This document shows, piece after piece, positions 1 to 64,000 of a stretch of DNA of 64,000 bases. Position 1 is the first letter of the stretch. Each line of letters opens with the position of its first letter. The translations under genes were made by a program, and so were the position numbers. Source of the stretch: Pectobacterium sp. A5351. GTDB lineage: Bacteria > Pseudomonadota > Gammaproteobacteria > Enterobacterales > Enterobacteriaceae. Location of the stretch: assembly GCF_028335745.1 (NCBI RefSeq), contig NZ_CP116477.1, positions 2,604,001-2,668,000 of the forward strand, read 5' to 3'. The notes under the pieces were generated by a model that saw nothing but the letters and a program-made list of their open reading frames with translations, had not been told where the DNA came from and did not search any database.

Positions 1-332
1 TGATGCGGCTTGCCGTTGCCTCAGGATTGCTGTTCTTCGGCGGCTTGCTGGTTCTCGATGGGGAAATTGCGCTGCTGGGGTTACAAGCGCTGAACGCGAT
101 ATTTATTGGCATTCTGGCCGGAATCGGCATGCTCTATTTTCAGGATTTGATGCCCGGACAGGCCGGCGCGGCTACCACGCTGTTTACCAATACCACGCGC
201 GTTGGCTGGATCATCTCTGGTTCACTGGCTGGGATCGTTGCGGAAATCTGGAACTATCACGCGGTCTTCTTCTTCGCGCTGCTAATGATCGTCGGTTCCA
301 TCTATTGTATGTGGCGTATCAAAGAAGCCTAA
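1..332 (+). CDS. setB: Sugar efflux transporter SetB-like, C-terminal part (5' end outside window)
   Basis: This is the last ~110 residues of a major facilitator superfamily protein whose start lies before the window. The sequence is strongly hydrophobic and holds about three membrane-spanning helices ending in a short charged tail (MWRIKEA). It resembles the C-terminal end of the SetA/SetB sugar efflux transporters of the inner membrane. The SetB call rests mainly on context: in E. coli setB is followed by yeiW, yeiP, yeiR and lpxT, and the same series follows here. Substrate cannot be judged from this fragment. Confidence 0.7.
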   Translation, partial: MRLAVASGLLFFGGLLVLDGEIALLGLQALNAIFIGILAGIGMLYFQDLMPGQAGAATTLFTNTTRVGWIISGSLAGIVAEIWNYHAVFFFALLMIVGSIYCMWRIKEA

Positions 333-342
333 TGGCCACACG

Positions 343-597
343 TTAAGGGGCCGTATCGGCTTCCAGCTTGAGCAGGTAAACCATTGCCTCATCCCGATGG
401 CTGAAGCACATATCTGCGCGCGGCTGTAGCCCTGCGCAAACCGCGGGCCGCAGCGGTGAATGAAATAATCCGCAGCGCATCGCGTCATCGAGATGGATAC
501 AGGGCGTGTTCGCGGGCTTGCCGTGCGGCAGCCCCGGCATGGGGGTCGAAATCGATGGCGCGGTACAACAAGCACCGCAATGGGAGCGACAGTCCAT
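343..597 (-). CDS. yeiW: YkgJ-type cysteine-cluster protein YeiW
   Basis: Small protein of about 84 residues, rich in cysteines (C3, C7, C10, C11 near the start, more further in), beginning [11 protein letters not shown] and continuing with [20 protein letters not shown]. This is the pattern of the YkgJ/UPF0153 family of putative zinc- or iron-chelating proteins, and its place between setB and yeiP matches E. coli yeiW. I chose the ATG at 597 because the family starts MDC; an upstream TTG at 603 would add only two residues. It is convergent with the setB end. Its biochemical role is unknown. Confidence 0.75.
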
Positions 598-759
598 CAG
601 CAAACTCTCCGGTGGGCTGACAAAAGATAGAGAGCGCCACGATAACAGTCCCGCAGCGAAAAACCAATATCAGCATCTTTATCTTATCACTTGCCTGAAC
701 TCTCTGGCGCGAGTAACGTGTCGCCACAAAAATCACACTCCCTATAGCAGGAAATTTTT

Positions 760-1332
760 ATGGCAAGAGCGAACGAGATTAAACGCGGTATGGTCGTTAA
801 CTATAACGACAAGTTATTGCTGGTAAAGGACATCGACGTCCAGAGCCCCAGCGCCCGCGGTGCCAGCACACTGTACAAAATGCGCTTTTCTGACGTGCGC
901 ACGGGGTTGAAAGTGGAAGAGCGTTTTAAAGGCGATGATATTCTCGACACCATCACGCTGACGCGCCGCACGGTCACCTTCTCTTATATTGACGGCGACG
1001 AATACGTCTTTATGGATGATGAGGACTACACCCCTTACCTCTTCAAAAAAGATCAAATAGAAGAAGAGCTGCTGTTTATCCCTGAAGGCGGCATGCCGGG
1101 CATTCAGGTATTGAGCTGGGACGGCCAGATCATCGCGCTGGAACTGCCACAAACGGTGGATCTGGAAATCATTGATACCGCACCGGGCATTAAAGGCGCC
1201 TCCGCCAGTGCACGCAACAAACCTGCGACCATGAGCACCGGTCTGGTTATCCCTGTTCCAGAATATCTGAGCGCAGGTGAAAAGATCCGCATTCATATTC
1301 CAGAACGCCGCTACATGGGTCGCGCAGACTAA
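760..1332 (+). CDS. yeiP: Elongation factor P-like protein EfpL (YeiP)
   Basis: 190-residue EF-P paralogue with the three-domain EF-P fold: an N-terminal KOW-like domain ([13 protein letters not shown]) and two OB domains. The tip of the first-domain loop reads SPSARGAST with Arg33 where EF-P has its modified lysine, as is typical for EfpL/YeiP rather than Efp. Members of this branch help ribosomes past stalling motifs. A good purine-rich ribosome site (AGCAGGAAA) precedes the ATG. It is followed by yeiR in the same direction, as in E. coli. Length equals the usual family length. Confidence 0.93.
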
Positions 1333-1419
1333 CAGTCTACATTGTGCTTTCCGCACAATACTTGTCGCCGGATGACCAATCCGGCACACGTCACCCCTCC
1401 CCCGCATTAGGAGCCTGCC

Positions 1420-2421
1420 ATGCTAACGAAAGTCAATTTGATTACGGGATTTCTCGGTAGTGGAAAAACCACCACGATTCGTCATCTTCTATCGCAAAAG
1501 CCTGAAGACGAAGTCTGGGCGGTACTGGTCAATGAATTCGGCGAAGTGGGCATTGACGGTGCGTTACTGGCGGACAGCGGTGCCGTCCTGAAAGAAATTC
1601 CCGGTGGCTGCATGTGCTGCGTGAACGGTCTACCTATGCAGGTTGGCCTGAATATGCTGCTGCAACAGAAAAAGCCTCACCGTCTACTCATCGAACCTAC
1701 AGGGCTCGGTCACCCGAAACAAATTCTCTCCTTGCTGACAAGTGACATCTATCAGCCCTGGCTAACATTGCAGACTACGCTATGCCTGCTGGATGCACGC
1801 CAGTTAAGTGAAACTCGTTACACGGAAAATGAGAACTTCCGCGATCAGCTTGCCGCCGCGGATATCATTATCGCCAACAAACGTGATACCTATACCCCCG
1901 ACGATCTCACAGCATTACAGCAATGGCAGCAGGCAAGCAGCGAGGGTCGACAACTTATCGAAGCCAGTCAGGGAAATATTGACCGACAACTGCTCGATCA
2001 GCCGCAACACCATTCATCGCAAAACCGTGTGCGCGAACTTCCAGATGGCGTCCACCACCATTCACATAAGCCAACGAACGGTTTGGCCGCGCTGCAATTA
2101 CCGGGTGGACAATCCTGGCGACGTTCACTCAATCAGGGACAAGGCTATCATGCCTGCGGCTGGATATTCGCACCTGAAACCACTTTTGATACCGCCGCCC
2201 TGCTGGACTGGGTTCGTCTTTCTCCCGTAAGCCGGCTTAAAGGGGTGATGCGTATAAAGGAAGGGACACTCGTCGTTAACCGTCAGGGACACGACCTGCA
2301 TATAGAAACCCGATCGGCGGCCCCCATTGATAGCCGTATCGAAGTCATCAATGAAACACCGGCAGAATGGAATACGTTACAAGCCTCGTTGTTAAAGGCT
2401 CGTTTAGTTAACATGGACTAA
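1420..2421 (+). CDS. yeiR: Zinc-binding GTPase YeiR (COG0523 family)
   Basis: 333-residue G3E-family GTPase. The Walker A motif GFLGSGKTT is at residues 10-18, the metal-binding CxCC motif (GGCMCC, C64/C66/C67) follows, and IANKRD supplies the guanine-specificity region. A His-rich stretch (HHHSHK, near residue 210) and a C-terminal CobW_C-like domain complete the picture. COG0523 proteins are metallochaperone-like, and E. coli YeiR binds zinc and hydrolyses GTP. It lies 87 bp after yeiP and 26 bp before lpxT in the same direction. Confidence 0.92.
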   Translation: MLTKVNLITGFLGSGKTTTIRHLLSQKPEDEVWAVLVNEFGEVGIDGALLADSGAVLKEIPGGCMCCVNGLPMQVGLNMLLQQKKPHRLLIEPTGLGHPKQILSLLTSDIYQPWLTLQTTLCLLDARQLSETRYTENENFRDQLAAADIIIANKRDTYTPDDLTALQQWQQASSEGRQLIEASQGNIDRQLLDQPQHHSSQNRVRELPDGVHHHSHKPTNGLAALQLPGGQSWRRSLNQGQGYHACGWIFAPETTFDTAALLDWVRLSPVSRLKGVMRIKEGTLVVNRQGHDLHIETRSAAPIDSRIEVINETPAEWNTLQASLLKARLVNMD

Positions 2422-2447
2422 ACTAAATTTTTTTCGTCTTTGCTTGG

Positions 2448-3161
2448 ATGCTTTGCCTTATGTCTTTTGCTCGTCTTTCTTCTATTCTAGTGCTCAACGC
2501 CTTGGGCATCGGTTTGTTCTTATCCTGGTACCTTCTGGAAAATCATGGCTTTTGGTTCACGCTCGACAGCCATATCTTTTTCTATTTCAATCGTCTCTTA
2601 GTCGATAGTCCGGCGTTTTTACATCTGGTTGCCATTACCAACAACCGCGCCTTTGACGGCTGTGCGCTCATTGCGATGGGCTTGCTGTATCTATCATTTT
2701 ATCTGAAAGCCACACCTACAGAACGCCGCCGTTTGTTGATCATCGGCTTTATCATGCTGCTAACCGCCGTGGTGCTAAATCAGGCGGGGCATTTATTACC
2801 TGTGCAACACGCCAGCCCGACGCTCTATTTTAGCGACGTCAACCGCGTTTCAGATTTAACCGGTATTCCGACCAAAGATGCTTCATCAGACAGTTTCCCT
2901 GGCGACCACGGCATGATGCTGATGATCTTTGCCACTTTTATGCTGCGCTATTTCACCCGCACCGCTTTTGTTATCGGTCTGGCCATCATGGTGATTTTCT
3001 CATTGCCTCGCATCATGATTGGCGCACATTGGTTTACCGATATTGCTGTCGGTTCGCTCTCGGTTGTTCTGGTCGGCCTGAGCTGGTGGCTATTAACGCC
3101 AGCAAGCGATGCCGCTATTGCCCTGTTAAACCGACTATTTCCTAAAAAATCGACAGTATAA
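2448..3161 (+). CDS. lpxT: Lipid A 1-diphosphate synthase LpxT (YeiU), PAP2 family
   Basis: 237-residue inner-membrane protein with about six helices and the PAP2 phosphatase signature: K-D-A-S-S-D-S followed by FPGDHGMM (catalytic His) and a second His in IMIGAHWFTDI. LpxT moves a phosphate from undecaprenyl pyrophosphate to the 1-position of Kdo2-lipid A on the periplasmic side. The sequence is collinear with E. coli LpxT over its whole length, and the yeiR-lpxT-mepS order is conserved. An alternative ATG lies 12 bases downstream (2460), and I cannot decide between the two. Confidence 0.92.
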   Translation: MLCLMSFARLSSILVLNALGIGLFLSWYLLENHGFWFTLDSHIFFYFNRLLVDSPAFLHLVAITNNRAFDGCALIAMGLLYLSFYLKATPTERRRLLIIGFIMLLTAVVLNQAGHLLPVQHASPTLYFSDVNRVSDLTGIPTKDASSDSFPGDHGMMLMIFATFMLRYFTRTAFVIGLAIMVIFSLPRIMIGAHWFTDIAVGSLSVVLVGLSWWLLTPASDAAIALLNRLFPKKSTV

Positions 3162-3483
3162 ATTCCTATGATTTCAGATTTTTTACATCGACATTTTTTA
3201 GCTGAACACATCATTAAATCTTATAAATAAAATAGTTAAAACTTCTCGCAATCCTGCTGCTGTTGCGGTAGTCTCGTTCAGGTTTGCTTTTTAGCGCATA
3301 CTGAACTAGCAGCGGCAAGAGAAATAATGTGCATTCCGACACATTTTCGCCGATGAGTGTTTGGCTAAGAAGAAACTCTGTTTTAGTCTGAGTCTCGTTT
3401 TCGTTTGGCATTTATACCCCAGTGAAATGGGGATACTACATAGCGATATTTATCGTTAAGGACAGCAAGGGAACATAACAATA
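3162..3483. promoter_or_regulatory. Intergenic region upstream of mepS
   Basis: 322 bases without a convincing gene. The stretch before mepS (about 3420-3480) carries a good ribosome site (AAGGGAACATAAC before the ATG at 3484) and presumably the mepS promoter. I cannot mark a promoter with confidence. The open frame on the minus strand at 3214-3411 has no recognisable protein character. Confidence 0.3.
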
Positions 3484-4068
3484 ATGGTCAAGTCTCAACC
3501 GATTCTGAGATATATCTGGCGGGCAGTGCCTGCCGTCGCGGTGGCGATGATGCTCTCCGCATGTGGAAGTAACAGTGCGTACAACCATAAAGCTCAAACT
3601 GATATGCGTGCAGTTAATGACAAAGATAGTCTTTTACTGCAAGCCTCTCAGGATGAATTTGAAGCGTTAGTGCGTAATGTGGACATCAAGTCCAAATTAC
3701 TCAACCAATATGCAAGTTGGAAAGGCGTTCGTTATCGCTTAGGCGGTGATAGTCGCGGTGGCATTGATTGCTCAGCTTTCGTTCAGCGCACCTTCCGCGA
3801 ACAGTTTGGTATGGATCTACCGCGTTCAACCTATGAACAGCAAGAGATGGGCCAGAAAATTCAGCGTAATAAACTGCGCGTTGGCGATCTTGTTCTGTTC
3901 CGCGCAGGTTCAACCGGACGCCATGTTGGTATCTACCTCGGCAACGATCAGTTCGTCCACGCTTCAACCAGCAGTGGCGTCATCATTTCTAAAATGACGG
4001 AAGATTACTGGAATAAGCGTTATCAGGAAGGACGCCGTGTTCTGAGTAAAGGAACGACGACCAGCTAA
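3484..4068 (+). CDS. mepS: Murein DD-endopeptidase MepS (Spr), lipoprotein
   Basis: 194-residue NlpC/P60 protein. The N-terminus is a lipoprotein signal with lipobox LSAC (Cys27), so the mature protein is anchored in the outer membrane facing the periplasm. The catalytic triad is visible as Cys96 (GGIDCSAF), His147 (GRHVGIY) and His159 (FVHAST). MepS cuts D-Ala-mDAP cross-links so that new glycan strands can be inserted. Its length and neighbours match the E. coli gene. A strong hairpin terminator follows. Confidence 0.95.
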
Positions 4069-4164
4069 TCAATATCTGCTCCCTTGCTGTGATATTGTTT
4101 TGCAAGCAAATATCGCTTTGCGAGTAAAAGAACCTTGCTGTAGCCAACGAAACGAGACGACATG

Positions 4165-4194
4165 AACGCCGCTTATAACAAGCGGCGTTTTTTT
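4165..4194 (+). terminator. Rho-independent terminator after mepS
   Basis: Stem AACGCCGCTT / AAGCGGCGTT closed by a short loop (ATAAC) and followed by a run of T residues (4189-4194). It sits 97 bases past the mepS stop codon, at the head of the 75-bp repeat array. Confidence 0.9.
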
Positions 4195-4570
4195 ATGATG
4201 GACATCCTTGTCCATCACCCTACGGGCCGTTGCTAACGCAACGTTGAAAAACGTTCCCTACGTTTTTTTATGACGAACATCCTTGTCCATCACCCTACGG
4301 GCCGTTGCTAACGCAACGTTGAAAAACGTTCCCTACGTTTTTTTATGACGAACATCCTCGCCCATCACCCTACGGGCCGTTGCTAACGCAACGTTGAAAA
4401 ACGTTCCCTACGTTTTTTTATGACGAACATCCTTGTCCATCACCCTACGGGCCGTTGCTAACGCAACGTTGAAAAACGTTCCCTACGTTTTTTTATGACG
4501 AACATCCTTGCCCATCAACTTACGGGTCGTTGCTGACGCAACGTTACAAATTTCTCCCAGAAATTTTTTA
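4192..4570. repeat. Tandem array of about five 75-bp units
   Basis: A 75-base unit is repeated head to tail. The block TACGGG starts at 4221, 4296, 4371, 4446 and 4521, a constant 75-base step. The first four copies differ at only a few bases; the fifth has diverged at its end. Each unit holds nested inverted repeats: GATGGACA/TGTCCATC in the first copy, CGTTGC/GCAACG around TAAC in the others, and AAAAACG-TTCCCTA-CGTTTTT, which looks like a terminator hairpin with a T-tract. There is no coding potential and there are no unique spacers between repeats, so it is not a CRISPR. The array lies where E. coli carries rtn/pdeN. Confidence 0.95.
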
Positions 4571-4851
4571 TGCCTGCTTTGCCCGAATCCTGCTCACATC
4601 TGCCCCCTTTTGCGGCGCACTGCGCAAAATATGACTCACTCAACAACCTGAAACATTAACAAGCCGTGATTAAAGTAGGTTTATCACCTGATTTCATGAT
4701 AAAAAGAAAACACACCGCTTCCCGATGGGAATGTTAATTATTTCAAGAACTTTATGCCGAGAAAATCGGCGTTGTTGACGTTATGGTATGGCACGTCTGC
4801 ATCAGACGATCCCCAACCCGATAACATCCGCTCGCAGGAGATTACCGTCAG
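4571..4851. promoter_or_regulatory. Upstream region of the yejABEF operon
   Basis: 281 bases of non-coding DNA between the repeat array and yejA. A purine-rich ribosome site (CAGGAGATTACC) precedes the yejA ATG. A short hairpin (GCCGA/TCGGC around GAAAA) lies near 4754. Promoter elements are assumed to be here, but I could not fix them. Confidence 0.3.
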
Positions 4852-6660
4852 ATGTTAAAACGCGTTATCGCTGCCGTATTGCTTTGCACGACCCACTTTG
4901 GGCTGCATGCCGAAACGATTGAAAACAGCACCAGTTTTGCACTTTTGGGTGAGCCCAAATACGCCGAGAACTTCCGCCATTTTGATTACGTGAATCCCAA
5001 TGCGCCCAAAGGCGGTAGCATCACGCTCAGCGCACTAGGGACATTTGACAACTTCAATCGCTACGCGCTACGTGGCGTGGCGGCAGCACGAACTGAACGG
5101 CTCTATGATTCTCTCTTTGTTTCTTCCGATGACGAGCCTGGTAGTTATTACCCACTGGTTGCCCTGACAACACGCCATTCAGCGGATTTCCGCTGGATTG
5201 AAATCGACATGAATCCCAAAGCCCGCTTTCACGATGGCTCACCAATCACCGCAGCTGACGTCGCGTTCACCTACAATATGTTTATGACGCAGGGCGTGCC
5301 GCAGTTTCGCATCTACTTTAAAGATGTTACCGCCAAGGCCGTTGCACCGCTAACCGTACGCTTCGATTTTCCCGTATCCGACAAAAATCGCATGTTTAGT
5401 CTGATAACATTGCCCATCATGCCGGAAAAATTCTGGAAGAATCATAAACTCAGCGAGCCGCTATCGTATCCGCCACCAGCCAGTGGCCCTTACCGCATCA
5501 CGTCCTATCGTACAGGGCAATATGTCACCTACTCACGCGTGAAAGACTACTGGGGTGCCGATCTGCCGGTCAATAAAGGCCAGTACAATTTCAACAAAAT
5601 CCGCTACGACTACTATCTGGACGACAGCGTCGCGCTGGAGGCCTTTAAAGCCGGCGCCTTCGATCTGCGCGAGGAAGGGTCGCCAAAACATTGGGCAACG
5701 CAATATCAGAGCGGCAACTTTGCACGCGGCTATATCATCAAACAGGATCAGGTTAATCAATCTGCACAGGATACACGCTGGCTAGCATTCAATATCCAGC
5801 GACCGCTGTTTCAGGATCGTCGTGTCCGTCAGGCGCTAACGCTGGCCTTTGACTTCAATTGGATGAACAAGGCGCTGTATTACAACGCCTATCAACGTAC
5901 CGACAGCTATTTCCAAAACACCGACTATGCCGCCAAAGGCGAACCCAGCGCAGAAGAACTCGCCTGGCTAACGCCGCTTAAGGACAAGGTGCCTGCCGAA
6001 GTCTTTGGTCCCAGCTACCAACCGCCCTCCTCCGACGGCAGCGGCTATGACCGCCAAAACTGGCTTAAGGCACTCAAGCTGCTGGAAGAAGCCGGTTGGG
6101 AATTGAAAAATCAAAAGCTGGTCAATAGCAAAACCGGACAACCCTTTACGTTTGAACTGCTGCTGCCAAGCGCTGGCAACTCACAGTACGTCCTGCCGTT
6201 TCAGCAGAGCCTGAAAAAACTGGGTATCACCATGAACGTGCGTAACATCGACAGCACGCAGTTCAACAGCCGAATCCGTAAGCGAGATTTCGATATGACG
6301 GCAACCGTTTACAGCGCGTTCCTTTACCCCAGTGACGACCTGCAAATCCGCTGGAGTTCACAGTATATCGACTCGACCTATAACAGACCTGGCGTCAGCG
6401 ATCCCGCGATTGATGCTCTCGTTGAGAAAATCGTTAAGCATCAGGGACAGAAAGTGCCGCTGCTCTCACTGGGGCGCGCGCTGGACAGAGTACTGACCTG
6501 GAACCAGTTCATGATTCCGATGTGGTATTCCAATCATGACCGCTTCGCCTATTGGAACAAATTTGCTATGCCCGCTGTGCGCCCGGCTTATTCGCTGGGC
6601 TTCGACGGCTGGTGGTTCGATACCCAAAAGGCAGCTACGCTGCCCGCAGAGCGACGTTAA
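4852..6660 (+). CDS. yejA: Periplasmic binding protein YejA of the YejABEF peptide importer
   Basis: 602-residue solute-binding protein (SBP_bac_5 type). A signal peptide (MLKRVIAAVLLCTTHFGLHA) is followed by the typical start of mature YejA (ETIENSTSFALLGEPKYAENF). Length and domain layout match extracellular peptide-binding proteins of the DppA/OppA family. In E. coli YejABEF imports microcin C and other peptides; here it heads the operon yejA-yejB-yejE-yejF with very short gaps. Confidence 0.93.
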   Translation: MLKRVIAAVLLCTTHFGLHAETIENSTSFALLGEPKYAENFRHFDYVNPNAPKGGSITLSALGTFDNFNRYALRGVAAARTERLYDSLFVSSDDEPGSYYPLVALTTRHSADFRWIEIDMNPKARFHDGSPITAADVAFTYNMFMTQGVPQFRIYFKDVTAKAVAPLTVRFDFPVSDKNRMFSLITLPIMPEKFWKNHKLSEPLSYPPPASGPYRITSYRTGQYVTYSRVKDYWGADLPVNKGQYNFNKIRYDYYLDDSVALEAFKAGAFDLREEGSPKHWATQYQSGNFARGYIIKQDQVNQSAQDTRWLAFNIQRPLFQDRRVRQALTLAFDFNWMNKALYYNAYQRTDSYFQNTDYAAKGEPSAEELAWLTPLKDKVPAEVFGPSYQPPSSDGSGYDRQNWLKALKLLEEAGWELKNQKLVNSKTGQPFTFELLLPSAGNSQYVLPFQQSLKKLGITMNVRNIDSTQFNSRIRKRDFDMTATVYSAFLYPSDDLQIRWSSQYIDSTYNRPGVSDPAIDALVEKIVKHQGQKVPLLSLGRALDRVLTWNQFMIPMWYSNHDRFAYWNKFAMPAVRPAYSLGFDGWWFDTQKAATLPAERR

Positions 6661-6669
6661 GGAATCAAA

Positions 6670-7767
6670 ATGGGAACGTATCTATTACGCCGCCTCCTGC
6701 TGGTCATTCCAACCCTGTGGGCGATTATCACGATTAACTTCTTTATTGTACAAATTGCCCCCGGTGGGCCAGTCGATCAGGCCATCGCGGCCATTGAAAT
6801 GGGGCACGGCAGCGGTTTTACCGCCAATAGCGGAATGGACGCCGGAATGGCACGTACTGGCACCGGCGGCGCACCGAATATCGAGAACGCCTACCGGGGG
6901 GCTCGCGGGCTCGACCCGGAAGTGATCGAAGAAATCACCAAACGCTATGGCTTCGATAAACCGATCCATGAGCGCTATTTTAAATTGCTGTGGGATTATG
7001 TCCGCTTTGACTTCGGCGACAGCCTGTTTCGCGGTTCTTCGGTGATGCAATTAATTAAAGAAAGCATGCCGGTTTCCATCACGCTGGGGCTGTGGAGTAC
7101 ACTGATCGTCTACCTGATTTCCATTCCGCTGGGCATCAAGAAAGCCGTAAAGAACGGCACACCGTTCGATACCTGGAGCAGTACGTTAATCATTATCGGT
7201 TATGCCATTCCGGCGTTTTTATTTGCGATCATTTTGATTGTGCTGTTCGCGGGGGGCAGTTACCTGGACTGGTTCCCACTACGCGGGCTGGTTTCCAGCA
7301 ATTTTGATACCCTGCCGTGGTACAGCAAGATTACCGACTATTTGTGGCATATCACGTTACCAGTTCTGGCTTCCGTGATTGGCGGTTTTGCCACCTTAAC
7401 GATGCTCACCAAGAATTCGTTTATGGATGAGATTCGCAAGCAGTACGTGGTTACTGCACGCGCTAAAGGGCTGGATGAAAAGAGCATTCTCTACCGCCAT
7501 GTGTTTCGTAATGCGATGCTACTGGTGATCGCCGGTTTCCCTGCCACGTTTATCAGTATGTTTTTTACTGGTTCGCTGCTGATTGAAGTGATGTTCTCTC
7601 TCAACGGGTTAGGTCTGTTGGGCTATGACGCAACGCTGCAACGTGACTATCCCGTTATGTTCGGTACGCTGTATATCTTTACGCTTATCGGTTTACTGCT
7701 GAACATCGTCAGCGACATGACTTATACGCTGGTGGATCCGCGTATCGATTTTGAGGGACGCCAATGA
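6670..7767 (+). CDS. yejB: ABC permease YejB (microcin C/peptide uptake)
   Basis: 365-residue inner-membrane permease with an N-terminal helix, a large periplasmic insertion (residues ~35-85, Gly-rich with MGHGSG) and a BPD_transp_1 domain. The EAA-type cytoplasmic loop is visible in [19 protein letters not shown]. It starts 9 bases after yejA and overlaps yejE by four bases (ATGA), so the two permeases are translationally coupled. Confidence 0.93.
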
Positions 7768-8789
7768 GCCGCTTAAGCCCGATTAATCAGGCGCGCTGGG
7801 CGCGTTTTAAAAGTAATCGTCGCGGTTACTGGTCGCTGTGGGTTTTCATGGTGCTGTTTATCGTCAGCCTGTTTTCCGAGCTCATTGCCAATGATAAACC
7901 GCTACTGGTGAAATATGACGGCCAGTTCTATACGCCGGTTCTTATTGATCACAGCGAGAGAACATTCGGTGGACAGTTGGATACCACCGCTGACTTCCGC
8001 GATCCTTATATCGCCGAGCGTATCAGCAGCCACGGCTGGGCTATCTGGCCGCTGATTCACTACAGCTACGACACCATCAACTACGCCACGACGGCATCCT
8101 TTCCGTCTGCGCCAGACTGGCAGAACTGGCTGGGCACGGACAGCCAGGGGAAAGATGTGGTTGCGCAGGTGCTATATGGCTTCCGTATCTCACTGCTGTT
8201 CGGTCTGGCGCTTACGATCCTGTCCAGCGTGATTGGTATCGCCGTCGGTGCGACACAGGGCTATTACGGCGGGCGCCTCGATCTATGGGGACAACGCTTT
8301 ATCGAAGTCTGGTCAGGTATGCCGACATTGTTTCTCATCATCCTGCTGTCCAGCGTGATTCAGCCGGATTTTTGGTGGCTCTTAGCGATTACCGTCCTTT
8401 TCGGCTGGATGAGTCTGGTTGGCGTCGTGCGAGCAGAGTTTTTGCGTACCCGAAACTTTGACTATATCCGCGCGGCGCAGGCGATGGGCGTCAGCGATCG
8501 CGCGATTATGTTCCGCTGTATGCTGCCAAACGCGATGGTTGCTACACTGACTTATCTGCCCTTCATTCTCTGCGGCTCAATTACCACGCTGACATCGCTG
8601 GACTTTCTCGGCTTTGGTCTGCCGATGGGCTCGCCGTCATTAGGCACCTTATTGCTGGAAGGAAAAAATAATCTTCAGGCACCGTGGCTGGGCATTACCG
8701 TGTTTATGGTGCTTTCCATCGTGCTTTCCTTACTCATTTTTATTGGCGAAGCGGTGCGCGACGCCTTTGACCCCAGCAAGGCGCATTAA
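7764..8789 (+). CDS. yejE: ABC permease YejE (microcin C/peptide uptake)
   Basis: 341-residue permease, partner of YejB. It has an N-terminal transmembrane helix after a short cytoplasmic segment, a periplasmic stretch, and the BPD_transp_1 core with an EAA-like loop ([20 protein letters not shown]). The ATG overlaps the yejB stop by four bases and yejF follows one base after the stop, so all four genes form one transcription unit. Confidence 0.93.
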
Positions 8790-8790
8790 T

Positions 8791-10407
8791 ATGTCCAGTT
8801 CACCTTTATTGCAGATAGATAATCTCAGCATTGCCTTCCGCAAAGGCGATCAGGAGCAGCGCGTTGTCGATCAGCTGTCACTGACGGTGAACGCGGGTGA
8901 GACGCTGGCACTGGTTGGTGAATCAGGCTCGGGTAAGAGCGTCACCGCGCTGTCGGTTTTGCGTTTGCTCCCTTCCCCACCCGTCATTTATCCACAAGGG
9001 GATATCCGTTTCGCCGGGCAATCGCTGCTGCATGCTGATGAAAAAACACTGCGTCAGATACGCGGCAACCGGATCGCAATGATCTTTCAGGAGCCGATGG
9101 TGTCGCTGAATCCTCTGCAAAGCATTGAGAAACAGCTGATTGAAGTGCTGTCGCTCCACCGCGGGATGCGCACCGAGGCTGCCCGCAGCGAAGTCATCAC
9201 CTGTCTGGATCGTGTAGGGATTCGGCAGGCGAAAAGCCGGTTGAATGACTTTCCGCACCAGCTTTCCGGCGGGGAACGCCAGCGCGTCATGATTGCGATG
9301 GCGCTGCTGACACAGCCGGATTTGCTGATTGCCGATGAGCCCACAACGGCACTGGACGTGACCGTTCAGGCGCAAATATTGAAATTGCTGAATGAGCTGA
9401 AACAGGAGTTGGGAATGAGTTTACTGTTCATCACCCATAACCTGAATATTGTCCGTCAGTTAGCAGATAGCGTATCGGTCATGAAAGCCGGTCAGGCCGT
9501 GGAGCACAATAGCTGTCAGCAGCTTTTCAGCGCACCGCAGCACCCCTATACGCGCCAACTGCTGGACGCAGAACCATCAGGCGAGCCACTTCCGGTCGAG
9601 GATGACGGTGAGCCACTCCTGCGAGTGGAAAAACTACAGGTTTCGTTTCCCATCAAACGCGGCCTTTTACGCCGTACCGTTGATGAAAAACAGGTAGTGA
9701 ACAATATCAACTTCACCTTACGGCGCGGCGAAAGTCTCGGTCTGGTGGGGGAATCCGGCTCAGGCAAAAGCACGACCGGGTTAGCGCTATTACGCCTGAT
9801 TCAATCACGTGGCGATATCTGGTTTGACGGCCAGCCCTTACAGCGGCTAACCCGTAAGCAAATGCTGCCTTTCCGCCATCGGATTCAGGTTGTCTTTCAG
9901 GATCCGAACTCCGCGCTGAACCCGCGGCTGAATGTGGAGCAAATTATCGCAGAAGGCTTGACCGTCCATCATAAGTTAAGCAAAGAGGCGCTCGACCAGC
10001 GCGTGGTTGAGGCGATGCAGGAAGTTGGGCTGGATCCTGCGACCCGCTACCGCAATCCCTCCGAGTTTTCCGGCGGTCAACGCCAGCGTATCGCCATTGC
10101 TCGCGCCCTGATATTGCAACCAGAGCTGCTGATCCTTGATGAACCAACATCATCACTGGACAGAACGGTTCAGGCGCAAATTCTGGCGCTGCTGAAGTCA
10201 TTACAGAAAAAGCACAAAATCGCCTACCTGTTTATCAGCCATGACTTGCAGGTTATCCGCTCACTGTGTCATCAGGTTATTGTGTTACGACAAGGCGAAG
10301 TGGTTGAGCAAGGCGAATGTAAACAGGTATTCACGCACCCTGCCGAGCATTACACGCGGGAATTACTACAGTTTTCATCCTACACAACGGAAACACCGTC
10401 GGCATAG
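8791..10407 (+). CDS. yejF: Dual ATP-binding subunit YejF
   Basis: 538-residue protein with two complete ABC ATPase halves. The first has Walker A GESGSGKSVT, signature LSGGERQR and Walker B LLIADEP. The second has Walker A GESGSGKSTT, signature FSGGQRQR and Walker B LLILDEP. An oligopeptide/dipeptide C-terminal segment follows each half. I start it at the ATG at 8791 (MSSSPLLQIDNLSIAF), one base after the yejE stop; the upstream in-frame ATG at 8743 lies inside yejE and would add an unlikely N-terminus. It powers the YejBE permease. Confidence 0.93.
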   Translation: MSSSPLLQIDNLSIAFRKGDQEQRVVDQLSLTVNAGETLALVGESGSGKSVTALSVLRLLPSPPVIYPQGDIRFAGQSLLHADEKTLRQIRGNRIAMIFQEPMVSLNPLQSIEKQLIEVLSLHRGMRTEAARSEVITCLDRVGIRQAKSRLNDFPHQLSGGERQRVMIAMALLTQPDLLIADEPTTALDVTVQAQILKLLNELKQELGMSLLFITHNLNIVRQLADSVSVMKAGQAVEHNSCQQLFSAPQHPYTRQLLDAEPSGEPLPVEDDGEPLLRVEKLQVSFPIKRGLLRRTVDEKQVVNNINFTLRRGESLGLVGESGSGKSTTGLALLRLIQSRGDIWFDGQPLQRLTRKQMLPFRHRIQVVFQDPNSALNPRLNVEQIIAEGLTVHHKLSKEALDQRVVEAMQEVGLDPATRYRNPSEFSGGQRQRIAIARALILQPELLILDEPTSSLDRTVQAQILALLKSLQKKHKIAYLFISHDLQVIRSLCHQVIVLRQGEVVEQGECKQVFTHPAEHYTRELLQFSSYTTETPSA

Positions 10408-10414
10408 ATGAGAG

Positions 10415-10450
10415 AAAACCGCAGCGCCAGTCTGCTGACGCTGTGGTTTA
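10415..10450 (-). terminator. Hairpin between convergent yejF and yejG
   Basis: Stem AACCGCAGCG / CGCTGTGGTT (10417-10426 with 10439-10448, one G-T pair) with a 12-base loop. Read on the minus strand it is followed by TTTTCTCT, so it best serves yejG; on the plus strand the T-run is only three long. It overlaps the last codons of yejG. Confidence 0.6.
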
Positions 10451-10792
10451 AAAGGGGTATTGTGCCGATACCGACTCAGCAATAGCGACACCGACGTTCT
10501 TCAGACGGCACATTGCCGTACTTTCATCATTGCGATGTAAAAACAGGCACGGTTCGCCTTCCCATTCCAGAACGGCGCATTCAACCTGAATTTCAGACAG
10601 AGACTGATGCAACTGGTGCATGATTTTCCATGCAATATCGCCGTCATGGCTCAGCAGCTTGAGGCCAATCAGGTTATTCTCTTCTTCTCTGCCGCTCAGC
10701 GGAATCGGTTCAACATTGACACCTGCAAAACCCGATAACCAGCGATAACTTTGCGGCAAACGATGAACTACCGAAAGTTGGAAACTGTCCAC
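10448..10792 (-). CDS. yejG: Conserved protein YejG
   Basis: About 114 residues, soluble, no known domain. The sequence ([39 protein letters not shown]) is collinear with E. coli YejG. I place the start at the GTG at 10792 because it aligns with the E. coli start and is preceded by CTGAGGAAAA at proper distance; the open frame itself extends 27 bases further to another GTG. E. coli yejG has been linked to aminoglycoside tolerance, but its molecular role is not known. It is convergent with yejF. Confidence 0.82.
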
Positions 10793-11121
10793 TACTGTTT
10801 TCCTCAGGTAATAATTCACAAAATAGTAACATATTTATCATAGTAGCGTGTTCACACCATTTCTTGCCACCTTTCGTGAACAAAAAAACAACAAACACAC
10901 TTTTTTCATATCGTAATAGTGGCTAACAAGCCTGATTGCAAGCACTATTAATGCCAAATCGATCACGAATCTTTCTTCTTTTCCGGCTATATGTAACCTT
11001 TTCCATTTAATATCTCAACCCTTTTCGACCCATTCGTTCACTTTTGGGTCAAATATTTTACATTCGCAAAACAAAAAGCCATGACAGGCTATCGCTGTCA
11101 GAAAGGATATGGAGAAAGAAG
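10793..11121. promoter_or_regulatory. Non-coding gap between yejG and bcr
   Basis: About 330 AT-rich bases without a recognisable gene. The left side should contain the yejG promoter (read leftwards). The plus-strand open frame at 11044-11358 overlaps the end of bcr and has no protein-like features. Confidence 0.3.
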
Positions 11122-11162
11122 AAAACAGACTCAGGTGCAAGAAGGGTATTCCTGCACCTGAG
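11122..11162 (-). terminator. Rho-independent terminator after bcr
   Basis: Perfect ten-base stem CTCAGGTGCA / TGCACCTGAG (11130-11139 with 11153-11162). On the minus strand the stem is followed by TCTGTTTTC. It begins 12 bases past the bcr stop codon. Confidence 0.8.
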
Positions 11163-11174
11163 AAGAAGGGAAAA

Positions 11175-12365
11175 TCAGGACGCTACCGAGCGGTTCGCGT
11201 ACATGTACAGCAGAAAGGCACCAATCGAACAGAGTGCCATTGATAGCACCATCGGCCAGGCGCTGTTGAATGAGGCCAGCGATAGAATAACACCCACCAT
11301 CGCGCCAAGGCCAAAGCGCAGCGTTCCCGCGAGCGACGACGCCGTCCCTGCCATATGAGGGAAATCATCAAGGATGACCGCCATCGCATTCGACGCCACC
11401 ATTGCAATACAGCCGACAAACAGCGCAACGCCAAATACCAGCGGTAAGAACCCGAGATCGAACAGGCAGACAATCACCAGCCATATTCCCATCGCAAACT
11501 GGATTACCAGCCCCGCACGGAACATCGCCAGCGCCCCCAAGCGCCGCACATTACGGCTGTTAAACAACGTCACCACAAACAGAAAGACGACGTTCAGAGC
11601 AAAGTAATAGCCAAAATTCTGAGGTGACACGCCATACAGGTTGATATACACAAATGGCCCGGCGCTCAGGAAGGAAAACATGCCGCAAAACGACAGTCCG
11701 CTCGCCACCATATAGCTGAACACCCGCTTGTGGCGGAACAGGATGGCAAAATTCCCGATAGTGGTGCGCAGATGAAATTTTTGCCGCTTCGCAGGCGGTA
11801 AGGTTTCTTTGATAAAAAAGAAAATTAGCGCAGCTGCCAGAAACGCTGCGCCAGAGATCGTCCAGAAAATGGAATGCCAGCTAAACCACAACAGCAGCCA
11901 GCCACCGGCAATCGGCGCAATGAGCGGTGCGACCGTCATCACCAGCACGACGAACGACATCATGCGAGAAAAATCATCCCGAGAGAACATATCGCGCATC
12001 AGTGCATTAATCACCACCGCCGCTGCTGCTGCAGAAACTCCGTGCAGGAAGCGCATGTAGATAAGCTGCTCTACCGTTTGCGCCAGCGCACAGGCCACGC
12101 CTGCGAACGCAAAAACCAGCGTACCGCCAAGAATGACAGGTTTACGCCCCAGACTATCCGCCATCGGCCCGTAGAACATCTGGCCTATAGCAAACCCCAG
12201 TACATAGGTACTGAGCGTCATTTGGACGTGCCCATCCCCCACGCCAAACTCGTTGGCAATAGTCGGTAACGCAGGTAAATACATATCGATGGCTAACGGC
12301 ATTAGCATCGAAATCAGGCCAAGAATAAAGATCAGCCCGAGATGAGAAGAACGGCGTAATTGCAC
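11175..12365 (-). CDS. bcr: Bcr/CflA family multidrug efflux transporter
   Basis: 396-residue 12-helix major facilitator protein. The MFS motif A is visible as [12 protein letters not shown] between helices 2 and 3, and motif C-like glycines ([13 protein letters not shown]) lie in helix 5. It matches the bicyclomycin/sulfonamide exporter Bcr in length, and its neighbours (yejG and rsuA) are the same as in E. coli. It starts 40 bases downstream of the rsuA stop, read on the minus strand, so it may be cotranscribed with rsuA. Confidence 0.92.
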
Positions 12366-12405
12366 TAATAACTCCAGAGTAGAAAGAAGATCATGCTATG
12401 CAGCA

Positions 12406-13101
12406 TTATTTTACGCTGGCGATCTCCTCATCGCTTAACTCCCGGAATTCACCCGGTTCCAGTTCGCTATCCAGCCAGATGTCGCCAATACGCTCGCGGT
12501 GTAGCTCCACGACCCGGTTCCCCACCGCAGCAAACATCCTTTTCACCTGATGATAGCGACCTTCACTAATCGTCAGTCGAACGACATAATCCGTCACTTT
12601 CTCAAGCGTAGCGGGTTTGGTGAGGCTCTTCTCGTTATGCAACTGTACGCCAGCGGTAAATTGCGCAGCAGTATCTTCGGCCAGCGGCTGCTCCAGCGTC
12701 ACCAGGTAGGTCTTTTCACACTGATGCTTAGGCGAGGTAATACGATGCGACCATTGCCCATCGTCCGTTAACAACACCAGCCCCGTGGTATCGATATCCA
12801 GTCGCCCTGCCGCATGCAGTTTGTGCGCCACCGGGACATCCATAAAATATAGAATGGTAGGATGATCGGGGTCGTCCGTTGAACAGACATAACCCTGAGG
12901 CTTATTCAGCATGAAGTAGCGCGGACCGCTCTGCTGTTCCAGCGGATTACCGTCAAACTCAACGCTATGCTCGGGGGATAGCTTGAATGCGCCGTTCTTC
13001 ACCACGTCGCCATCAACGGTGACACGCTGCGCGCGCAGTTCACGCGCCACCAGCGAACGGCTGATTCCCAGATGCTGGGATAAAAATTTGTCCAATCGCA
13101 T
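12406..13101 (-). CDS. rsuA: 16S rRNA pseudouridine-516 synthase RsuA
   Basis: 231-residue enzyme with an N-terminal S4 RNA-binding domain ([22 protein letters not shown]) and the RsuA/RluB catalytic domain. The catalytic Asp lies in the motif [17 protein letters not shown], followed by KTYLVTL and the C-terminal [18 protein letters not shown]. It makes pseudouridine 516 in 16S rRNA. Length and position next to bcr agree with E. coli. Confidence 0.95.
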
Positions 13102-13324
13102 TAAAACTCACTACCTGTCTCAAATACTGCCAGTCTCAAATCGTGAGACCATAAATGATGAGATCGTAGTATAACGGGGGTTTGTTCACGCGTCCTGCAA
13201 TTCACCGTCCATACGTTGCTCTTTTTAGCCGGCCTTCAAGCTGCATGACCTTTGCTTATCCCTCGCGCCGGGTATTATCAACAGGCATAATAAGGGCAAT
13301 TTTTTACATTTTAAGGACAACCCT

Positions 13325-13564
13325 ATGTCATCTATTCACGGTCATGAAGTGTTGCAAATGATGATCGCATCCGGTGGGTCATTTACCACCGAACAGCTGA
13401 TTAGCACGATAGAAGCCCGCTTCGGCAACGAGGCGCGTTTTCATACCTGTTCCGCCGAAAATATGACGGCCTCAATGCTGGTACAGTTTTTGTCTGAACG
13501 CGGAAAATTTATCCCGCAGGATGCGGGCTTTACCACCAGCGCCAATAAAATCTGTCAGCACTAG
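13325..13564 (+). CDS. YecH-family putative metal-binding protein
   Basis: 79-residue protein starting [17 protein letters not shown] and containing the [10 protein letters not shown] segment and a C-terminal KICQH. This matches the YecH family (putative metal-binding, conserved His and Cys). In E. coli yecH lies elsewhere; here it directly precedes radD with only two bases between stop and start, so they are probably cotranscribed. A ribosome site (AAGGACAACC) precedes the ATG. Function is unknown. Confidence 0.8.
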
Positions 13565-13566
13565 TT

Positions 13567-15363
13567 ATGTCGTTCACACAGTCTGCCTCGTTCACACAGT
13601 CTTCCTCGTTCACACTACGGCCTTACCAGCGTGAGGCAGTTTCCGCCACCCTCGACTATTTTCGCCGCTATACCCAACCGGCCGTTATCGTTTTGCCTAC
13701 CGGTGCGGGGAAAAGCCTGGTGATTGCTGAACTGGCGCGGCTTGCTCGTGGTCGTGTACTGGTGCTTGCACACGTCAAAGAACTGGTCGCGCAAAACCAT
13801 GCCAAATACCGTGCCTTGGATTTGGAAGCAGATATCTTCGCGGCGGGGCTACAGCAGCGCGAGAGTCAGAGAAAGGTGGTTTTTGGCAGCGTGCAGTCCG
13901 TTGCGCGTAATCTCGACCAGTTCGATAATGCCTTCTCCCTGCTGATCATTGATGAATGCCACCGCATTAGCGACGACGATAACAGCCAATATCAACAAAT
14001 CATCCAGCATCTGCAAAAAACCAATCCACAGCTGCGGCTACTCGGCTTAACCGCCACGCCTTATCGGCTTGGCAAAGGCTGGATATATCAATATCACTAT
14101 CACGGCATGATACGTGGCGACGAGCGCTGTTTGTTCCGCGACTGCATCTATGAGCTACCGCTGCGCTATATGATCAAACATGGCTTTCTGGTGCCGCCTG
14201 ACCGGCTGGATATGCCGGTAGTGCAATATGATTTCAGCAAGCTCGTCGCCCGCAGCAACGGGCTATTCAGCGAAGCTGACCTGAATCTTGAACTCAAACG
14301 TCAGCAACGCATTACGCCGCATATCATCAACCAGGTCATTGATTATGCGCAAACACGGCGCGGTGCGATGATTTTCGCCTCCACCGTCGAACATGCCAAA
14401 GAAATTACGGCCTTGTTGCCGGCTGGGCAGGCGGCATTGGTCAGCGCCGATACGCCAGCAGCCGAACGCGATGCGTTGATTGACGCCTTTAAACAGCAGT
14501 CGCTGAAATATCTGGTCAATGTGGCGGTGCTGACAACCGGTTTTGACGCCCCGCATGTTGACCTTATCGCCATCCTTCGCCCGACAGAATCCGTCAGCCT
14601 GTATCAGCAAATCGTCGGGCGCGGTTTACGCCTCTATCCAGGAAAAACGGACTGCCTGATACTGGATTACGCTGGCAACCCGCACGATCTCTATACGCCG
14701 GAAGTCGGCAACAGCAAGCCGCATACGGGTAGCCAGCCAGTGCAAGTTTTCTGCCCTGAATGCGGCTTTGCTAACCTGTTCTGGGGCAAAACCACCCCAG
14801 ACGGCGATATCATCGAACACTATGGCCGTCGCTGTCAGGGTTGGGAAACGGCGGAAAACGGCCAGCGCCAGCAGTGTGATTTTCGGTTTCGGTTTAAAGT
14901 CTGCCCGCACTGCGGCGCAGAAAACGATATCGCGGCGCGGCGCTGCCACCAGTGTAACGAGGTGTTGGTCGATCCCGACGATATGCTGAAAGCGGCGCTG
15001 AAGCTGAAAGATGCGTTGGTTTTACGCTGTAGCGGCATGAGCTTCGAGTCGGGGCAAGATGCAAAAGGAGAATGGCTGAAAATCATCTACCACGATGAGG
15101 ATGGTGCCGAAGTGAGCGAACGTTTTCGCCTGCACTCCACCGCGCAGCGCCACGTTTTCCTGCAACAGTTTTTGCGCGTTCATCAACGTGCACCGGGAAC
15201 GCCGTTTAACTGGCAGCATGCCGACGACGTTATCACGCAACAGGCGTTATTGCGCCCCCCCGATTTTATCGTCGCCCGCAAACACGGAAAATTCTGGCAA
15301 ATCCGTGAAAAGCTCTTTGACTATCAGGGGCGCTTCCGCCGCGCCAATGAGCTACGGGGCTAA
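13567..15363 (+). CDS. radD: Superfamily 2 helicase/ATPase RadD (YejH)
   Basis: 598-residue DEAD/DEAH-type helicase-like protein. Walker A is [10 protein letters not shown] (near residue 40), Walker B is LLIIDECHR, motif III is LTATP, and the helicase C domain carries [10 protein letters not shown] and [13 protein letters not shown]. Two zinc-finger-like Cys clusters follow: CPECGF and CPHCGAEN...CHQCN. RadD in E. coli helps repair double-strand breaks and crosslinks and acts with RecA. The N-terminus repeats SFTQS three times ([17 protein letters not shown]), so the start may lie at a later residue. Confidence 0.92.
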
Positions 15364-15380
15364 GTAATTCCGAGATTCAT

Positions 15381-15409
15381 TTGCCCGCAGAGCCATATTC
15401 CGCTAGAAT
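15381..15409 (+). promoter_or_regulatory. Probable sigma-70 promoter of rplY
   Basis: TTGCCC (15381-15386) and TAGAAT (15404-15409) are separated by exactly 17 bases. They lie 90 bases upstream of the rplY start, with a structured leader in between. Assigned by eye. Confidence 0.6.
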
Positions 15410-15415
15410 TCAGCC

Positions 15416-15498
15416 CGCTTTTGTTCGCAAAAGCTGAATAACCCCGCCTGCTGCTGGGTCGCCTGTAGCAGGGTTACTTTATATAAGTAGAGAATAAA
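15416..15498 (+). promoter_or_regulatory. Structured 5' leader of rplY (probable L25 autoregulatory region)
   Basis: The predicted leader folds into a perfect hairpin GCTTTTG-TTCG-CAAAAGC (15417-15434) and a second stem CCTGCT/AGCAGG around 15447-15472. In E. coli and relatives rplY translation is repressed by its own product L25 acting on the leader. The structures here are seen in the sequence; the regulatory function is inferred from that precedent. Confidence 0.5.
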
Positions 15499-15783
15499 AT
15501 GATTACTATCAAAGCAGAAGTACGTAAGGATCAGGGTAAGGGTGCGAGCCGCCGCCTGCGTTCCGCTGGTAAATTCCCAGCCATCGTTTACGGTGGTTCA
15601 GAAGCACCAGTTTCTATCGAACTGGATCACGACTCAGTGAAAAACCAGGAAGCGAAAGAAGGCTTCTACGGTACTGCACTGACTCTGTCTATCGATGGCA
15701 AAGAAGTACAAGTTAAAGTTCAGGCTGTACAACGTCACGTTTACAAGCCAAAACTGACTCACATCGACTTCGTTCGCGTTTAG
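15499..15783 (+). CDS. rplY: 50S ribosomal protein L25
   Basis: 94-residue short form of L25 ([21 protein letters not shown] ... THIDFVRV), the 5S rRNA-binding ribosomal protein, without the CTC extension. Full length. It stands alone between its own promoter and a terminator. Confidence 0.97.
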
Positions 15784-15822
15784 TTCGCGCTGAAGTTGTT
15801 TTCTGGGACGCCGGAAAAGAAG

Positions 15823-15846
15823 AACGCCGCTTATGCGGCGTTTTTT
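15823..15846 (+). terminator. Rho-independent terminator after rplY
   Basis: Perfect stem AACGCCGC / GCGGCGTT with TTAT loop, followed by T residues. It lies 40 bases past the rplY stop and between the convergent rplY and yejK genes. Confidence 0.92.
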
Positions 15847-15927
15847 GTGCCCTGACGTAGCAGGGTTCAGCCGCTGCCCTTTTCCTGACGATAAGAAAAA
15901 GGGCAACGTCGTTTTCTGGAACAATGT

Positions 15928-16938
15928 TTACTGCTTGCCGCTGCTCATCCGACGCTGTAGCTGATCGCGCAGATTCGGCGGCGTGCCTTTAATCGTCAAC
16001 GTATCCGTTGCCGGATCCCAGAAAATCCGCTCACCGAGCAATAGCGCATCAAAATTCAGGCTGATGCCACCGCCGCTACCGGCAAATTTGGTCAACTGGC
16101 GCAATGTTCCCCGATCGGCAGGGAAGCTTTCTTCCAGCTCATAACCCTGCTCGGCTGAAAACTGCTGAAAAGTTTTCTCGCCCAGCGGCGGCAGTTCCTG
16201 CGACAGCGATGCCAGCTCGATTTCCTCACCGGACTGCAATTGCTCATTGCAGTAGCTATATACCTGCTGACGATAATTCTGGCGCTCGTTTTTATCTAAC
16301 TGCGCCTCTTCACAATACTCATCGACCGCTTTCAGCAAGCCACGGTTTTGTGCTTTGGTGTCCAGCCCTTCTGACGCGGCCAGAAAATCCATGAAGAAGT
16401 CAGACACTTTGCGCCCAACACGGCCTTTAAGGAACGTCAGATAACGCGTCGATTCTGGATTGGTTTCCCATTCGGTCAAATCGATACGCGCAACGATATC
16501 GGCATGATTGATATCCAGATAGTGCGTGGTGCTGATATCCAACTGCTCATTAACCCGCATGCTGTTGCAGCTATTGAGCACCGATATCAGTAAATACTCG
16601 ACCGCCAGATAACGATACTGGCAAAACAACACAATACCGCCTTCGGCAAACGGGTACTTCGCCAGCTCGTCACGCAGACGCCCGGTGGCCGCGCGTGAGA
16701 AACTCAGAAAGTCCTCATCCCCTTTGCGACAAGCCCGCAGCGCATCCGCCAGCTCGCTTTGCTCATTAAACAGCCCATAGGCCTTACTTTTGGCGCTGTA
16801 GACGCGATGCAATTCAGCCATCATCTCTTCTACTGCCGCATTGGTCGACAGCAGGGAATCACGCAACACCATTTCCAGCGTTTGTTCGTCACGTTTAATT
16901 AGCTGATGCAGGGCAATCTGGGCGATATCCAGACTCAT
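15928..16938 (-). CDS. yejK: Nucleoid-associated protein YejK (NdpA)
   Basis: 336-residue protein of the NdpA/YejK family, collinear with E. coli YejK ([19 protein letters not shown] ... [13 protein letters not shown]). It is found on the nucleoid of enterobacteria; its precise role is unclear. I chose the ATG at 16938 because the family starts MSLDI and because a good ribosome site (AAAGGAGAGTT) precedes it; the open frame runs 21 bases further. It is divergent from yejL. Confidence 0.93.
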
Positions 16939-17173
16939 GATAAACTCTCCTTTTGGCAAGGCGCGTATTCAAACACTGATGCGGGCGGGCCGCAACACAT
17001 AAAGCCGCCCTTCATACCTTACACGCACTAAGCGTCTACACTACTTATTGATAAAATTCCGTTTATTGATAACAGTCCGTCAGGGATAAAAGTACGTTAA
17101 TGATAAAAGTGCGGAAAAGCATAAGCCTATACGGTAAGATAAGCGACTTTACCAGCTTGAGATACGCCATTTT

Positions 17174-17404
17174 ATGCCACAATCATCCCGTTATAGTGAC
17201 GAACACGTTGAACAACTGCTTTCTGAGATGGTCAATGTTCTGGAAAAGCACCACGCCCCAACCGATCTTGCTTTGATGGTGCTCGGTAACATGGTGACGA
17301 ACTTGATTAACACCAGCATCGCGCCTGCACAACGTCAGGTTCTGGCGCGTTCTTTCGCTGAAGCCCTACAGGCTTCGATTAAAAAAGCCGATAAAGCTCA
17401 CTAA
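17174..17404 (+). CDS. yejL: UPF0352 protein YejL
   Basis: 76 residues, helical, matching the UPF0352 family ([35 protein letters not shown]). No biochemical function is known. It is 14 bases upstream of yejM and probably cotranscribed with it, as in E. coli. Confidence 0.92.
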
Positions 17405-17418
17405 GTTTTGACCAACGT

Positions 17419-19167
17419 ATGGTAACCAACCGTCAGCGCTACCGCGAAAAAGTCTCCCAGATGATCAGTTGGGGACACTGGTTCGCCTTATTCAACATTT
17501 TGCTCACTTTGGGGCTGGGTAGCCGCTACCTGTTTGTTGCCGATTGGCCGACCTCCCTGTTCGGTCGACTTTACGCGCTGGTTAGCTGGCTTGGTCATTT
17601 TAGCTTTATCGTCTTTGCCGCCTATCTGCTGGTCATCTTCCCGCTCACGTTTATTGTGATGTCGCAGCGCCTGCTACGGTTCCTGTCTGCGGCGCTGGCA
17701 ACGGCTGGGCTGACGATACTGTTAGTGGATGTTGAAGTCTTTACACGCTTTCACCTTCATCTCAACAGCACCGTTTGGGAACTTGTCGTCAACCCTGGGC
17801 AAGGTGAGATTGCTCGAGACTGGCAGTGGATGTTTATCGGCATTCCATTGATTTTCATGGTGGAAATGCTGTTCGGTACCTGGTGCTGGCAAAAATTACG
17901 CAGCCTGAATCGCCGCCACTTTGGCAAGCCGCTGGCAGGTGTTTTCATCTCGGCGTTCTTTGCGTCGCACCTGATGTACATCTGGGCAGATGCCAATTTC
18001 TATCGGCCGATTACGATGCAGCGCGCCAACCTCCCGCTGTCTTATCCGATGACGGCTCGCCGGTTTCTGGAAAAACATGGTCTGCTGGATGCACAGGAAT
18101 ATCAGCGTCGGCTGACGCAGCAGGGTAATCCTGAAGCCATAACGGTGGAGTATCCGCTCAATAGCATCACCTTCCGCGATAACGGCAGCGGCTACAATCT
18201 GCTGATGGTGATGATCGACGATACGCAGCCTGAAGCCATACAAAATCGTATGCCGAACCTGTCGCGCTTCGCCGCAGAAAATGTGCGCTTTAGCGATCAT
18301 TACGATTCGGGTTCGCAGCCAGACGCCGCCTTGTTTAACCTGTTTTACGGCCTCTCAACGACCTATATGGATGGCGTCCTGAGCGCGCGTAAACCGTCAG
18401 CATTAATCACTGCATTAAGCCAGCAGGGCTATCAGTTCGGGCTCTTTTCGGCGAACGGCTTCAACAGCCCGCTCTACCGTCAGGCGCTGCTTTCTGATTT
18501 CTCCTTATCTGCGCCACAGCAGCAAAGCGGCGATGCCATCATCACGCAATGGCAGGAGTGGCTCAACCGTGATAATACTGCGGCCCCTTGGTTCTCTTAC
18601 ATTGAACTCAGCAGTGCGCCGAAAACCGCAGATGGCAGAATTACAGACGCCAACGTCCGTGTAAATATTCAGGATGTTGACCGCCAGATTGGCCAAATTA
18701 TTCGCACCCTGCAGGAAAAAAACATTCTGGATAACACCGTCGTCGTTATAACAACGGCACAAAACCAGAATGCTAACACCGGCAACGCGGCACGTTTTGC
18801 CCGAACTCAGTGGCAAACACCGCTCATTGTTCATTGGCCAAATACCCCTGCACAAACTATTACGAAAATGACGGACAACAAGGACGTCATGACCACGCTG
18901 ATGCAGCGCCTGCTTCATGTTAAAAACAGCACGGATGATTATTCACAGGGCGAAGACCTGTTCTCTGCCCAACGACGCTCCCCGTGGTTGATTAACGGCA
19001 GTGGCGGCACGCTGCTCATCACAACGCAGGATCAGCTCATCGTGTTGGAAAGCAACGGCAACTACCGGGCTTACGACATGGCGGGGAATCGGCTGAATGA
19101 TGAAAAACCACAGCTTGCCCTGCTCTTGCAGGTACTAACGAACGAAAGACGCTTTATTGCCAACTAA
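17419..19167 (+). CDS. yejM: Inner-membrane protein YejM (PbgA/LapC), regulator of LPS synthesis
   Basis: 582 residues: five N-terminal membrane helices (to about residue 190) followed by a periplasmic sulfatase-like domain (NLLMVMIDDTQPEAIQNRMP, SDHYDSGSQPDAALFNL). YejM/PbgA senses periplasmic lipopolysaccharide and controls LpxC degradation via LapB and FtsH. Length and order agree with E. coli, where proL also follows. Confidence 0.94.
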   Translation: MVTNRQRYREKVSQMISWGHWFALFNILLTLGLGSRYLFVADWPTSLFGRLYALVSWLGHFSFIVFAAYLLVIFPLTFIVMSQRLLRFLSAALATAGLTILLVDVEVFTRFHLHLNSTVWELVVNPGQGEIARDWQWMFIGIPLIFMVEMLFGTWCWQKLRSLNRRHFGKPLAGVFISAFFASHLMYIWADANFYRPITMQRANLPLSYPMTARRFLEKHGLLDAQEYQRRLTQQGNPEAITVEYPLNSITFRDNGSGYNLLMVMIDDTQPEAIQNRMPNLSRFAAENVRFSDHYDSGSQPDAALFNLFYGLSTTYMDGVLSARKPSALITALSQQGYQFGLFSANGFNSPLYRQALLSDFSLSAPQQQSGDAIITQWQEWLNRDNTAAPWFSYIELSSAPKTADGRITDANVRVNIQDVDRQIGQIIRTLQEKNILDNTVVVITTAQNQNANTGNAARFARTQWQTPLIVHWPNTPAQTITKMTDNKDVMTTLMQRLLHVKNSTDDYSQGEDLFSAQRRSPWLINGSGGTLLITTQDQLIVLESNGNYRAYDMAGNRLNDEKPQLALLLQVLTNERRFIAN

Positions 19168-19245
19168 CTGCCTAAATCTAAAGCAGTCGTTCCATCAGGC
19201 TATTGCAATAAGGTCAGGAAAAGGTAGTATAAATGCCCATAGCAT

Positions 19246-19322
19246 CGGCACGTAGCGCAGCCTGGTAGCGCACCGTCATGGGGTGTCGGGGGTCGGAGGT
19301 TCAAATCCTCTCGTGCCGACCA
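19246..19322 (+). tRNA. proL: tRNA-Pro (anticodon GGG)
   Basis: 77 bases including CCA. Acceptor stem CGGCACG/CGTGCCG, anticodon loop ATGGGGT with GGG, T-arm GGAGG-TTCAAAT-CCTCT. It looks identical to E. coli proL and sits at the same place, downstream of yejM. Its 3' end is the likely integration site of the island that follows. Confidence 0.98.
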
Positions 19323-19367
19323 AATACATATTCGGTTAGTATCGTTTACTACCGGAAACCCCACAAG

Positions 19368-19400
19368 AACCCGCATTCTCACTGAGTTTGCGGGTTTTTT
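19368..19400 (+). terminator. Rho-independent terminator after tRNA-Pro
   Basis: Stem AACCCGCA / TGCGGGTT with a 13-base loop, then four T residues. It is 45 bases past the tRNA end. Confidence 0.9.
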
Positions 19401-19483
19401 GTTGCCTGTTATCTATCGGGATAACCCGTTTACAGCCGGAAAGTTTAGTTATACGCTTAGTTATACCGTCCCATATAACTACG

Positions 19484-20734
19484 ATGGCTCGTATAACTAC
19501 CCCACTGACCAATACCGAGATCAAAGCCGCCAAACCTGCCGAGAAGGAATACACGCTACAGGACGGGGATGGGTTGTATCTGCTGGTGAAATCGAGCGGT
19601 TCTAAAATCTGGCGTTTTAACTATTACCGTCCCGATACAAAGAAACGTGCATTAATCAGCTTTGGTTCATTCCCTGCGGTTTCTTTGGCAGAAGCCCGAC
19701 AACGGCGTGAAGCGGCAAAGGCGCTGATAAGCAAAGGCATCGATCCACAATTCCACCAGCAACAGCAGCGCGAACAAGAGCAAGCCATCAACCTAAACAC
19801 GTTCGCCAAAGTTTCCGCTGATTGGTACGAATTAAAAAAGTCTCAGCCGTTAGCCGAGAACACCATTAAAGATATCTGGCGTTCGCTGGAAAAATACGTG
19901 TTCCCGTTCATCGGAACCTTACCGATCACCCTGCTTACCGCTCGTCACTTCATCACCGCATTAGAACCGATACAAGCCAGCGGCAAACTGGAAACCGTCA
20001 AACGGGTAAGCCAGCGAATCAACGAGGTGATGGATTATGCGGTTAACTCCGGGCTGATTCCTGCAAATCCCGCCGCCAAGATCCGCAAAGCGTTTCAGAC
20101 GCCGGTGAAAACCCATATGCCGACCATTCGGCCAGAGGCATTACCTGGCTTGATGAAAACGCTATCGGTCGCCAGCATTGAGTTACAGACCCGCTTATTG
20201 ATTGAATGGCAGCTACTCACCGTTACCCGCCCTGCCGAAGCCGCTGAAACCCGCTGGAGCGAGATAAACCTTACAGATAACACCTGGACGATCCCCGCTG
20301 GCCGTATGAAGATGCGTCGTGAGCATGTTATTCCCCTGCCCCTACAGGCATTAGCCATTCTGGACGCCATGAAGCCCATCAGCGGCCACCGGGAATACCT
20401 GTTTCCTTCCAGTAAAGATCCCAAGCAGCCCATGAACAGCCAAACCGCTAACGCCGCATTGCGCCGTATGGGTTACAAAGGTGTGCTGGTGTCTCATGGC
20501 CTGCGCGCCATATTCAGTACAGCGGCCAATGAAGAAGGGTTCCCGCCAGACGTGATCGAAGCCGCCCTAGCCCATGTAGACACCAACGAAGTGCGCCGCG
20601 CCTATAACCGATCCACTTATCTGGAACAGCGCAAAATATTGATGTGCTGGTGGGGTGAATTTGTCGAAACAGCCGCAACGGGAAAAGTGATGGCGTCGGA
20701 AGGAGCCAGAGGTTTACGCGTCGCCAACGGCTGA
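19484..20734 (+). CDS. P4-type tyrosine integrase of the proL island
   Basis: 416 residues. The N-terminal DUF4102 arm-binding domain (LTNTEIKAAKPAEKEYTLQD, DGLYLLVK, SFGSFPAVSLAEARQRR) is followed by a SAM-like core-binding domain and the catalytic domain. Catalytic residues are visible: Arg in VTRPAEAAETRW, the HGLR box, and the Tyr in NRSTYLEQR. I start at the ATG at 19484 (MARITTPLTNTEIKAAKP), which fits the family; the open frame extends upstream into the terminator. Integrases of this type insert islands into tRNA 3' ends, and this one reads away from proL as expected. Confidence 0.93.
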   Translation: MARITTPLTNTEIKAAKPAEKEYTLQDGDGLYLLVKSSGSKIWRFNYYRPDTKKRALISFGSFPAVSLAEARQRREAAKALISKGIDPQFHQQQQREQEQAINLNTFAKVSADWYELKKSQPLAENTIKDIWRSLEKYVFPFIGTLPITLLTARHFITALEPIQASGKLETVKRVSQRINEVMDYAVNSGLIPANPAAKIRKAFQTPVKTHMPTIRPEALPGLMKTLSVASIELQTRLLIEWQLLTVTRPAEAAETRWSEINLTDNTWTIPAGRMKMRREHVIPLPLQALAILDAMKPISGHREYLFPSSKDPKQPMNSQTANAALRRMGYKGVLVSHGLRAIFSTAANEEGFPPDVIEAALAHVDTNEVRRAYNRSTYLEQRKILMCWWGEFVETAATGKVMASEGARGLRVANG

Positions 20735-21000
20735 TACTGTGTTTATATATGGGATACCAGAAAAAACGCGTGGAATATGTAGCGCATATAGTCGGTGATG
20801 TTCTCAGTGAGAACACGCCGAATAAGAATGAATTCTTTCATAAACTGGCTGTAAGGCAGCGTGCAGTTATCAGAACCATTATTTCAAGAATTTACTTAAT
20901 TTTCCCAAATTTAAACCTAAATTATCATACTCCTCCCTCAAGAACCGTTTAACTATCTGCACTGACCGGATAACGCCGGTTTCATTGGAGATAAACACGT
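20735..21000. other. Non-coding gap between integrase and AlpA-like gene
   Basis: 266 bases. No gene, repeat or clear promoter recognised. The 3' part contains GGAGATAAACACGT, the ribosome site of the next gene. Confidence 0.4.
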
Positions 21001-21216
21001 ATGAACCTGTTAGACAGAAAAATCCTGTTAAAGAAAGAAGTGAAAGCCATTCTGCGCGTCAGTTCGGACAGCAGCTTTCAGGAAATGATCAATGCCGGAG
21101 AATTCCCCAAAGGGTTTCGGGTTGGATTACGGCGCGTAGGCTGGTTCGAGGATGAAGTTAGCGAGTGGTTAAGGCAACGCATTGCCGAACGTGACCAGCA
21201 AACCGAAACCGCATAA
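21001..21216 (+). CDS. AlpA-family phage/island regulator (excisionase-like)
   Basis: 71-residue protein MNLLDRKILLKKEVKAIL ... GLRRVGWFEDEVSEWLRQR with the winged-helix MerR-like fold and the (R)RVGW-x-E-DEVxxWL pattern of AlpA/Cox regulators. In P4-like islands AlpA promotes excision by activating or assisting the integrase. It follows the integrase in the same direction, 266 bases downstream. Confidence 0.85.
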   Translation: MNLLDRKILLKKEVKAILRVSSDSSFQEMINAGEFPKGFRVGLRRVGWFEDEVSEWLRQRIAERDQQTETA

Positions 21217-21355
21217 GCCGACACATCCATTTTTATTGCCGCTCTAGCGGCATATCGGAATCAAAAAATATGATGATCCAAAAATCTGGCGTTGGCTGGA
21301 ACGGGCATTGCTACGCCCAAAATCAGCACATCAGCTATTTAGAAAAACGCTCAAA

Positions 21356-21547
21356 TCACGGTTTTGATTTATCGTCTTTTTCCGCTTCTAACTTACGCCC
21401 GCAGGCATCCAATACCCACGCAGAAAAATTAGCGTTGGGATTGTCTACTTTTTCACGCGCTACGCTGGCATCAATTTCATCAATCAGTTCGTGTGGGAAA
21501 CGGATTCCCTTTTTAGTGGATTTACTATTGTTATTGCCTGTAGCCAT
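21356..21547 (-). CDS. Small ribbon-helix-helix-like protein (YlcI/YnfO-like)
   Basis: 63 residues: a basic Asn/Ser/Lys-rich head, then KGIRFPHELIDEIDASV and FSAWVLDACGRKLEAEK. The RFPHELIDxI segment followed by an amphipathic helix resembles ribbon-helix-helix DNA-binding proteins of phages and islands, including the YlcI/YnfO group. It is on the strand opposite to its neighbours. Function not known. Confidence 0.6.
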   Translation of the reverse strand: MATGNNNSKSTKKGIRFPHELIDEIDASVAREKVDNPNANFSAWVLDACGRKLEAEKDDKSKP

Positions 21548-21590
21548 GCCCTCTCTGTCAGGATAGTTGTCACCCCCATCGAAAACACGA

Positions 21591-22094
21591 ATGACAAGAT
21601 GGGAACAAACAGTGAAGCGTATTTCACCAGAACGTAAATCAGCCGAACTGGCTAAATTACTACCGCCCTACAATATGACCGTCACCGCAGTTGCACAGAG
21701 GGAAGGGATATCGGAAGCTACCCTCTATTACTGGCGTAATAAGGTGAAAGCAGAGGGAATACCGGTGCCGGGTGCAGACAAAACTACAGACCAATGGTCA
21801 GCTGATGCCCGGCTGGCTGTGATTATCGAAACTGCCACACTCAGTGAAGCAGAACTCGCGCAATACTGCCGTAAGAAAGGGCTTTATCCTGAGCAGATTA
21901 GTCAGTGGAAACAAGGGTTTTTGCAGGTATCTTCGCCCAATGACAAAGTAGCGCTTAAGCAGATACAAAAAGAAAACAAGCAACTAAAACGCGAACTGAT
22001 ACGTAAGGAAAAAGCGCTGGCGGAGGCGGCAGCGATACTGGTGCTGCGAAAGCAGTTTCGGGACTACTACGGGGAAACCGACGAGGACGACTGA
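21591..22094 (+). CDS. Transposase OrfA of a truncated insertion sequence
   Basis: 167 residues starting MTRWEQTVKRISPERKSAEL. A helix-turn-helix (NMTVTAVAQREGISEATLYYWRN) is followed by a second HTH-like part and a basic coiled coil ending LVLRKQFRDYYGETDEDD. This is the OrfA type of two-frame rve-transposase elements. A possible left terminus of the element, TGTCAGGATAGTTGTCAC, lies at 21557. The downstream OrfB is broken, so the element cannot move on its own. I chose the ATG at 21591; the open frame begins at an upstream TTG. Confidence 0.75.
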   Translation: MTRWEQTVKRISPERKSAELAKLLPPYNMTVTAVAQREGISEATLYYWRNKVKAEGIPVPGADKTTDQWSADARLAVIIETATLSEAELAQYCRKKGLYPEQISQWKQGFLQVSSPNDKVALKQIQKENKQLKRELIRKEKALAEAAAILVLRKQFRDYYGETDEDD

Positions 22095-22404
22095 CATCCG
22101 GTACAGAGCGACAGGTCCTGATAGGTTATGTGCGCGAAGCGATGGTGTCAGGTGCCCGGTTGTCGGTGTCGCTCACTGAAGCCGGGTTAAGTGAGCGAAC
22201 GTGGCGACGCTGGCAAACCTCGATAGAAGACAAGCGTGCAGGCGCAGTCAGGTCATCTCCGGCGAACCGGTTAAGTGCGCAAGAAGAGCAACAGATACTG
22301 GCGGTGTGCCATCAACCTGCGTATGCCAGCCTGCCACCGTCACAAATTGTCCCAGAGCTGGCTGATAAAGGAATATATCTGGCGAGTGAGTCAACCTTCT
22401 ATCG
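22094..22404 (+). pseudogene. Transposase OrfB, truncated by the next IS
   Basis: The reading frame TERQVLIGYVREAMVSGARL ... LTEAGLSERTWRRWQ ... LADKGIYLASESTFYR is the N-terminal HTH part of an rve-type transposase partner of the preceding OrfA. It is cut at 22404 by the left end of an IS3-family element, and the catalytic DDE part is nowhere downstream. After the IS the sequence is from an unrelated gene, so the 3' part was lost and not merely displaced. Confidence 0.75.
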
Positions 22405-22467
22405 TGATCCTACCCGCCAATAGTGGACACGCGACTAAGTGAGTAAACTCTCTACCAGAGGTGACTC

Positions 22468-22767
22468 ATGACGAAACCCGTATCAACCAGTAAAAAACCA
22501 CGTAAGCAACATACGCCTGAATTCCGCAACGAAGCCCTGAAGCTTGCAGAACGCATCGGTGTTGCTGCCGCTGCTCGTGAACTCAGTCTGTACGAATCCC
22601 AGCTTTATAACTGGCGTAGCAAGCAGCAGAGCCAGACAATTTCCTCTGAGCGAGAGAGTGAGCAGGCAGCAGAAATTGCCCGCCTCAAGCGCCAACTGGC
22701 GGAGAGGGATGAGGAGCTGGCCATTCTCCAAAAGGCCGCGACATACTTTGCAAAGCGCCTGAAATGA
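22468..22767 (+). CDS. IS3-family transposase OrfA
   Basis: 99 residues with an HTH_Tnp_1 domain (KQHTPEFRNEALKLAERIG, ELSLYESQLYNWRSKQ) and a C-terminal leucine-zipper-like coil (EIARLKRQLAERDEELAILQKAA). Its stop overlaps the ATG of orfB, as usual for this family. Intact. Confidence 0.9.
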   Translation: MTKPVSTSKKPRKQHTPEFRNEALKLAERIGVAAAARELSLYESQLYNWRSKQQSQTISSERESEQAAEIARLKRQLAERDEELAILQKAATYFAKRLK

Positions 22768-23618
22768 AGTATGTCTTTATCGAATAACATCGGGCTGAGT
22801 TCAGTATCAAAGCCATGTGTCGGGTGCTCAGAGTCGCGCGCAGCGGTTGGTATGTCTGGCGTTGTCGCCGTCATCAGGTCAACTCGCGTCAGCGATTCCG
22901 GATTGTCTGCGATGCTGCCGTCAGCAAGGCATTCAGTCACGCCAAACAGTGGTACGGCGCCCCACGACTGGCGGATGAACTGCCACACTATAACGTGAAA
23001 ACCATTGCTGCCAGTCTGCGCCGTCAGGGGCTGCGGGCAAAAGCTGCCTGGAAGTTCAGCCCGGTCAGCTACCGGGAGCACGGCCTGCCAGTGTCTGAAA
23101 ATCTGCTGAAGCGAGACGTTATCGCCAGCGGCCCGAATCAAAAATGGGCAGGAGATATCACTGACTTACGTACGGATGAAGGCTGGCTGTATCTGGCTGT
23201 GGTCATTGATCTGTGGTCGCGTGCCGTTGTCGGCTGGTCGATGTCATCGAGAATGACGGCTGAGCTGGCCTGTAATGCCCTGCACATGGCACTGTGGCGA
23301 CGAAAACGGCCCCAAAACATCATTATTCACACCGATCGCGGCGGTCAGTACTGTTCAGCAGACTATCAGACCATGCTGAAAAGCTATAATCTGCGAGGGA
23401 GCATGAGCGCAAAAGGTTGCTGCTACGATAATGCCTGCGCGGAAAGCTTCTTTCACTCACTGAAAGTGGAATGCATCCACGGTGAGTCCTTTGCCAGCCG
23501 GGAAATAATGCGAACAGCGGTGTTTAATTATATCGAGTGTGATTACAATCGGTGGCGTCGCCACAGTGCATGCGGCGGTATCAGCCCGGAACAGTTTGAA
23601 AACCAGAACCTCGCTTAG
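22764..23618 (+). pseudogene. IS3-family transposase OrfB with an early stop codon
   Basis: The rve-type catalytic protein reads from the ATG at 22764 as MKYVFIE and then hits an in-frame TAA (22785-22787), after which the same frame continues [22 protein letters not shown] to the normal end. The DDE residues are present ([21 protein letters not shown]-type region [11 protein letters not shown]). Reinitiation at the ATG at 22815 would give a protein of 267 residues lacking the first 17. The single-base change probably lowers or removes transposition. Confidence 0.85.
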
Positions 23619-23647
23619 GGCTGTGTCCACATTACGTGGGTAGGATC

Positions 23648-23860
23648 AATCCTTACGCGATAGGTGCAGATGGTGATCGTGATGAAGTCATAAGAAAGTT
23701 TAAATACGATTTTGATCGTGACTATCTCAAAGGTGGCTCAGAGTTTAAAGAAAAGCTGAAAGCACTGAGAGGACACACTTTAGGATGCCACTGTAAGCCA
23801 TATGCTTGTCATGGGGATGTGCTGGCACAGTATTTGAATGAATTGGACGATGGTGAGTAA
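23648..23860 (+). pseudogene. DUF4326 domain protein, N-terminus removed by the IS
   Basis: The frame NPYAIGADGDRDEVIRKF ... LKALRGHTLGCHCKPYACHG ... VLAQYLNEL is the main body of a DUF4326 protein with the conserved LGCHCKPxxCHG motif. The usual first 20-30 residues are missing because the IS right end lies immediately upstream. DUF4326 genes are common on phages and islands; function unknown. Confidence 0.7.
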
Positions 23861-24143
23861 TGCACCATCATCAGTTTCAGAAATCATCTGTTATATGATT
23901 GTAATTATCCCAGCTTTAGTTCCAGGCACTTTTTTAGGGGGAGCTCAATACACTGATTGGAGATGGTACCAGAGTTCGACAGCCACATAGATCCATGAAT
24001 CGGTGTTCTTCCGTAGATGCTTTAGAGAGACTGCTTCTGGCACGGAGCGGACAGAGAGTAAAGTCACCAAGCATCTTGAACAGCGTCGTCTGATGCTGCA
24101 ATGATGGGCTAATTTTCTGGATGCTAACAGCAACGGTCTGGTT
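23861..24143. other. Non-coding junction
   Basis: 283 bases between the DUF4326 remnant and the first mobC fragment. A plus-strand frame around 23939-24105 reads protein-like in places (FRETASGTERTESKVTKHLEQRRLMLQ) but contains stop codons, so it may be a decayed gene I cannot name. Confidence 0.3.
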
Positions 24144-24270
24144 AGGCTGTTTGACAGTATCAGGACGGTGGTAAGGAACAACGTTCCCGTCCCGTTTGAT
24201 ACAAAGATCCGGGAGATATTTCTCTTCCGCACGATAGATGAACTTGAACAGGCTCCCGTCAGCCACGATT
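24144..24270 (+). pseudogene. MobC-like replication-relaxation protein, C-terminal scrap
   Basis: The frame RLFDSIRTVVRNNVPVPFDTK ... LFRTIDELEQAPVSHD is the last ~42 residues of the mobC-like gene seen in longer form at 34201-34650. No start or upstream part is present here. Confidence 0.65.
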
Positions 24271-24305
24271 AAAGGCATGCCTGTTTAACTGCATAGAAAG
24301 AAACG

Positions 24306-24620
24306 TCAGAACCCGTCGATGAGGAAGTCTATTGCCGCCTTTATCTGAGTACGGTACTGCGACGCATCACAAAACACCGCACCCAGTGCCTGGACAGGGA
24401 TACTTGCCAACTCGTGGGTCATTACGGCGTATTCTTTGCCGTCCGTCAGCCTGACGACGGGGACAAGGCGCTCCGGTCGGCGGCCTGCCGGATACCTTTC
24501 AATAGGGAGCAATGGGATCACTATCCGACGATTCAATTGCCCAATAATATCGCTCGTGACATCGAGCAACAGCGGGTAAACGACGCTTTTCCCGGTATTC
24601 CCGTATACGGTGAATTGCAT
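24306..24620 (-). CDS. ccdB: CcdB-family toxin (copy 1)
   Basis: 104 residues: MQFTVYGNTGKSVVYPLLLD ... VTSDIIGQLNRRIVIPLLPI ... DASQYRTQIKAAIDFLIDGF. This matches the CcdB gyrase-inhibitor family in length and layout, including the C-terminal helix with D-F-L-I-D-G-F. The toxin acts on GyrA and is neutralised by CcdA. The ATG is two bases downstream of the ccdA stop. A nearly identical copy lies at 34684-34998. Confidence 0.9.
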   Translation of the reverse strand: MQFTVYGNTGKSVVYPLLLDVTSDIIGQLNRRIVIPLLPIERYPAGRRPERLVPVVRLTDGKEYAVMTHELASIPVQALGAVFCDASQYRTQIKAAIDFLIDGF

Positions 24621-24622
24621 GG

Positions 24623-24859
24623 TTAAAACGTCCTGTATTCATCGCTGAAACAACCCTGCTCATCATGAAAACGATTGAGTGCTGCGAGAGCCTCCCTGTT
24701 CTCTTCCTGCCATTTTTTCGCTTCATGAGAGCGAAGCTCTGCATCCAGGGCGGTTGTCAGGGTAGCACTCAGATTAATACCCGCCTCACGCGCTCTTACC
24801 AGTAAGGCACGCTCTACTGTCATGGTCACACTCTGCGTGTTGCGTTGTTTCGCGGTCAT
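24623..24859 (-). CDS. ccdA: CcdA-family antitoxin (copy 1)
   Basis: 78 residues MTAKQRNTQSVTMTVERALL ... INLSATLTTALDAELRSHEA ... QGCFSDEYRTF. An N-terminal ribbon-helix-helix DNA-binding part is followed by the CcdB-binding tail with the conserved RFHDEQGxFSDEYRxF end. I use the ATG at 24859 because the longer open frame has no support and the second copy starts at the same residue. GAGAGAAAC precedes the start. Confidence 0.92.
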   Translation of the reverse strand: MTAKQRNTQSVTMTVERALLVRAREAGINLSATLTTALDAELRSHEAKKWQEENREALAALNRFHDEQGCFSDEYRTF

Positions 24860-25177
24860 AGTTTCTCTCCTGCAGGAATACGTGCGTGTTACACGGAGTA
24901 ATACACTTATCATAACACCAAAAATAGGCTCTGCTACCGTTACAGTCCTGCAAACTTCACAGTCAGTCGTCATACCTGAGCCGTCGTTTACAGTAATCAC
25001 CGATGTACAAACTCCGTTTGCGAGATGCGCGGGCTCTTTGCCGCCCGCACCCGCAGCCTGCGAATTTTCCGGGCATATTATGTCCAGAAAATTCGCAGGG
25101 AAATTTAAACATCTGTCACCTTCCCTGCCCCACAATAAGGTTAAAGCCGCACTCCTTTGCGGCTTATCATCTCCGAC
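24860..25177. promoter_or_regulatory. Upstream region of ccdAB copy 1
   Basis: 318 bases without a gene. The ccdAB promoter is expected next to 24860-24960. A palindrome-like pair TGCGAATTTTC / GAAAATTCGCA occurs at about 25056-25097, flanking GGGCATATTATGTCCA. Confidence 0.35.
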
Positions 25178-26122
25178 TCAAATCTTATCCATCAGATAAC
25201 GATGCGCTTTTGAGGCGGCGCTGGCCGCTTTGAAAACATAGCGCTTATCGTTTTTCAGCGCCTGGAGCCATGAGGCAATATAGCTTTCATGCTGCACCTC
25301 TCCAACAATCCCCAAATCCGCCATCAGAAAAGCACTTCCCAGCTCAGCCACTAATTCCTCCTCCGCATAATCTGCACTGCCAAATTTCCCTTTCATTTCA
25401 CGGTTAAGTCGTTTTTTACCACCGCTCCAGTGAACCAGCTCATGCAGGCCAGTAGCGTAGAAATTAGCTGCATCTGAAAACAGATGGCGCTCCGGTAGCC
25501 AAACTTCATCAGTTGAGGGTCGGAAAAAGGCGTTTTGTCCTTTCTCAATGATGTTTGCGCCGCTCTTCTGGAACAGATTTTCAGCCTCCGGCAACGGGTC
25601 AAAGGTTGCTTCCGGGCTGACTGTTTCAGTTGTCAGAGGCAAGCCGTCAATTTGTTCAACATTGAACACATTGAAGGTTTTCAGCATCGGGATCTGGTCG
25701 ATTTCGCCGTCTTCGTTTTCCTTCTCTAAGGTTGTATAGAAAATGGCTGTCGTGCCGTGCTCGCCTTTGCGAACCTGTCCACCTACTGCCTGTGCTTGTT
25801 TGTAGGTCATCCAGCGTGAATCACAGAAGCCCTGTTCTGATGCACTGCACCACAGCAGCATGATATTCATTCCACTATACGCGATACCGGTTGCGAAGTT
25901 AGAAGGCAAGCCAGACATACCGGATACTCGTTGCCACGGACAAGACCACGGTTTTACACCGGCTTCAAGCGCTGCAATGATGTTGTCGGTGACGGTCTGA
26001 TAAATATCTGTTCTGGTTTGAGAAAATTTCGTTTTTGAGGAGCCTGACTGCTCCAGCGGGGATACGCTGGTCGCCGCTGCGGCGTTAGGGGCGCTAGTCT
26101 GGGTATACAGGGAAATGGTCAT
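25178..26122 (-). CDS. ardC: Antirestriction protein ArdC
   Basis: 314 residues. An N-terminal ArdC ssDNA-binding domain (TDIYQTVTDNIIAALEAGVK, PWSCPWQR, NIMLLWCSA) is followed by a zinc metallopeptidase-like domain with HELVH in ATGLHELVHWSGGKKRLNR. ArdC proteins of plasmids and integrative elements protect incoming DNA from restriction. I start at the ATG at 26122 (MTISLYTQT); the open frame runs on to a TTG with no family support. In the second copy of this module the gene has been deleted. Confidence 0.9.
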   Translation of the reverse strand: MTISLYTQTSAPNAAAATSVSPLEQSGSSKTKFSQTRTDIYQTVTDNIIAALEAGVKPWSCPWQRVSGMSGLPSNFATGIAYSGMNIMLLWCSASEQGFCDSRWMTYKQAQAVGGQVRKGEHGTTAIFYTTLEKENEDGEIDQIPMLKTFNVFNVEQIDGLPLTTETVSPEATFDPLPEAENLFQKSGANIIEKGQNAFFRPSTDEVWLPERHLFSDAANFYATGLHELVHWSGGKKRLNREMKGKFGSADYAEEELVAELGSAFLMADLGIVGEVQHESYIASWLQALKNDKRYVFKAASAASKAHRYLMDKI

Positions 26123-26230
26123 GGTTTTTTCTCCGTCAGTGGTGTGATTTTCGTCTTCGTATCGCCTGACGGTTCGCTTTCCCGACATCGTTCCGGCACG
26201 CAAGGGCGCAGAATGCGTGCCATTTACCCT

Positions 26231-26359
26231 TGCGGAACGGGTTGTGTTGGGAAACGATTAGCCGGAAGCTGATACGGGAATGGAAATCACGCGGGAGAAA
26301 AAAATGACCCTGCATAGTCGGGTGTAGCGCCCCTTAGGCCGCAGCGGTGAAATGGGTTT
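26231..26359. repeat. Short direct repeat shared with 35561-35689
   Basis: The block beginning TGCGGAACGGGTTGTGTTGG and ending GCAGCGGTGAAATGGGTTTG recurs at 35561-35689 with scattered base changes. In copy 1 it lies upstream of ardC; in copy 2 ardC is missing and the repeat is much closer to ccdAB. Confidence 0.85.
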
Positions 26360-26383
26360 GGGGTTTGGGGTTTGGGGTTTGGG
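26354..26383 (+). repeat. GGGTTTG heptamer array (potential G-quadruplex)
   Basis: Five runs of three or four G separated by TTT, starting at 26354, 26360, 26367, 26374 and 26381. The pattern fits the usual G3+N1-7 rule. The paralogous region near 35690 has only one GGGTTTG, so the array grew by slippage after duplication. Confidence 0.85.
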
Positions 26384-26411
26384 AGTGTGGTTGTCTTTGG
26401 CTCGGTTTCCA

Positions 26412-26474
26412 CTTTAGCGCTGTGATTGTTCGGTGATCACCTTACTGCGCTCCGTCTCAGTCACAGCGCTAAAG
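26412..26474. repeat. Perfect 14-base inverted repeat with 35-base spacer
   Basis: CTTTAGCGCTGTGA (26412-26425) and its exact complement TCACAGCGCTAAAG (26461-26474). Each arm contains the palindrome AGCGCT. There is no T-tract, so it is unlikely to be a simple terminator. Role unknown. Confidence 0.8.
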
Positions 26475-26707
26475 CTTTGCTATCAGATAGGTAGTGTCGA
26501 AGCCATTCCGCGAATGCTATTTTTACTATAAAAGAGTTTATTGGGTTTATAATCCATAATAATTACGCACAGTATAATGAGTTATATGCCCTGACATAGT
26601 TCTCAATATTTATTAAAGCGAAAAACTATTTTTTCGATAAAACTTGAAGGTATAAAGTGTGGTTAATAACATAGACCCTGATCATATTTTCAGAGTCTAC
26701 GATTATT

Positions 26708-28411
26708 TTATATTTTAAAAAACTTATCATCTTCACTTAATTCGAGAACTGTGTACTGCTCTATAAAATCAGTGTCTACTGATGACAGTTTATCTTTCAA
26801 TATAGACAATATATATTGACCATTTATAGATGATGCAATATCAAATAATGTTTTTATTTGGTTGGCATGTATGGCTTCAATTCCATCATGCGCAATGAAT
26901 CTTAATGTTTTTGAGTTATTTTCTTCTTGTGTTGAGAGATAAGCGAGGTCAAGTGCTGAAACCTGAGCTTTCTTTTTACCTTCACCTTGATTGCCTTTAC
27001 TTTTAATTGCACCTAATGGCTCAACTTTAAAAACATAGTTCCCTTTGCTTTCATCATAACTTAGTATATATTCTTCATTATATAATTCCTTTGTATATTC
27101 AGAAAAATATTTATTGAAAACAGATAGTTTTTCGTTAAATCTTTCGAGATTCAAATCGATCTCAGAAGCAACTTCATTTAGCTTTACTCTAGCTTTTTCT
27201 ATTCTTTCTTCATAATCCAAAATTTGGTTTAATGAACTTTCAAAGCTTCCCTTGTTTTCATAAAGTTTGTTAACATCCTTCTGTATTATCTGAAGGTCAC
27301 TTAATGACCCTAACTGAGATAATTCCCTCAAGATACGAGACTCTTTCTCGAGCCATATATTTAAATTTCTTTTTACCTCATCAATATTTGTAACCAATGA
27401 TTCCATTTGAGAATTAATAAATTCAACTTTCTTCACTATCATCTTATTGTGAAAACCAAGTGCCTCTTCAAAGGTTTTACTTATATTAACAACTCTGATA
27501 GTAACTTCTTCGTAAAGCTTTTTTAATTCGTCAGGATCAGTATTATCTTGCTGTTCAAGAAGATCTTTTATCGCTTTATCATTTAAACTTCTTTTCATTT
27601 CAAGAGCAGACAGATCTAATGATAGTTGAGATACTTTTAATTTTATAGCGTTAATTTCATTCATTTGTGTAGAATAAGATTCACCTAAATTGTAATTGGT
27701 GATATCTTTTTCCTTCTCCTTAATTTCCCTTTCAATAACAGATAATGATTGTTCTATTGAATTTTTGGATCTTATTTTCAGAATGACATCAAATTCTTTT
27801 TCAATTTTTTTTAGTTCTTTCCCTATTTTTTGTTTTTCACTAAGAATATTAGCATTGTCAAAACCAAATAGGAACAAGTTAAGTGTTTCATAATCAGCCA
27901 AAGACGCCATTTGTAATGTTTTTAATGCATTAGACATCTTTTCAGTTGAGTTTCTAATAAAACGGGACATGATTTGTCTGAATGTCGGTTTCAGCGAAGA
28001 ACTCAAAAATAGATTGAGTTTTAAAGCATCATGGAATGAAGACAGATTGGTGAAAACCGTACCATTTATAGTGGCGTGAATCTTTGAGTTAGCACTAATT
28101 ATTCGACTAATAGTTAATTCACGATTACTAGTTGTATTTAATATAATCGTGAAGACAATTTCATTATCAACCAAGAAACTCTTTATCTCTGAATCTTCGG
28201 TTTTAAATTCAGGATCTATATAAAAATTTTCTTGTTTGGCTCCCAAGCAGAAATCAATTGCTCTCAAAGCTGTTGTCTTACCTACGCTATTCCCTGTTTC
28301 TGATTTTTTTACTGTACTTTTATCCAGAATTAAGTTCACACCATTATGAAAAGTAATATCTCTAATCACACCAAGAGATTGAGAGTAAACCTCCAGTTTT
28401 TTTAAAAACAT
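26708..28411 (-). CDS. SMC-like ABC ATPase of an ABC-three-component system (DUF2326)
   Basis: 567 residues. Walker A lies in GNSVGKTTALRAIDFCLGA (around residue 42). A long Glu/Lys-rich coiled coil (residues ~185-430) separates it from a C-terminal half with SALDLAYLSTQEE (signature-like) and RFIAHDGIEAIHANQ (D-loop/H-like), the DUF2326 arrangement. This is the ATPase of ABC-3C operons, predicted nucleic-acid-guarding conflict systems. It overlaps the middle component by ten bases. Base composition is clearly more AT-rich than the chromosome on the left, a sign of transfer. Which trigger it senses is unknown. Confidence 0.8.
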   Translation of the reverse strand: MFLKKLEVYSQSLGVIRDITFHNGVNLILDKSTVKKSETGNSVGKTTALRAIDFCLGAKQENFYIDPEFKTEDSEIKSFLVDNEIVFTIILNTTSNRELTISRIISANSKIHATINGTVFTNLSSFHDALKLNLFLSSSLKPTFRQIMSRFIRNSTEKMSNALKTLQMASLADYETLNLFLFGFDNANILSEKQKIGKELKKIEKEFDVILKIRSKNSIEQSLSVIEREIKEKEKDITNYNLGESYSTQMNEINAIKLKVSQLSLDLSALEMKRSLNDKAIKDLLEQQDNTDPDELKKLYEEVTIRVVNISKTFEEALGFHNKMIVKKVEFINSQMESLVTNIDEVKRNLNIWLEKESRILRELSQLGSLSDLQIIQKDVNKLYENKGSFESSLNQILDYEERIEKARVKLNEVASEIDLNLERFNEKLSVFNKYFSEYTKELYNEEYILSYDESKGNYVFKVEPLGAIKSKGNQGEGKKKAQVSALDLAYLSTQEENNSKTLRFIAHDGIEAIHANQIKTLFDIASSINGQYILSILKDKLSSVDTDFIEQYTVLELSEDDKFFKI

Positions 28412-28641
28412 ATGATAATGTCCCCTTGATTATTAACATCAACCAAATCCAACAAATAAAGCCAATCTAATGTGTACATATACTGAGCAAATGTGATTTT
28501 TTTGTTCACGGATTTTTTAAATTTGTCAAAAAGATATATGCTATCAATTACCATTGATGGTTCATTTTTAATACAATGCAATAATTTAGCACCCAAATAA
28601 TAGATAGTCTGATCGGGTTTTAGGCTGTCAGATAGTATCAT
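28402..28641 (-). CDS. ABC-3C middle component (MC6-like)
   Basis: 79 residues: MILSDSLKPDQTIYYLGAKL ... MVIDSIYLFDKFKKS ... ITFAQYMYTLDWLYLLDLVD. A compact winged-helix-like protein of the size and pattern of ABC-3C middle component 6 (ML-x-K-P-x-x-x-x-x-x-x-G-A-x-L-L at the start, LDWLYLLDxV near the end). I start at the ATG at 28641, which overlaps the stop of the upstream gene as ATGA; the open frame extends 24 bases further. Confidence 0.75.
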   Translation of the reverse strand: MILSDSLKPDQTIYYLGAKLLHCIKNEPSMVIDSIYLFDKFKKSVNKKITFAQYMYTLDWLYLLDLVDVNNQGDIIICF

Positions 28642-29228
28642 AATGGTTTTTCCAACACTTTGCATTCAACAAACGCATGGAAAACAATCAACTCAGAATG
28701 TATTGCTATTTCTTCAATACTACAATTAATTGATGATATAGACTTCGCACATGTGTTATTTATGTGCTCTATAACACAATCAATTATTTCATCAGAATTT
28801 TCCTTTATTATATCCCTTCTAATCCCCTCTACTTCATCTCTTCTCTTCCCTTTTACAAGTTCTTTGTTTTTAAGAAGAATTTCACCAACACAATCTTTGT
28901 ATTTGGAATTTATATATTCAAGTGATGTTTCTCTAGCCGATGCTCTAGATTCATTTAGCGTCGTGTATGCCGTTTCTATCATGGATACGTAGGCGTAATA
29001 ATATTCTATTTTTTCTCTGTGTTTAATTATGTCATTGAATTCTATTTTTCTTTCAATATCATAAGATTGGTAATTATCAGATGGTACATCTTTTCTTGGT
29101 GTGCTGGATAATATTGAAACTAATTGCATAAATATAGAAGGGGAACGTACAACATCTACAATTGAATCTTGAATCACAATCTGAGTATTATGGGAACCAA
29201 AACCTCCTTTCTGAGAGATCTCACTCAT
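28638..29228 (-). CDS. ABC-3C C-terminal-domain protein
   Basis: 196 residues. The short head MSEISQKGGFGSHNTQIVIQ is followed by a helical body ending CAKSISSINCSIEEIAIHSELIVFHAFVECKVLEKP. Position (first of the CTD/MC/ATPase trio), size and the helical C-terminus with an ALDILVAxAFxxCKVLE-like ending fit the CTD proteins that couple an effector to ABC-3C ATPases. The start overlaps the stop of the upstream small membrane gene by eight bases. No catalytic domain is visible, so the effector may be the upstream membrane protein. Confidence 0.65.
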   Translation of the reverse strand: MSEISQKGGFGSHNTQIVIQDSIVDVVRSPSIFMQLVSILSSTPRKDVPSDNYQSYDIERKIEFNDIIKHREKIEYYYAYVSMIETAYTTLNESRASARETSLEYINSKYKDCVGEILLKNKELVKGKRRDEVEGIRRDIIKENSDEIIDCVIEHINNTCAKSISSINCSIEEIAIHSELIVFHAFVECKVLEKPL

Positions 29229-29472
29229 TTTTTTCATCCTTGTCTGTATTAACGTTTCCAAAGTATACATTTTGATTATTCTTTGAAAAAGCGCCACCTT
29301 TCTGTTTGACAACGTGTCCAGAAGGCGTCTTACCCACGACAAAAGTACCTATAAAAGTCAAAAGTAAACCTAATGCCGTAAAATACCATGTTGTATTATT
29401 GGAAAACCAAGCTGAGACAAAAGCAGTGATACACCCTAATAAACTCAGTATCCTAATGATTTTTTTAGCCAT
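29221..29472 (-). CDS. Small two-helix membrane protein heading the ABC-3C cassette
   Basis: 83 residues starting MAKKIIRILSLLGCITAFVS. Two hydrophobic helices (residues ~5-24 and ~29-45) are followed by a polar tail HVVKQKGGAFSKNNQNVYFG. The tail shares KGG plus an N-x-Q element with the head of the next protein (QKGGFGSHNTQ). Genes overlap by eight bases, which argues for tight coupling. It may be the membrane-acting effector of the system; this is inference. The ATG at 29472 is chosen as the first after which the protein looks like a membrane protein. Confidence 0.55.
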   Translation of the reverse strand: MAKKIIRILSLLGCITAFVSAWFSNNTTWYFTALGLLLTFIGTFVVGKTPSGHVVKQKGGAFSKNNQNVYFGNVNTDKDEKNE

Positions 29473-29670
29473 TTCGTATCTGCTATGTGTATACGCTGTA
29501 TCAACGCAGCGGAGTGAAAGCCTCACTCAAAAATGTGTAAATTCAATATCTCATACACATTAGTTGGTTACAACACATACATGCCTATCATGCCCGCTAT
29601 ACGTATGCAATCCTAGTATTATTATAATGTTTGTTCTGAAAGACCGTTCAATTATAGTTTTAACACCCAA

Positions 29671-29702
29671 AAGTATAAGTGAGGATATCCTCACTTATAC
29701 TT
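29671..29702. repeat. Perfect 32-base palindrome
   Basis: Sixteen-base arm AAGTATAAGTGAGGAT followed directly by its exact complement. It lies 199 bases upstream of the first ABC-3C gene and 99 bases from the att-like core. As a dyad without loop it suits a dimeric DNA-binding protein, or it could form a cruciform or a T-ended hairpin. Confidence 0.9.
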
Positions 29703-29800
29703 CCTACCATTCACATAAAGCGGTGGTCACTCTGGTGGTCTTGACAAAAAGAAAAATTGAGTTTAGCTTACTTATTAGCCAGTTACTGGCAAAGGCGATC

Positions 29801-29817
29801 CCAGTCAGAGGAGCCAA
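29801..29817 (+). other. tRNA-Asn 3'-end sequence, HPI-type attachment core
   Basis: CCAGTCAGAGGAGCCAA is the last 16 bases of enterobacterial tRNA-Asn plus one A. It equals the 17-base direct repeat that flanks the high-pathogenicity island of Yersinia and E. coli at asn tRNA genes. The rest of the tRNA is absent; upstream only ACTGG of the T-arm is kept. It therefore looks like an att site of an element that once used a tRNA-Asn locus, now inside a proL island. Confidence 0.8.
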
Positions 29818-29822
29818 TTTAG

Positions 29823-29857
29823 AAAATCCCGCTTAAAGAAATTTAAGCGGGATTTTT
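29823..29857 (+). terminator. Rho-independent terminator next to the tRNA-Asn att core
   Basis: Perfect 15-base stem AAAATCCCGCTTAAA / TTTAAGCGGGATTTT around GAAA, ending in a T-run. It starts six bases past the att core, as expected for the terminator of a tRNA-Asn gene that was copied together with the att sequence. Confidence 0.88.
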
Positions 29858-30241
29858 GCTTTTCAACATCTTATCCAACAAATTCACGTGCAAAACATTC
29901 CTGATGCCCCCCGTTTTCCTTCTGCATCGTGAGAATGTGGTGGTCAGATTTGTGGTCAAGTTGGTTCGATCCCAGAGTGCCCCCCAAATGGCGCTTAATG
30001 ACTCAAATATCCACAACGTAACGGTATCCGTAGAAAGTGGATCACTACATCGCGGGAAATGCTCTGCGGCTGGTTAGCCGTGCCAACGAACCGCTGCCAC
30101 GGCAAGTAAAGCTATCGACGGAATAATCCTTTCAACACGGCTGTAAACTTACAAAGAAGCAAGTTACGCGTGGAAAATATTCAATTTCAGGGAATGGCTA
30201 ATTTGGGGGCGGGATGTTTCGCTGTATAGCTGAGTGTCATG

Positions 30242-30667
30242 CTAGCAGGCTCTATCGCCGTCAGTCCATCGCTTGATATCACTTATATTTGGCGACCTGA
30301 TGCCCGTACTCAAAATATTCTTAGTGGTGTATAGATTGATCTTAGCTTTATCACCACCATGGTTTGCTATCTCAATTAGCGTGTTGTTAATCAGCAGCCC
30401 TTCTGAAAGAAACTTTTGATTGATCTCGCCTTCTTGACGCTCGCCGTCAAACTCGCTAAATACGATGACCGGATTTCCTGAATATGATTGATACTCCAGA
30501 CATTGCCTTGCCATGTACCTTAGCGTTCGATAAGTATCGGAGGACCCCGTCTTGCTAATGAAACTGCCGTCTAAAGATGATTGGCTGTTTTTTAAATCGC
30601 TTACGGTTATGGCGCATCCGCTGAGTGATATAGAAAATAATATTGTAACCAGGGGAAAATATTTCAA
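30242..30667 (-). CDS. Putative lipoprotein
   Basis: 141 residues. The signal MKYFPLVTILFSISLSGC ends in lipobox LSGC (Cys18), so the protein should be lipid-anchored in the envelope. The mature part has a predicted mixed fold (SDTYRTLRYMARQCLEYQ, NPVIVFSEFDGERQ) and a second Cys at the C-terminus. I recognise no named family. It lies 63 bases downstream of the end of the sensor kinase gene in the same direction and could belong to the same regulon. Confidence 0.7.
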   Translation of the reverse strand: MKYFPLVTILFSISLSGCAITVSDLKNSQSSLDGSFISKTGSSDTYRTLRYMARQCLEYQSYSGNPVIVFSEFDGERQEGEINQKFLSEGLLINNTLIEIANHGGDKAKINLYTTKNILSTGIRSPNISDIKRWTDGDRAC

Positions 30668-30729
30668 TTTATGCTCCAGTATTCTGGTAAATGTCCTACT
30701 CAGAGTTGTGACTAAAATGGTGATTTTTT

Positions 30730-32118
30730 TCAGGCGGAATGGTGATTTGGGAAGTCAACAATAACCATGAGTCCACCTTCTGCTGACGTGCTCAGGAAAA
30801 CACGACTGTTGTGTTGCTGCGCAACCGCTTTGACTATTGCAAGCCCCAATCCGCTCCCACTTTGTATCTGATTGGGATCACGAAAGAATCTGTCGAACAC
30901 CCGCTCCCTCAATTCAACCTTGATGCCTGGCCCTGCGTCTGAGATACGCAGTTGAGTGGATGTATCTAACGATCGTACCTCTACCTCAACCCGCCCGCCC
31001 TCAGGACTGTACTTCACGGCATTTTCAATCAAGTTGTCGATCAGTGACATCAGGCGTTCCCTGACACCCGTAATCCAGACTTCATCATGAGAATAGAACT
31101 CCAGCTCAATTCTGCTCTCCGCAGCTAGCGGTGCCAGCTCAGCCATTCGCTCTTGAATGAGCGTGGTCAGCGGCACAGGCTCCATAGCCGTGTCAATGCG
31201 CGCTTCACTGTGCATCAGCAACAGCAACTGATTGACGAGACGAGCAGCACGGCCATTGCTGCGAATAATCCCTGCAAGTAATTCCTGTTGACTAACGTTG
31301 CTTGCATCGGACTGTAAAGCCTCAACGTTGACTCGCATTGCAGCCAGCGGAGTACGCAACTCGTGTGCGGCATCGGCAATGAAAGTCCGCTCCCTTTCAG
31401 TGCTTTCTCGTACCCTGGCAAGGAATATATTAATCGCGTCCACTATTTGGCGAAGTTCCTTATGCTTTGGAACTGCTTTTAAGGGAGAAAGATCTTCTGG
31501 TGTTCGCAAGGAAACTTCATTTGCCACTTTGTTCCAGGGGCGCATTGCAATGCGGATTGACAGCCACGCAGGAAACAAAAGAAAAGGAATGCATACCAGC
31601 AGCGGTAATATGTAATATCCGCGCGAGTTCAGGTATATGAAGAAGTTCCAACCTCCGGCAGGCGTGACCAGAGTCACCTCTGTGTCGGAATGACCAGACT
31701 TCAGAGTACGGCTAGTCCAGGTTCGGCCGTTACTCTGCATATTCTGAATCATCCCATAATCGGTGTTTGTCACGCCTACTGGAGCGCCATCAGATGAATA
31801 AATGATCTCTTTATTCTTCCGAACGATTAGGCTGATTGACATTTTTGGGTCTTCACCTCCGCCATAACCTTCCCGCAGCGCCTTGCTGAACGTTTCCAGC
31901 ACATCGGTTAGATCGTGCGGGCGATCCCCCATACGATCCACCACTGTCAGAATGGTTTCATAGGTTTTGCTGCCTGATAGCATTGGAGGGCTACGTAAGT
32001 TATCCCATAAAATGTAGGTCAGAAAAATACACCAGAGCAGCGTGAGTAATAGCATCTGGGCGATCATAATTCGCCGTACGAGCGTTGGGATTCTCAGATT
32101 GCGCCAAAAGTTACGCAT
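30730..32118 (-). CDS. Two-component sensor histidine kinase (QseC/PmrB-like)
   Basis: 462 residues. Helix 1 (MIAQMLLLTLLWCIFLTYIL), a periplasmic sensor part of ~135 residues, helix 2 (YYILPLLVCIPFLLFPAWL), a HAMP-like linker, the phosphoacceptor box FIADAAHELRTPLAAMR, the N box NLIENAVKYSPEGG and G boxes DAGPGI and GSGLGLAIVKAV. I start at the ATG at 32118, which shares one base with the stop of the response regulator (TGATG). The ligand is unknown. Confidence 0.88.
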   Translation of the reverse strand: MRNFWRNLRIPTLVRRIMIAQMLLLTLLWCIFLTYILWDNLRSPPMLSGSKTYETILTVVDRMGDRPHDLTDVLETFSKALREGYGGGEDPKMSISLIVRKNKEIIYSSDGAPVGVTNTDYGMIQNMQSNGRTWTSRTLKSGHSDTEVTLVTPAGGWNFFIYLNSRGYYILPLLVCIPFLLFPAWLSIRIAMRPWNKVANEVSLRTPEDLSPLKAVPKHKELRQIVDAINIFLARVRESTERERTFIADAAHELRTPLAAMRVNVEALQSDASNVSQQELLAGIIRSNGRAARLVNQLLLLMHSEARIDTAMEPVPLTTLIQERMAELAPLAAESRIELEFYSHDEVWITGVRERLMSLIDNLIENAVKYSPEGGRVEVEVRSLDTSTQLRISDAGPGIKVELRERVFDRFFRDPNQIQSGSGLGLAIVKAVAQQHNSRVFLSTSAEGGLMVIVDFPNHHSA

Positions 32119-32795
32119 CAACCTGCCCCCTTCTGAATGGGTACGGTGTCAATGACAAACCCCACGCCTCTCACCGTTCGCACATAGCCGTCACCGATTT
32201 TGCGACGCAAATTTCCCATATGTACATCGAGCGTATTGCTCATATTTTCTTTTGTACCGAAGATCCTTTCTTCCAGAAAACGACGTGTCAGAACGCGGTC
32301 AGCGCGCAACATTAATGTTTCAAGCAGCGCGTATTCACTTGCCGTCAAATCAACATGACTCTCACTCACTGTCACGCGACGCGTCGGCACATGGAGAGAT
32401 AGCCCTCGAATCTCTATCACCTCATTCTGAAAACCGTAACTGCGCCGCACAAGTGCTCTCACCCTGGCCAACAACTCAGCGAGAACAAAAGGTTTAACAA
32501 GATAGTCGTCTGCACCGGCATCCAGCCCAGTTAAGCGATCTTGCAGAGTGCCCCGAGCCGTCAGGATGATGACAGGGATCCCCTTGAACTGCTGACGCAG
32601 ACGCGTCAGCAGGCTCATTCCATCACCGTCGGGTAGGCCGAGGTCGAGCAAGACCAGTTCTGGCACGCATACATCGAGTTGATGCAGAGCATCCACTTTA
32701 CGGCGAACCCATATGACATCTAATCCTTGGTCTGTCAGGGCAATACGTACGCCATTGCCAAGATCGATGTCGTCTTCGATTAGGAGAATTTTCAC
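32118..32795 (-). CDS. OmpR-family response regulator (QseB/PmrA-like)
   Basis: 225 residues with a receiver domain (acidic pair DD at 8-9, phosphoacceptor Asp51 in VLLDLGLPDGDG, Lys in YLVKPF) and a winged-helix Trans_reg_C domain (TASEYALLETLM, SNTLDVHMGNLRRKIG, VRTVRGVGFVID). It is the first gene of the two-gene regulator operon and is divergent from the ompV-like gene, its most likely target. Confidence 0.92.
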   Translation of the reverse strand: MKILLIEDDIDLGNGVRIALTDQGLDVIWVRRKVDALHQLDVCVPELVLLDLGLPDGDGMSLLTRLRQQFKGIPVIILTARGTLQDRLTGLDAGADDYLVKPFVLAELLARVRALVRRSYGFQNEVIEIRGLSLHVPTRRVTVSESHVDLTASEYALLETLMLRADRVLTRRFLEERIFGTKENMSNTLDVHMGNLRRKIGDGYVRTVRGVGFVIDTVPIQKGAG

Positions 32796-32999
32796 AATAG
32801 TGACTTTATCAGCAGTGAATGAAGAACGTCTGAAGAAAAAACGGTATCAGGAAATCTATCAGGTTTGCAGAACGGGTACTTACTTCAGTATTTCTTCATT
32901 TTTAGCTCATGAGAACTTCAGGGTCAGCATTCAAACTGAGCGTTCTGACGTTTAGAACCGCTTGTATCGTAGTCAGTTGAACCCACAAGGACTTCCTTA
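32796..32999. promoter_or_regulatory. Divergent promoter region, response regulator / ompV-like
   Basis: 204 bases between the two divergent start codons. It should hold both promoters and the regulator's binding sites, but I can mark no repeat pair with confidence. Confidence 0.4.
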
Positions 33000-33836
33000 A
33001 TGAGACACATCGAACTGAGTCATAAGTTCCTCCATTCACTCTCGGGGCGTACCCTGAAAAAATCGTTGTCGGGATTTATCCTGGCGTTACTGGCCACCCC
33101 AATACTGGCAGCAGGACAACAACAGGGTAACCAGTTGACCCTCGGGGGAGGCGCGGATGTTGCACAACGTTATTCTGGTTCGGATGAAAACCGCGTCACG
33201 ACGGCCCTGGTAATTGATTACGCTATGGTAAATGGTTTCTTCGTCAGTACCACGCGTGGTATCGGTTACGGTAACAGCATCGGCAAATTTGATTACAGCG
33301 CTGCGCTGAGTTATCGCGCAGGCCGAAAGGATCGTGACGTGGACAGCGACTCGCTCAGCTACGGTAGCGACGACTTGCGCGGTATGGGTGACGTCAAAGG
33401 CTCGGCTATCAGTGTGCTTGGCCTAGGATACGAGGTCACCGACTGGCTTAATTTGCAATTGCAGGCTGAGGTACCGGTTTCTCAGCGAAGCAATGGTGAG
33501 GCCCTGCATTTCAGCATTGTCAGCCCGCTTTATACGTCATCGAAAAACTCTGTGACGCTGACGCTGACCAGTAGTTGGGGAACCAGTAAGTACATGCAGA
33601 CTTACTACGGAGTAAGTGCTTCACAGTCGGCCGCATCGGGGTTTACTCGATATGATGCCAAGTCTGGAATTTATGCCTACTCACTGAATATGGACTGGAC
33701 GCACAAGCTTAATCAAGACTGGAGCGTAGTTGCCGCAGCAGGTTTTACGCAGTTGGCTGGTGACGCACGAAATAGTCCAATTGTTCAACGAAAAACATCG
33801 CCCACGGGCAGCCTGAAGGTGACATATAGCTTCTGA
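33000..33836 (+). CDS. MipA/OmpV family outer-membrane protein
   Basis: 278 residues. A long N-terminus ends in a signal peptide (SLSGFILALLATPILAAG). The mature part is a beta-barrel with alternating hydrophobic strands, the family start NQLTLGGGADVAQRYSGSDE and the terminal aromatic signature SLKVTYSF. MipA/OmpV proteins are porin-like barrels or scaffold proteins, often controlled by an adjacent two-component system, as here. The true start may be a later ATG or GTG, since the first ~25 residues precede the signal peptide. Confidence 0.85.
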   Translation: MRHIELSHKFLHSLSGRTLKKSLSGFILALLATPILAAGQQQGNQLTLGGGADVAQRYSGSDENRVTTALVIDYAMVNGFFVSTTRGIGYGNSIGKFDYSAALSYRAGRKDRDVDSDSLSYGSDDLRGMGDVKGSAISVLGLGYEVTDWLNLQLQAEVPVSQRSNGEALHFSIVSPLYTSSKNSVTLTLTSSWGTSKYMQTYYGVSASQSAASGFTRYDAKSGIYAYSLNMDWTHKLNQDWSVVAAAGFTQLAGDARNSPIVQRKTSPTGSLKVTYSF

Positions 33837-34017
33837 TCGTTGTTCGACGTGTACTTCGCGGTAGCTTGTGGCTAGGCGCTGTCAATAAATTCAAATTCGC
33901 CCCCGCCCCAGTTCAGATAATGGGGCACTACTCAACTTACCATATCGCCTCGATTATGCCATGTCACTCAGCGCTATGTTAATAACTATACTTAATTTGA
34001 GGAGCAACAAATGAATT

Positions 34018-34199
34018 TAAAACTGACGCCCTTTGAGCATCCAGTCCGCGCCGATTTTCGGGTTCAGGTCGATATCCACTTCATCCTGATAAAATACCGG
34101 ATGGGGCGACAGCTTCCGGGCGACGGTCTGTTCGATGGCGAGTCGCTTTTCCTCATAATGCGGGTCTTTGATTTTCAGTGTTGGCGCGGCTTTGCGTCA
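34018..34199 (-). pseudogene. IS630-family transposase fragment
   Basis: On the minus strand the frame RKAAPTLKIKDPHYEEKRLA ... LSPHPVFYQDEVDIDLNPKI ... GADWMLKGRQ is an internal piece of an IS630-type transposase, including the first catalytic Asp region (YQDEVDI). No other part of the element is present. It abuts the mobC fragment at about 34200. Confidence 0.75.
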
Positions 34200-34200
34200 G

Positions 34201-34650
34201 ACAATAAGCTGGTACTCCTTGAACCGAAAGATGATAGCGATACACCGCAGACTCCTCAGCCTTGAGGAAAAAGGCGGTACAGGCTGGCTTAACGGCGACC
34301 GGGGAGAGTTTATGTCGCGATACCCGGGTATCCGGCACAGACCGGACGGCATTATTACCTTAAGCAGCGGTGCCATCGTTGCAGTCGAAACAGAGCGGTT
34401 GATGAAAACCCGCGCCCGTTACATCAGCATCATTAACAGTCATCTCGCCGCCAGCGACGCCGGACGCTGGCACTATGCGATGTATGTTATGCAGAACAAC
34501 AAAACCAAAATCGCGCTCATCAGGCTGTTTGACAGTATCAGGACAGTGGTAAGGAACGGAATTTCGGTTCCGTTTGATGCGAAAAACCGGGAGATGTTTC
34601 TCTTCCGCACGACAGACGAACTTGAACAGGCTCCCGTCAGCGACGATTAA
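34201..34650 (+). pseudogene. MobC-like replication-relaxation protein, C-terminal part
   Basis: The frame SWYSLNRKMIAIHRRLLSLE ... GDRGEFMSRYPGIRHRPDGI ... AVETERLMKTRARYISI ... DELEQAPVSDD encodes ~150 residues resembling the end of MobC-type replication-relaxation proteins of mobilisable elements, including the PDG-VETE segment. The N-terminal DNA-binding part is lost at the junction with the IS630 piece. A shorter remnant of the same gene precedes ccdB copy 1. Confidence 0.55.
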
Positions 34651-34683
34651 AGGCATGCCTGTTTAACCGCACAGAAAGAAACG

Positions 34684-34998
34684 TCAGAACCCGTCGATGA
34701 GGAAGTCTAGTGCCGCCTTTACCTGAGTACGGTACTGCGACGCATCACAAAACACCGCACCTAGGGCCTGGACAGGGATACTTGCCAGCTCGTGGGTCAT
34801 TACGGCGTATTCTTTGCCGTCCGTCAGCCTGACGACGGGGACAAGGCGCTCCGGCCGGCGGCCTGCCGGATACTTTTCAATCGGGAGCAATGGGATCACT
34901 ATCCGACGATTCAATTGCCCAATAATATCGCTCGTGACATCGAGCAACAGCGGGTAAACGACGCTTTTCCCGGTATTACCGTATACGGTGAATTGCAT
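34684..34998 (-). CDS. ccdB: CcdB-family toxin (copy 2)
   Basis: 104 residues, differing from copy 1 at very few positions (IEKYPAGRR for IERYPAGRR, VKAALDF for IKAAIDF). Intact frame with the same two-base gap to ccdA. Two intact, near-identical toxin-antitoxin pairs would each help hold the flanking DNA. Confidence 0.9.
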   Translation of the reverse strand: MQFTVYGNTGKSVVYPLLLDVTSDIIGQLNRRIVIPLLPIEKYPAGRRPERLVPVVRLTDGKEYAVMTHELASIPVQALGAVFCDASQYRTQVKAALDFLIDGF

Positions 34999-35000
34999 GG

Positions 35001-35237
35001 TTAAAACGTCCTGTATTCATCGCTGAAACACCCCTGCTCATCATGAAAACGATTTAGTGCTGCGAGAGCCTCCCTGTTTTCTTCCTGCCATTTTTTCGCT
35101 TCATGAGAGCGAAGCTCTGCATCCAGGGCAGTTGTCAGGGTAGCACTCAGATTAATGCCCGCCTCACGCGCTCTTACCAGTAAGGCACGCTCTACTGTCA
35201 TTGTCACGCTCTGCGTGTTGCGTTGTTTCGCGGTCAT
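35001..35237 (-). CDS. ccdA: CcdA-family antitoxin (copy 2)
   Basis: 78 residues with the same amino-acid sequence as copy 1 as far as I can read it; the DNA differs by a few silent changes. Intact. Because the antitoxins appear identical, each should be able to neutralise both toxins. Confidence 0.92.
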   Translation of the reverse strand: MTAKQRNTQSVTMTVERALLVRAREAGINLSATLTTALDAELRSHEAKKWQEENREALAALNRFHDEQGCFSDEYRTF

Positions 35238-36009
35238 GGTTTCTCTCCTGCATGAAATACGTGTGTATCACACGGAACAATACACTTATCATAACACCAA
35301 AAACAGGCCCTGCTACCATTGCAGTCCTGCAAACTTCACAGTCAGCCGCCATACCTGAGCCGTCGTTTACAGCAATCGCCGATGTACAAACGCCGTTTGC
35401 GGGATGCGCGGACTCTTTGCCGGGAAGGCCAAAAAGCTGGCTCTGGTTACTTGTATGCGCAAACTGATCGCAATTTTGAATGCCATGGTAAGGGATGAGC
35501 AGAAATGGGACATTGCGCTTCATAACGTAAATTAAAAACGCTTTCTTAAAGACAGTTGCTTGCGGGACGGGTTGTGTTGGGAAACGATTAGCCGGAAGCT
35601 GATACGGGAAGAGAAATCACGCGGGAGAAAAAACTGCCCCTGCATAGGCGGGCCTGGCGCTCCTTGGTTCGCAGCGGTGAAATGGGTTTGAGAAGTTGAA
35701 TTTTGTTTCATTAACTCATATCTGAGCTGGTGGTACTCTGAACTAGAACTCCCTGAGAAAAATGTCACGTTGTGTCGTTACTGATGTTGGCTCAAACTGT
35801 AAATCTAAAAAAGCGGATGGTTCAGTTCTGAGGGGGACTTACAACCCCAGCTATAAGTAACGTCTCAGCACCAGAGCCGAATTAATTCAATTTTGAAATA
35901 AATCTTATATTTTGTCATAAAATAACCTAAACGCATGCGTCAAAAGGAGGGATGACCATACGATGAGTTTTCCTCTTTCCCTAGCCATTATCCAACAGTG
36001 TTAGAATAT
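35238..36009. other. Non-coding segment upstream of the phosphopantetheinyl transferase
   Basis: 772 bases. The left half is the copy-2 remainder of the ccdAB upstream region and the short repeat 35561-35689, with ardC deleted between them. The right half (from about 35690) is AT-rich and new. It ends with AAAGGAGG at 35942-35949 and a possible 13-codon reading frame starting with the ATG at 35963 (MSFPLSLAIIQQC) whose TAG overlaps the first codons of the next gene. Confidence 0.4.
35561..35689. repeat. Short direct repeat shared with 26231-26359
   Basis: Second copy of the block beginning TGCGGGACGGGTTGTGTTGG. See the copy-1 entry. It lacks the expanded GGGTTTG array. Confidence 0.85.
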
Positions 36010-36726
36010 ATGTTTACTATAACAACGCTCTCTTCGTTACAGACTCCCTTTATCCTCCACGAGGAAAGTGGTTTTGTCACAGATACCCCCACAATGCGCG
36101 TCTGCCTGATACATTTTGATAGCCATTACTATCAGGATGCGCTCTTTGAAATATTGTCAGTCCCTTTCGCACCAATGCTACAGTCAGCAATGATAAAAAG
36201 GCGGGCAGAATATCTGGCAGGGCGCTATGCCGCACAGACGCTACTCAGACAACAAGGCTGCCATGATGCCGTCACTATGGAGCGAAGTCGCGCCCCGAAG
36301 TGGCCAGCAGGATGGTGTGGCAGTATTTCACATACCGATAATCATGCAATTGCAGTGCTTACACGGCAATCCGCAAAGCTGACACCTGGAGTAGATATAG
36401 AGCGACGATGCCCAACAGTCATGAATGAAACCGCACACGTCTTTACCAACCTTCAAGAACGCTCGCTACTTTATCACTGTAATACAGAGTACGAGACGGC
36501 ATTGCTCATTACTTTTTCAGCCAAAGAGAGCCTGTATAAGGCGCTCTACCCACAGGTATTGCAAATGTTCAGTTTCAATGCTGCCACAATCTGTGAACTG
36601 GACGTCCAACGACAGCGCTTTTGCCTGCGGCTCACACAAACGCTTTCCCCGTCGCTCCCGGCGGGGTTCGAACTGTCTGGGCAGTACCTATTTCAGGGTG
36701 ATGACATCATCACCCTGATTACCTGA
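36010..36726 (+). CDS. 4'-phosphopantetheinyl transferase (EntD/Sfp type)
   Basis: 238 residues. Family motifs are in order: KRRAEYLAGRYAAQ, PKWPAGWCGSISHTDNHAIA, PGVDIERR (Mg-binding) and FSAKESLYKALYP. It transfers phosphopantetheine from CoA to the serine of PCP and ACP domains, so it should activate the five carrier domains seen in the facing NRPS/PKS operon. It is the only plus-strand gene at this end of the cluster and converges with the exporter. The ATG at 36010 is used; an in-frame GTG at 35998 is the alternative. Confidence 0.9.
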   Translation: MFTITTLSSLQTPFILHEESGFVTDTPTMRVCLIHFDSHYYQDALFEILSVPFAPMLQSAMIKRRAEYLAGRYAAQTLLRQQGCHDAVTMERSRAPKWPAGWCGSISHTDNHAIAVLTRQSAKLTPGVDIERRCPTVMNETAHVFTNLQERSLLYHCNTEYETALLITFSAKESLYKALYPQVLQMFSFNAATICELDVQRQRFCLRLTQTLSPSLPAGFELSGQYLFQGDDIITLIT

Positions 36727-36796
36727 CATTTTAATTACCTATTGGTAGAGCAACCGGACGTAAGCAAAAAACCAACCTACGTACCGGATGTCAACA

Positions 36797-38029
36797 TTAC
36801 GCAACGGCGTCGGCAACATTCTTGTTCGCTAGCTGTCTGAGCAGCGCGACCAAAAAGCATATCGCAGCCCCTCCCCCTACCAGCGCCAACGAATCAAAAG
36901 CCGTTTTTCCAACGTTTAGATACATCCAACGCGCGGCCTCTACGGCAGCAGCGCTTAAGCTAAGTACCACCATATTGAGTGACGCAGAAACCGTTCCTTT
37001 AGACAGCGAGTTGGAGAACAGAGTAAAACGATAAAGCGTCGGAAAAATCAACCCCGCGCCGAATGCATACAGGCTAAGCCCGACCACCGACCACAGCCAT
37101 AAATGTGGTGCTACGATATCTCCCCCTATCAGAAGCAACAGTCCCGCCAGTTGAAGCGGAACGGTACGCCAGATAAAGCGTGGCGACGCGGGATCGCGGA
37201 TAAAACGCGCAACAGCAATACTGGCAAGAATGACTGCACCAAAGACAGGAACTTGCGTCCAGGCAAATTGTGAGGCATTAAACCCTCCCCGATCGATTAA
37301 GATCAGTGGAGAGATAGCCACCCAGGTCATCACCGGAATATAACAGCAGGAAATCGTCGCCGAGCCAAAGAGGAATGTACGCTCACAGAACACATCACGA
37401 AAATCACGCATCACCTCTCTTACCGGTAGACGCCAACTTGTCCGGTTGCTAATCGTTTCCGGCATAAAGAACAATAATCCTAGCCAGGTCGCCAGTCCCA
37501 TCATGGCAAAGAGACCAAAGAGCATTTTCCAACTGAGCCACTGCATTAAAAATGCACCCGCTAAAGGGCCGATAATCGGCGCGATCAGCACAATAGAAGA
37601 GATGATTGCCATCAGTTTTATGGCTCTGGTTTGGCCGAAGACTTCCTGCACCGTGACATAGCCTACGGTGGAGATAAAACCAATGCTGGTTCCTTGAACA
37701 AAACGGGCCACCAAATACTGTTCCATTGAACTGGTGAACAGCATAACGACGCAGGAAAAAGTGAAAATCAGCGAACCGGTAAGCAGAACAGGTCTGCGCC
37801 CTACCCGATCAGATAATGGCCCAAGTAGCCACTGTAAAGCCATACCACCAGCCATATACAGGCTGACCGACGCCGATGCCATGCCCACATCGGCCTGAAA
37901 AGACGTCACAATATCAATAATTCCGGGCTGTATCATATTAGTGGTTAGATAGGCGGCAAAATCGAAAAGGATCAGGGCAGCAGGAAAGAAAAGCGCCTGA
38001 TTACCTGAAAGAGGACTATTCCGTTGCAT
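36797..38029 (-). CDS. MdfA-like MFS exporter, probable product exporter
   Basis: 410 residues, 12 helices. Recognisable: helix-1 segment [16 protein letters not shown], motif [15 protein letters not shown], motif [18 protein letters not shown], motif [12 protein letters not shown]. It follows the MdfA/MdtM pattern. At the two membrane acidic positions important in MdfA it has Asp for Glu26 and Asn for Asp34. It is the last gene of the operon, 61 bases after the PKS stop, so export or self-protection is its likely job. The start at 38029 (MQRNSPLSG) is preferred because GGGAGATAA precedes it; the open frame starts 15 bases earlier. Confidence 0.82.
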
Positions 38030-38090
38030 TATTTTATCTCCCATAGAGAAAGCCTCTCGTCAAAACATAAGAGGCTCGAATCGGTTCAGG

Positions 38091-41000
38091 TTACTTTTTT
38101 ATTCTGCGGTTCATCCGCTGTTTTGCCAGTTGGTTGACCGATGTACGGGGCGTGTCAGCCTCTAACGGTGGCTCTGGCATCAACGTGCGCTGTAGCGCGT
38201 CATGCAATTTCGCTATGCTGCTATACGTGAACATCATAGATATTGGAAATTCACAGTGCAGGCGCTGTTTCAGTTTTTCATTCATCTGAACCACATCCAG
38301 AGAGGTGGCACCGAGCGCGAAAAAACTGGCGTGTTCATCAAGCTGAGCCAGTCCCAGTTGATGCTGCAACGTTTCGATAATCACATCACGCAAAGTGATA
38401 TCCTTAGTCAGTCCGTCACCGCCTTGCAGCGACGTCGGACCCGCCTCAGACTGACGACGCAGTTCAATATCCATCGCGGAAATAAGCAGGCGCTGCGGGG
38501 GCAAGTTCAAGGAGTGTAAAAAGACGGCTTGCCCTTCCTGATTGGTTAACCCCACAGTCGAAGCATCCATCTTCATACTACGCATGGCCATGCCGGTCTC
38601 CAGCCAACGCTCCCACGCAAGTGAACTGACGGCAAAGGGCAGATCTCGTCTATCGGCCAATGCATCAAGAAAGGCGTTGGCAGCAACGTAGGCCGATTGC
38701 CCAGCCGCACCAGAGTATGAGAGTAAAGAAGAGCACAACAGCAGGCGGCTGAGCGACTTGCCTTCAAAGTAGTCGATCAGGTTGCGCGCGCCCGTCACCT
38801 TCGCTGACATGATCTTGTGGTGTGCCATCTCATCGGGTTGCGCGATCAGCGCCCCCTCATCAGAACCAGCGCAGTGGATCACTATATCGATCGCGCCATT
38901 CTGATTTTCAACAGCAGTCAACGTTTGGAAGAGCGTCTCTCGGTGGGTGACATCACAGCAATGGACCATGACACTTCCGCCGTTTTTTTCAATCGCTTCC
39001 ACATCGTTAATAAATCTGGTTGTGGCCGCGTTGTCGCCGCTCGCCTTAATCGTTCCCCAAAGCTCTCGCTCCGGCCACGGAGTACGCGACAGCAGTACAA
39101 TCCGTGCGGCATACTGTCGCGCCAAACACTGCGCAAGCTGTATGCCGATACCTCCCGTTCCGCCGGTGATAACCACCAGGCCGCCCTGTATTAGCCCGAC
39201 ATCTTGACTCACAGCCTGTTCTTCATGTATAGGTCTGAACCCCGGCAGCCAGATTTGGTTATGTCTGAACGCTTGATGGGGCGCAAGTCCACTATCGACA
39301 ATCTGATGCCACAGCGCCCTCGCGGCCTGCGGTTGCAACAGCGGCTCATAGGCGATATCTACCGTATGACAAGCGTGCTCTGCGTGTTCGTACTGAAGCG
39401 ATTGTACCAACCCTTTAAGTAGGGAGATGCCTTCATGAGTTATCTCATCACCCAGAACATTTTCTATTTCCGGCGTCAGTAAAACAAAGCGTGAGGCGGA
39501 AAGCGCTGCCTGGGTGGTTAATTGCCTGATGCAAACCAGCCATTGCTGATAATGCGGCAGAGGATCGCCGACAAAGTCATCGGCATAAGGTAACAGCAGG
39601 ACAGTATACGAACCGTTCAGTTGCTGCCGCGCCAGGCTGGTTTGATCATCAACTACTATGATTTTTCCCGTTGGTGCCAGATGAGAGATGTGCTGCTGAT
39701 AAGCATCTGCTGCACGTTTACTGACAAGTACCAGGACATTTTCCGGCGCTGCCGGGGCTGTCGCCCGCAGTGGCTCCCGATACCAGACAGGACGATACAG
39801 CAGGGCGTCTTTCCGCGCAGGACTGGTACGCCGGGTTCGGCCGCCGTTAACCATGCTGTCTCTGAGTTGGGTATAGGCACGTTCGGCGAATGCGTATACC
39901 GGCAGTGGGATCAATGCACCAGACACGGTGCCTATCTGCGACCAATTACCGATACCAGCACTGCACCACAGTTTAGCCAACTGTCGGTAAAAACAGCCCA
40001 CATCGTCGTCAGTCTGATTTGGGTGGCGAAGCATATTAACGGCGGTAACCGGCTGCCCCTTCGAGGCATGGAAAAACTTCTGCACACAGCTGGTAAGCGT
40101 ATTGCTCGGCCCCACTTCGACAAACACCAGATCCTGCTGTAGTGCCAGCGTTCGCATACAGGCTAAAAAATCAACTTTATGCCGCTGATGAGCAAGCCAA
40201 TAGGCCGGCTGCATTATTTCGGAGCCGTCATGCCAGCCACCACTCAGGTTAGACAAGAGGGGAACTCGCGGAGCGTTAAACGTCACGGCATCAAGCGCGG
40301 TAGTGTACTCGCTTTGAATTTCATCAATCGCCGCACAATGAAAACTATGCGTGGTCTTGAGTCGACGAACATGAATATGCTGCTCTTGCAGGCGAATTTC
40401 CAGTGCCGAAATATCTTCAGCACTACCGGCAAACACCGTGGCTTCTTCACCATTGACCACCGCTATCTCAAGGCTGCCTTGTAGAAAGGCGGCAGCCTGC
40501 TGCTCCGACAGTGATGCGCTGAGCATCGCGCCTGGCGACATGGTCTGCATCAATATCGCGCGTTGCGTCACCAGAAAGAGCGCATCATGCAGCGAGAAAA
40601 CACCAGCGATGGTCGCCGCGACATATTCTCCCAGACTGTGCCCCAACAGCATATCAGGCTCTATGCCTTTGGCCTGAAGTAATGCCGTGACGGCATACTC
40701 CACGGTAAAAATGGCAAGCTGGATGGTTACAGGGGAAAACAGCGGCGCGGCGTCTGTTGCACTCAAATAGCACTTGACCCGTTCTGCCTCGGTGGCATTC
40801 ATCAGCCCCAGACAGCGGTCAACCTGTTCACGGAACACGGCCTCATGCAGATATAAATCACGTCCCATCGTCTGATATTGTGCTCCCTGCCCCGGAAACA
40901 AAAAGACGACGTGCCGCGCCGTCTGGCTATCCCCCCGGACAAATTCTGCTGCAGAGACAGGTTCATCGCTATTACACACCAGCACCGAGCGGTGGGAAAA

Positions 41001-42494
41001 ATGCTCGCGGCCATGCTGTAGCGTCCAGGAGACATCCGTTATCTGTTTCGGATGATCCGCCAGCCACGCAACCAGACGCTTTTCCATTTCAGCCAGACTC
41101 CATGCCGATTTTGCGGAGAGAGGTAGCAATGTTACCCCAGCATCGACAGGTTCATGACGCTCGCGCGCAACGTACTCTTCCAAAATCACATGCGCATTGG
41201 TTCCTCCGATACCGAACGCGCTAACGCCAGCACGCCTTACCGTCTCACTCTGCCAATCCTGACTCTGGGTGTTGAGATAGAACGGTGAAGAAGCAAGCTT
41301 CAGTTTCGGATTTGGGGTATGGAAGTAATGGTTGGCACACAACTTTTTGTGTTTCAGCATCAGGGCTGCCTTAATTAGCCCCGCCATACCAGCGGCACTA
41401 TCAAGATGACCAATAATGGATTTTACCGAGCCGATAGCGACACGTTGTGCCCTGACATCGTCAAAGACCTGGCTCAGGGCGGCGATTTCAACCGGATCGC
41501 CAAGAGCCGTCGCTGTACCGTGAGTCTCGATGTAACCGATAGTGTTCGCCTCCACCTTAGCCATACTCAGTGCGCGACGAACAACATCCGCCTGCCCATC
41601 GATACTCGGCGCGGTATAACCCACTTTTCTCTCTCCGTCGTTATTCAGCGCTGACCCTTTGATCAACGCCAATATAGGACGTCCCTGCGCCAAAGCGACT
41701 TTTAACGGCTGCAGCACCACTGCGCCAACGCCTTCGCCGCCAACTGTACCGTTTGCCAGCGCATCGAACGGACGGCACACCCCATCAGGTGAAGTGATCA
41801 TTCCTTCCTGATAGAGATAACCTTGCTGATTTGGCGTGCCCAAGGCGGCGGCGGCGACAAGCGCGGTCTGACATTCGCCTAACAACAGTGCCCTTGCTGC
41901 TAAATGGATGGCAGTGAGAGAGGAAGAACAGGCGGTCTGCACGGAGATTGCCGGCCCAGTTAACCCTAGCTTGTACGCCAAACGTGTCGCCGCAAAATCT
42001 TTTTCTACCAGATTAAATGCAGAAAAAAGGCTGGCGCCATCACGGTCACTCTCGTCATATGCAGCCATTTGCCAGTTTAGCTGAGCGCTGGCAGCTAAAT
42101 AACACCCTATCGCGCCCTCATAAACCGAAGGTACAATTCCCGCCGACCCCAGCGCCTCAAAACCGCATTCATGCAATTTACGAATTTGCGGTTCCAGATA
42201 TTCCGCTTCTCGTTGATTATAATTAAAAAATTCAGCATCGAAAGTCAGAGGGTTCTTTATTACACCTTTCGCATTCACATAATATTCACTATGATAATGT
42301 TCGTAGGAAACCCCATTGGCTGCCAGAACCTCATCAGAGAAACGTGAAATACAATCCCGTCCTTGTAAACAATTATCCCAAAAGCTATCCAAATTATCGC
42401 TTTGCGGGAAACGGCAGGAAGCACCGACAATAGCAATCTCTAATCCCGTTAAATGTTGCACACAGGCATTCTCGGAAATCATCTCTTTATTCAT
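38091..42494 (-). CDS. Type I polyketide synthase, KS-AT-KR-ACP
   Basis: 1467 residues. KS (about 17-440) has Cys189 in QTACSSS, His325 in ETHGTA and His363 in IGHLDSAAG. AT (about 528-830) has FPGQGAQY, Ser620 in LLGHSLGEY, and HSFH where malonyl-specific domains have HAFH, so malonyl-CoA is likely. KR (about 1105-1290) has GGTGGIG and the active Tyr in SAYVAAN. ACP has Ser1398 in LGATSLD. There is no dehydratase or thioesterase, so the unit adds two carbons and leaves a beta-hydroxy group. A basic C-terminal tail (KQRMNRRIKK) may dock to a partner. Confidence 0.93.
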   Translation of the reverse strand: MNKEMISENACVQHLTGLEIAIVGASCRFPQSDNLDSFWDNCLQGRDCISRFSDEVLAANGVSYEHYHSEYYVNAKGVIKNPLTFDAEFFNYNQREAEYLEPQIRKLHECGFEALGSAGIVPSVYEGAIGCYLAASAQLNWQMAAYDESDRDGASLFSAFNLVEKDFAATRLAYKLGLTGPAISVQTACSSSLTAIHLAARALLLGECQTALVAAAALGTPNQQGYLYQEGMITSPDGVCRPFDALANGTVGGEGVGAVVLQPLKVALAQGRPILALIKGSALNNDGERKVGYTAPSIDGQADVVRRALSMAKVEANTIGYIETHGTATALGDPVEIAALSQVFDDVRAQRVAIGSVKSIIGHLDSAAGMAGLIKAALMLKHKKLCANHYFHTPNPKLKLASSPFYLNTQSQDWQSETVRRAGVSAFGIGGTNAHVILEEYVARERHEPVDAGVTLLPLSAKSAWSLAEMEKRLVAWLADHPKQITDVSWTLQHGREHFSHRSVLVCNSDEPVSAAEFVRGDSQTARHVVFLFPGQGAQYQTMGRDLYLHEAVFREQVDRCLGLMNATEAERVKCYLSATDAAPLFSPVTIQLAIFTVEYAVTALLQAKGIEPDMLLGHSLGEYVAATIAGVFSLHDALFLVTQRAILMQTMSPGAMLSASLSEQQAAAFLQGSLEIAVVNGEEATVFAGSAEDISALEIRLQEQHIHVRRLKTTHSFHCAAIDEIQSEYTTALDAVTFNAPRVPLLSNLSGGWHDGSEIMQPAYWLAHQRHKVDFLACMRTLALQQDLVFVEVGPSNTLTSCVQKFFHASKGQPVTAVNMLRHPNQTDDDVGCFYRQLAKLWCSAGIGNWSQIGTVSGALIPLPVYAFAERAYTQLRDSMVNGGRTRRTSPARKDALLYRPVWYREPLRATAPAAPENVLVLVSKRAADAYQQHISHLAPTGKIIVVDDQTSLARQQLNGSYTVLLLPYADDFVGDPLPHYQQWLVCIRQLTTQAALSASRFVLLTPEIENVLGDEITHEGISLLKGLVQSLQYEHAEHACHTVDIAYEPLLQPQAARALWHQIVDSGLAPHQAFRHNQIWLPGFRPIHEEQAVSQDVGLIQGGLVVITGGTGGIGIQLAQCLARQYAARIVLLSRTPWPERELWGTIKASGDNAATTRFINDVEAIEKNGGSVMVHCCDVTHRETLFQTLTAVENQNGAIDIVIHCAGSDEGALIAQPDEMAHHKIMSAKVTGARNLIDYFEGKSLSRLLLCSSLLSYSGAAGQSAYVAANAFLDALADRRDLPFAVSSLAWERWLETGMAMRSMKMDASTVGLTNQEGQAVFLHSLNLPPQRLLISAMDIELRRQSEAGPTSLQGGDGLTKDITLRDVIIETLQHQLGLAQLDEHASFFALGATSLDVVQMNEKLKQRLHCEFPISMMFTYSSIAKLHDALQRTLMPEPPLEADTPRTSVNQLAKQRMNRRIKK

Positions 42495-42584
42495 AATATT
42501 TAATCTTAGCAGTGAAGAAAAAACGGAGGGATAAATCAGATCTTCAGCACGCTGAAGATAATAATAACCGACAAACCATCTTAT

Positions 42585-45146
42585 TTAGTGACCGAACATC
42601 TTCAGAACACTATCGAATTGTTCAACGGAATCGTGAATATCCGGTGACCCAACATTTTTTACGGCACCGTTATCAATATAATCGGCCTGCAATGCAACCG
42701 TGGTATATTTGAACAAATCGACGACTTCAACATCTCGACTAAACGTATCGCTTAAACGGATACTGAGCTGGGCTAATTTAAAGGACGTTCCACCTAAATC
42801 AAAGAAACTAGCATTAGGGTGAATATTTTCTTTTCGCGTCGCCAATAGCTCAGACCACAAATCACGTATTTTCCTTTCCGTATCACTACCACATGCCACC
42901 ACCCTATCCTGTACAATCACATCACACGGGTCCGGTAATCGACTGTTGTCAATTTTCCCACTGCTGTTTTGCGCAAACTCCGACACGGCAATAAAATAAG
43001 CAGGCACCATATAATCCGGTAAGCGTGCCGCCGTCTCCTGACGTAGCTCGTGTGCATTAAACGCGATATCGGAACAGATATAAGCGATCAAGATAGGGTT
43101 ATCAGCATCACGGGTATTAATCATAACATAAACATCAACCACTTCACTGGCGCTATCATGCTGGCGATATCCCAATAATATATCTTGTATGGCAGTTTCA
43201 ATTTCTCCCAACTCAATACGGTAACCGCTGATTTTTACCTGACTGTCAATTCTCCCGATAAATAATAGCCCGTCGTCGTCAATATATTTCGCCAGATCGC
43301 CCGTCCGGTAATAACGTTTATCACCGATCTGGACAAAAGACTTTTTCGTCAATTCCACAGCATTAATATAGCCTTTTGCCACCCCTTTGCCAGCTATCGC
43401 AATTTCCCCCACCGCCCCACGCGGCAGAATACGCAGGGATGCATCAATCAGCGCAATCTCTTCACCCAACATCGGCGTACCAATCGGCACTGCTGGCGTG
43501 GTAATTGGGTGGTCTACATTAAATTCAAATGAAAGCGACTGCACACAGCACTCTGTCGGGCCGTAAGCGTTAGAGGCATTAGGCACCGAATCCCAGCATT
43601 CAGCGAAAGCCTGCCAGTTTTTACGCTCCAGTTTTTCACCACCGATCATCAAATGCATCACCGGACAGGGCTTACGCAGCCCTTTCATCTGCAAACGAAT
43701 CATACGCAAATGCGTAGGCGTACAGTCTGCAATATGAATCTCCCTTTCTTGCCAGAACCTTACGATTCCGGCACCGTCTTTCCTGATATTATCGGGAACG
43801 ATATGCAGCGTGTGGCCAAGCAGCAACGCCGGATACATCTGCTGTACCGACGCATCAAAACTCAACGCGGATATCACAGACACATTCAGCTCGCACGGAT
43901 AGTGCCGATAGACTTTGTATTCCAATCCCTGAACCAGATTTATCACGGCACCGTGCGGCACCTCCACGCCTTTGGGATTGCCCGTCGATCCAGAAGTGAA
44001 AATGATGTAAGCGGAATCCTGACCATTGAGATCGGGCAAAGTATACGCATCCCGATCTTCAGACACAGATTGCAGTTCGTCGTAGGTTATCTGTTGACGA
44101 TCGCCTAACGCCAGCGGCGTATCGGCGGCAACCACGGTCAGGCGGATATCCGCGGTAATCAGCACATGCTGCTTTCGACTATCGGGCCAGTGGATATCAA
44201 ATGGGCAATAGCGCCCCCCAGCCTTAAGCACGGCGAAGATCGCAACAATCGCTGCGCAGGTGCGCGGCATATGTATACCGATACTGTCCCCTTTGTTAAT
44301 ACCCGCAGCATGAAGCTGCGCCGCACCGTTCGTGCTCAGCGCATCCAGTTCAGCGTAGCTCAGTTGTGCAACGTCGCAACTTACCGCAGTCTTATTCGGG
44401 TAGCGTTCAACCTGCTGCCGAAAATGATCGAGAATTGATGCGTCTTCCGCCGTGTTTGTCGGCGCCTCTCCCGCGCTAAACAGGAAAGGCTCGGAAATCT
44501 CAAGTTGGGAAATAGGCAAGGGCGAACGCATCTGACTCGCCCAGTCCTGCACCAGACGCATCAGCGCATTACTATAATCCGCACCCAGCCTCGAACCGAG
44601 CTCGCAGGAAATAAGCCCTTCATCGCAGTTGAATATCATGTACGTCAAACTATGCTTATAGAGATCGTCCGGTATGTGTTGACACCCTTTTAACACCACC
44701 GCCAGAGCAAAAGTTGTCGGGCATTCAAATAGCGGCTGCAACGCCGTAACACCATAAGGAAGCTGCTTTTGCATACTGTTTGAGGTTGTGACAATCACCT
44801 CTTTGAAGGTGCATTCCGGGCTACACTGAACGGGCAGACAAACCGTTTTTCCTACGTCCTCATCATCGATATAATTACCAGTCAGCAGTGCGGCACTACG
44901 GTTGTAAGATATCGCCGCCTGTGCGCAGGCGGCCAACGTAGCGAGAAGCAGGCTCAGGCGTTTATCCGAGCCGTTGGCGATAGAAATGAGCGCTGACGAG
45001 GATTCATCAAGTAAAGAGAAACGCTGCGTGCTAATCGAACGCTCGGAATAATAGGAAACATCCGGCACTAAACCAGAATAAGTAGATATAATTTCGTTCC
45101 AGTTAGCCGCCACGGCCTCATTTACTGCTATATAATTGTCAGACAT
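42585..45146 (-). CDS. NRPS module: half condensation domain, A (Gln predicted), PCP
   Basis: 853 residues from the ATG at 45146 (AAGGA eight bases upstream). The first ~230 residues look like only the C-terminal half of a condensation domain (LPYGVTALQPLFECPTTFAL); no HHxxxDG is present. The A domain follows with FTSGSTGNPKG, NAYGPTECC, YRTGDL, GRIDSQVKISGYRIELGEIE and NSSGKID. By alignment to GrsA its pocket reads D-A-Q-D-M-G-A-V-Q-K, nearest to the known Gln code DAQDLGVVDK. A PCP with FFDLGGTSFKL ends the protein. Condensation must be done by another protein, perhaps the C domain ending the PKS at 49928-55708. Confidence 0.9.
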   Translation of the reverse strand: MSDNYIAVNEAVAANWNEIISTYSGLVPDVSYYSERSISTQRFSLLDESSSALISIANGSDKRLSLLLATLAACAQAAISYNRSAALLTGNYIDDEDVGKTVCLPVQCSPECTFKEVIVTTSNSMQKQLPYGVTALQPLFECPTTFALAVVLKGCQHIPDDLYKHSLTYMIFNCDEGLISCELGSRLGADYSNALMRLVQDWASQMRSPLPISQLEISEPFLFSAGEAPTNTAEDASILDHFRQQVERYPNKTAVSCDVAQLSYAELDALSTNGAAQLHAAGINKGDSIGIHMPRTCAAIVAIFAVLKAGGRYCPFDIHWPDSRKQHVLITADIRLTVVAADTPLALGDRQQITYDELQSVSEDRDAYTLPDLNGQDSAYIIFTSGSTGNPKGVEVPHGAVINLVQGLEYKVYRHYPCELNVSVISALSFDASVQQMYPALLLGHTLHIVPDNIRKDGAGIVRFWQEREIHIADCTPTHLRMIRLQMKGLRKPCPVMHLMIGGEKLERKNWQAFAECWDSVPNASNAYGPTECCVQSLSFEFNVDHPITTPAVPIGTPMLGEEIALIDASLRILPRGAVGEIAIAGKGVAKGYINAVELTKKSFVQIGDKRYYRTGDLAKYIDDDGLLFIGRIDSQVKISGYRIELGEIETAIQDILLGYRQHDSASEVVDVYVMINTRDADNPILIAYICSDIAFNAHELRQETAARLPDYMVPAYFIAVSEFAQNSSGKIDNSRLPDPCDVIVQDRVVACGSDTERKIRDLWSELLATRKENIHPNASFFDLGGTSFKLAQLSIRLSDTFSRDVEVVDLFKYTTVALQADYIDNGAVKNVGSPDIHDSVEQFDSVLKMFGH

Positions 45147-45171
45147 GTTATTTATCCTTATTAACGATTCA

Positions 45172-45633
45172 TTATATCGCATTCCATTCCATGGTTATTT
45201 CTACCTCACCAGTATGTTCATCTACGGATTTATTCGATTCCGTAAAACCATGCTTAAGATAAAAATTTCTTGCCGCCATATTTTTCTCATACACCGTAAG
45301 TGATAACCGGTCTCTTTTCTCAAATGCATTCGCTAATAATGCCTGACCGACACCTTTGCCATGATAGTCAGGCAGTAAAAAAATAGCGGCTAACGTGTTA
45401 TCTACCAGACTGATAAACCCGATAACCTTCCCTTTATATTTCGCAACCATGGTTTCAGCAGCGGGAATATATTCATTTCGCATATCGTCTTTGCAGGCAT
45501 GCCAGAAATTTCTATCAACAAAATCATGGCAGGCCAGTGAAGTCGTATACCAGACATCAATAATTTCCTGCATTTCTTTCTCATCATTGTGAAATGCAGA
45601 AAAATAAATTTCATCCAACAATTTTCTGTTCAT
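45172..45633 (-). CDS. GNAT-family N-acetyltransferase
   Basis: 153 residues with the GNAT fold: acetyl-CoA loop LPDYHGKGVGQALLANAF (Q/RxxGxG/A pattern) and VYEKNMAARNFYLKHGFTES. It resembles the YiaC/YjaB group of small acetyltransferases. Its place inside the NRPS/PKS operon, with 15- and 25-base gaps, suggests it acts on the product, either as a tailoring step or as self-protection as in zwittermicin producers (ZmaR). Which one is not shown by the sequence. Confidence 0.85.
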   Translation of the reverse strand: MNRKLLDEIYFSAFHNDEKEMQEIIDVWYTTSLACHDFVDRNFWHACKDDMRNEYIPAAETMVAKYKGKVIGFISLVDNTLAAIFLLPDYHGKGVGQALLANAFEKRDRLSLTVYEKNMAARNFYLKHGFTESNKSVDEHTGEVEITMEWNAI

Positions 45634-45648
45634 AGCAGCCCCATTATT

Positions 45649-48600
45649 TCAGTTAGGAAGATTTACCGATTTGTTCATCTTACTACGCCGAGAAACCATC
45701 CTATCACGCCGCGATAAAGTCTCTGATTGATTAACCTGCTGAGGTACATGCTCTTCGCCAAACTCAATATAAAAAAGCAGATTAGCGATATTAGGATAGG
45801 TAAAGAAATCTACAATTTTAATCTGTCTCGGCAAAATCCCATTTAACAAACTGGTAATTCTGAGAAGCCGAATGGAATTCGCACCCAAATCAAAAAAGCT
45901 GGCGTGCAGATCAATCTCTTTTATTTCCAGCACTGACGAGAAGATCTCAACCACTTTTTCTTTATAACTTGAGGTTGTCAGGTCAATTCGTTCAGAAACC
46001 ACGTTAATTTCGGGTAAAGTGGAAAGATCCACTTTACCATTAATCGTCAGTTTAATCTCGCTAACAGGCTGAAATACTGTAGGGATCATATAGCTGGGCA
46101 AATGTGCGGATAAAAACTGGCGTAATAACATCTCTTTCATACCCGATGGGGAAACATAATATGCCACCAATTGCTCCTCACCGTTTATTGTCCTAATAAC
46201 AACAACGGCGTTGCTTCCCTCCTCGTAGGATTTTATTCTGGCGGCTATTTCATCTAATTCAATTCTGTAGCCTCGCAGTTTTACCTGATTATCTTTTCTA
46301 CCAATATATTCAACGTATCCTTGCTCATTAAAGAAGGCTAAATCGCCGGTTTTATATATCCGTGAATGATCAACAGGATGTGTTACAAATTTATCGGCGG
46401 TTAAGTCCGGCCTGCCCAGGTAACCACGTGCCAACACATCACCGCCAATATACAGTTCTCCGGGAATCCCAGCCGGTTGCGGCTGCATAAAACGATCGAG
46501 GATATATATCTTCGCATTGTCTATTGGCACGCCGATCGCCACGGCTGGAGTATCACTGCCGCGCGCATACTGCCAAATCATACAGCCAACCGTGGCTTCA
46601 GTGGGACCATACTCATTGAATATTCGCGCACCGACAGGCAGTTTGTCCGTTACCTCACGACACAGTTTGCTCTCCAGTTGCTCTCCTCCCAGCACGAACG
46701 TACTCAGCGATCGGGTTTTGTCATTCATCAGCGAATTCAGCAAGCTCAACTGCGATGGAGTAATCTTGATATTGGTCAGACCTGGCAAAGCGGCAACATC
46801 CTGCAACGCGTTGAACGCATCTTTATCGATAATGTTAATCGTCCCTCCCCCGATCAATGGACACCAGATGGAAGTTACGGTCAGATCGAAAGCCAGACTG
46901 GTAAATAACGGATAGACCGCACGCTGACCAACGGGATGATAGCGCTGGATCGCCCACTGGATGTAATTCATCACCGTACGGTGCTCCAGCATCACACCTT
47001 TAGGCTCGCCGGTCGAACCTGAGGTAAAAATGGTATACAGCAAATCATCACTAGAGTATGCCACTGTGGGACGCCCATCCACCGTCTGCACAAGCTCATC
47101 GCGAAAATCGGGGTCGTCCTGCGTGATAAGGTGCCTGATGCCATTGGACATTATACTCCGTACACGTTCCTCAGGCGTTGAGATATCCAACGGAACGTAA
47201 ACCGCCCCCAGCTTAGCCACGGCGATCAATATAGCGATAGTCATCACCCCCGATCGGCGCTGAATGGCGACCAGCTCCTGATGCCGAACACCTCGAGCCT
47301 GAAGTTGCGCAGCGACACTATTGGCAAGCGCATCAAGCTCCGCATAAGTTACCCGGCGATCCTGCTGGCAAAGGGCGATAGAATCATGATGCAGGACGAC
47401 CACTTCCTGCCATGCGTCAATCAGATGCGTATGGCGAGAAAACACTGGCGGACGATGATTAAAATCGACCACCAGCCGCTGGTATTCTTGTTCATCCAGT
47501 AAACACAAGCTGGCCAGGGTGAGCTGATCGTTATTGACGATAGCATCCAACACCTGCTCGAGATGCTTCAACCCATTGGCGATGACATAGTGTGGATATT
47601 TTTCCGTATTATAGCTCAGTCGAAGTAGCGCCGTTTCCAGCAAGTTCACCTCCAGACAGAGATCGAAATTGGTCTTTTCCTCAATAGAATAGTCGGTAAT
47701 ATCAACGTGGGTAGAAAGTTGGCGTAACCGCTTGGCCAAAGGATAGTTTTCAATAACCACGATGGTATCAAACAGCGGGTGACGTATGTTATGGATAGCC
47801 TGAATATCAGCCAACGGATAGGCCTTATGGCTTTCCCGCGCCAGAGTGATGTCCTTAATCTTTTGCATCACGCTAGCAAGGGTATCTTCCCCAGATAGGC
47901 CATTCACGCAAAGCGGCGGCGTCTGAATATATAAGCCTATGCTATCCTCAATCTCCCCCGCAAACCCGACATCCCTGCCGGATACCGTTGTACCAAAGCA
48001 GATGTCTCCAGCATCATTATATTTTGCCAGTAAAATAGACCAGGCGGCGTAAATAGCGTGCGCCATCGTGAAACCATTCGCTTTACAGTACCCTTCTAGT
48101 TTACACATCACATCGCTGTCTAGCTGACGGTCGATGCGATTCAGTGTTCGATGGCTTGCATTCTTTTGCGTTGGCAGGCTAATTGCTGCCTCCAGACAAA
48201 CCGCAGAACGCCAGTATGACCTCGCCTCCTCACTCTGTTTCACCGTGTTCAGGTGTTGAATATAGCGCTCATAATCCAGTTCAGGTTGAACACGAACAGT
48301 ACCGGGGCGATCGTAGTAATCCCACAGTTTGGTAAGCAAGAGTCCCAGACTCCAGCCATCCATACAAATATGATGATACTGAATATGAAGAAGATATTTT
48401 TCAGCACTCAGGCTATATAGAAAAACTTTAATTGGGTTGGTTTCCAGATCAATTTCTGTATTTTTAATCCTTGCGCTAACATTAAGCGTTTGCCCTGCCT
48501 TTATCACGTCGGTCGGGTCGTGCCTGAATTCAATATTATTCTTTCGTTGCGCAAAAATAATCTGGACCGGCTGGCTTAAGCCGGTCCAGCGATAAATGGT

Positions 48601-48786
48601 ACGCAGCGCCTGATGCTCAGTAACCACGCGATTCCACGCCTCGTTCAGCCGTTCTTCATCCACCGTACCCAGCAAGCTCAGGGTAAAATTGGTGACATAG
48701 ACGTCATCATTATCTTTTTCAAGGGAATGAAACAGCATTCCTTCCTGCACAGGCGTTAATGAGACAATATTAAAATTCTCAAACAT
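45649..48786 (-). CDS. NRPS module C-A(Asn predicted)-PCP
   Basis: 1045 residues. C domain (about 1-430) starts VSLTPVQEGMLFHSL and has the active HHICMDG (His138/His139, Asp143). A domain (about 455-860) has FTSGSTGEPKG, NEYGPTEATVG, YKTGDL and GRKDNQVKLRGYRIELDEI. The pocket residues read D-L-T-K-V-G-E-V-G-K, one conservative change from the Asn code DLTKLGEVGK. PCP Ser971 lies in FFDLGANSIRL. There is no epimerase or thioesterase. The basic tail SRRDRMVSRRSKMNK may be a docking element. Confidence 0.93.
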   Translation of the reverse strand: MFENFNIVSLTPVQEGMLFHSLEKDNDDVYVTNFTLSLLGTVDEERLNEAWNRVVTEHQALRTIYRWTGLSQPVQIIFAQRKNNIEFRHDPTDVIKAGQTLNVSARIKNTEIDLETNPIKVFLYSLSAEKYLLHIQYHHICMDGWSLGLLLTKLWDYYDRPGTVRVQPELDYERYIQHLNTVKQSEEARSYWRSAVCLEAAISLPTQKNASHRTLNRIDRQLDSDVMCKLEGYCKANGFTMAHAIYAAWSILLAKYNDAGDICFGTTVSGRDVGFAGEIEDSIGLYIQTPPLCVNGLSGEDTLASVMQKIKDITLARESHKAYPLADIQAIHNIRHPLFDTIVVIENYPLAKRLRQLSTHVDITDYSIEEKTNFDLCLEVNLLETALLRLSYNTEKYPHYVIANGLKHLEQVLDAIVNNDQLTLASLCLLDEQEYQRLVVDFNHRPPVFSRHTHLIDAWQEVVVLHHDSIALCQQDRRVTYAELDALANSVAAQLQARGVRHQELVAIQRRSGVMTIAILIAVAKLGAVYVPLDISTPEERVRSIMSNGIRHLITQDDPDFRDELVQTVDGRPTVAYSSDDLLYTIFTSGSTGEPKGVMLEHRTVMNYIQWAIQRYHPVGQRAVYPLFTSLAFDLTVTSIWCPLIGGGTINIIDKDAFNALQDVAALPGLTNIKITPSQLSLLNSLMNDKTRSLSTFVLGGEQLESKLCREVTDKLPVGARIFNEYGPTEATVGCMIWQYARGSDTPAVAIGVPIDNAKIYILDRFMQPQPAGIPGELYIGGDVLARGYLGRPDLTADKFVTHPVDHSRIYKTGDLAFFNEQGYVEYIGRKDNQVKLRGYRIELDEIAARIKSYEEGSNAVVVIRTINGEEQLVAYYVSPSGMKEMLLRQFLSAHLPSYMIPTVFQPVSEIKLTINGKVDLSTLPEINVVSERIDLTTSSYKEKVVEIFSSVLEIKEIDLHASFFDLGANSIRLLRITSLLNGILPRQIKIVDFFTYPNIANLLFYIEFGEEHVPQQVNQSETLSRRDRMVSRRSKMNKSVNLPN

Positions 48787-48805
48787 GGTTTATCCCTTTA
48801 TTCCA

Positions 48806-49135
48806 TTAAATAGTGTTAGACTGATAAACCTCATGCGCATTCTCTACACCTATAAATATATTTGTGATTTTTAGATAACTTTCAGACAGCACTTTGCTAT
48901 TGCGCATATCCTGCAACATACAGTAGTAATCCTTCAGACTGGCGGTCTCGATAATAATTATATCCTGAAAATCAGCAGAAAAACCTTCAGCATCGGCGGT
49001 TCTCAAGCGAATGCTATGCTGATATTTTTCAATCACCTCTGGCAGAGACTCATTTTGTAATTCCATTCTTTGTGCACGCGTTAACGCATTCCATTTATCA
49101 TTAAACGTCAGGGTCCAGACAATAATATATTCCAT
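48806..49135 (-). CDS. Darcynin-like small protein
   Basis: 109 residues MEYIIVWTLTFNDKWNALTR ... ADAEGFSADFQDIIIIETAS ... KDYYCMLQDMRNSKVLSES. The pattern (Y-x-I-x-x-x-L-x-x-x-x-x-W at the start, F-DAE-F-x-x-x-x-D-I-x-x-x-E-T in the middle) matches the darcynin family, predicted to have a ferredoxin-like alpha/beta fold as in stress-responsive barrel proteins. No reaction is known. It lies between the thioesterase and an NRPS with 5- and 19-base gaps, so it is part of the pathway operon. Confidence 0.7.
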   Translation of the reverse strand: MEYIIVWTLTFNDKWNALTRAQRMELQNESLPEVIEKYQHSIRLRTADAEGFSADFQDIIIIETASLKDYYCMLQDMRNSKVLSESYLKITNIFIGVENAHEVYQSNTI

Positions 49136-49140
49136 AATAT

Positions 49141-49884
49141 TTACCTTAATGAATGTAGCTCCATTACAATGATATCCAATAGTGCTTCCACATGTTTAGC
49201 AAGATAAAAATGCCCGCCACTGAATACCGTATGGGAAAAAGAAGAGGCAATATATTTCTGCCAATCGGACATCAACTGGTGACCCGCAACCGGATCCTCA
49301 CGAGAAGAAAAACAGTGAGCCTGGATATTTTCAGTAATAATCTCATCACTCATCCTCCAGTTATCAATTAAGCTGAAATCACATCTTAAGATATCCAGCA
49401 GCATATTCATCACCGCAGGTTCAGCGGTAAATTCATCGAGATTCGGTATGCCCCCCAGCGTAAACAGATAATCCATTAACTGATTATTCCCCCACGAATA
49501 ACGGGATAAAGCCGTCTGATTCTTTACATGAGGTGGCAGAAAAGCAGAAAGCCCCAACCAGACTGGAGGGGTGTGCTGTCGCTGCAACCTCAACGTCAGC
49601 TCATAGGCAATCAACGCGCCCATGCTGTGACCAAACAGAGCAAAAGGGGTATCGGTCTGTATTTCACTCAACAACAGCTCGATAGCATCTTCCATAGACT
49701 GACAAAAAGGGGCGCCGAAACTCAGGCCGCGTCCCGGAATTTCAAGCGCGGTCAGCTCAATCCACTCGGGTAATAACGATGCCCAAGGGCGGTAAAGCAT
49801 ATGCGAACCACCAGCATGGTGAATGGCATAGAGGCGCATAGAGACAGGTTTGCCAGCGCTAATAACGATAGAGTTCTGCATCAT
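49141..49884 (-). CDS. Type II thioesterase
   Basis: 247-residue alpha/beta hydrolase. N-terminal HHAGGSHMLYRPWASLLP, PGRG in EIPGRGLSFG, nucleophile Ser in FALFGHSMGALIAYEL and the C-terminal His in FSGGHFYLAKH. Enzymes of this type strip wrong or stalled groups from carrier proteins. Since no carrier-bound TE domain is seen in the window, it might also help release, but editing is the more usual role. Start: ATG at 49884 or the adjacent one at 49881. Confidence 0.92.
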   Translation of the reverse strand: MMQNSIVISAGKPVSMRLYAIHHAGGSHMLYRPWASLLPEWIELTALEIPGRGLSFGAPFCQSMEDAIELLLSEIQTDTPFALFGHSMGALIAYELTLRLQRQHTPPVWLGLSAFLPPHVKNQTALSRYSWGNNQLMDYLFTLGGIPNLDEFTAEPAVMNMLLDILRCDFSLIDNWRMSDEIITENIQAHCFSSREDPVAGHQLMSDWQKYIASSFSHTVFSGGHFYLAKHVEALLDIIVMELHSLR

Positions 49885-49927
49885 TTATACCCCATAAAGT
49901 AAATTGCAGCGGGACGGGTCATTAACA

Positions 49928-52900
49928 TCAAAAATTGAAATCAGTAAGTTCAATTCCTTTATGATCCACTTTCGACGCTGTCGCTTTACTGATATATTCA
50001 CTTATTGGGACATCAGCGGAAGAAATTACCTGCTCAAGCAGTTTAATATAGCGTGTAATAAATCCTGCGATCGTTTCATCTCGGAACAAAGCACGTTTAT
50101 ATTCAAAGCTGAATTCAAAATCGCCTTCAATTTCTTTCACCAGCATGGCTAAATCAAAACGCGAGTTATCTTCTTGCAGTGCAAAGCGACTTAATTTAAG
50201 TCCGGGCAATTCAAAATCCGCCATACCAATATTCATATAAGAAAAAACCGTATCGAAAATGGGTAATCTGTTTTGCCGTGGCTGTAAACCAAGTGCCTGG
50301 ACAATCTGTTCAAATTGAATATCGGCATGATCAAATACTGTAATCGCTACCTCCTTCATGGCATTCACAATCTCGCGGAACGACATCTCACCATGAAAAT
50401 CACAAGGAATAGGAAGCAGATTAACAAAGATTCCGATCACATCCTGCAATTCACGTTGTGGTCTACCCAGCATCGGTGTGCCAATCGCAAAACGGGTCTG
50501 GTGACTCACGTCCGCTAACAACAAATAATAAGTCGACAGAAAGACCATAAAGCGCGTCACGCCGTCACCACAATACAACTGCTCTAGCCGCTCAGTCGTA
50601 TGCCTGTCAATACGGAAATAAAGCCTGCCGCCCCGTTCATCCCCCTCGTTTCCCCGCGCGACATCAAGTGGCAAAGGCAATTCAGGCAGTGGCTGTAGCT
50701 TGTCTATCCAGAAGGTTTTCTGTGCCTCAACCTCTTTACTTGTCGCAAACTGGCGTTGCCACATCGTGTAATCTTTATACTGCACATGCAATGGTGGAAG
50801 CGTATTACCTTGATAAATAGTCAGGAAATCTCTGACAAAAATATCCTGTGACAAACCGTCAGAAATAATATGGTGCAGATCGAGAAAGAACAGATAGTCA
50901 TTTACCTTTAGCTTAATCAATAACAACCTTATTAATACATCCTGGTGTAAATTGAACGGCTTAATGAGCTTTTTCACTTCCGCTTGAAGATGAGACTCAC
51001 TGCACTCCTCTCTGTCTATCTGCAACTGATGAAGTTCCGCAATGGGAGACGGATGGCAATACTGTCGCGGCTCACCGTTCACTAAAACGATAGTCGTTCT
51101 GAGCGACTCGTGGCGCTGCATCAGTTGATACAGAGTCTCGTTAAACCGATCAACATCCAGATTTCCAACAATGCGAAATGCCACGGTTTCATTATAGGCA
51201 ACAGAGTTTTTATTAAACATCTGTTGTAAATAGAGGCGGCGCTGTCCAGGTGAAAGCGGCCAGGTATCCTGTGGTTCGGCAGGTTTGATCTCCAGATAGT
51301 TTGCCGCCGTAGCGTGATCTTTCGCATATTCAGCAAGTTCACGTATTGTCGGATGTTTAAAGAAACGGGTCAGCGGCACATCGATATGGCAATGCTTGTG
51401 AACCTGCGACAACAGCGTAATGGCTTTTAGCGAATTTCCTCCCAGATCGAAAAAGTCATCGTCAATTCCCAGCGGGCTGATATGCAAAAAATCCTGCCAG
51501 ATGGAAACCAGTTGCGTTTCCATAGCGTTACGCGGCGCAACAAGCACATTATCCAAATCGGGTCGTTCCGAACAGGCATCTTCAGACGTCGAGCCCTCAC
51601 CGCTCGTTTCCTGCTGAGACAGCGTCCATTGGGCAAGACGAGCCTTAATATCGGCGGTGGAAATAATCAACGCATCACGTTCAGCATAGCGTATCACCTC
51701 CGGTAATAGCGCCACCCCCTCTTCCCTGCTGATCAGCAAATGGGCCAGAGAGCTTCCCACCTTATGGTGAACCTCGGTTCTGGCAGCCACTTCCCAGCCA
51801 TCCCAGTTCACCAGCGTCCAGCGCCGTTTGCTGGTGCGATTACGCTGGGTAACAAAGGCATCCAACCAGGCACTCGCCGCCGCATAAGCATAGAATCCCA
51901 GCCCGCCGAGAATGGGAGCCAACGATGACACAACCAGGCAGAAGTCATAATCCTGCTCTGCCAGAGCGCGATCACATATCGCAATCCCCTCTTTTTTGGC
52001 AGTGAGATGCTGACTTATATAGTTATCATCCGTCTCGATGATAGAGCGAAGGGAGGCTTCACCCGTGATCCCCGCCAGATAAAAAATGCCATCTATCCTA
52101 CCGTGACGCCCCACGGCTTGGCTTACCAGTCGCGTAATGGCCTCCTCATCACTGACGTCGGCCTGAAGTAAGGTGAGAGACGTGGCATTAAGCTCAATGT
52201 CATCCCATATTTCATCTCGTGGCGGCGTTGAGCGGGATGTCACAATCAGGTTAGCCTGATAGTTTTTGGCGAGGTGGGTACAGAATGTTTTACCAATAAA
52301 ACCAGCGCCGCCCACCAGCAGATAGGTGCCCTGCGGTTTCAATACTGCGCCGTCAGGTATACCAAATGACTGATAGGGAACAAAATCTCTGACCCATCGT
52401 CTGTGAGCACGCCAGGCAACCGGCTCACTCGTTACACTAACGATGTCAGCAACCAGGGCCGTCGGTGGGCAGTCGGTGGCCACGTCTCCGACATCAATGG
52501 CCTGACAGCCTGTCTCTGGGAATTCCTGACGAACGACGGTAGCAATCGCCATCAGCGCCGAGGCAGTAGGGCAAAGCGTCGGTTCGTGGCTAACCGTTAC
52601 GCCATGGTTAATCAATAGGGTGATTTTCTTGATATCCACTTTCTGCAAACGGTATGCCTGTAACAGATGCAGGATCGCGCAGAGGGACACATCGCCTTCG
52701 CAGTCCATCGCCACGCCATCAATGATAACGTTATCAAGCACCGTTTTATGTGCCTTCAACTGCTCGAAAAAATGGATAAAATCATCCTGATGGCCCGCAC
52801 GAAGCTGACTTTCTTCTGATAAATCAATCCGTGTTTCCTTACCCAACCGAACGCGGAATGATGTGCTGTAATGTGCCTGTAGGCGATTATACAGGCACCC

Positions 52901-55708
52901 AGTATGAGAAGCGTCAGAAGAAAGACGCACCAGTAATGCCGCTCCGGCAGCAGAAGGGATGCTCGCCATGTTCAAGGGCTGCTGCTTCCACGCATGCTGA
53001 TATAACCATTCCGCTCTGTTTTCTTTGCGCACAACGGAGGGTGAGTTGGCAGTGGTTCCAGGCGTTGCAGAGAAAATATTCAGGAAGTCCGCTTTTTCCG
53101 GCCAGAACAGGCTGCGGTCAAAAGCATATCCCGGTATTGCCACACGCCGACAATCCTGATGGAAACGCACCCGATCCCACGCAACCCCAGCGCCTTGCTG
53201 CCAGATTTTCCCAAGCGCCACCCAGAATGAGTAACGCGAACCCTGTACCCTGCTCTCCTCAGGCAACAGCGTAATCAGCCGTGCAGAATCCTCCTGAGCC
53301 ACGTAGCGTCTCGTGAGATTGAGCAGATCGCGCCCCACACCGACCTCAATAAACAGGCAGCCGCGATAGTTTTCCACCAGATACTCAATGCCTTTTACAA
53401 AGCATACGGGGCTTTCCGCCTGCGCAGTCCAATACTCCACCGACACGGCCTGCTCCGCCGTAAGCGGTTCGCCAGTCACGGACGAGATCAATGGAATCGA
53501 CGGTGCGTTGAGCGTAAAGCGGGAGATCGTCGCCTGAAGCGCGCCGTTGATCTGCTTCATGGCAGGTGAATGGGCTGCATGGCTGGATTTGATCGGCGCT
53601 GTCATAATACGTTTATTTTTCAACAGTACCGCGAAAGCGTTGATATCTTCTTCTGCACCTGACACAACGCAGGAGTCTTTGTTGTCGATCGCCACCGAGA
53701 TACCGTCAGAGCACAGCTCTGCAACATCCGCCACCGGCAGCGGCACACTCAACATCGCGCCCGGCGGCAGCGCCTGCATCAACTCGCCACGGGTAACCAC
53801 CAACTCTATCGCATCTTGCAGGGTAAATACCCCCGCCACCGTTGCTGCGACCAGTTCGCCAAAGCTGTAACCAAGCAGGAGGGAAGGCTGGACATCCACA
53901 TCAATCAGGCAACGCGCCAGAGCATATTCCACAATAAAGATCGCCGGCTGTGCATAGCGAGTACTTTGCAGCGCGTCGCCTTCCGAACTACCGAACCATT
54001 TATCTCGCAGCGAGCCTCCTAAACGCTCAGAGGCCAGCGCCAGACAATCATCCACAATAGCGCGAAATGCATCGTGAGATTCATACAACTCCAGCGCCAT
54101 ATTGCGATACTGTGCCCCCTGTCCAGGGAACAAAAAAACAACGTGTTGCTCACCGCTGGCCATTTTTTTCACCGTACCCAGCGGCCGATGCAGCGATCTG
54201 ATAGCTTCTTCACGACTCCCGGCAACGATGGCTTTTCTGAAGCGATGATGAATACGCCCTTCCTGCAATACAAACGCGACATCAGACAACCGGATATCGG
54301 GCCGCGACTGCAAACTATCCGCCAGATTTTGCTGATTATCTTGCAATGCGCGCGGCGTCTCTGCCGAAATCAGCAGCACCTTAGGCAAGGAATCGTCATC
54401 CGGCGGCAAGGCGATGGGTTCATCCGCTTCTGCCAAAATAACATGCGCATTGGTTCCACCAATACCGAATGAACTGACCCCCGCGATACGTTTTTTATCC
54501 TCCGCCACCACCCAATCCATTGGCCGCTCAACCACGCGAAACGGCGTGTCTTCCAGATGCAATTTGTCATTGGGTTGGGTGTAATGCAGCGAGGGGGCTA
54601 ACCGTTTATGCTGCAATGACATCACTGTCTTAATGACGCTGGCCACACCCGCCGCTTCATCAAGATGGCCGATGTTACTTTTTACCGACCCAATCATGCA
54701 GACGTGTTCACTACCGCCGAACACGCGGTTCAGGGCGGTAACCTCTATCGGATCGCCTATCTCGGTCGCGGTGCCATGACACTCGATGTAGGTGATATCG
54801 CGCGGTTCCACGCCCGCTAACATTTGCGCGTTAGCGATGACCTCCGACTGCCCCTGTACGCTGGGCGCGGTAAACCCGGGTTTACGCTGTCCATCGTTAT
54901 TTATCGCAGAACCTTTAATAACAGCATGAACATGGTCGTTGTCCTCAATCGCCTGATCCAACGCCTTGAGCAACAGGATCCCCGCGCCGCTCCCGCCTAC
55001 CGTGCCGTTGGAATCCTTATCAAAAGGACGGCAATGCCCATCAGCCGATCGTACCATCCCCTGTTGATAACGGTAGCCAGACACCTGTGGGAGCGTCAGT
55101 GATACACCGCCCGCTAACGCCATATCGCAGTCGCCACTCAGAATCGATTGGCAAGCGGTATGGATAGCGACCAGCGAGGTCGAACACGCAGTATGGATGG
55201 CCATCACCGGCCCGCGTAATCCCAACCGATAAGCGGTGCGCGTAATCAGTGATTCCGGCAAATTCCAGTTTACGATGTCGAACGTTTCCGCAGGTGAAAG
55301 GCGACGTTTCATCAACGCCGAAATCCAGGGAATATTCGAGGCAGCCCCGGCGAAAAGCCCCATCCTCCCACCATGGTCTCGCCCGGTATAAGCGGCATCC
55401 TCCAGCGCTAACCAACAGCACTCATGCAGCAATCGACACTGAGGATCCATTTTATCCACTTCGTCTTTCAGATAACCGAACAGATGATTATCAAACTGCT
55501 TATAGTCTTCCAGTATCGCTTTGGCCGCCACAAAATCGGGATGATCAATGTCATCTTCCACATACCCGTTTGCCAATAACTCAGTGCGGGAAAAATGTCG
55601 GATGCTCTCTTTTCCCGTAATAAGATTCTGCCAAAATGCCTCTGGCGAATTTGCCTCAGGAAACCGACAGCCCATACCAATGATGGCAATATCAAATGAA
55701 TCGCTCAT
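49928..55708 (-). CDS. Hybrid PKS-NRPS, KS-AT-KR-ACP-C
   Basis: 1926 residues. KS (about 3-430) has Cys175 in HTACSTS, His in ECHGTATEIG and IGHLDEAAG. AT has FPGQGAQY, an unusual GYSFGE instead of GHSxG, and HAAH at the selectivity site. KR has GGAGFIG, with YAAAS where the active-site YxxxN is normal. ACP carries DLGGNSLKA. A terminal condensation domain of ~450 residues (TWPLSPGQRRLYLQQM, LHHIISDGLS) has no A-PCP of its own, so it must use an amino acid carried by another protein. It starts 21 bases downstream of the Asn starter NRPS, its probable donor. Confidence 0.92.
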   Translation of the reverse strand: MSDSFDIAIIGMGCRFPEANSPEAFWQNLITGKESIRHFSRTELLANGYVEDDIDHPDFVAAKAILEDYKQFDNHLFGYLKDEVDKMDPQCRLLHECCWLALEDAAYTGRDHGGRMGLFAGAASNIPWISALMKRRLSPAETFDIVNWNLPESLITRTAYRLGLRGPVMAIHTACSTSLVAIHTACQSILSGDCDMALAGGVSLTLPQVSGYRYQQGMVRSADGHCRPFDKDSNGTVGGSGAGILLLKALDQAIEDNDHVHAVIKGSAINNDGQRKPGFTAPSVQGQSEVIANAQMLAGVEPRDITYIECHGTATEIGDPIEVTALNRVFGGSEHVCMIGSVKSNIGHLDEAAGVASVIKTVMSLQHKRLAPSLHYTQPNDKLHLEDTPFRVVERPMDWVVAEDKKRIAGVSSFGIGGTNAHVILAEADEPIALPPDDDSLPKVLLISAETPRALQDNQQNLADSLQSRPDIRLSDVAFVLQEGRIHHRFRKAIVAGSREEAIRSLHRPLGTVKKMASGEQHVVFLFPGQGAQYRNMALELYESHDAFRAIVDDCLALASERLGGSLRDKWFGSSEGDALQSTRYAQPAIFIVEYALARCLIDVDVQPSLLLGYSFGELVAATVAGVFTLQDAIELVVTRGELMQALPPGAMLSVPLPVADVAELCSDGISVAIDNKDSCVVSGAEEDINAFAVLLKNKRIMTAPIKSSHAAHSPAMKQINGALQATISRFTLNAPSIPLISSVTGEPLTAEQAVSVEYWTAQAESPVCFVKGIEYLVENYRGCLFIEVGVGRDLLNLTRRYVAQEDSARLITLLPEESRVQGSRYSFWVALGKIWQQGAGVAWDRVRFHQDCRRVAIPGYAFDRSLFWPEKADFLNIFSATPGTTANSPSVVRKENRAEWLYQHAWKQQPLNMASIPSAAGAALLVRLSSDASHTGCLYNRLQAHYSTSFRVRLGKETRIDLSEESQLRAGHQDDFIHFFEQLKAHKTVLDNVIIDGVAMDCEGDVSLCAILHLLQAYRLQKVDIKKITLLINHGVTVSHEPTLCPTASALMAIATVVRQEFPETGCQAIDVGDVATDCPPTALVADIVSVTSEPVAWRAHRRWVRDFVPYQSFGIPDGAVLKPQGTYLLVGGAGFIGKTFCTHLAKNYQANLIVTSRSTPPRDEIWDDIELNATSLTLLQADVSDEEAITRLVSQAVGRHGRIDGIFYLAGITGEASLRSIIETDDNYISQHLTAKKEGIAICDRALAEQDYDFCLVVSSLAPILGGLGFYAYAAASAWLDAFVTQRNRTSKRRWTLVNWDGWEVAARTEVHHKVGSSLAHLLISREEGVALLPEVIRYAERDALIISTADIKARLAQWTLSQQETSGEGSTSEDACSERPDLDNVLVAPRNAMETQLVSIWQDFLHISPLGIDDDFFDLGGNSLKAITLLSQVHKHCHIDVPLTRFFKHPTIRELAEYAKDHATAANYLEIKPAEPQDTWPLSPGQRRLYLQQMFNKNSVAYNETVAFRIVGNLDVDRFNETLYQLMQRHESLRTTIVLVNGEPRQYCHPSPIAELHQLQIDREECSESHLQAEVKKLIKPFNLHQDVLIRLLLIKLKVNDYLFFLDLHHIISDGLSQDIFVRDFLTIYQGNTLPPLHVQYKDYTMWQRQFATSKEVEAQKTFWIDKLQPLPELPLPLDVARGNEGDERGGRLYFRIDRHTTERLEQLYCGDGVTRFMVFLSTYYLLLADVSHQTRFAIGTPMLGRPQRELQDVIGIFVNLLPIPCDFHGEMSFREIVNAMKEVAITVFDHADIQFEQIVQALGLQPRQNRLPIFDTVFSYMNIGMADFELPGLKLSRFALQEDNSRFDLAMLVKEIEGDFEFSFEYKRALFRDETIAGFITRYIKLLEQVISSADVPISEYISKATASKVDHKGIELTDFNF

Positions 55709-55729
55709 AATTTAACGTCCAGTTAAAAA

Positions 55730-58700
55730 TTAAGAAGAGGGTAATGCGAAGACGAGTTTTTCCAATTCAGAATCTGTGAGAGAAATCGTCGGGAAATCAC
55801 TGCTTAGATAAAATTGAATAGCATCAGCAGGAGTTAATTCCATCAGCCTATTTATTTGATTCGCCATATTATCGACTATAGCGTTCAACTGTTGCGGCGT
55901 AATAACCTGCTCAACGTAGCTCACACTAACTTTGCATTCTCCCTCCCAGTAAATATTAAAATCCAGTACATCGCTGTAAACATTCTCCACTGCTGAAATA
56001 GCGTAAGGATGAATGTAGCGAATATTCACTGAGCTCTGGTGATGCGTATCAGAAAAGTCTCCCAGATAGTTAAAGCGGGGTAAATTCCCTGGACGTTGCC
56101 ATCTTTCTCCCCCCTGGGAATAACGCATCGCTTGCCAGGCGATACCATTGTCGCTGACCTGACGAATATGTCGTTTCGTTTGTCTGATATGCTGAAAAAT
56201 ATCTTCTTTACAGGATGATTTCAGCGGATAAACCGCCGTAAACCAGCCGATGTTACGGCTTAAATCAATATCGCACCGTGCAGAAGTGCGGCCAATGCCC
56301 TCAATTTCAACAGTAAACTCGCTTTGGTGGAAAACCCTAAACAGCGCATAGGTGTATAAGGAGAATAACAGTTCGTTGGGCCTGATTTTCAGACGAGTAC
56401 AAAGCAAAGTGAATCTGGCGAACGTTACGTCGGCGAGGGTCACACTGAACAGGCCAAGCGTAGCGGATTCCGACACGCGAGTCTGGTTGTCAAACAAGGG
56501 TGTGGCGCTAATTTGCTCCTGCCAGAAGGCCCGTTCCACATCACTTACCTTGTGCGCATCGCCATCAATAAATGCAACCCACTGTGCGTAATGGTTGTTG
56601 GCCGCGGGTAAATTCAGTGTCTGCCGCTGTAAGTGCTGTTCAACCAGAGTAGTCAAATCAGCGATCAACAGGTGCCAGGAGACGCCATCAATAACCAAAT
56701 GATGTGCCAGCAGCATTAGCTCTTGCTCCACGCTATTTTCCCCATCCAGCAGCACAGCCTGGAACAGCGCGTCCTCTGGCCAGCGAGCCTGAGATAATAG
56801 TGCCTCAGCCACCGCAACGGCCTGTCCCGGCGCGCCAACAGCTACACGCTGAATACCAGGCCATTTTTCCTGCCTCACCTGTAACATCAGATCATTATCT
56901 TTCACCGCACAATTCAGAATAGGGTGAGCCTGCACCAGCAGATCAAAAATAGACGCCAGCGCCTCTTGCCCCAAAGCCTGCGGTAGCGAAACACATAGCA
57001 TCTGGTGATAGATTTCCGGCCGGGGCAGAGATAAATCGCCGAACCATTTTATAATCGGCGTAGGTGCGAAAGACGTCGGAGCGGGTGACGTCTCTTTGGC
57101 CTGATGAACGCGACTCGCAATAAGATGGCACAGCGACTTCGGCACCGGCAGTTGCAACACATCTTTCGCCGTCACAGCCAACCCGTGTTTTTGCAGCAGG
57201 GTAACCAGTTGAATCGCTTTGATCGAATCGCCCCCTGCCTGATAAAAATCGCTGTACATTGAGAACTGGCTTCCACCCAGTACGCGTTTAAATGCTTCAA
57301 ACACGGTACGTTCAAGCGTATTCATCGGCTGTGCGTTTGCAGTCACCACCTCATCAGGCTGCAACGCAAGAAGCCTCGCGCTATCGATTTTGCCATTAAA
57401 AGTGAGGGGGATTTCATCAACGCACTGAATGGACTGCGGCACCATATAGGGAAGCAAATGATCGGCAAGATAGTGTTTCAGATCCTCAGCGCTGATAGAG
57501 GCATCAGATTGCAACACCACGAACGCTTTAATCGTTGCCGTATCGCTGCCGACGCCGTCAACTAAAATGGTCCCGTCCTGAACTGCCTCATGCGCCAGTA
57601 GTTTTACCTCAATCTCTTCGATTTCAATCCGGTGTCCGCGAATTTTGACCTGATTATCAATGCGTCCTGAGTAGATAATGCCGCTGTTGGCGGTACGCCA
57701 GGCGAGATCGCCGGAGTGATAAGCGCGCTGTTGAGGGTAATATTTATCGCGGATAAACTTCTGTCGCGTCATTTCTTTCCGATTCCAGTACCCGGCAGAT
57801 ACCCCGTTTCCCGCGATAATCATCTCCCCTTTCATGTAAGGCGCGCAATGTCGCCCAAAGCGGTCAACAATATAAATCTGCGTATTATCAATGGGCTCGC
57901 CGATAGGAACGGAAGATCCCACGTCTTTTTGCGGATCGAAGCGGTGAATCATACAACCGACGACGGTTTCAGTTGGGCCGTATTCATTCAAAATATCCAC
58001 TCTGCCGCCAAATTGATGCCAGGTGCTTTTAGCCACGCTGGTTTTTAAATTCTCTCCCCCCACCACAAAACGTTTAACGGCGCATTCTCTGCCCACCGTT
58101 TCATTCTGAATCGCGCGTAAATGTGAAGGCGTACACTTCACCACGGTCGCCACGCCATCCTGAATAATATCGTTGAGAATAAAACTCTCATTCTCGGTAT
58201 AGACTTTTATCGCCGCGCCGGCGAGCAAGGCCGGAAACAGTGACGTAACAGTCAAATCAAACGTCAAGGGGGTATAGAAGGCGGCGACATCTGACTTGTG
58301 GGGATAATATTGCCGGGCCGCCCACTGGCAGTAATTGACTAATTCGGCATGACGAATGAGAGTGCCTTTTGGCTGCCCGGTGGAACCGGAGGTATAAATC
58401 AGGTAGGCCAGTGTCGTTGGTCGACAGCTTAGCGCCAAATCGGGCAGAGCGGCTTTCGTGGCGACAGAGGTAAATATCGCACTATCGCACCAGCGGATAC
58501 CTGACGGCAGCAACTCCGCCCACTGTTGGCAGCTAATGACGAGAGCACATTCACTATCATGCACAATATAGTTAATCCGCTCCTGCGGCATATCTTTTTC
58601 CAGCGGAATATAGGCCGCGCCAAGCGCCATCACCGCCAATAAGGTGGCAACCAGCTCAGCGCTTTTAGGCAACAAAATAGCCACGCGCGATCCAGCTTCC

Positions 58701-60196
58701 ACACCTGCGGAGGAGAGATGCGCGCTGATATCGCAGACCTGCTGCGCCAGCGCTCGATAGGTAAGAGTTTGCTGACTATCAATAACGGCAATCCGTGCAT
58801 CATTCTCCTTCGCTGCGGCAAAAAACAGCGAGACAACGCTGCTCTCAGCAGGCGGCGCATTCAGATGTGCGGTTGTAATACGATGAAGATCCTGCTGAGG
58901 TAAGGGTGCAAGGGTCAGCAGTTGACGGTGCGGGTTAGCGCTAACCGCCTCAAGAAGTGCCAGCAGAGACTGAACGGTGGAATCTATTTGCTGGCGCTCG
59001 TACTCTTCAGTCTTGTAATCGCAATAAATTTCCGTCTTTTCGCCATTTACCAACGCTTTAAATAAAAACTGAATCGAGTAATGCTGTTCGCCAGGCGCGA
59101 TATCCTCAACGATAAGAGGCTGTCCCGCTAACTGCACATCATAGTGCGTGTTGGCATAATTAAAGCTGACATCAAACAGGGCGTTGGCGGAGTAAAGCAT
59201 CCGATTGTCCTGCACAAGCTCCGTGTAATCATATTTTTGATGCCGATATAACCGATTATTCTGTGCCGATGCACCTTTGATTAAATCGGCAAAGCTGGCT
59301 GATTCATCCACGCGAATCTGCACGGGTACGGTAGAAACCGTCATTGCATTTCTTTTCAGATCGGCCTTTTTTCTACCATGCAGCGGGAAACCAAATGAAA
59401 CACATTCGCTGTCAGTAAAGCGGGAAAGCATCAGCGCGACCGCTGCGTAATAAAATAGGCTTTCCGTGCATCCCAGCGTGCTACAAGCCTGTTTGATCTG
59501 ACTGTCCACCTCGGCAGGAATAGCATAAATCGCTCGCATCGAGCGGGGTGAAATGCTGCGATTTCCTAAAATAAAATTACTACTTTCAATCCGCCCAGCC
59601 AGCGTCTGTCGCCAGAATAATTTATCGCGCTGATACTGAGCGCCAGATAAATAATCATCTTCTAGCTGCAAGAAATAACTCTGATCGTCCGCGGTTAAAT
59701 GAACACCGGAGACAGAATCGATGTCATCGTAATTTTCGCATACTCTGCGAATAATATTCTGCATCGATACGCCATCACACACCAAGTGATGCACTTTAAT
59801 CAGGAATCCATAATAAGAATCTGTGACCTTGTAGGCAGAAAAAAAATAGCTGCAAACGCTCAGATTTATCCGCTCGGATAAACAACGCTGGCGCCACTGC
59901 TGAAATGCCAACTGCGGCTGTGCCGACTGACTGAAATCATTAAAGGCAATATCAATATTTTTCTGCTCGGACTGGATTAACAAAGGAGGAGTATCATTGT
60001 TTAGTGTAAAATTCAAACATTGTATTTCTCGGATTGTTTTCTCTATAGCGCATATTAAACGTGGAACCGTTAACGCTTTCGCGACGCTACAACTGCCGCC
60101 GATATTAAACATATTCGTACCCGGATATTTAAGTTCGGTAATCCAGATACCTTTTTGTATCCTTGTCATAGCAAAAGACTTTTGACTTGAAGTCAT
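55730..60196 (-). CDS. NRPS starter module C-A(Asn predicted)-PCP-E
   Basis: 1488 residues. C domain with HHLVCDG (His136/137, Asp141), probably acylating. A domain with YTSGSTGQPKG, NEYGPTETVVG, HSGDL and GRIDNQVKIRGHRIEIEEIE; pocket D-L-T-K-V-G-E-V-G-K, as for Asn. PCP with FYQAGGDSIKA. Epimerization domain with HHLVIDGVSW and FNYLGDF. Size and domain order equal ClbN of colibactin and the first module of XcnA of xenocoumacin, which make N-acyl-D-Asn. Together with the adjacent ClbP-like gene this is the key evidence for a D-Asn prodrug cap. Confidence 0.93.
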   Translation of the reverse strand: MTSSQKSFAMTRIQKGIWITELKYPGTNMFNIGGSCSVAKALTVPRLICAIEKTIREIQCLNFTLNNDTPPLLIQSEQKNIDIAFNDFSQSAQPQLAFQQWRQRCLSERINLSVCSYFFSAYKVTDSYYGFLIKVHHLVCDGVSMQNIIRRVCENYDDIDSVSGVHLTADDQSYFLQLEDDYLSGAQYQRDKLFWRQTLAGRIESSNFILGNRSISPRSMRAIYAIPAEVDSQIKQACSTLGCTESLFYYAAVALMLSRFTDSECVSFGFPLHGRKKADLKRNAMTVSTVPVQIRVDESASFADLIKGASAQNNRLYRHQKYDYTELVQDNRMLYSANALFDVSFNYANTHYDVQLAGQPLIVEDIAPGEQHYSIQFLFKALVNGEKTEIYCDYKTEEYERQQIDSTVQSLLALLEAVSANPHRQLLTLAPLPQQDLHRITTAHLNAPPAESSVVSLFFAAAKENDARIAVIDSQQTLTYRALAQQVCDISAHLSSAGVEAGSRVAILLPKSAELVATLLAVMALGAAYIPLEKDMPQERINYIVHDSECALVISCQQWAELLPSGIRWCDSAIFTSVATKAALPDLALSCRPTTLAYLIYTSGSTGQPKGTLIRHAELVNYCQWAARQYYPHKSDVAAFYTPLTFDLTVTSLFPALLAGAAIKVYTENESFILNDIIQDGVATVVKCTPSHLRAIQNETVGRECAVKRFVVGGENLKTSVAKSTWHQFGGRVDILNEYGPTETVVGCMIHRFDPQKDVGSSVPIGEPIDNTQIYIVDRFGRHCAPYMKGEMIIAGNGVSAGYWNRKEMTRQKFIRDKYYPQQRAYHSGDLAWRTANSGIIYSGRIDNQVKIRGHRIEIEEIEVKLLAHEAVQDGTILVDGVGSDTATIKAFVVLQSDASISAEDLKHYLADHLLPYMVPQSIQCVDEIPLTFNGKIDSARLLALQPDEVVTANAQPMNTLERTVFEAFKRVLGGSQFSMYSDFYQAGGDSIKAIQLVTLLQKHGLAVTAKDVLQLPVPKSLCHLIASRVHQAKETSPAPTSFAPTPIIKWFGDLSLPRPEIYHQMLCVSLPQALGQEALASIFDLLVQAHPILNCAVKDNDLMLQVRQEKWPGIQRVAVGAPGQAVAVAEALLSQARWPEDALFQAVLLDGENSVEQELMLLAHHLVIDGVSWHLLIADLTTLVEQHLQRQTLNLPAANNHYAQWVAFIDGDAHKVSDVERAFWQEQISATPLFDNQTRVSESATLGLFSVTLADVTFARFTLLCTRLKIRPNELLFSLYTYALFRVFHQSEFTVEIEGIGRTSARCDIDLSRNIGWFTAVYPLKSSCKEDIFQHIRQTKRHIRQVSDNGIAWQAMRYSQGGERWQRPGNLPRFNYLGDFSDTHHQSSVNIRYIHPYAISAVENVYSDVLDFNIYWEGECKVSVSYVEQVITPQQLNAIVDNMANQINRLMELTPADAIQFYLSSDFPTISLTDSELEKLVFALPSS

Positions 60197-60253
60197 ACTC
60201 TTATCCCTTGAAAATAACCTGACTGCACCATGTTCGACGAATGACTATTTGCC

Positions 60254-61663
60254 TTACTTCCCGGACCTGCGGCGATAAAGCGATTGCACAAAACGCACAA
60301 AATAGAAAATAAAGAAAACCAGCAGCAGCGAATAAAACATCCAGAAGCTCGTCGGCAACCATATTGATAACGTTCGCCACGAAAGACCGGCCACCAAAGA
60401 GGGGAAACTCAGTAAAAGAAAAATCAACACGGCGAAAACACACGTTACCGTAGCTGAAGCAAAATAACCGATTCGTCCCCATTGCCGCGTTTTCCCCCGC
60501 TTCAGCCTAATGAATACAGCGGCGAAAATGAGTAATAGCGCGGCGCTACCAACGATAAAAAACCGATCGTAGGTATCAAATAGGGTTAAATCTTTAATCT
60601 CGTCTGGCGGCTGAACAGATTCGCCTTGATTCAATTGGCGCATCACCTGTTTACCAATCTCAAAGGTAATATTGCTGTTAACATTTGCCATCACGGCCGT
60701 TGCCACGCCGGTCGCGGTGTCCACGGAGACATAGCTTGAAAACGAGGGATTCATGCCAGTATGAAAAAACAGGCTGCCTTGTTTAAACCAGCCGAACGAA
60801 TAGCGCGTTTTTTCATCTTCACCAGTATCAACGTCAAAGTGCGTTGAAAAAGCGGTTTCTCTGGCTTGTTGCAGCGCCGGGCTGACACCGCCGCGGGTTA
60901 AAAACTGTAACCAATGCAGCATATCCCGCGCACTGGTTTGAATATAACCGGCAGGTACATTAGAGAAAACAAACGGCGCATCGTACGGTCTGGCTCGCAG
61001 GAAAGCGATCTGGTTCCCCTGCGCTTTATGGTCGGCAATGGCAACGGTTGCCTGCTCCATCGCCAGCGGCGTTAATATCTCCTCTTGTAATAATTGCGCA
61101 TAAGTGCGACCTGATACCTTCTCCATCATTCGTGCGGCAATAGCATAATTAGCCGTTGCGTAAGCGAATTTTTCTCCCGGTTTGGCATCAAGATTAATCA
61201 AATCGATATGATCAACCACCTGCTCAAGGGAATATTCAGGATGGGTATAAAGCAGGTTAATGCTGTTGAACGGAATACCGGAGGTATGGTTCAGTAATTG
61301 TGAAAATGTTATATCTTCTTGGTTTGATTGATATCGCGTTTTCATGGAAGTCAATACTGAATTTATCGTAGTATTCGCAGAGATAACTCCCGCATCCATT
61401 AATTTAGCGGCCAACATTCCGGTAAACGATTTACTTACTGAAGCCAGCTCAAATAATGTTTTATCATCTAGCGTCTCCCCCCCTCCCTGAGGTTTATTGG
61501 ATAGCAACATAATGTTGCTTTGTTTATTTTTATCTATCGTCACCAAAACCAGTTCGGGTATATGACCGTAGTCCATGTACTGCATGATGCTATTTTTTGA
61601 TATCTCATCGGCGGCGGCCAACGAGCAAAATAGCAGCAGCATACTTGCAATCAAGCACCGCAT
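60254..61663 (-). CDS. ClbP-type D-Asn prodrug-activating membrane peptidase
   Basis: 469 residues. Signal peptide MRCLIASMLLLFCSLAAADE, then a serine beta-lactamase-like (S12) domain: Ser75/Lys78 in FELASVSKSF, Tyr168 in KFAYATANYA, HTG in LFFHTGMNPSF. Three hydrophobic helices at the C-terminus (~20-25 residues each, ending FVRFVQSLYRRRSGK) fix it to the inner membrane with the enzyme in the periplasm. This is the layout of ClbP, XcnG and ZmaM, which cut N-acyl-D-Asn from an inactive precursor during export. I use the ATG at 61663 (GGAGAG just upstream, clean signal peptide); the open frame starts 27 bases earlier. Confidence 0.88.
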   Translation of the reverse strand: MRCLIASMLLLFCSLAAADEISKNSIMQYMDYGHIPELVLVTIDKNKQSNIMLLSNKPQGGGETLDDKTLFELASVSKSFTGMLAAKLMDAGVISANTTINSVLTSMKTRYQSNQEDITFSQLLNHTSGIPFNSINLLYTHPEYSLEQVVDHIDLINLDAKPGEKFAYATANYAIAARMMEKVSGRTYAQLLQEEILTPLAMEQATVAIADHKAQGNQIAFLRARPYDAPFVFSNVPAGYIQTSARDMLHWLQFLTRGGVSPALQQARETAFSTHFDVDTGEDEKTRYSFGWFKQGSLFFHTGMNPSFSSYVSVDTATGVATAVMANVNSNITFEIGKQVMRQLNQGESVQPPDEIKDLTLFDTYDRFFIVGSAALLLIFAAVFIRLKRGKTRQWGRIGYFASATVTCVFAVLIFLLLSFPSLVAGLSWRTLSIWLPTSFWMFYSLLLVFFIFYFVRFVQSLYRRRSGK

Positions 61664-61776
61664 ACTCTCTCCATTAAATATCGATTCCATCTGTGTTGCG
61701 ATACGGCAAACAACAATTCGGTCGTTATCGTTCCTGAGGTGGGCAGAGTGCTAGATGCAGCACTCTGCCTGTAACG

Positions 61777-64000
61777 TTACATCAGGCTATCAATGAGACA
61801 CTTCAGGGAGTGTCTTAACCCTGTCAACGCTGCGCTGACGCCTTGCTCATCAACATTACTCAGTATGTCTCGCGCCTGGCGCAATTCAGATAACGGTTCA
61901 ATCAGCGTTGATGAACTCGCGGTCGTGGACTGCCTCACTAAACGCTCAAGCAATACCAATTGAGACACCCAGCGCTGGATAAACCGCTGGCGCGCTTCTA
62001 CCGGCATCGCCATTAACCGTTCAGGTTCTTCCAGCAAACGGTCTATCGCTTTCATCCCGATATAATGCTGTTTTCCCGTCTGGTCGAGAATAGCAGCACT
62101 GGCCTGCAAATCAGACAACGTGCGCGTGAGCGTCGCTGTCACCAATTCCTCCTGCGGAGGAAATGTGCCGCTGTGCGACAACGATATCACCAGCCAGGGA
62201 CGGGATTTCTGATAGACTTCGCTGGCCTGCATAAAATCGAGCCCCCGAAAGCCGATCGCCGTCTGCGAAAATTCCTGTTCGCTAATTTCGCCAAAATAGC
62301 CGAAGCTGCCATCGTAAACCTGATAGCCGCCCTCGGTGAGCCCCACCAAAACGAAGGCATGTGGGATCAGTTCGTCCTCATCAACGGTAATATCGTCAAA
62401 TAGCGGTCGTTGCAGATACTCGCTCTTACTCAGGCCATAGGAGGGAGAAAACGGCAAGTAATAATCGGAACCCGTGATAATGACCAGTCTGCCCTGATCC
62501 AATTCACTGAGGCAGTAAGCGCGATAGTCGGTCAGATCCGCAAGGAAACGTTTTTCAAACGAGAAGGAGAAGGTTTGCATGAGTGTGGGCCAGCCGAACA
62601 ATTCGCCATAATGCTGCTGATTGCTCAGTTGCATCCCACCGCTTTCTTCTGTCAATGTCAGCCCCAGCAACAGACTGCCATCCGCAGCACGCATGACACA
62701 GTCAGAGCAACTCAGCCCATAATTATGCTTCAGCGCTTCTCTGGCGGCGGAATAAATACAGCTCGCACTGATGTCGTAAAACTCCGGTTTAAAACCCGTG
62801 TTGTATCGCCATGCTGCCTCGGATGAGGCCTCGGAAGCGCCGACCTGCCGTTGGAGCTGATGCAAGCTCGTTTGTGAAAGCAGCATATTGATATTCAACG
62901 CCATGCCTGCCGATTTCGCTTTGGCAATAACCTGTACTGCCGACAGAGAATTTCCCCCGAGAGAAAGGAAGTCATCCTCATCACGGATATCACTCATTCC
63001 AAGTACGTTCTGCCAAATGGCTTTCAATGTCGGCGCTGCGCCCCTCTGTTCATCATTCGGGCGTCCGACAAAAGCGGTGGTGTTGCCAGCAAAAATAGCC
63101 TGTAGCAATTTCACATCCGCCGGATAGACTTTCCCTCGCAGCGGCTGCGGCGGTATGTTGATCGGAGGCGTAGAAGAGAGCGGCAGGTGACTGTGCCAAT
63201 CAACGTTAACTCGCAGCATCGACAACATCCCCAGTGTCTCCATTAGCGAGCTGGTTTCATCCCGCCCCGCACCGATTAGAGAGAGGCAAATATGGCTTTC
63301 CCGACAGTCCGCATGAGATTTCACCAGCGATGTCAGCCCCTTACCCGGCCCCACTTCAAGGAATAGCGTGTTCTTATCTGCCAGCAACAGCCGAAGCCCT
63401 TCGGTAAACCGCACCGGCTCACGAATCTGGCGCACCCAGTAATCCGCATTGGTGAGCGTTTTAGTACCGCATAGCTGGCCGGTAACGTTAGAGACCACCG
63501 GCACGCTCGGTTCAGCAAAAGTTATCGTCTCCAGCACTTGCGCATAGTCCGCCAGAATCGGATCCATAGTCCGCGAGTGGAAGGCACGGTTAACCTTCAA
63601 GTACCGGGTTTTGATATCTCTCTGTGCGCAGCGTTGCGCAAACGTGCTGATTTCCTCTTCAGACCCCGCAATCACACACAGCCCGCTGCTATTATCCAAC
63701 GCCACATCCAGGCTGCCACAGAGCAAACTTTCTGCCACATCCACCGGACACATGACCAACAGCATAGCGGCCTGTTCTGTCGCATTCATCAGACGCCCAC
63801 GTGCGCAGACCATGCGGACCGCATCGTCGAAGGAAAATACCCCCGCCACCGCTGCCGCCACGTATTCTCCCAGACTATGGCCGATCATCGCCGACGGCTT
63901 AACTCCCCAGGCGGCTAATAGTTGCACCAACGCGTACTCAACGATGAAAATTATTGGTTGAGCATATTCAGTATTGAACCAGTTCGTATCGTCATCGTCG
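61777..64000 (-). CDS. Polyketide synthase, ...AT-ACP with C-terminal C39/BtrH-like domain (5' part outside window)
   Basis: The frame is open to the window edge (AQPIIFIVEYALVQLL). Residues counted from the GTG at 63930: AT with GHSLGEY (Ser19) and RAFH at the selectivity site; ACP Ser328 in FLSLGGNSLSA; then ~340 residues that are no usual PKS domain. That part has Cys391 (SASCIYSAAREALKHNYGLS), a LDQGRLVIITGSDYYLPF segment, His524 (IPHAFVLVG) and Asp540 (YQVYDGSFG), the pattern of C39-like/BtrH_N domains that take acyl groups from carrier proteins. A helical tail of ~120 residues ends the protein. KS must lie beyond 64000. It is the most upstream gene of the operon seen here. Confidence 0.8.
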   Translation of the reverse strand, partial: DDDDTNWFNTEYAQPIIFIVEYALVQLLAAWGVKPSAMIGHSLGEYVAAAVAGVFSFDDAVRMVCARGRLMNATEQAAMLLVMCPVDVAESLLCGSLDVALDNSSGLCVIAGSEEEISTFAQRCAQRDIKTRYLKVNRAFHSRTMDPILADYAQVLETITFAEPSVPVVSNVTGQLCGTKTLTNADYWVRQIREPVRFTEGLRLLLADKNTLFLEVGPGKGLTSLVKSHADCRESHICLSLIGAGRDETSSLMETLGMLSMLRVNVDWHSHLPLSSTPPINIPPQPLRGKVYPADVKLLQAIFAGNTTAFVGRPNDEQRGAAPTLKAIWQNVLGMSDIRDEDDFLSLGGNSLSAVQVIAKAKSAGMALNINMLLSQTSLHQLQRQVGASEASSEAAWRYNTGFKPEFYDISASCIYSAAREALKHNYGLSCSDCVMRAADGSLLLGLTLTEESGGMQLSNQQHYGELFGWPTLMQTFSFSFEKRFLADLTDYRAYCLSELDQGRLVIITGSDYYLPFSPSYGLSKSEYLQRPLFDDITVDEDELIPHAFVLVGLTEGGYQVYDGSFGYFGEISEQEFSQTAIGFRGLDFMQASEVYQKSRPWLVISLSHSGTFPPQEELVTATLTRTLSDLQASAAILDQTGKQHYIGMKAIDRLLEEPERLMAMPVEARQRFIQRWVSQLVLLERLVRQSTTASSSTLIEPLSELRQARDILSNVDEQGVSAALTGLRHSLKCLIDSLM

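Follow-up and report, generated by a model that had tools for sequence, protein, structure and literature searches.

The window, the whole stretch of 64,000 nucleotides that we analysed from Pectobacterium sp. A5351, ends inside a hybrid NRPS/PKS gene cluster (Table 1). The cluster extends past the window's end to about coordinate 75859; this outer part contains the rest of a PKS of 3380 aa, together with four genes of hydroxymalonyl-ACP type (the AmiE-H set: FkbH, ACP and two dehydrogenases). As the earlier note had described, a C-A(Asn)-PCP-E starter NRPS lies beside a three-helix S12 peptidase of ClbP type, and a darcynin-like protein is encoded nearby. The plant-pathogen-type genome that it had recognised does contain pectate lyases and asparaginase. 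The L-asparaginase reaches 678 bits with 1zcf, a Pectobacterium protein, and 563 bits with 5f52, a Dickeya protein; on these scores Dickeya, which solanimycin and zeamine had brought up as a possible host, was discarded in favor of Pectobacterium as the probable one. The two KR-type PKS modules it had counted are both present, but two was an undercount, as part of the largest PKS lies beyond the window. Gene content and order, motifs, specificity codes and peptidase residues were observed directly, as were the island ends, by comparison with one relative.

Table 1. Features of the locus, in window coordinates.
Feature	Position	Strand	Basis
Sfp-type 4'-phosphopantetheinyl transferase (PPTase), on island	35998..36726	+	Pfam 4PPT_N 3.4e-21, ACPS 1e-12
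MFS transporter, MdtM-like; candidate prodrug exporter	36797..38044	-	NCBIfam MdtM 603 bits, cut-off of 700 bits not reached
AmiK-like PKS, KS-AT-KR-ACP	38091..42494	-	domains, homology
AmiJ-like NRPS: 240-aa N-terminus, A (code DAQDMGAVQ, leucine expected), PCP	42585..45182	-	domains, code, homology
AmiS-like GNAT acetyltransferase	45172..45633	-	52% identity to same-place gene, X. bovienii T228
AmiI-1-like NRPS, C-A(Asn)-PCP	45649..48786	-	domains, code, homology
AmiR/XcnJ-like darcynin-family protein	48806..49135	-	Pfam E 2e-09
AmiD-like stand-alone thioesterase	49141..49884	-	family match, homology
AmiI-2-like PKS, KS-AT(GYSFGE/HAAH, hydroxymalonyl expected)-KR-ACP-C	49928..55708	-	domains, motif, homology
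AmiA-like starter NRPS, C-A(Asn)-PCP-E, 1488 aa	55730..60196	-	domains, code, homology
AmiB-like acyl-D-Asn peptidase (S12, ClbP type, predicted)	60254..61690	-	homology, residues, hydropathy
AmiL-M-like 3380-aa PKS, C-terminal part	61777..64000, gene on to 71919	-	domains, homology
Window part of 46.9-kb island	33937..64000	.	island from 33937 to ~80815

Gene order and relation to known clusters

Each of the 14 cluster genes has a homologue in Xenorhabdus bovienii T228 (41–72% protein identity) and in Photorhabdus namnaonensis (52–79%), and the three gene sets are colinear. Chance is excluded because both of these other genera show the 14 homologues in the same order. T228 was used for the sequence comparison; the amicoumacin strain published for X. 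bovienii is Moldova. Fourteen of the 16 proteins listed for the published cluster (PMC5055758, its Table 1) have counterparts here, in a search that covered all of them but AmiP (46 aa) and in which AmiQ is missing. The split amiI, the fused amiL-M, AmiS, AmiR and the four hydroxymalonyl-ACP genes are common to both, and the paired lengths, published protein first, are 1488/1488 for AmiA, 352/352 for AmiF, 1924/1926 for AmiI-2, 107/109 for AmiR and 152/153 for AmiS (PMC5055758). Unlike the X. bovienii cluster, ours has an MFS gene and no MATE gene amiQ, and its island also carries PPTase and LuxR genes. This gene-for-gene match leaves the earlier view that the rest of the domain set fits no known system without support. 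A near-identical cluster with a known product had been named as what would overturn the earlier reading; the X. bovienii cluster matches in layout, but at 41–72% protein identity it is not near-identical.

Eight modules are present, as in the B. subtilis pathway (PMC4894447). The B. subtilis 1779 cluster, as far as it is described there, has the same eight-module logic, acyl-D-Asn cap, hydroxymalonyl unit and AmiB peptidase, and differs, on a comparison by description, in gene split and order. Three B. subtilis genes, amiC, amiN and amiO, are reported to be lacking in X. bovienii (PMC5055758). Our reading of the locus, which we rate as very probable (about 90%), is a gene cluster for amicoumacin-type biosynthesis, laid out as in X. 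bovienii and carried on a 46.9-kb island. Amicoumacin is a known antibiotic that blocks the ribosome, and producer cells build a harmless masked form of it. The amicoumacin system is thus already known; the soft-rot host seems to be new for such a cluster.

Arginine is the second residue of xenocoumacin, and a cluster of that type would join it to XcnM/XcnN detoxification. Xenocoumacin-type clusters of X. koppenhoeferi and other Xenorhabdus do have homologues of the hydroxymalonyl genes, large PKS, peptidase, PKS-C, darcynin-like protein, A-PCP NRPS and last PKS. In addition, the X. bovienii cluster is reported to contain homologues of 11 xenocoumacin genes (PMC5055758), and the same genes were found here. 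However, those clusters have one upstream NRPS region, whereas the starter and second NRPS here are two separate genes rather than a single XcnA, and both adenylation domains, including the second, read as Asn. The GNAT gene, for which X. koppenhoeferi gave no match, is present, and no desaturase or saccharopine dehydrogenase family (Pfam) was found among the proteins scanned. A xenocoumacin-type cluster is accordingly a highly improbable reading. A locus survey with an alignment of four peptidases as the query recovered ten named loci. When the window peptidase alone was run against the named genomes, 14 stretches fit a pattern and none was confirmed, and plasmid searches returned only distant NRPS and serine hydrolase matches.

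The 46.9-kb segment (33937 to ~80815) holds the whole cluster as well as the PPTase and LuxR genes. It is probably an acquired island, because it is absent from one relative, in which its flanks lie 0.99 kb apart. We also considered an insertion hot spot and dropped the idea: seven relatives have the two flank genes at a distance of about 15–35 kb, but in the opposite order. A transposase gene is located upstream.

Predicted assembly line

The starter NRPS, present with the C-A(Asn)-PCP-E architecture of the X. bovienii layout, would make the N-acyl-D-Asn, and the second NRPS module (AmiI-1-like) would add a second Asn. The code of the latter, DLTKVGEVG, reads as Asn, as in the earlier note's second Asn module. 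An AmiI-2-like PKS module followed by a C domain is also present. Its unusual AT is expected, from its motif, to use hydroxymalonate, which three enzymes would supply on a dedicated ACP, and its C domain would join the leucine. The dihydroisocoumarin would then be built from four malonate units, for which the AmiK-like PKS and the fused AmiL-M-like PKS (KS-ACP, KS-AT-KR-ACP, KS-AT-ACP, then a 346-aa end) are in place. The AmiD-like thioesterase, AmiR-like and AmiS-like genes are all present, and the AmiS-like acetyltransferase may serve in self-protection.

The third adenylation domain had been taken for a Gln module. Its code, DAQDMGAVQ, recurs unchanged in the homologues from X. bovienii T228, P. 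namnaonensis and X. koppenhoeferi (four genomes with the window). Feeding data from B. subtilis show that leucine is taken at the third amino-acid position of amicoumacin (PMC4894447). Because the code is shared with amicoumacin-type clusters and because of these feeding data, the AmiJ-like module is probably a leucine module, and Gln is probably wrong. The code departs from textbook leucine codes and is similar to Gln codes. Together with an identity of only 41–72% to X. bovienii T228, from which a modified product is possible, this would speak for an amicoumacin-like assembly line that yields a new congener (for example, with another third amino acid or tailoring) instead of amicoumacin A. 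We consider such a congener unlikely, since four genomes, among them X. bovienii and one with a xenocoumacin-type cluster, share this third code exactly, and we recognised no additional tailoring gene in the gene run.

The product predicted from the genes is amicoumacin A-like, and expression of the cluster is presumed. If made, this ribosome-blocking antibiotic would be a weapon of a plant soft-rot bacterium against competitors in rotting tissue. Bacillus and Nocardia are named as amicoumacin producers (PMC5055758); production here would carry it to a third niche, beyond those genera and the insect-pathogenic symbionts.

Prodrug cleavage and export

The hydropathy profile of the S12 peptidase shows one signal-type stretch and, at the C-terminal end, three hydrophobic ones, and the protein is homologous to ClbP (E ~1e-46). 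Like ClbP, to which the comparison with colibactin was limited, it combines the S12 fold and three membrane helices with catalytic and D-Asn-binding residues that are kept or replaced by substitutes known in prodrug peptidases. Unlike in ClbP, K240 and F462 are not kept, being Gln and Thr here. Changing K240 of ClbP to Ala severely lowers activity (PMC9889268). By homology, residues and hydropathy, the protein is the predicted membrane-anchored acyl-D-Asn peptidase of the X. bovienii layout. The N-acyl-D-Asn prodrug design with a ClbP-type peptidase, as first proposed for this DNA, is thus supported by the starter NRPS and by the homology and residues of the peptidase. The masked product would pass the inner membrane; in the periplasm, the membrane-anchored peptidase would cut off the acyl-D-Asn cap and so free an amicoumacin A-like ribosome inhibitor.

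Beside the peptidase gene, there is an 86-base gap where the MATE gene amiQ sits in the X. bovienii layout, and a genome search, run without a positive control, gave no MATE (AmiQ) match. A MATE gene is found in all five named amicoumacin-type loci. AmiQ is described as an accessory that neither the B. subtilis nor the X. nematophila pathway has (PMC5055758). At the operon end, separated from the last PKS gene by 46 bases and on the same strand, lies the MdtM-like MFS gene. A search of 24 other genomes of the genus for its protein gave no match at E ≤ 1e-60. The MFS protein is a candidate for the prodrug exporter in place of AmiQ. The absent MATE gene and the transposase gene upstream might instead point to a decayed or silent island that has lost its prodrug exporter and has no active product. 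We think this quite improbable, given the position and strand of the MFS gene and given that the amicoumacin gene set of the stretch looks intact, with all large genes open over their full length and the checked motifs present. That the amicoumacin-type cluster is missing its MATE gene amounts to a natural experiment: should the product leave the cell all the same, the prodrug must be carried by some other transporter, probably the MFS one.

The end of the last PKS

The BtrH-like end that had been noted earlier is the C-terminal part of the 3380-aa PKS; its Pfam match is weak. Five of the ten members of this PKS-end family match the BtrH_N profile at E ≤ 1 (best 0.012), the window member at 0.26, below the cut-off. 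A profile search of PDB sequences with the PKS end returned nothing relevant, and its AlphaFold model is poor (mean pLDDT 65.5, pTM 0.60, with residues 116–154, His153 among them, below 50). It is possible, though we put it forward only tentatively, that the 346-aa end is a cysteine acyltransferase, distantly BtrH-like, by which the chain is released and the dihydroisocoumarin ring closed; in that case the stand-alone thioesterase would have an editing role. No such release domain appears among the domains listed in the scheme published for B. subtilis (PMC4894447). Cys20, His153 and Asp169 are invariant in all ten aligned sequences, which come from amicoumacin- and xenocoumacin-type clusters, and this conserved end makes chain release directly testable.

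Gene content and relatives of the cluster

The pathway is a known one, with a changed transporter, in what appears to be a new host. All 14 genes of the amicoumacin-type cluster are collinear in Xenorhabdus bovienii T228 and in Photorhabdus namnaonensis PB45.5. The common order runs 3-hydroxyacyl-CoA dehydrogenase, FkbH, ACP, acyl-CoA dehydrogenase, large PKS, peptidase, starter NRPS, PKS with C domain (PKS_C), thioesterase, darcynin-like protein, C-A-PCP NRPS, GNAT, A-PCP NRPS and PKS. Every gene named in the earlier note was recovered by gene calls and domain matches in the window, on the minus strand except for the PPTase gene (plus). The window spans G000:C2:2604001-2668000; sequence past its end was also read, and positions there are given as window coordinates.

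Features in and beyond the window
Feature	Position	Strand	Evidence
ABC-3C-like three-gene set	26708-29342	minus	
CcdA/CcdB toxin-antitoxin pair	34684-35237	minus	Pfam CcdB 2.2e-31, CcdA 6.7e-27
A-PCP NRPS	42585-45182	minus	
3380-aa PKS, gene crossing window end	61777-71919	minus	domains
Acyl-CoA dehydrogenase, beyond large PKS	72180-73325		family match
ACP, beyond acyl-CoA dehydrogenase	73649-73921		Pfam PP-binding E 0.0081, below cut-off
FkbH protein	73937-74995		family match
3-hydroxyacyl-CoA dehydrogenase	75017-75859		family match
DDE transposase gene, farther out	76572-77765	plus	
LuxR-type regulator gene, farther out	78214-78921		

Protein identity across the 14 genes is 41-72% with X. 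bovienii T228 and 52-79% with P. namnaonensis, and is higher in Photorhabdus for 13 of them (GNAT is equal within 0.3 points). These identities are against strain T228, not Moldova, and Ami names were given from order, function and length. For X. bovienii Moldova, Table 1 in the portion of PMC5055758 consulted lists 16 amicoumacin cluster proteins. Apart from the 46-aa AmiP, all of these were compared: fourteen have a counterpart here and AmiQ has none. The split of amiI and the fusion of amiL-M are the same as here. X. koppenhoeferi DSM 18168 differs in having an upstream NRPS region of only 23-27% similarity instead of two separate NRPS genes. The thioesterase and GNAT had no match there at E<=1e-4, although the thioesterase is present in four other Xenorhabdus loci of this kind.

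Assembly line and predicted specificity

Outside the large PKS, the modules are the starter NRPS, C-A-PCP, KS-AT-KR-ACP-C, A-PCP and KS-AT-KR-ACP; the large PKS contributes KS-ACP, KS-AT-KR-ACP and KS-AT-ACP. By Pfam domains, these sum to the same eight modules as the Bacillus subtilis amicoumacin pathway described in excerpts of PMC4894447. Active-site motifs were found, by pattern or alignment, for the KS, AT, KR, carrier, C/E and thioesterase domains. The first 240 residues of the A-PCP NRPS matched no Pfam family; they share 31-40% identity with their Photorhabdus and Xenorhabdus counterparts.

With code positions that we assumed from GrsA, A domains 1 and 2 both read DLTKVGEVG, which we take to be an Asn code; X. 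bovienii T228 has the same codes except for one V/I change. A domain 3 reads DAQDMGAVQ, identical across four genomes, and from homology and the B. subtilis feeding data in excerpts of PMC4894447 we infer that it probably takes leucine. GYSFGE occurs together with HAAH in just one of the four AT domains, the one in PKS_C, and does so in each of the four genomes; the remaining three AT domains carry GHS(I/L)GE, with HAFH, RAFH and HSFH in the cluster here. From its sequence, the PKS_C pair would fit an unusual extender, of which we presume this motif to be a sign.

No recognised domain was found in the last 346 residues of the large PKS, which matched BtrH_N weakly and gave a predicted structure of low confidence. 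Cys20, His153 and Asp169 of this end are invariant in ten aligned sequences, of which four come from closely related Photorhabdus species. We propose that it may have a release role.

Peptidase and transport

The best PDB match of the peptidase was ClbP (7mdc, E 1.1e-46). In the alignment, ClbP residues E92, S95, K98, Y186, N331 and W466 correspond to E81, S84, K87, Y177, N314 and W444. Excerpts of PMC9889268 describe S95, K98 and Y186 as indispensable and N331 as strictly conserved among prodrug peptidases, with activity abolished by N331A and by W466A. S188 and H257 are replaced by T179 and N244; according to the same excerpts (PMC9889268), prodrug peptidases have Ser or Thr at position 188 and His or Asn at 257. 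F462 is replaced by T440 and K240 by Q227. The latter is a point against, because K240A severely lowers ClbP activity (PMC9889268, in part); Gln occupies this place in all four peptidase sequences of alignment A2.

All five named amicoumacin-type loci (four Photorhabdus and X. bovienii T228) have a MATE gene separating the large PKS from the peptidase, whereas here the two are 86 bases apart. The Photorhabdus MATE protein had no match in the A5351 genome at E<=1e-5, in a search run without a positive control. An MdtM-like MFS gene begins 46 bases after the last PKS gene, and its product is a candidate prodrug exporter. The MFS protein had no match in the 24 other genus genomes at E<=1e-60, and the MFS, PPTase and LuxR genes had none within the relatives' cluster stretches.

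Distribution and probable insertion site

Counting A5351 itself, the peptidase matched in 3 of 59 relatives (E<=1e-20) and, in sets that are samples out of larger groups, in 5 of 392 family and 2 of 295 order genomes (E<=1e-40); among 369 class genomes, likewise a sample, a four-sequence profile matched A5351 only (E<=1e-60). A homologous cluster is present in three family members, P. namnaonensis PB45.5, X. bovienii T228 and X. koppenhoeferi DSM 18168, and a scan of named genomes yielded ten loci (six Xenorhabdus, four Photorhabdus). Another family member, G182, has a peptidase of 29-30% identity in a different layout. The four Photorhabdus loci L057-L060 include the MATE gene. Partial similarity to xenocoumacin is reported for P. 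akhurstii in an excerpt of PMC9491552. Among the open-licence matches listed, no title or abstract reported an amicoumacin or xenocoumacin cluster in Dickeya or Pectobacterium.

The A5351 genome (4.41 Mb, two contigs) also encodes pectate lyases and an asparaginase whose best PDB match is 1zcf, genes that suggest a Pectobacterium as the probable host. A second NRPS region, G000:C2:496148-506089, holds four of the genome's eight condensation-domain matches and has homologues in many genus genomes. Two other members of the genus, G018 and G023, have NRPS reading frames of ~7050-8580 residues unrelated to the amicoumacin-type cluster.

In the same-genus genome G004, the left (MipA-like, 94% identical) and right (SulP-type, 95%) flank genes are 0.99 kb apart, in the same order and orientation as here. 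DNA similarity to G004 ends at 33936 and restarts at 80816, so that A5351 has 46.9 kb extra, replacing ~0.8 kb. Since the peptidase is absent from all 24 other same-genus genomes at E<=1e-20, the simplest reading of these sequences is that the segment was gained by the A5351 lineage. It may instead have been lost in G004, the only genome compared with an empty site of this kind. The left flank gene is present in 14 and the right in 24 of the 25 genus genomes, A5351 included. They lie ~15-35 kb apart in opposite order in seven (G003, G005, G008, G011, G014, G021 and G024). In the remaining five, the two genes are distant from each other, close to contig ends or split between contigs. The cluster is not set apart by G+C (49.2% versus 48.9% in the left flank). 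The CcdA/CcdB pair lies near the left end of the 46.9-kb segment. The ABC-3C-like set comprises a DUF2326 protein, an MC6 middle component and a CTD10 protein, the first of which also matches PADLOC PDC-M68B (E 2.6e-47).
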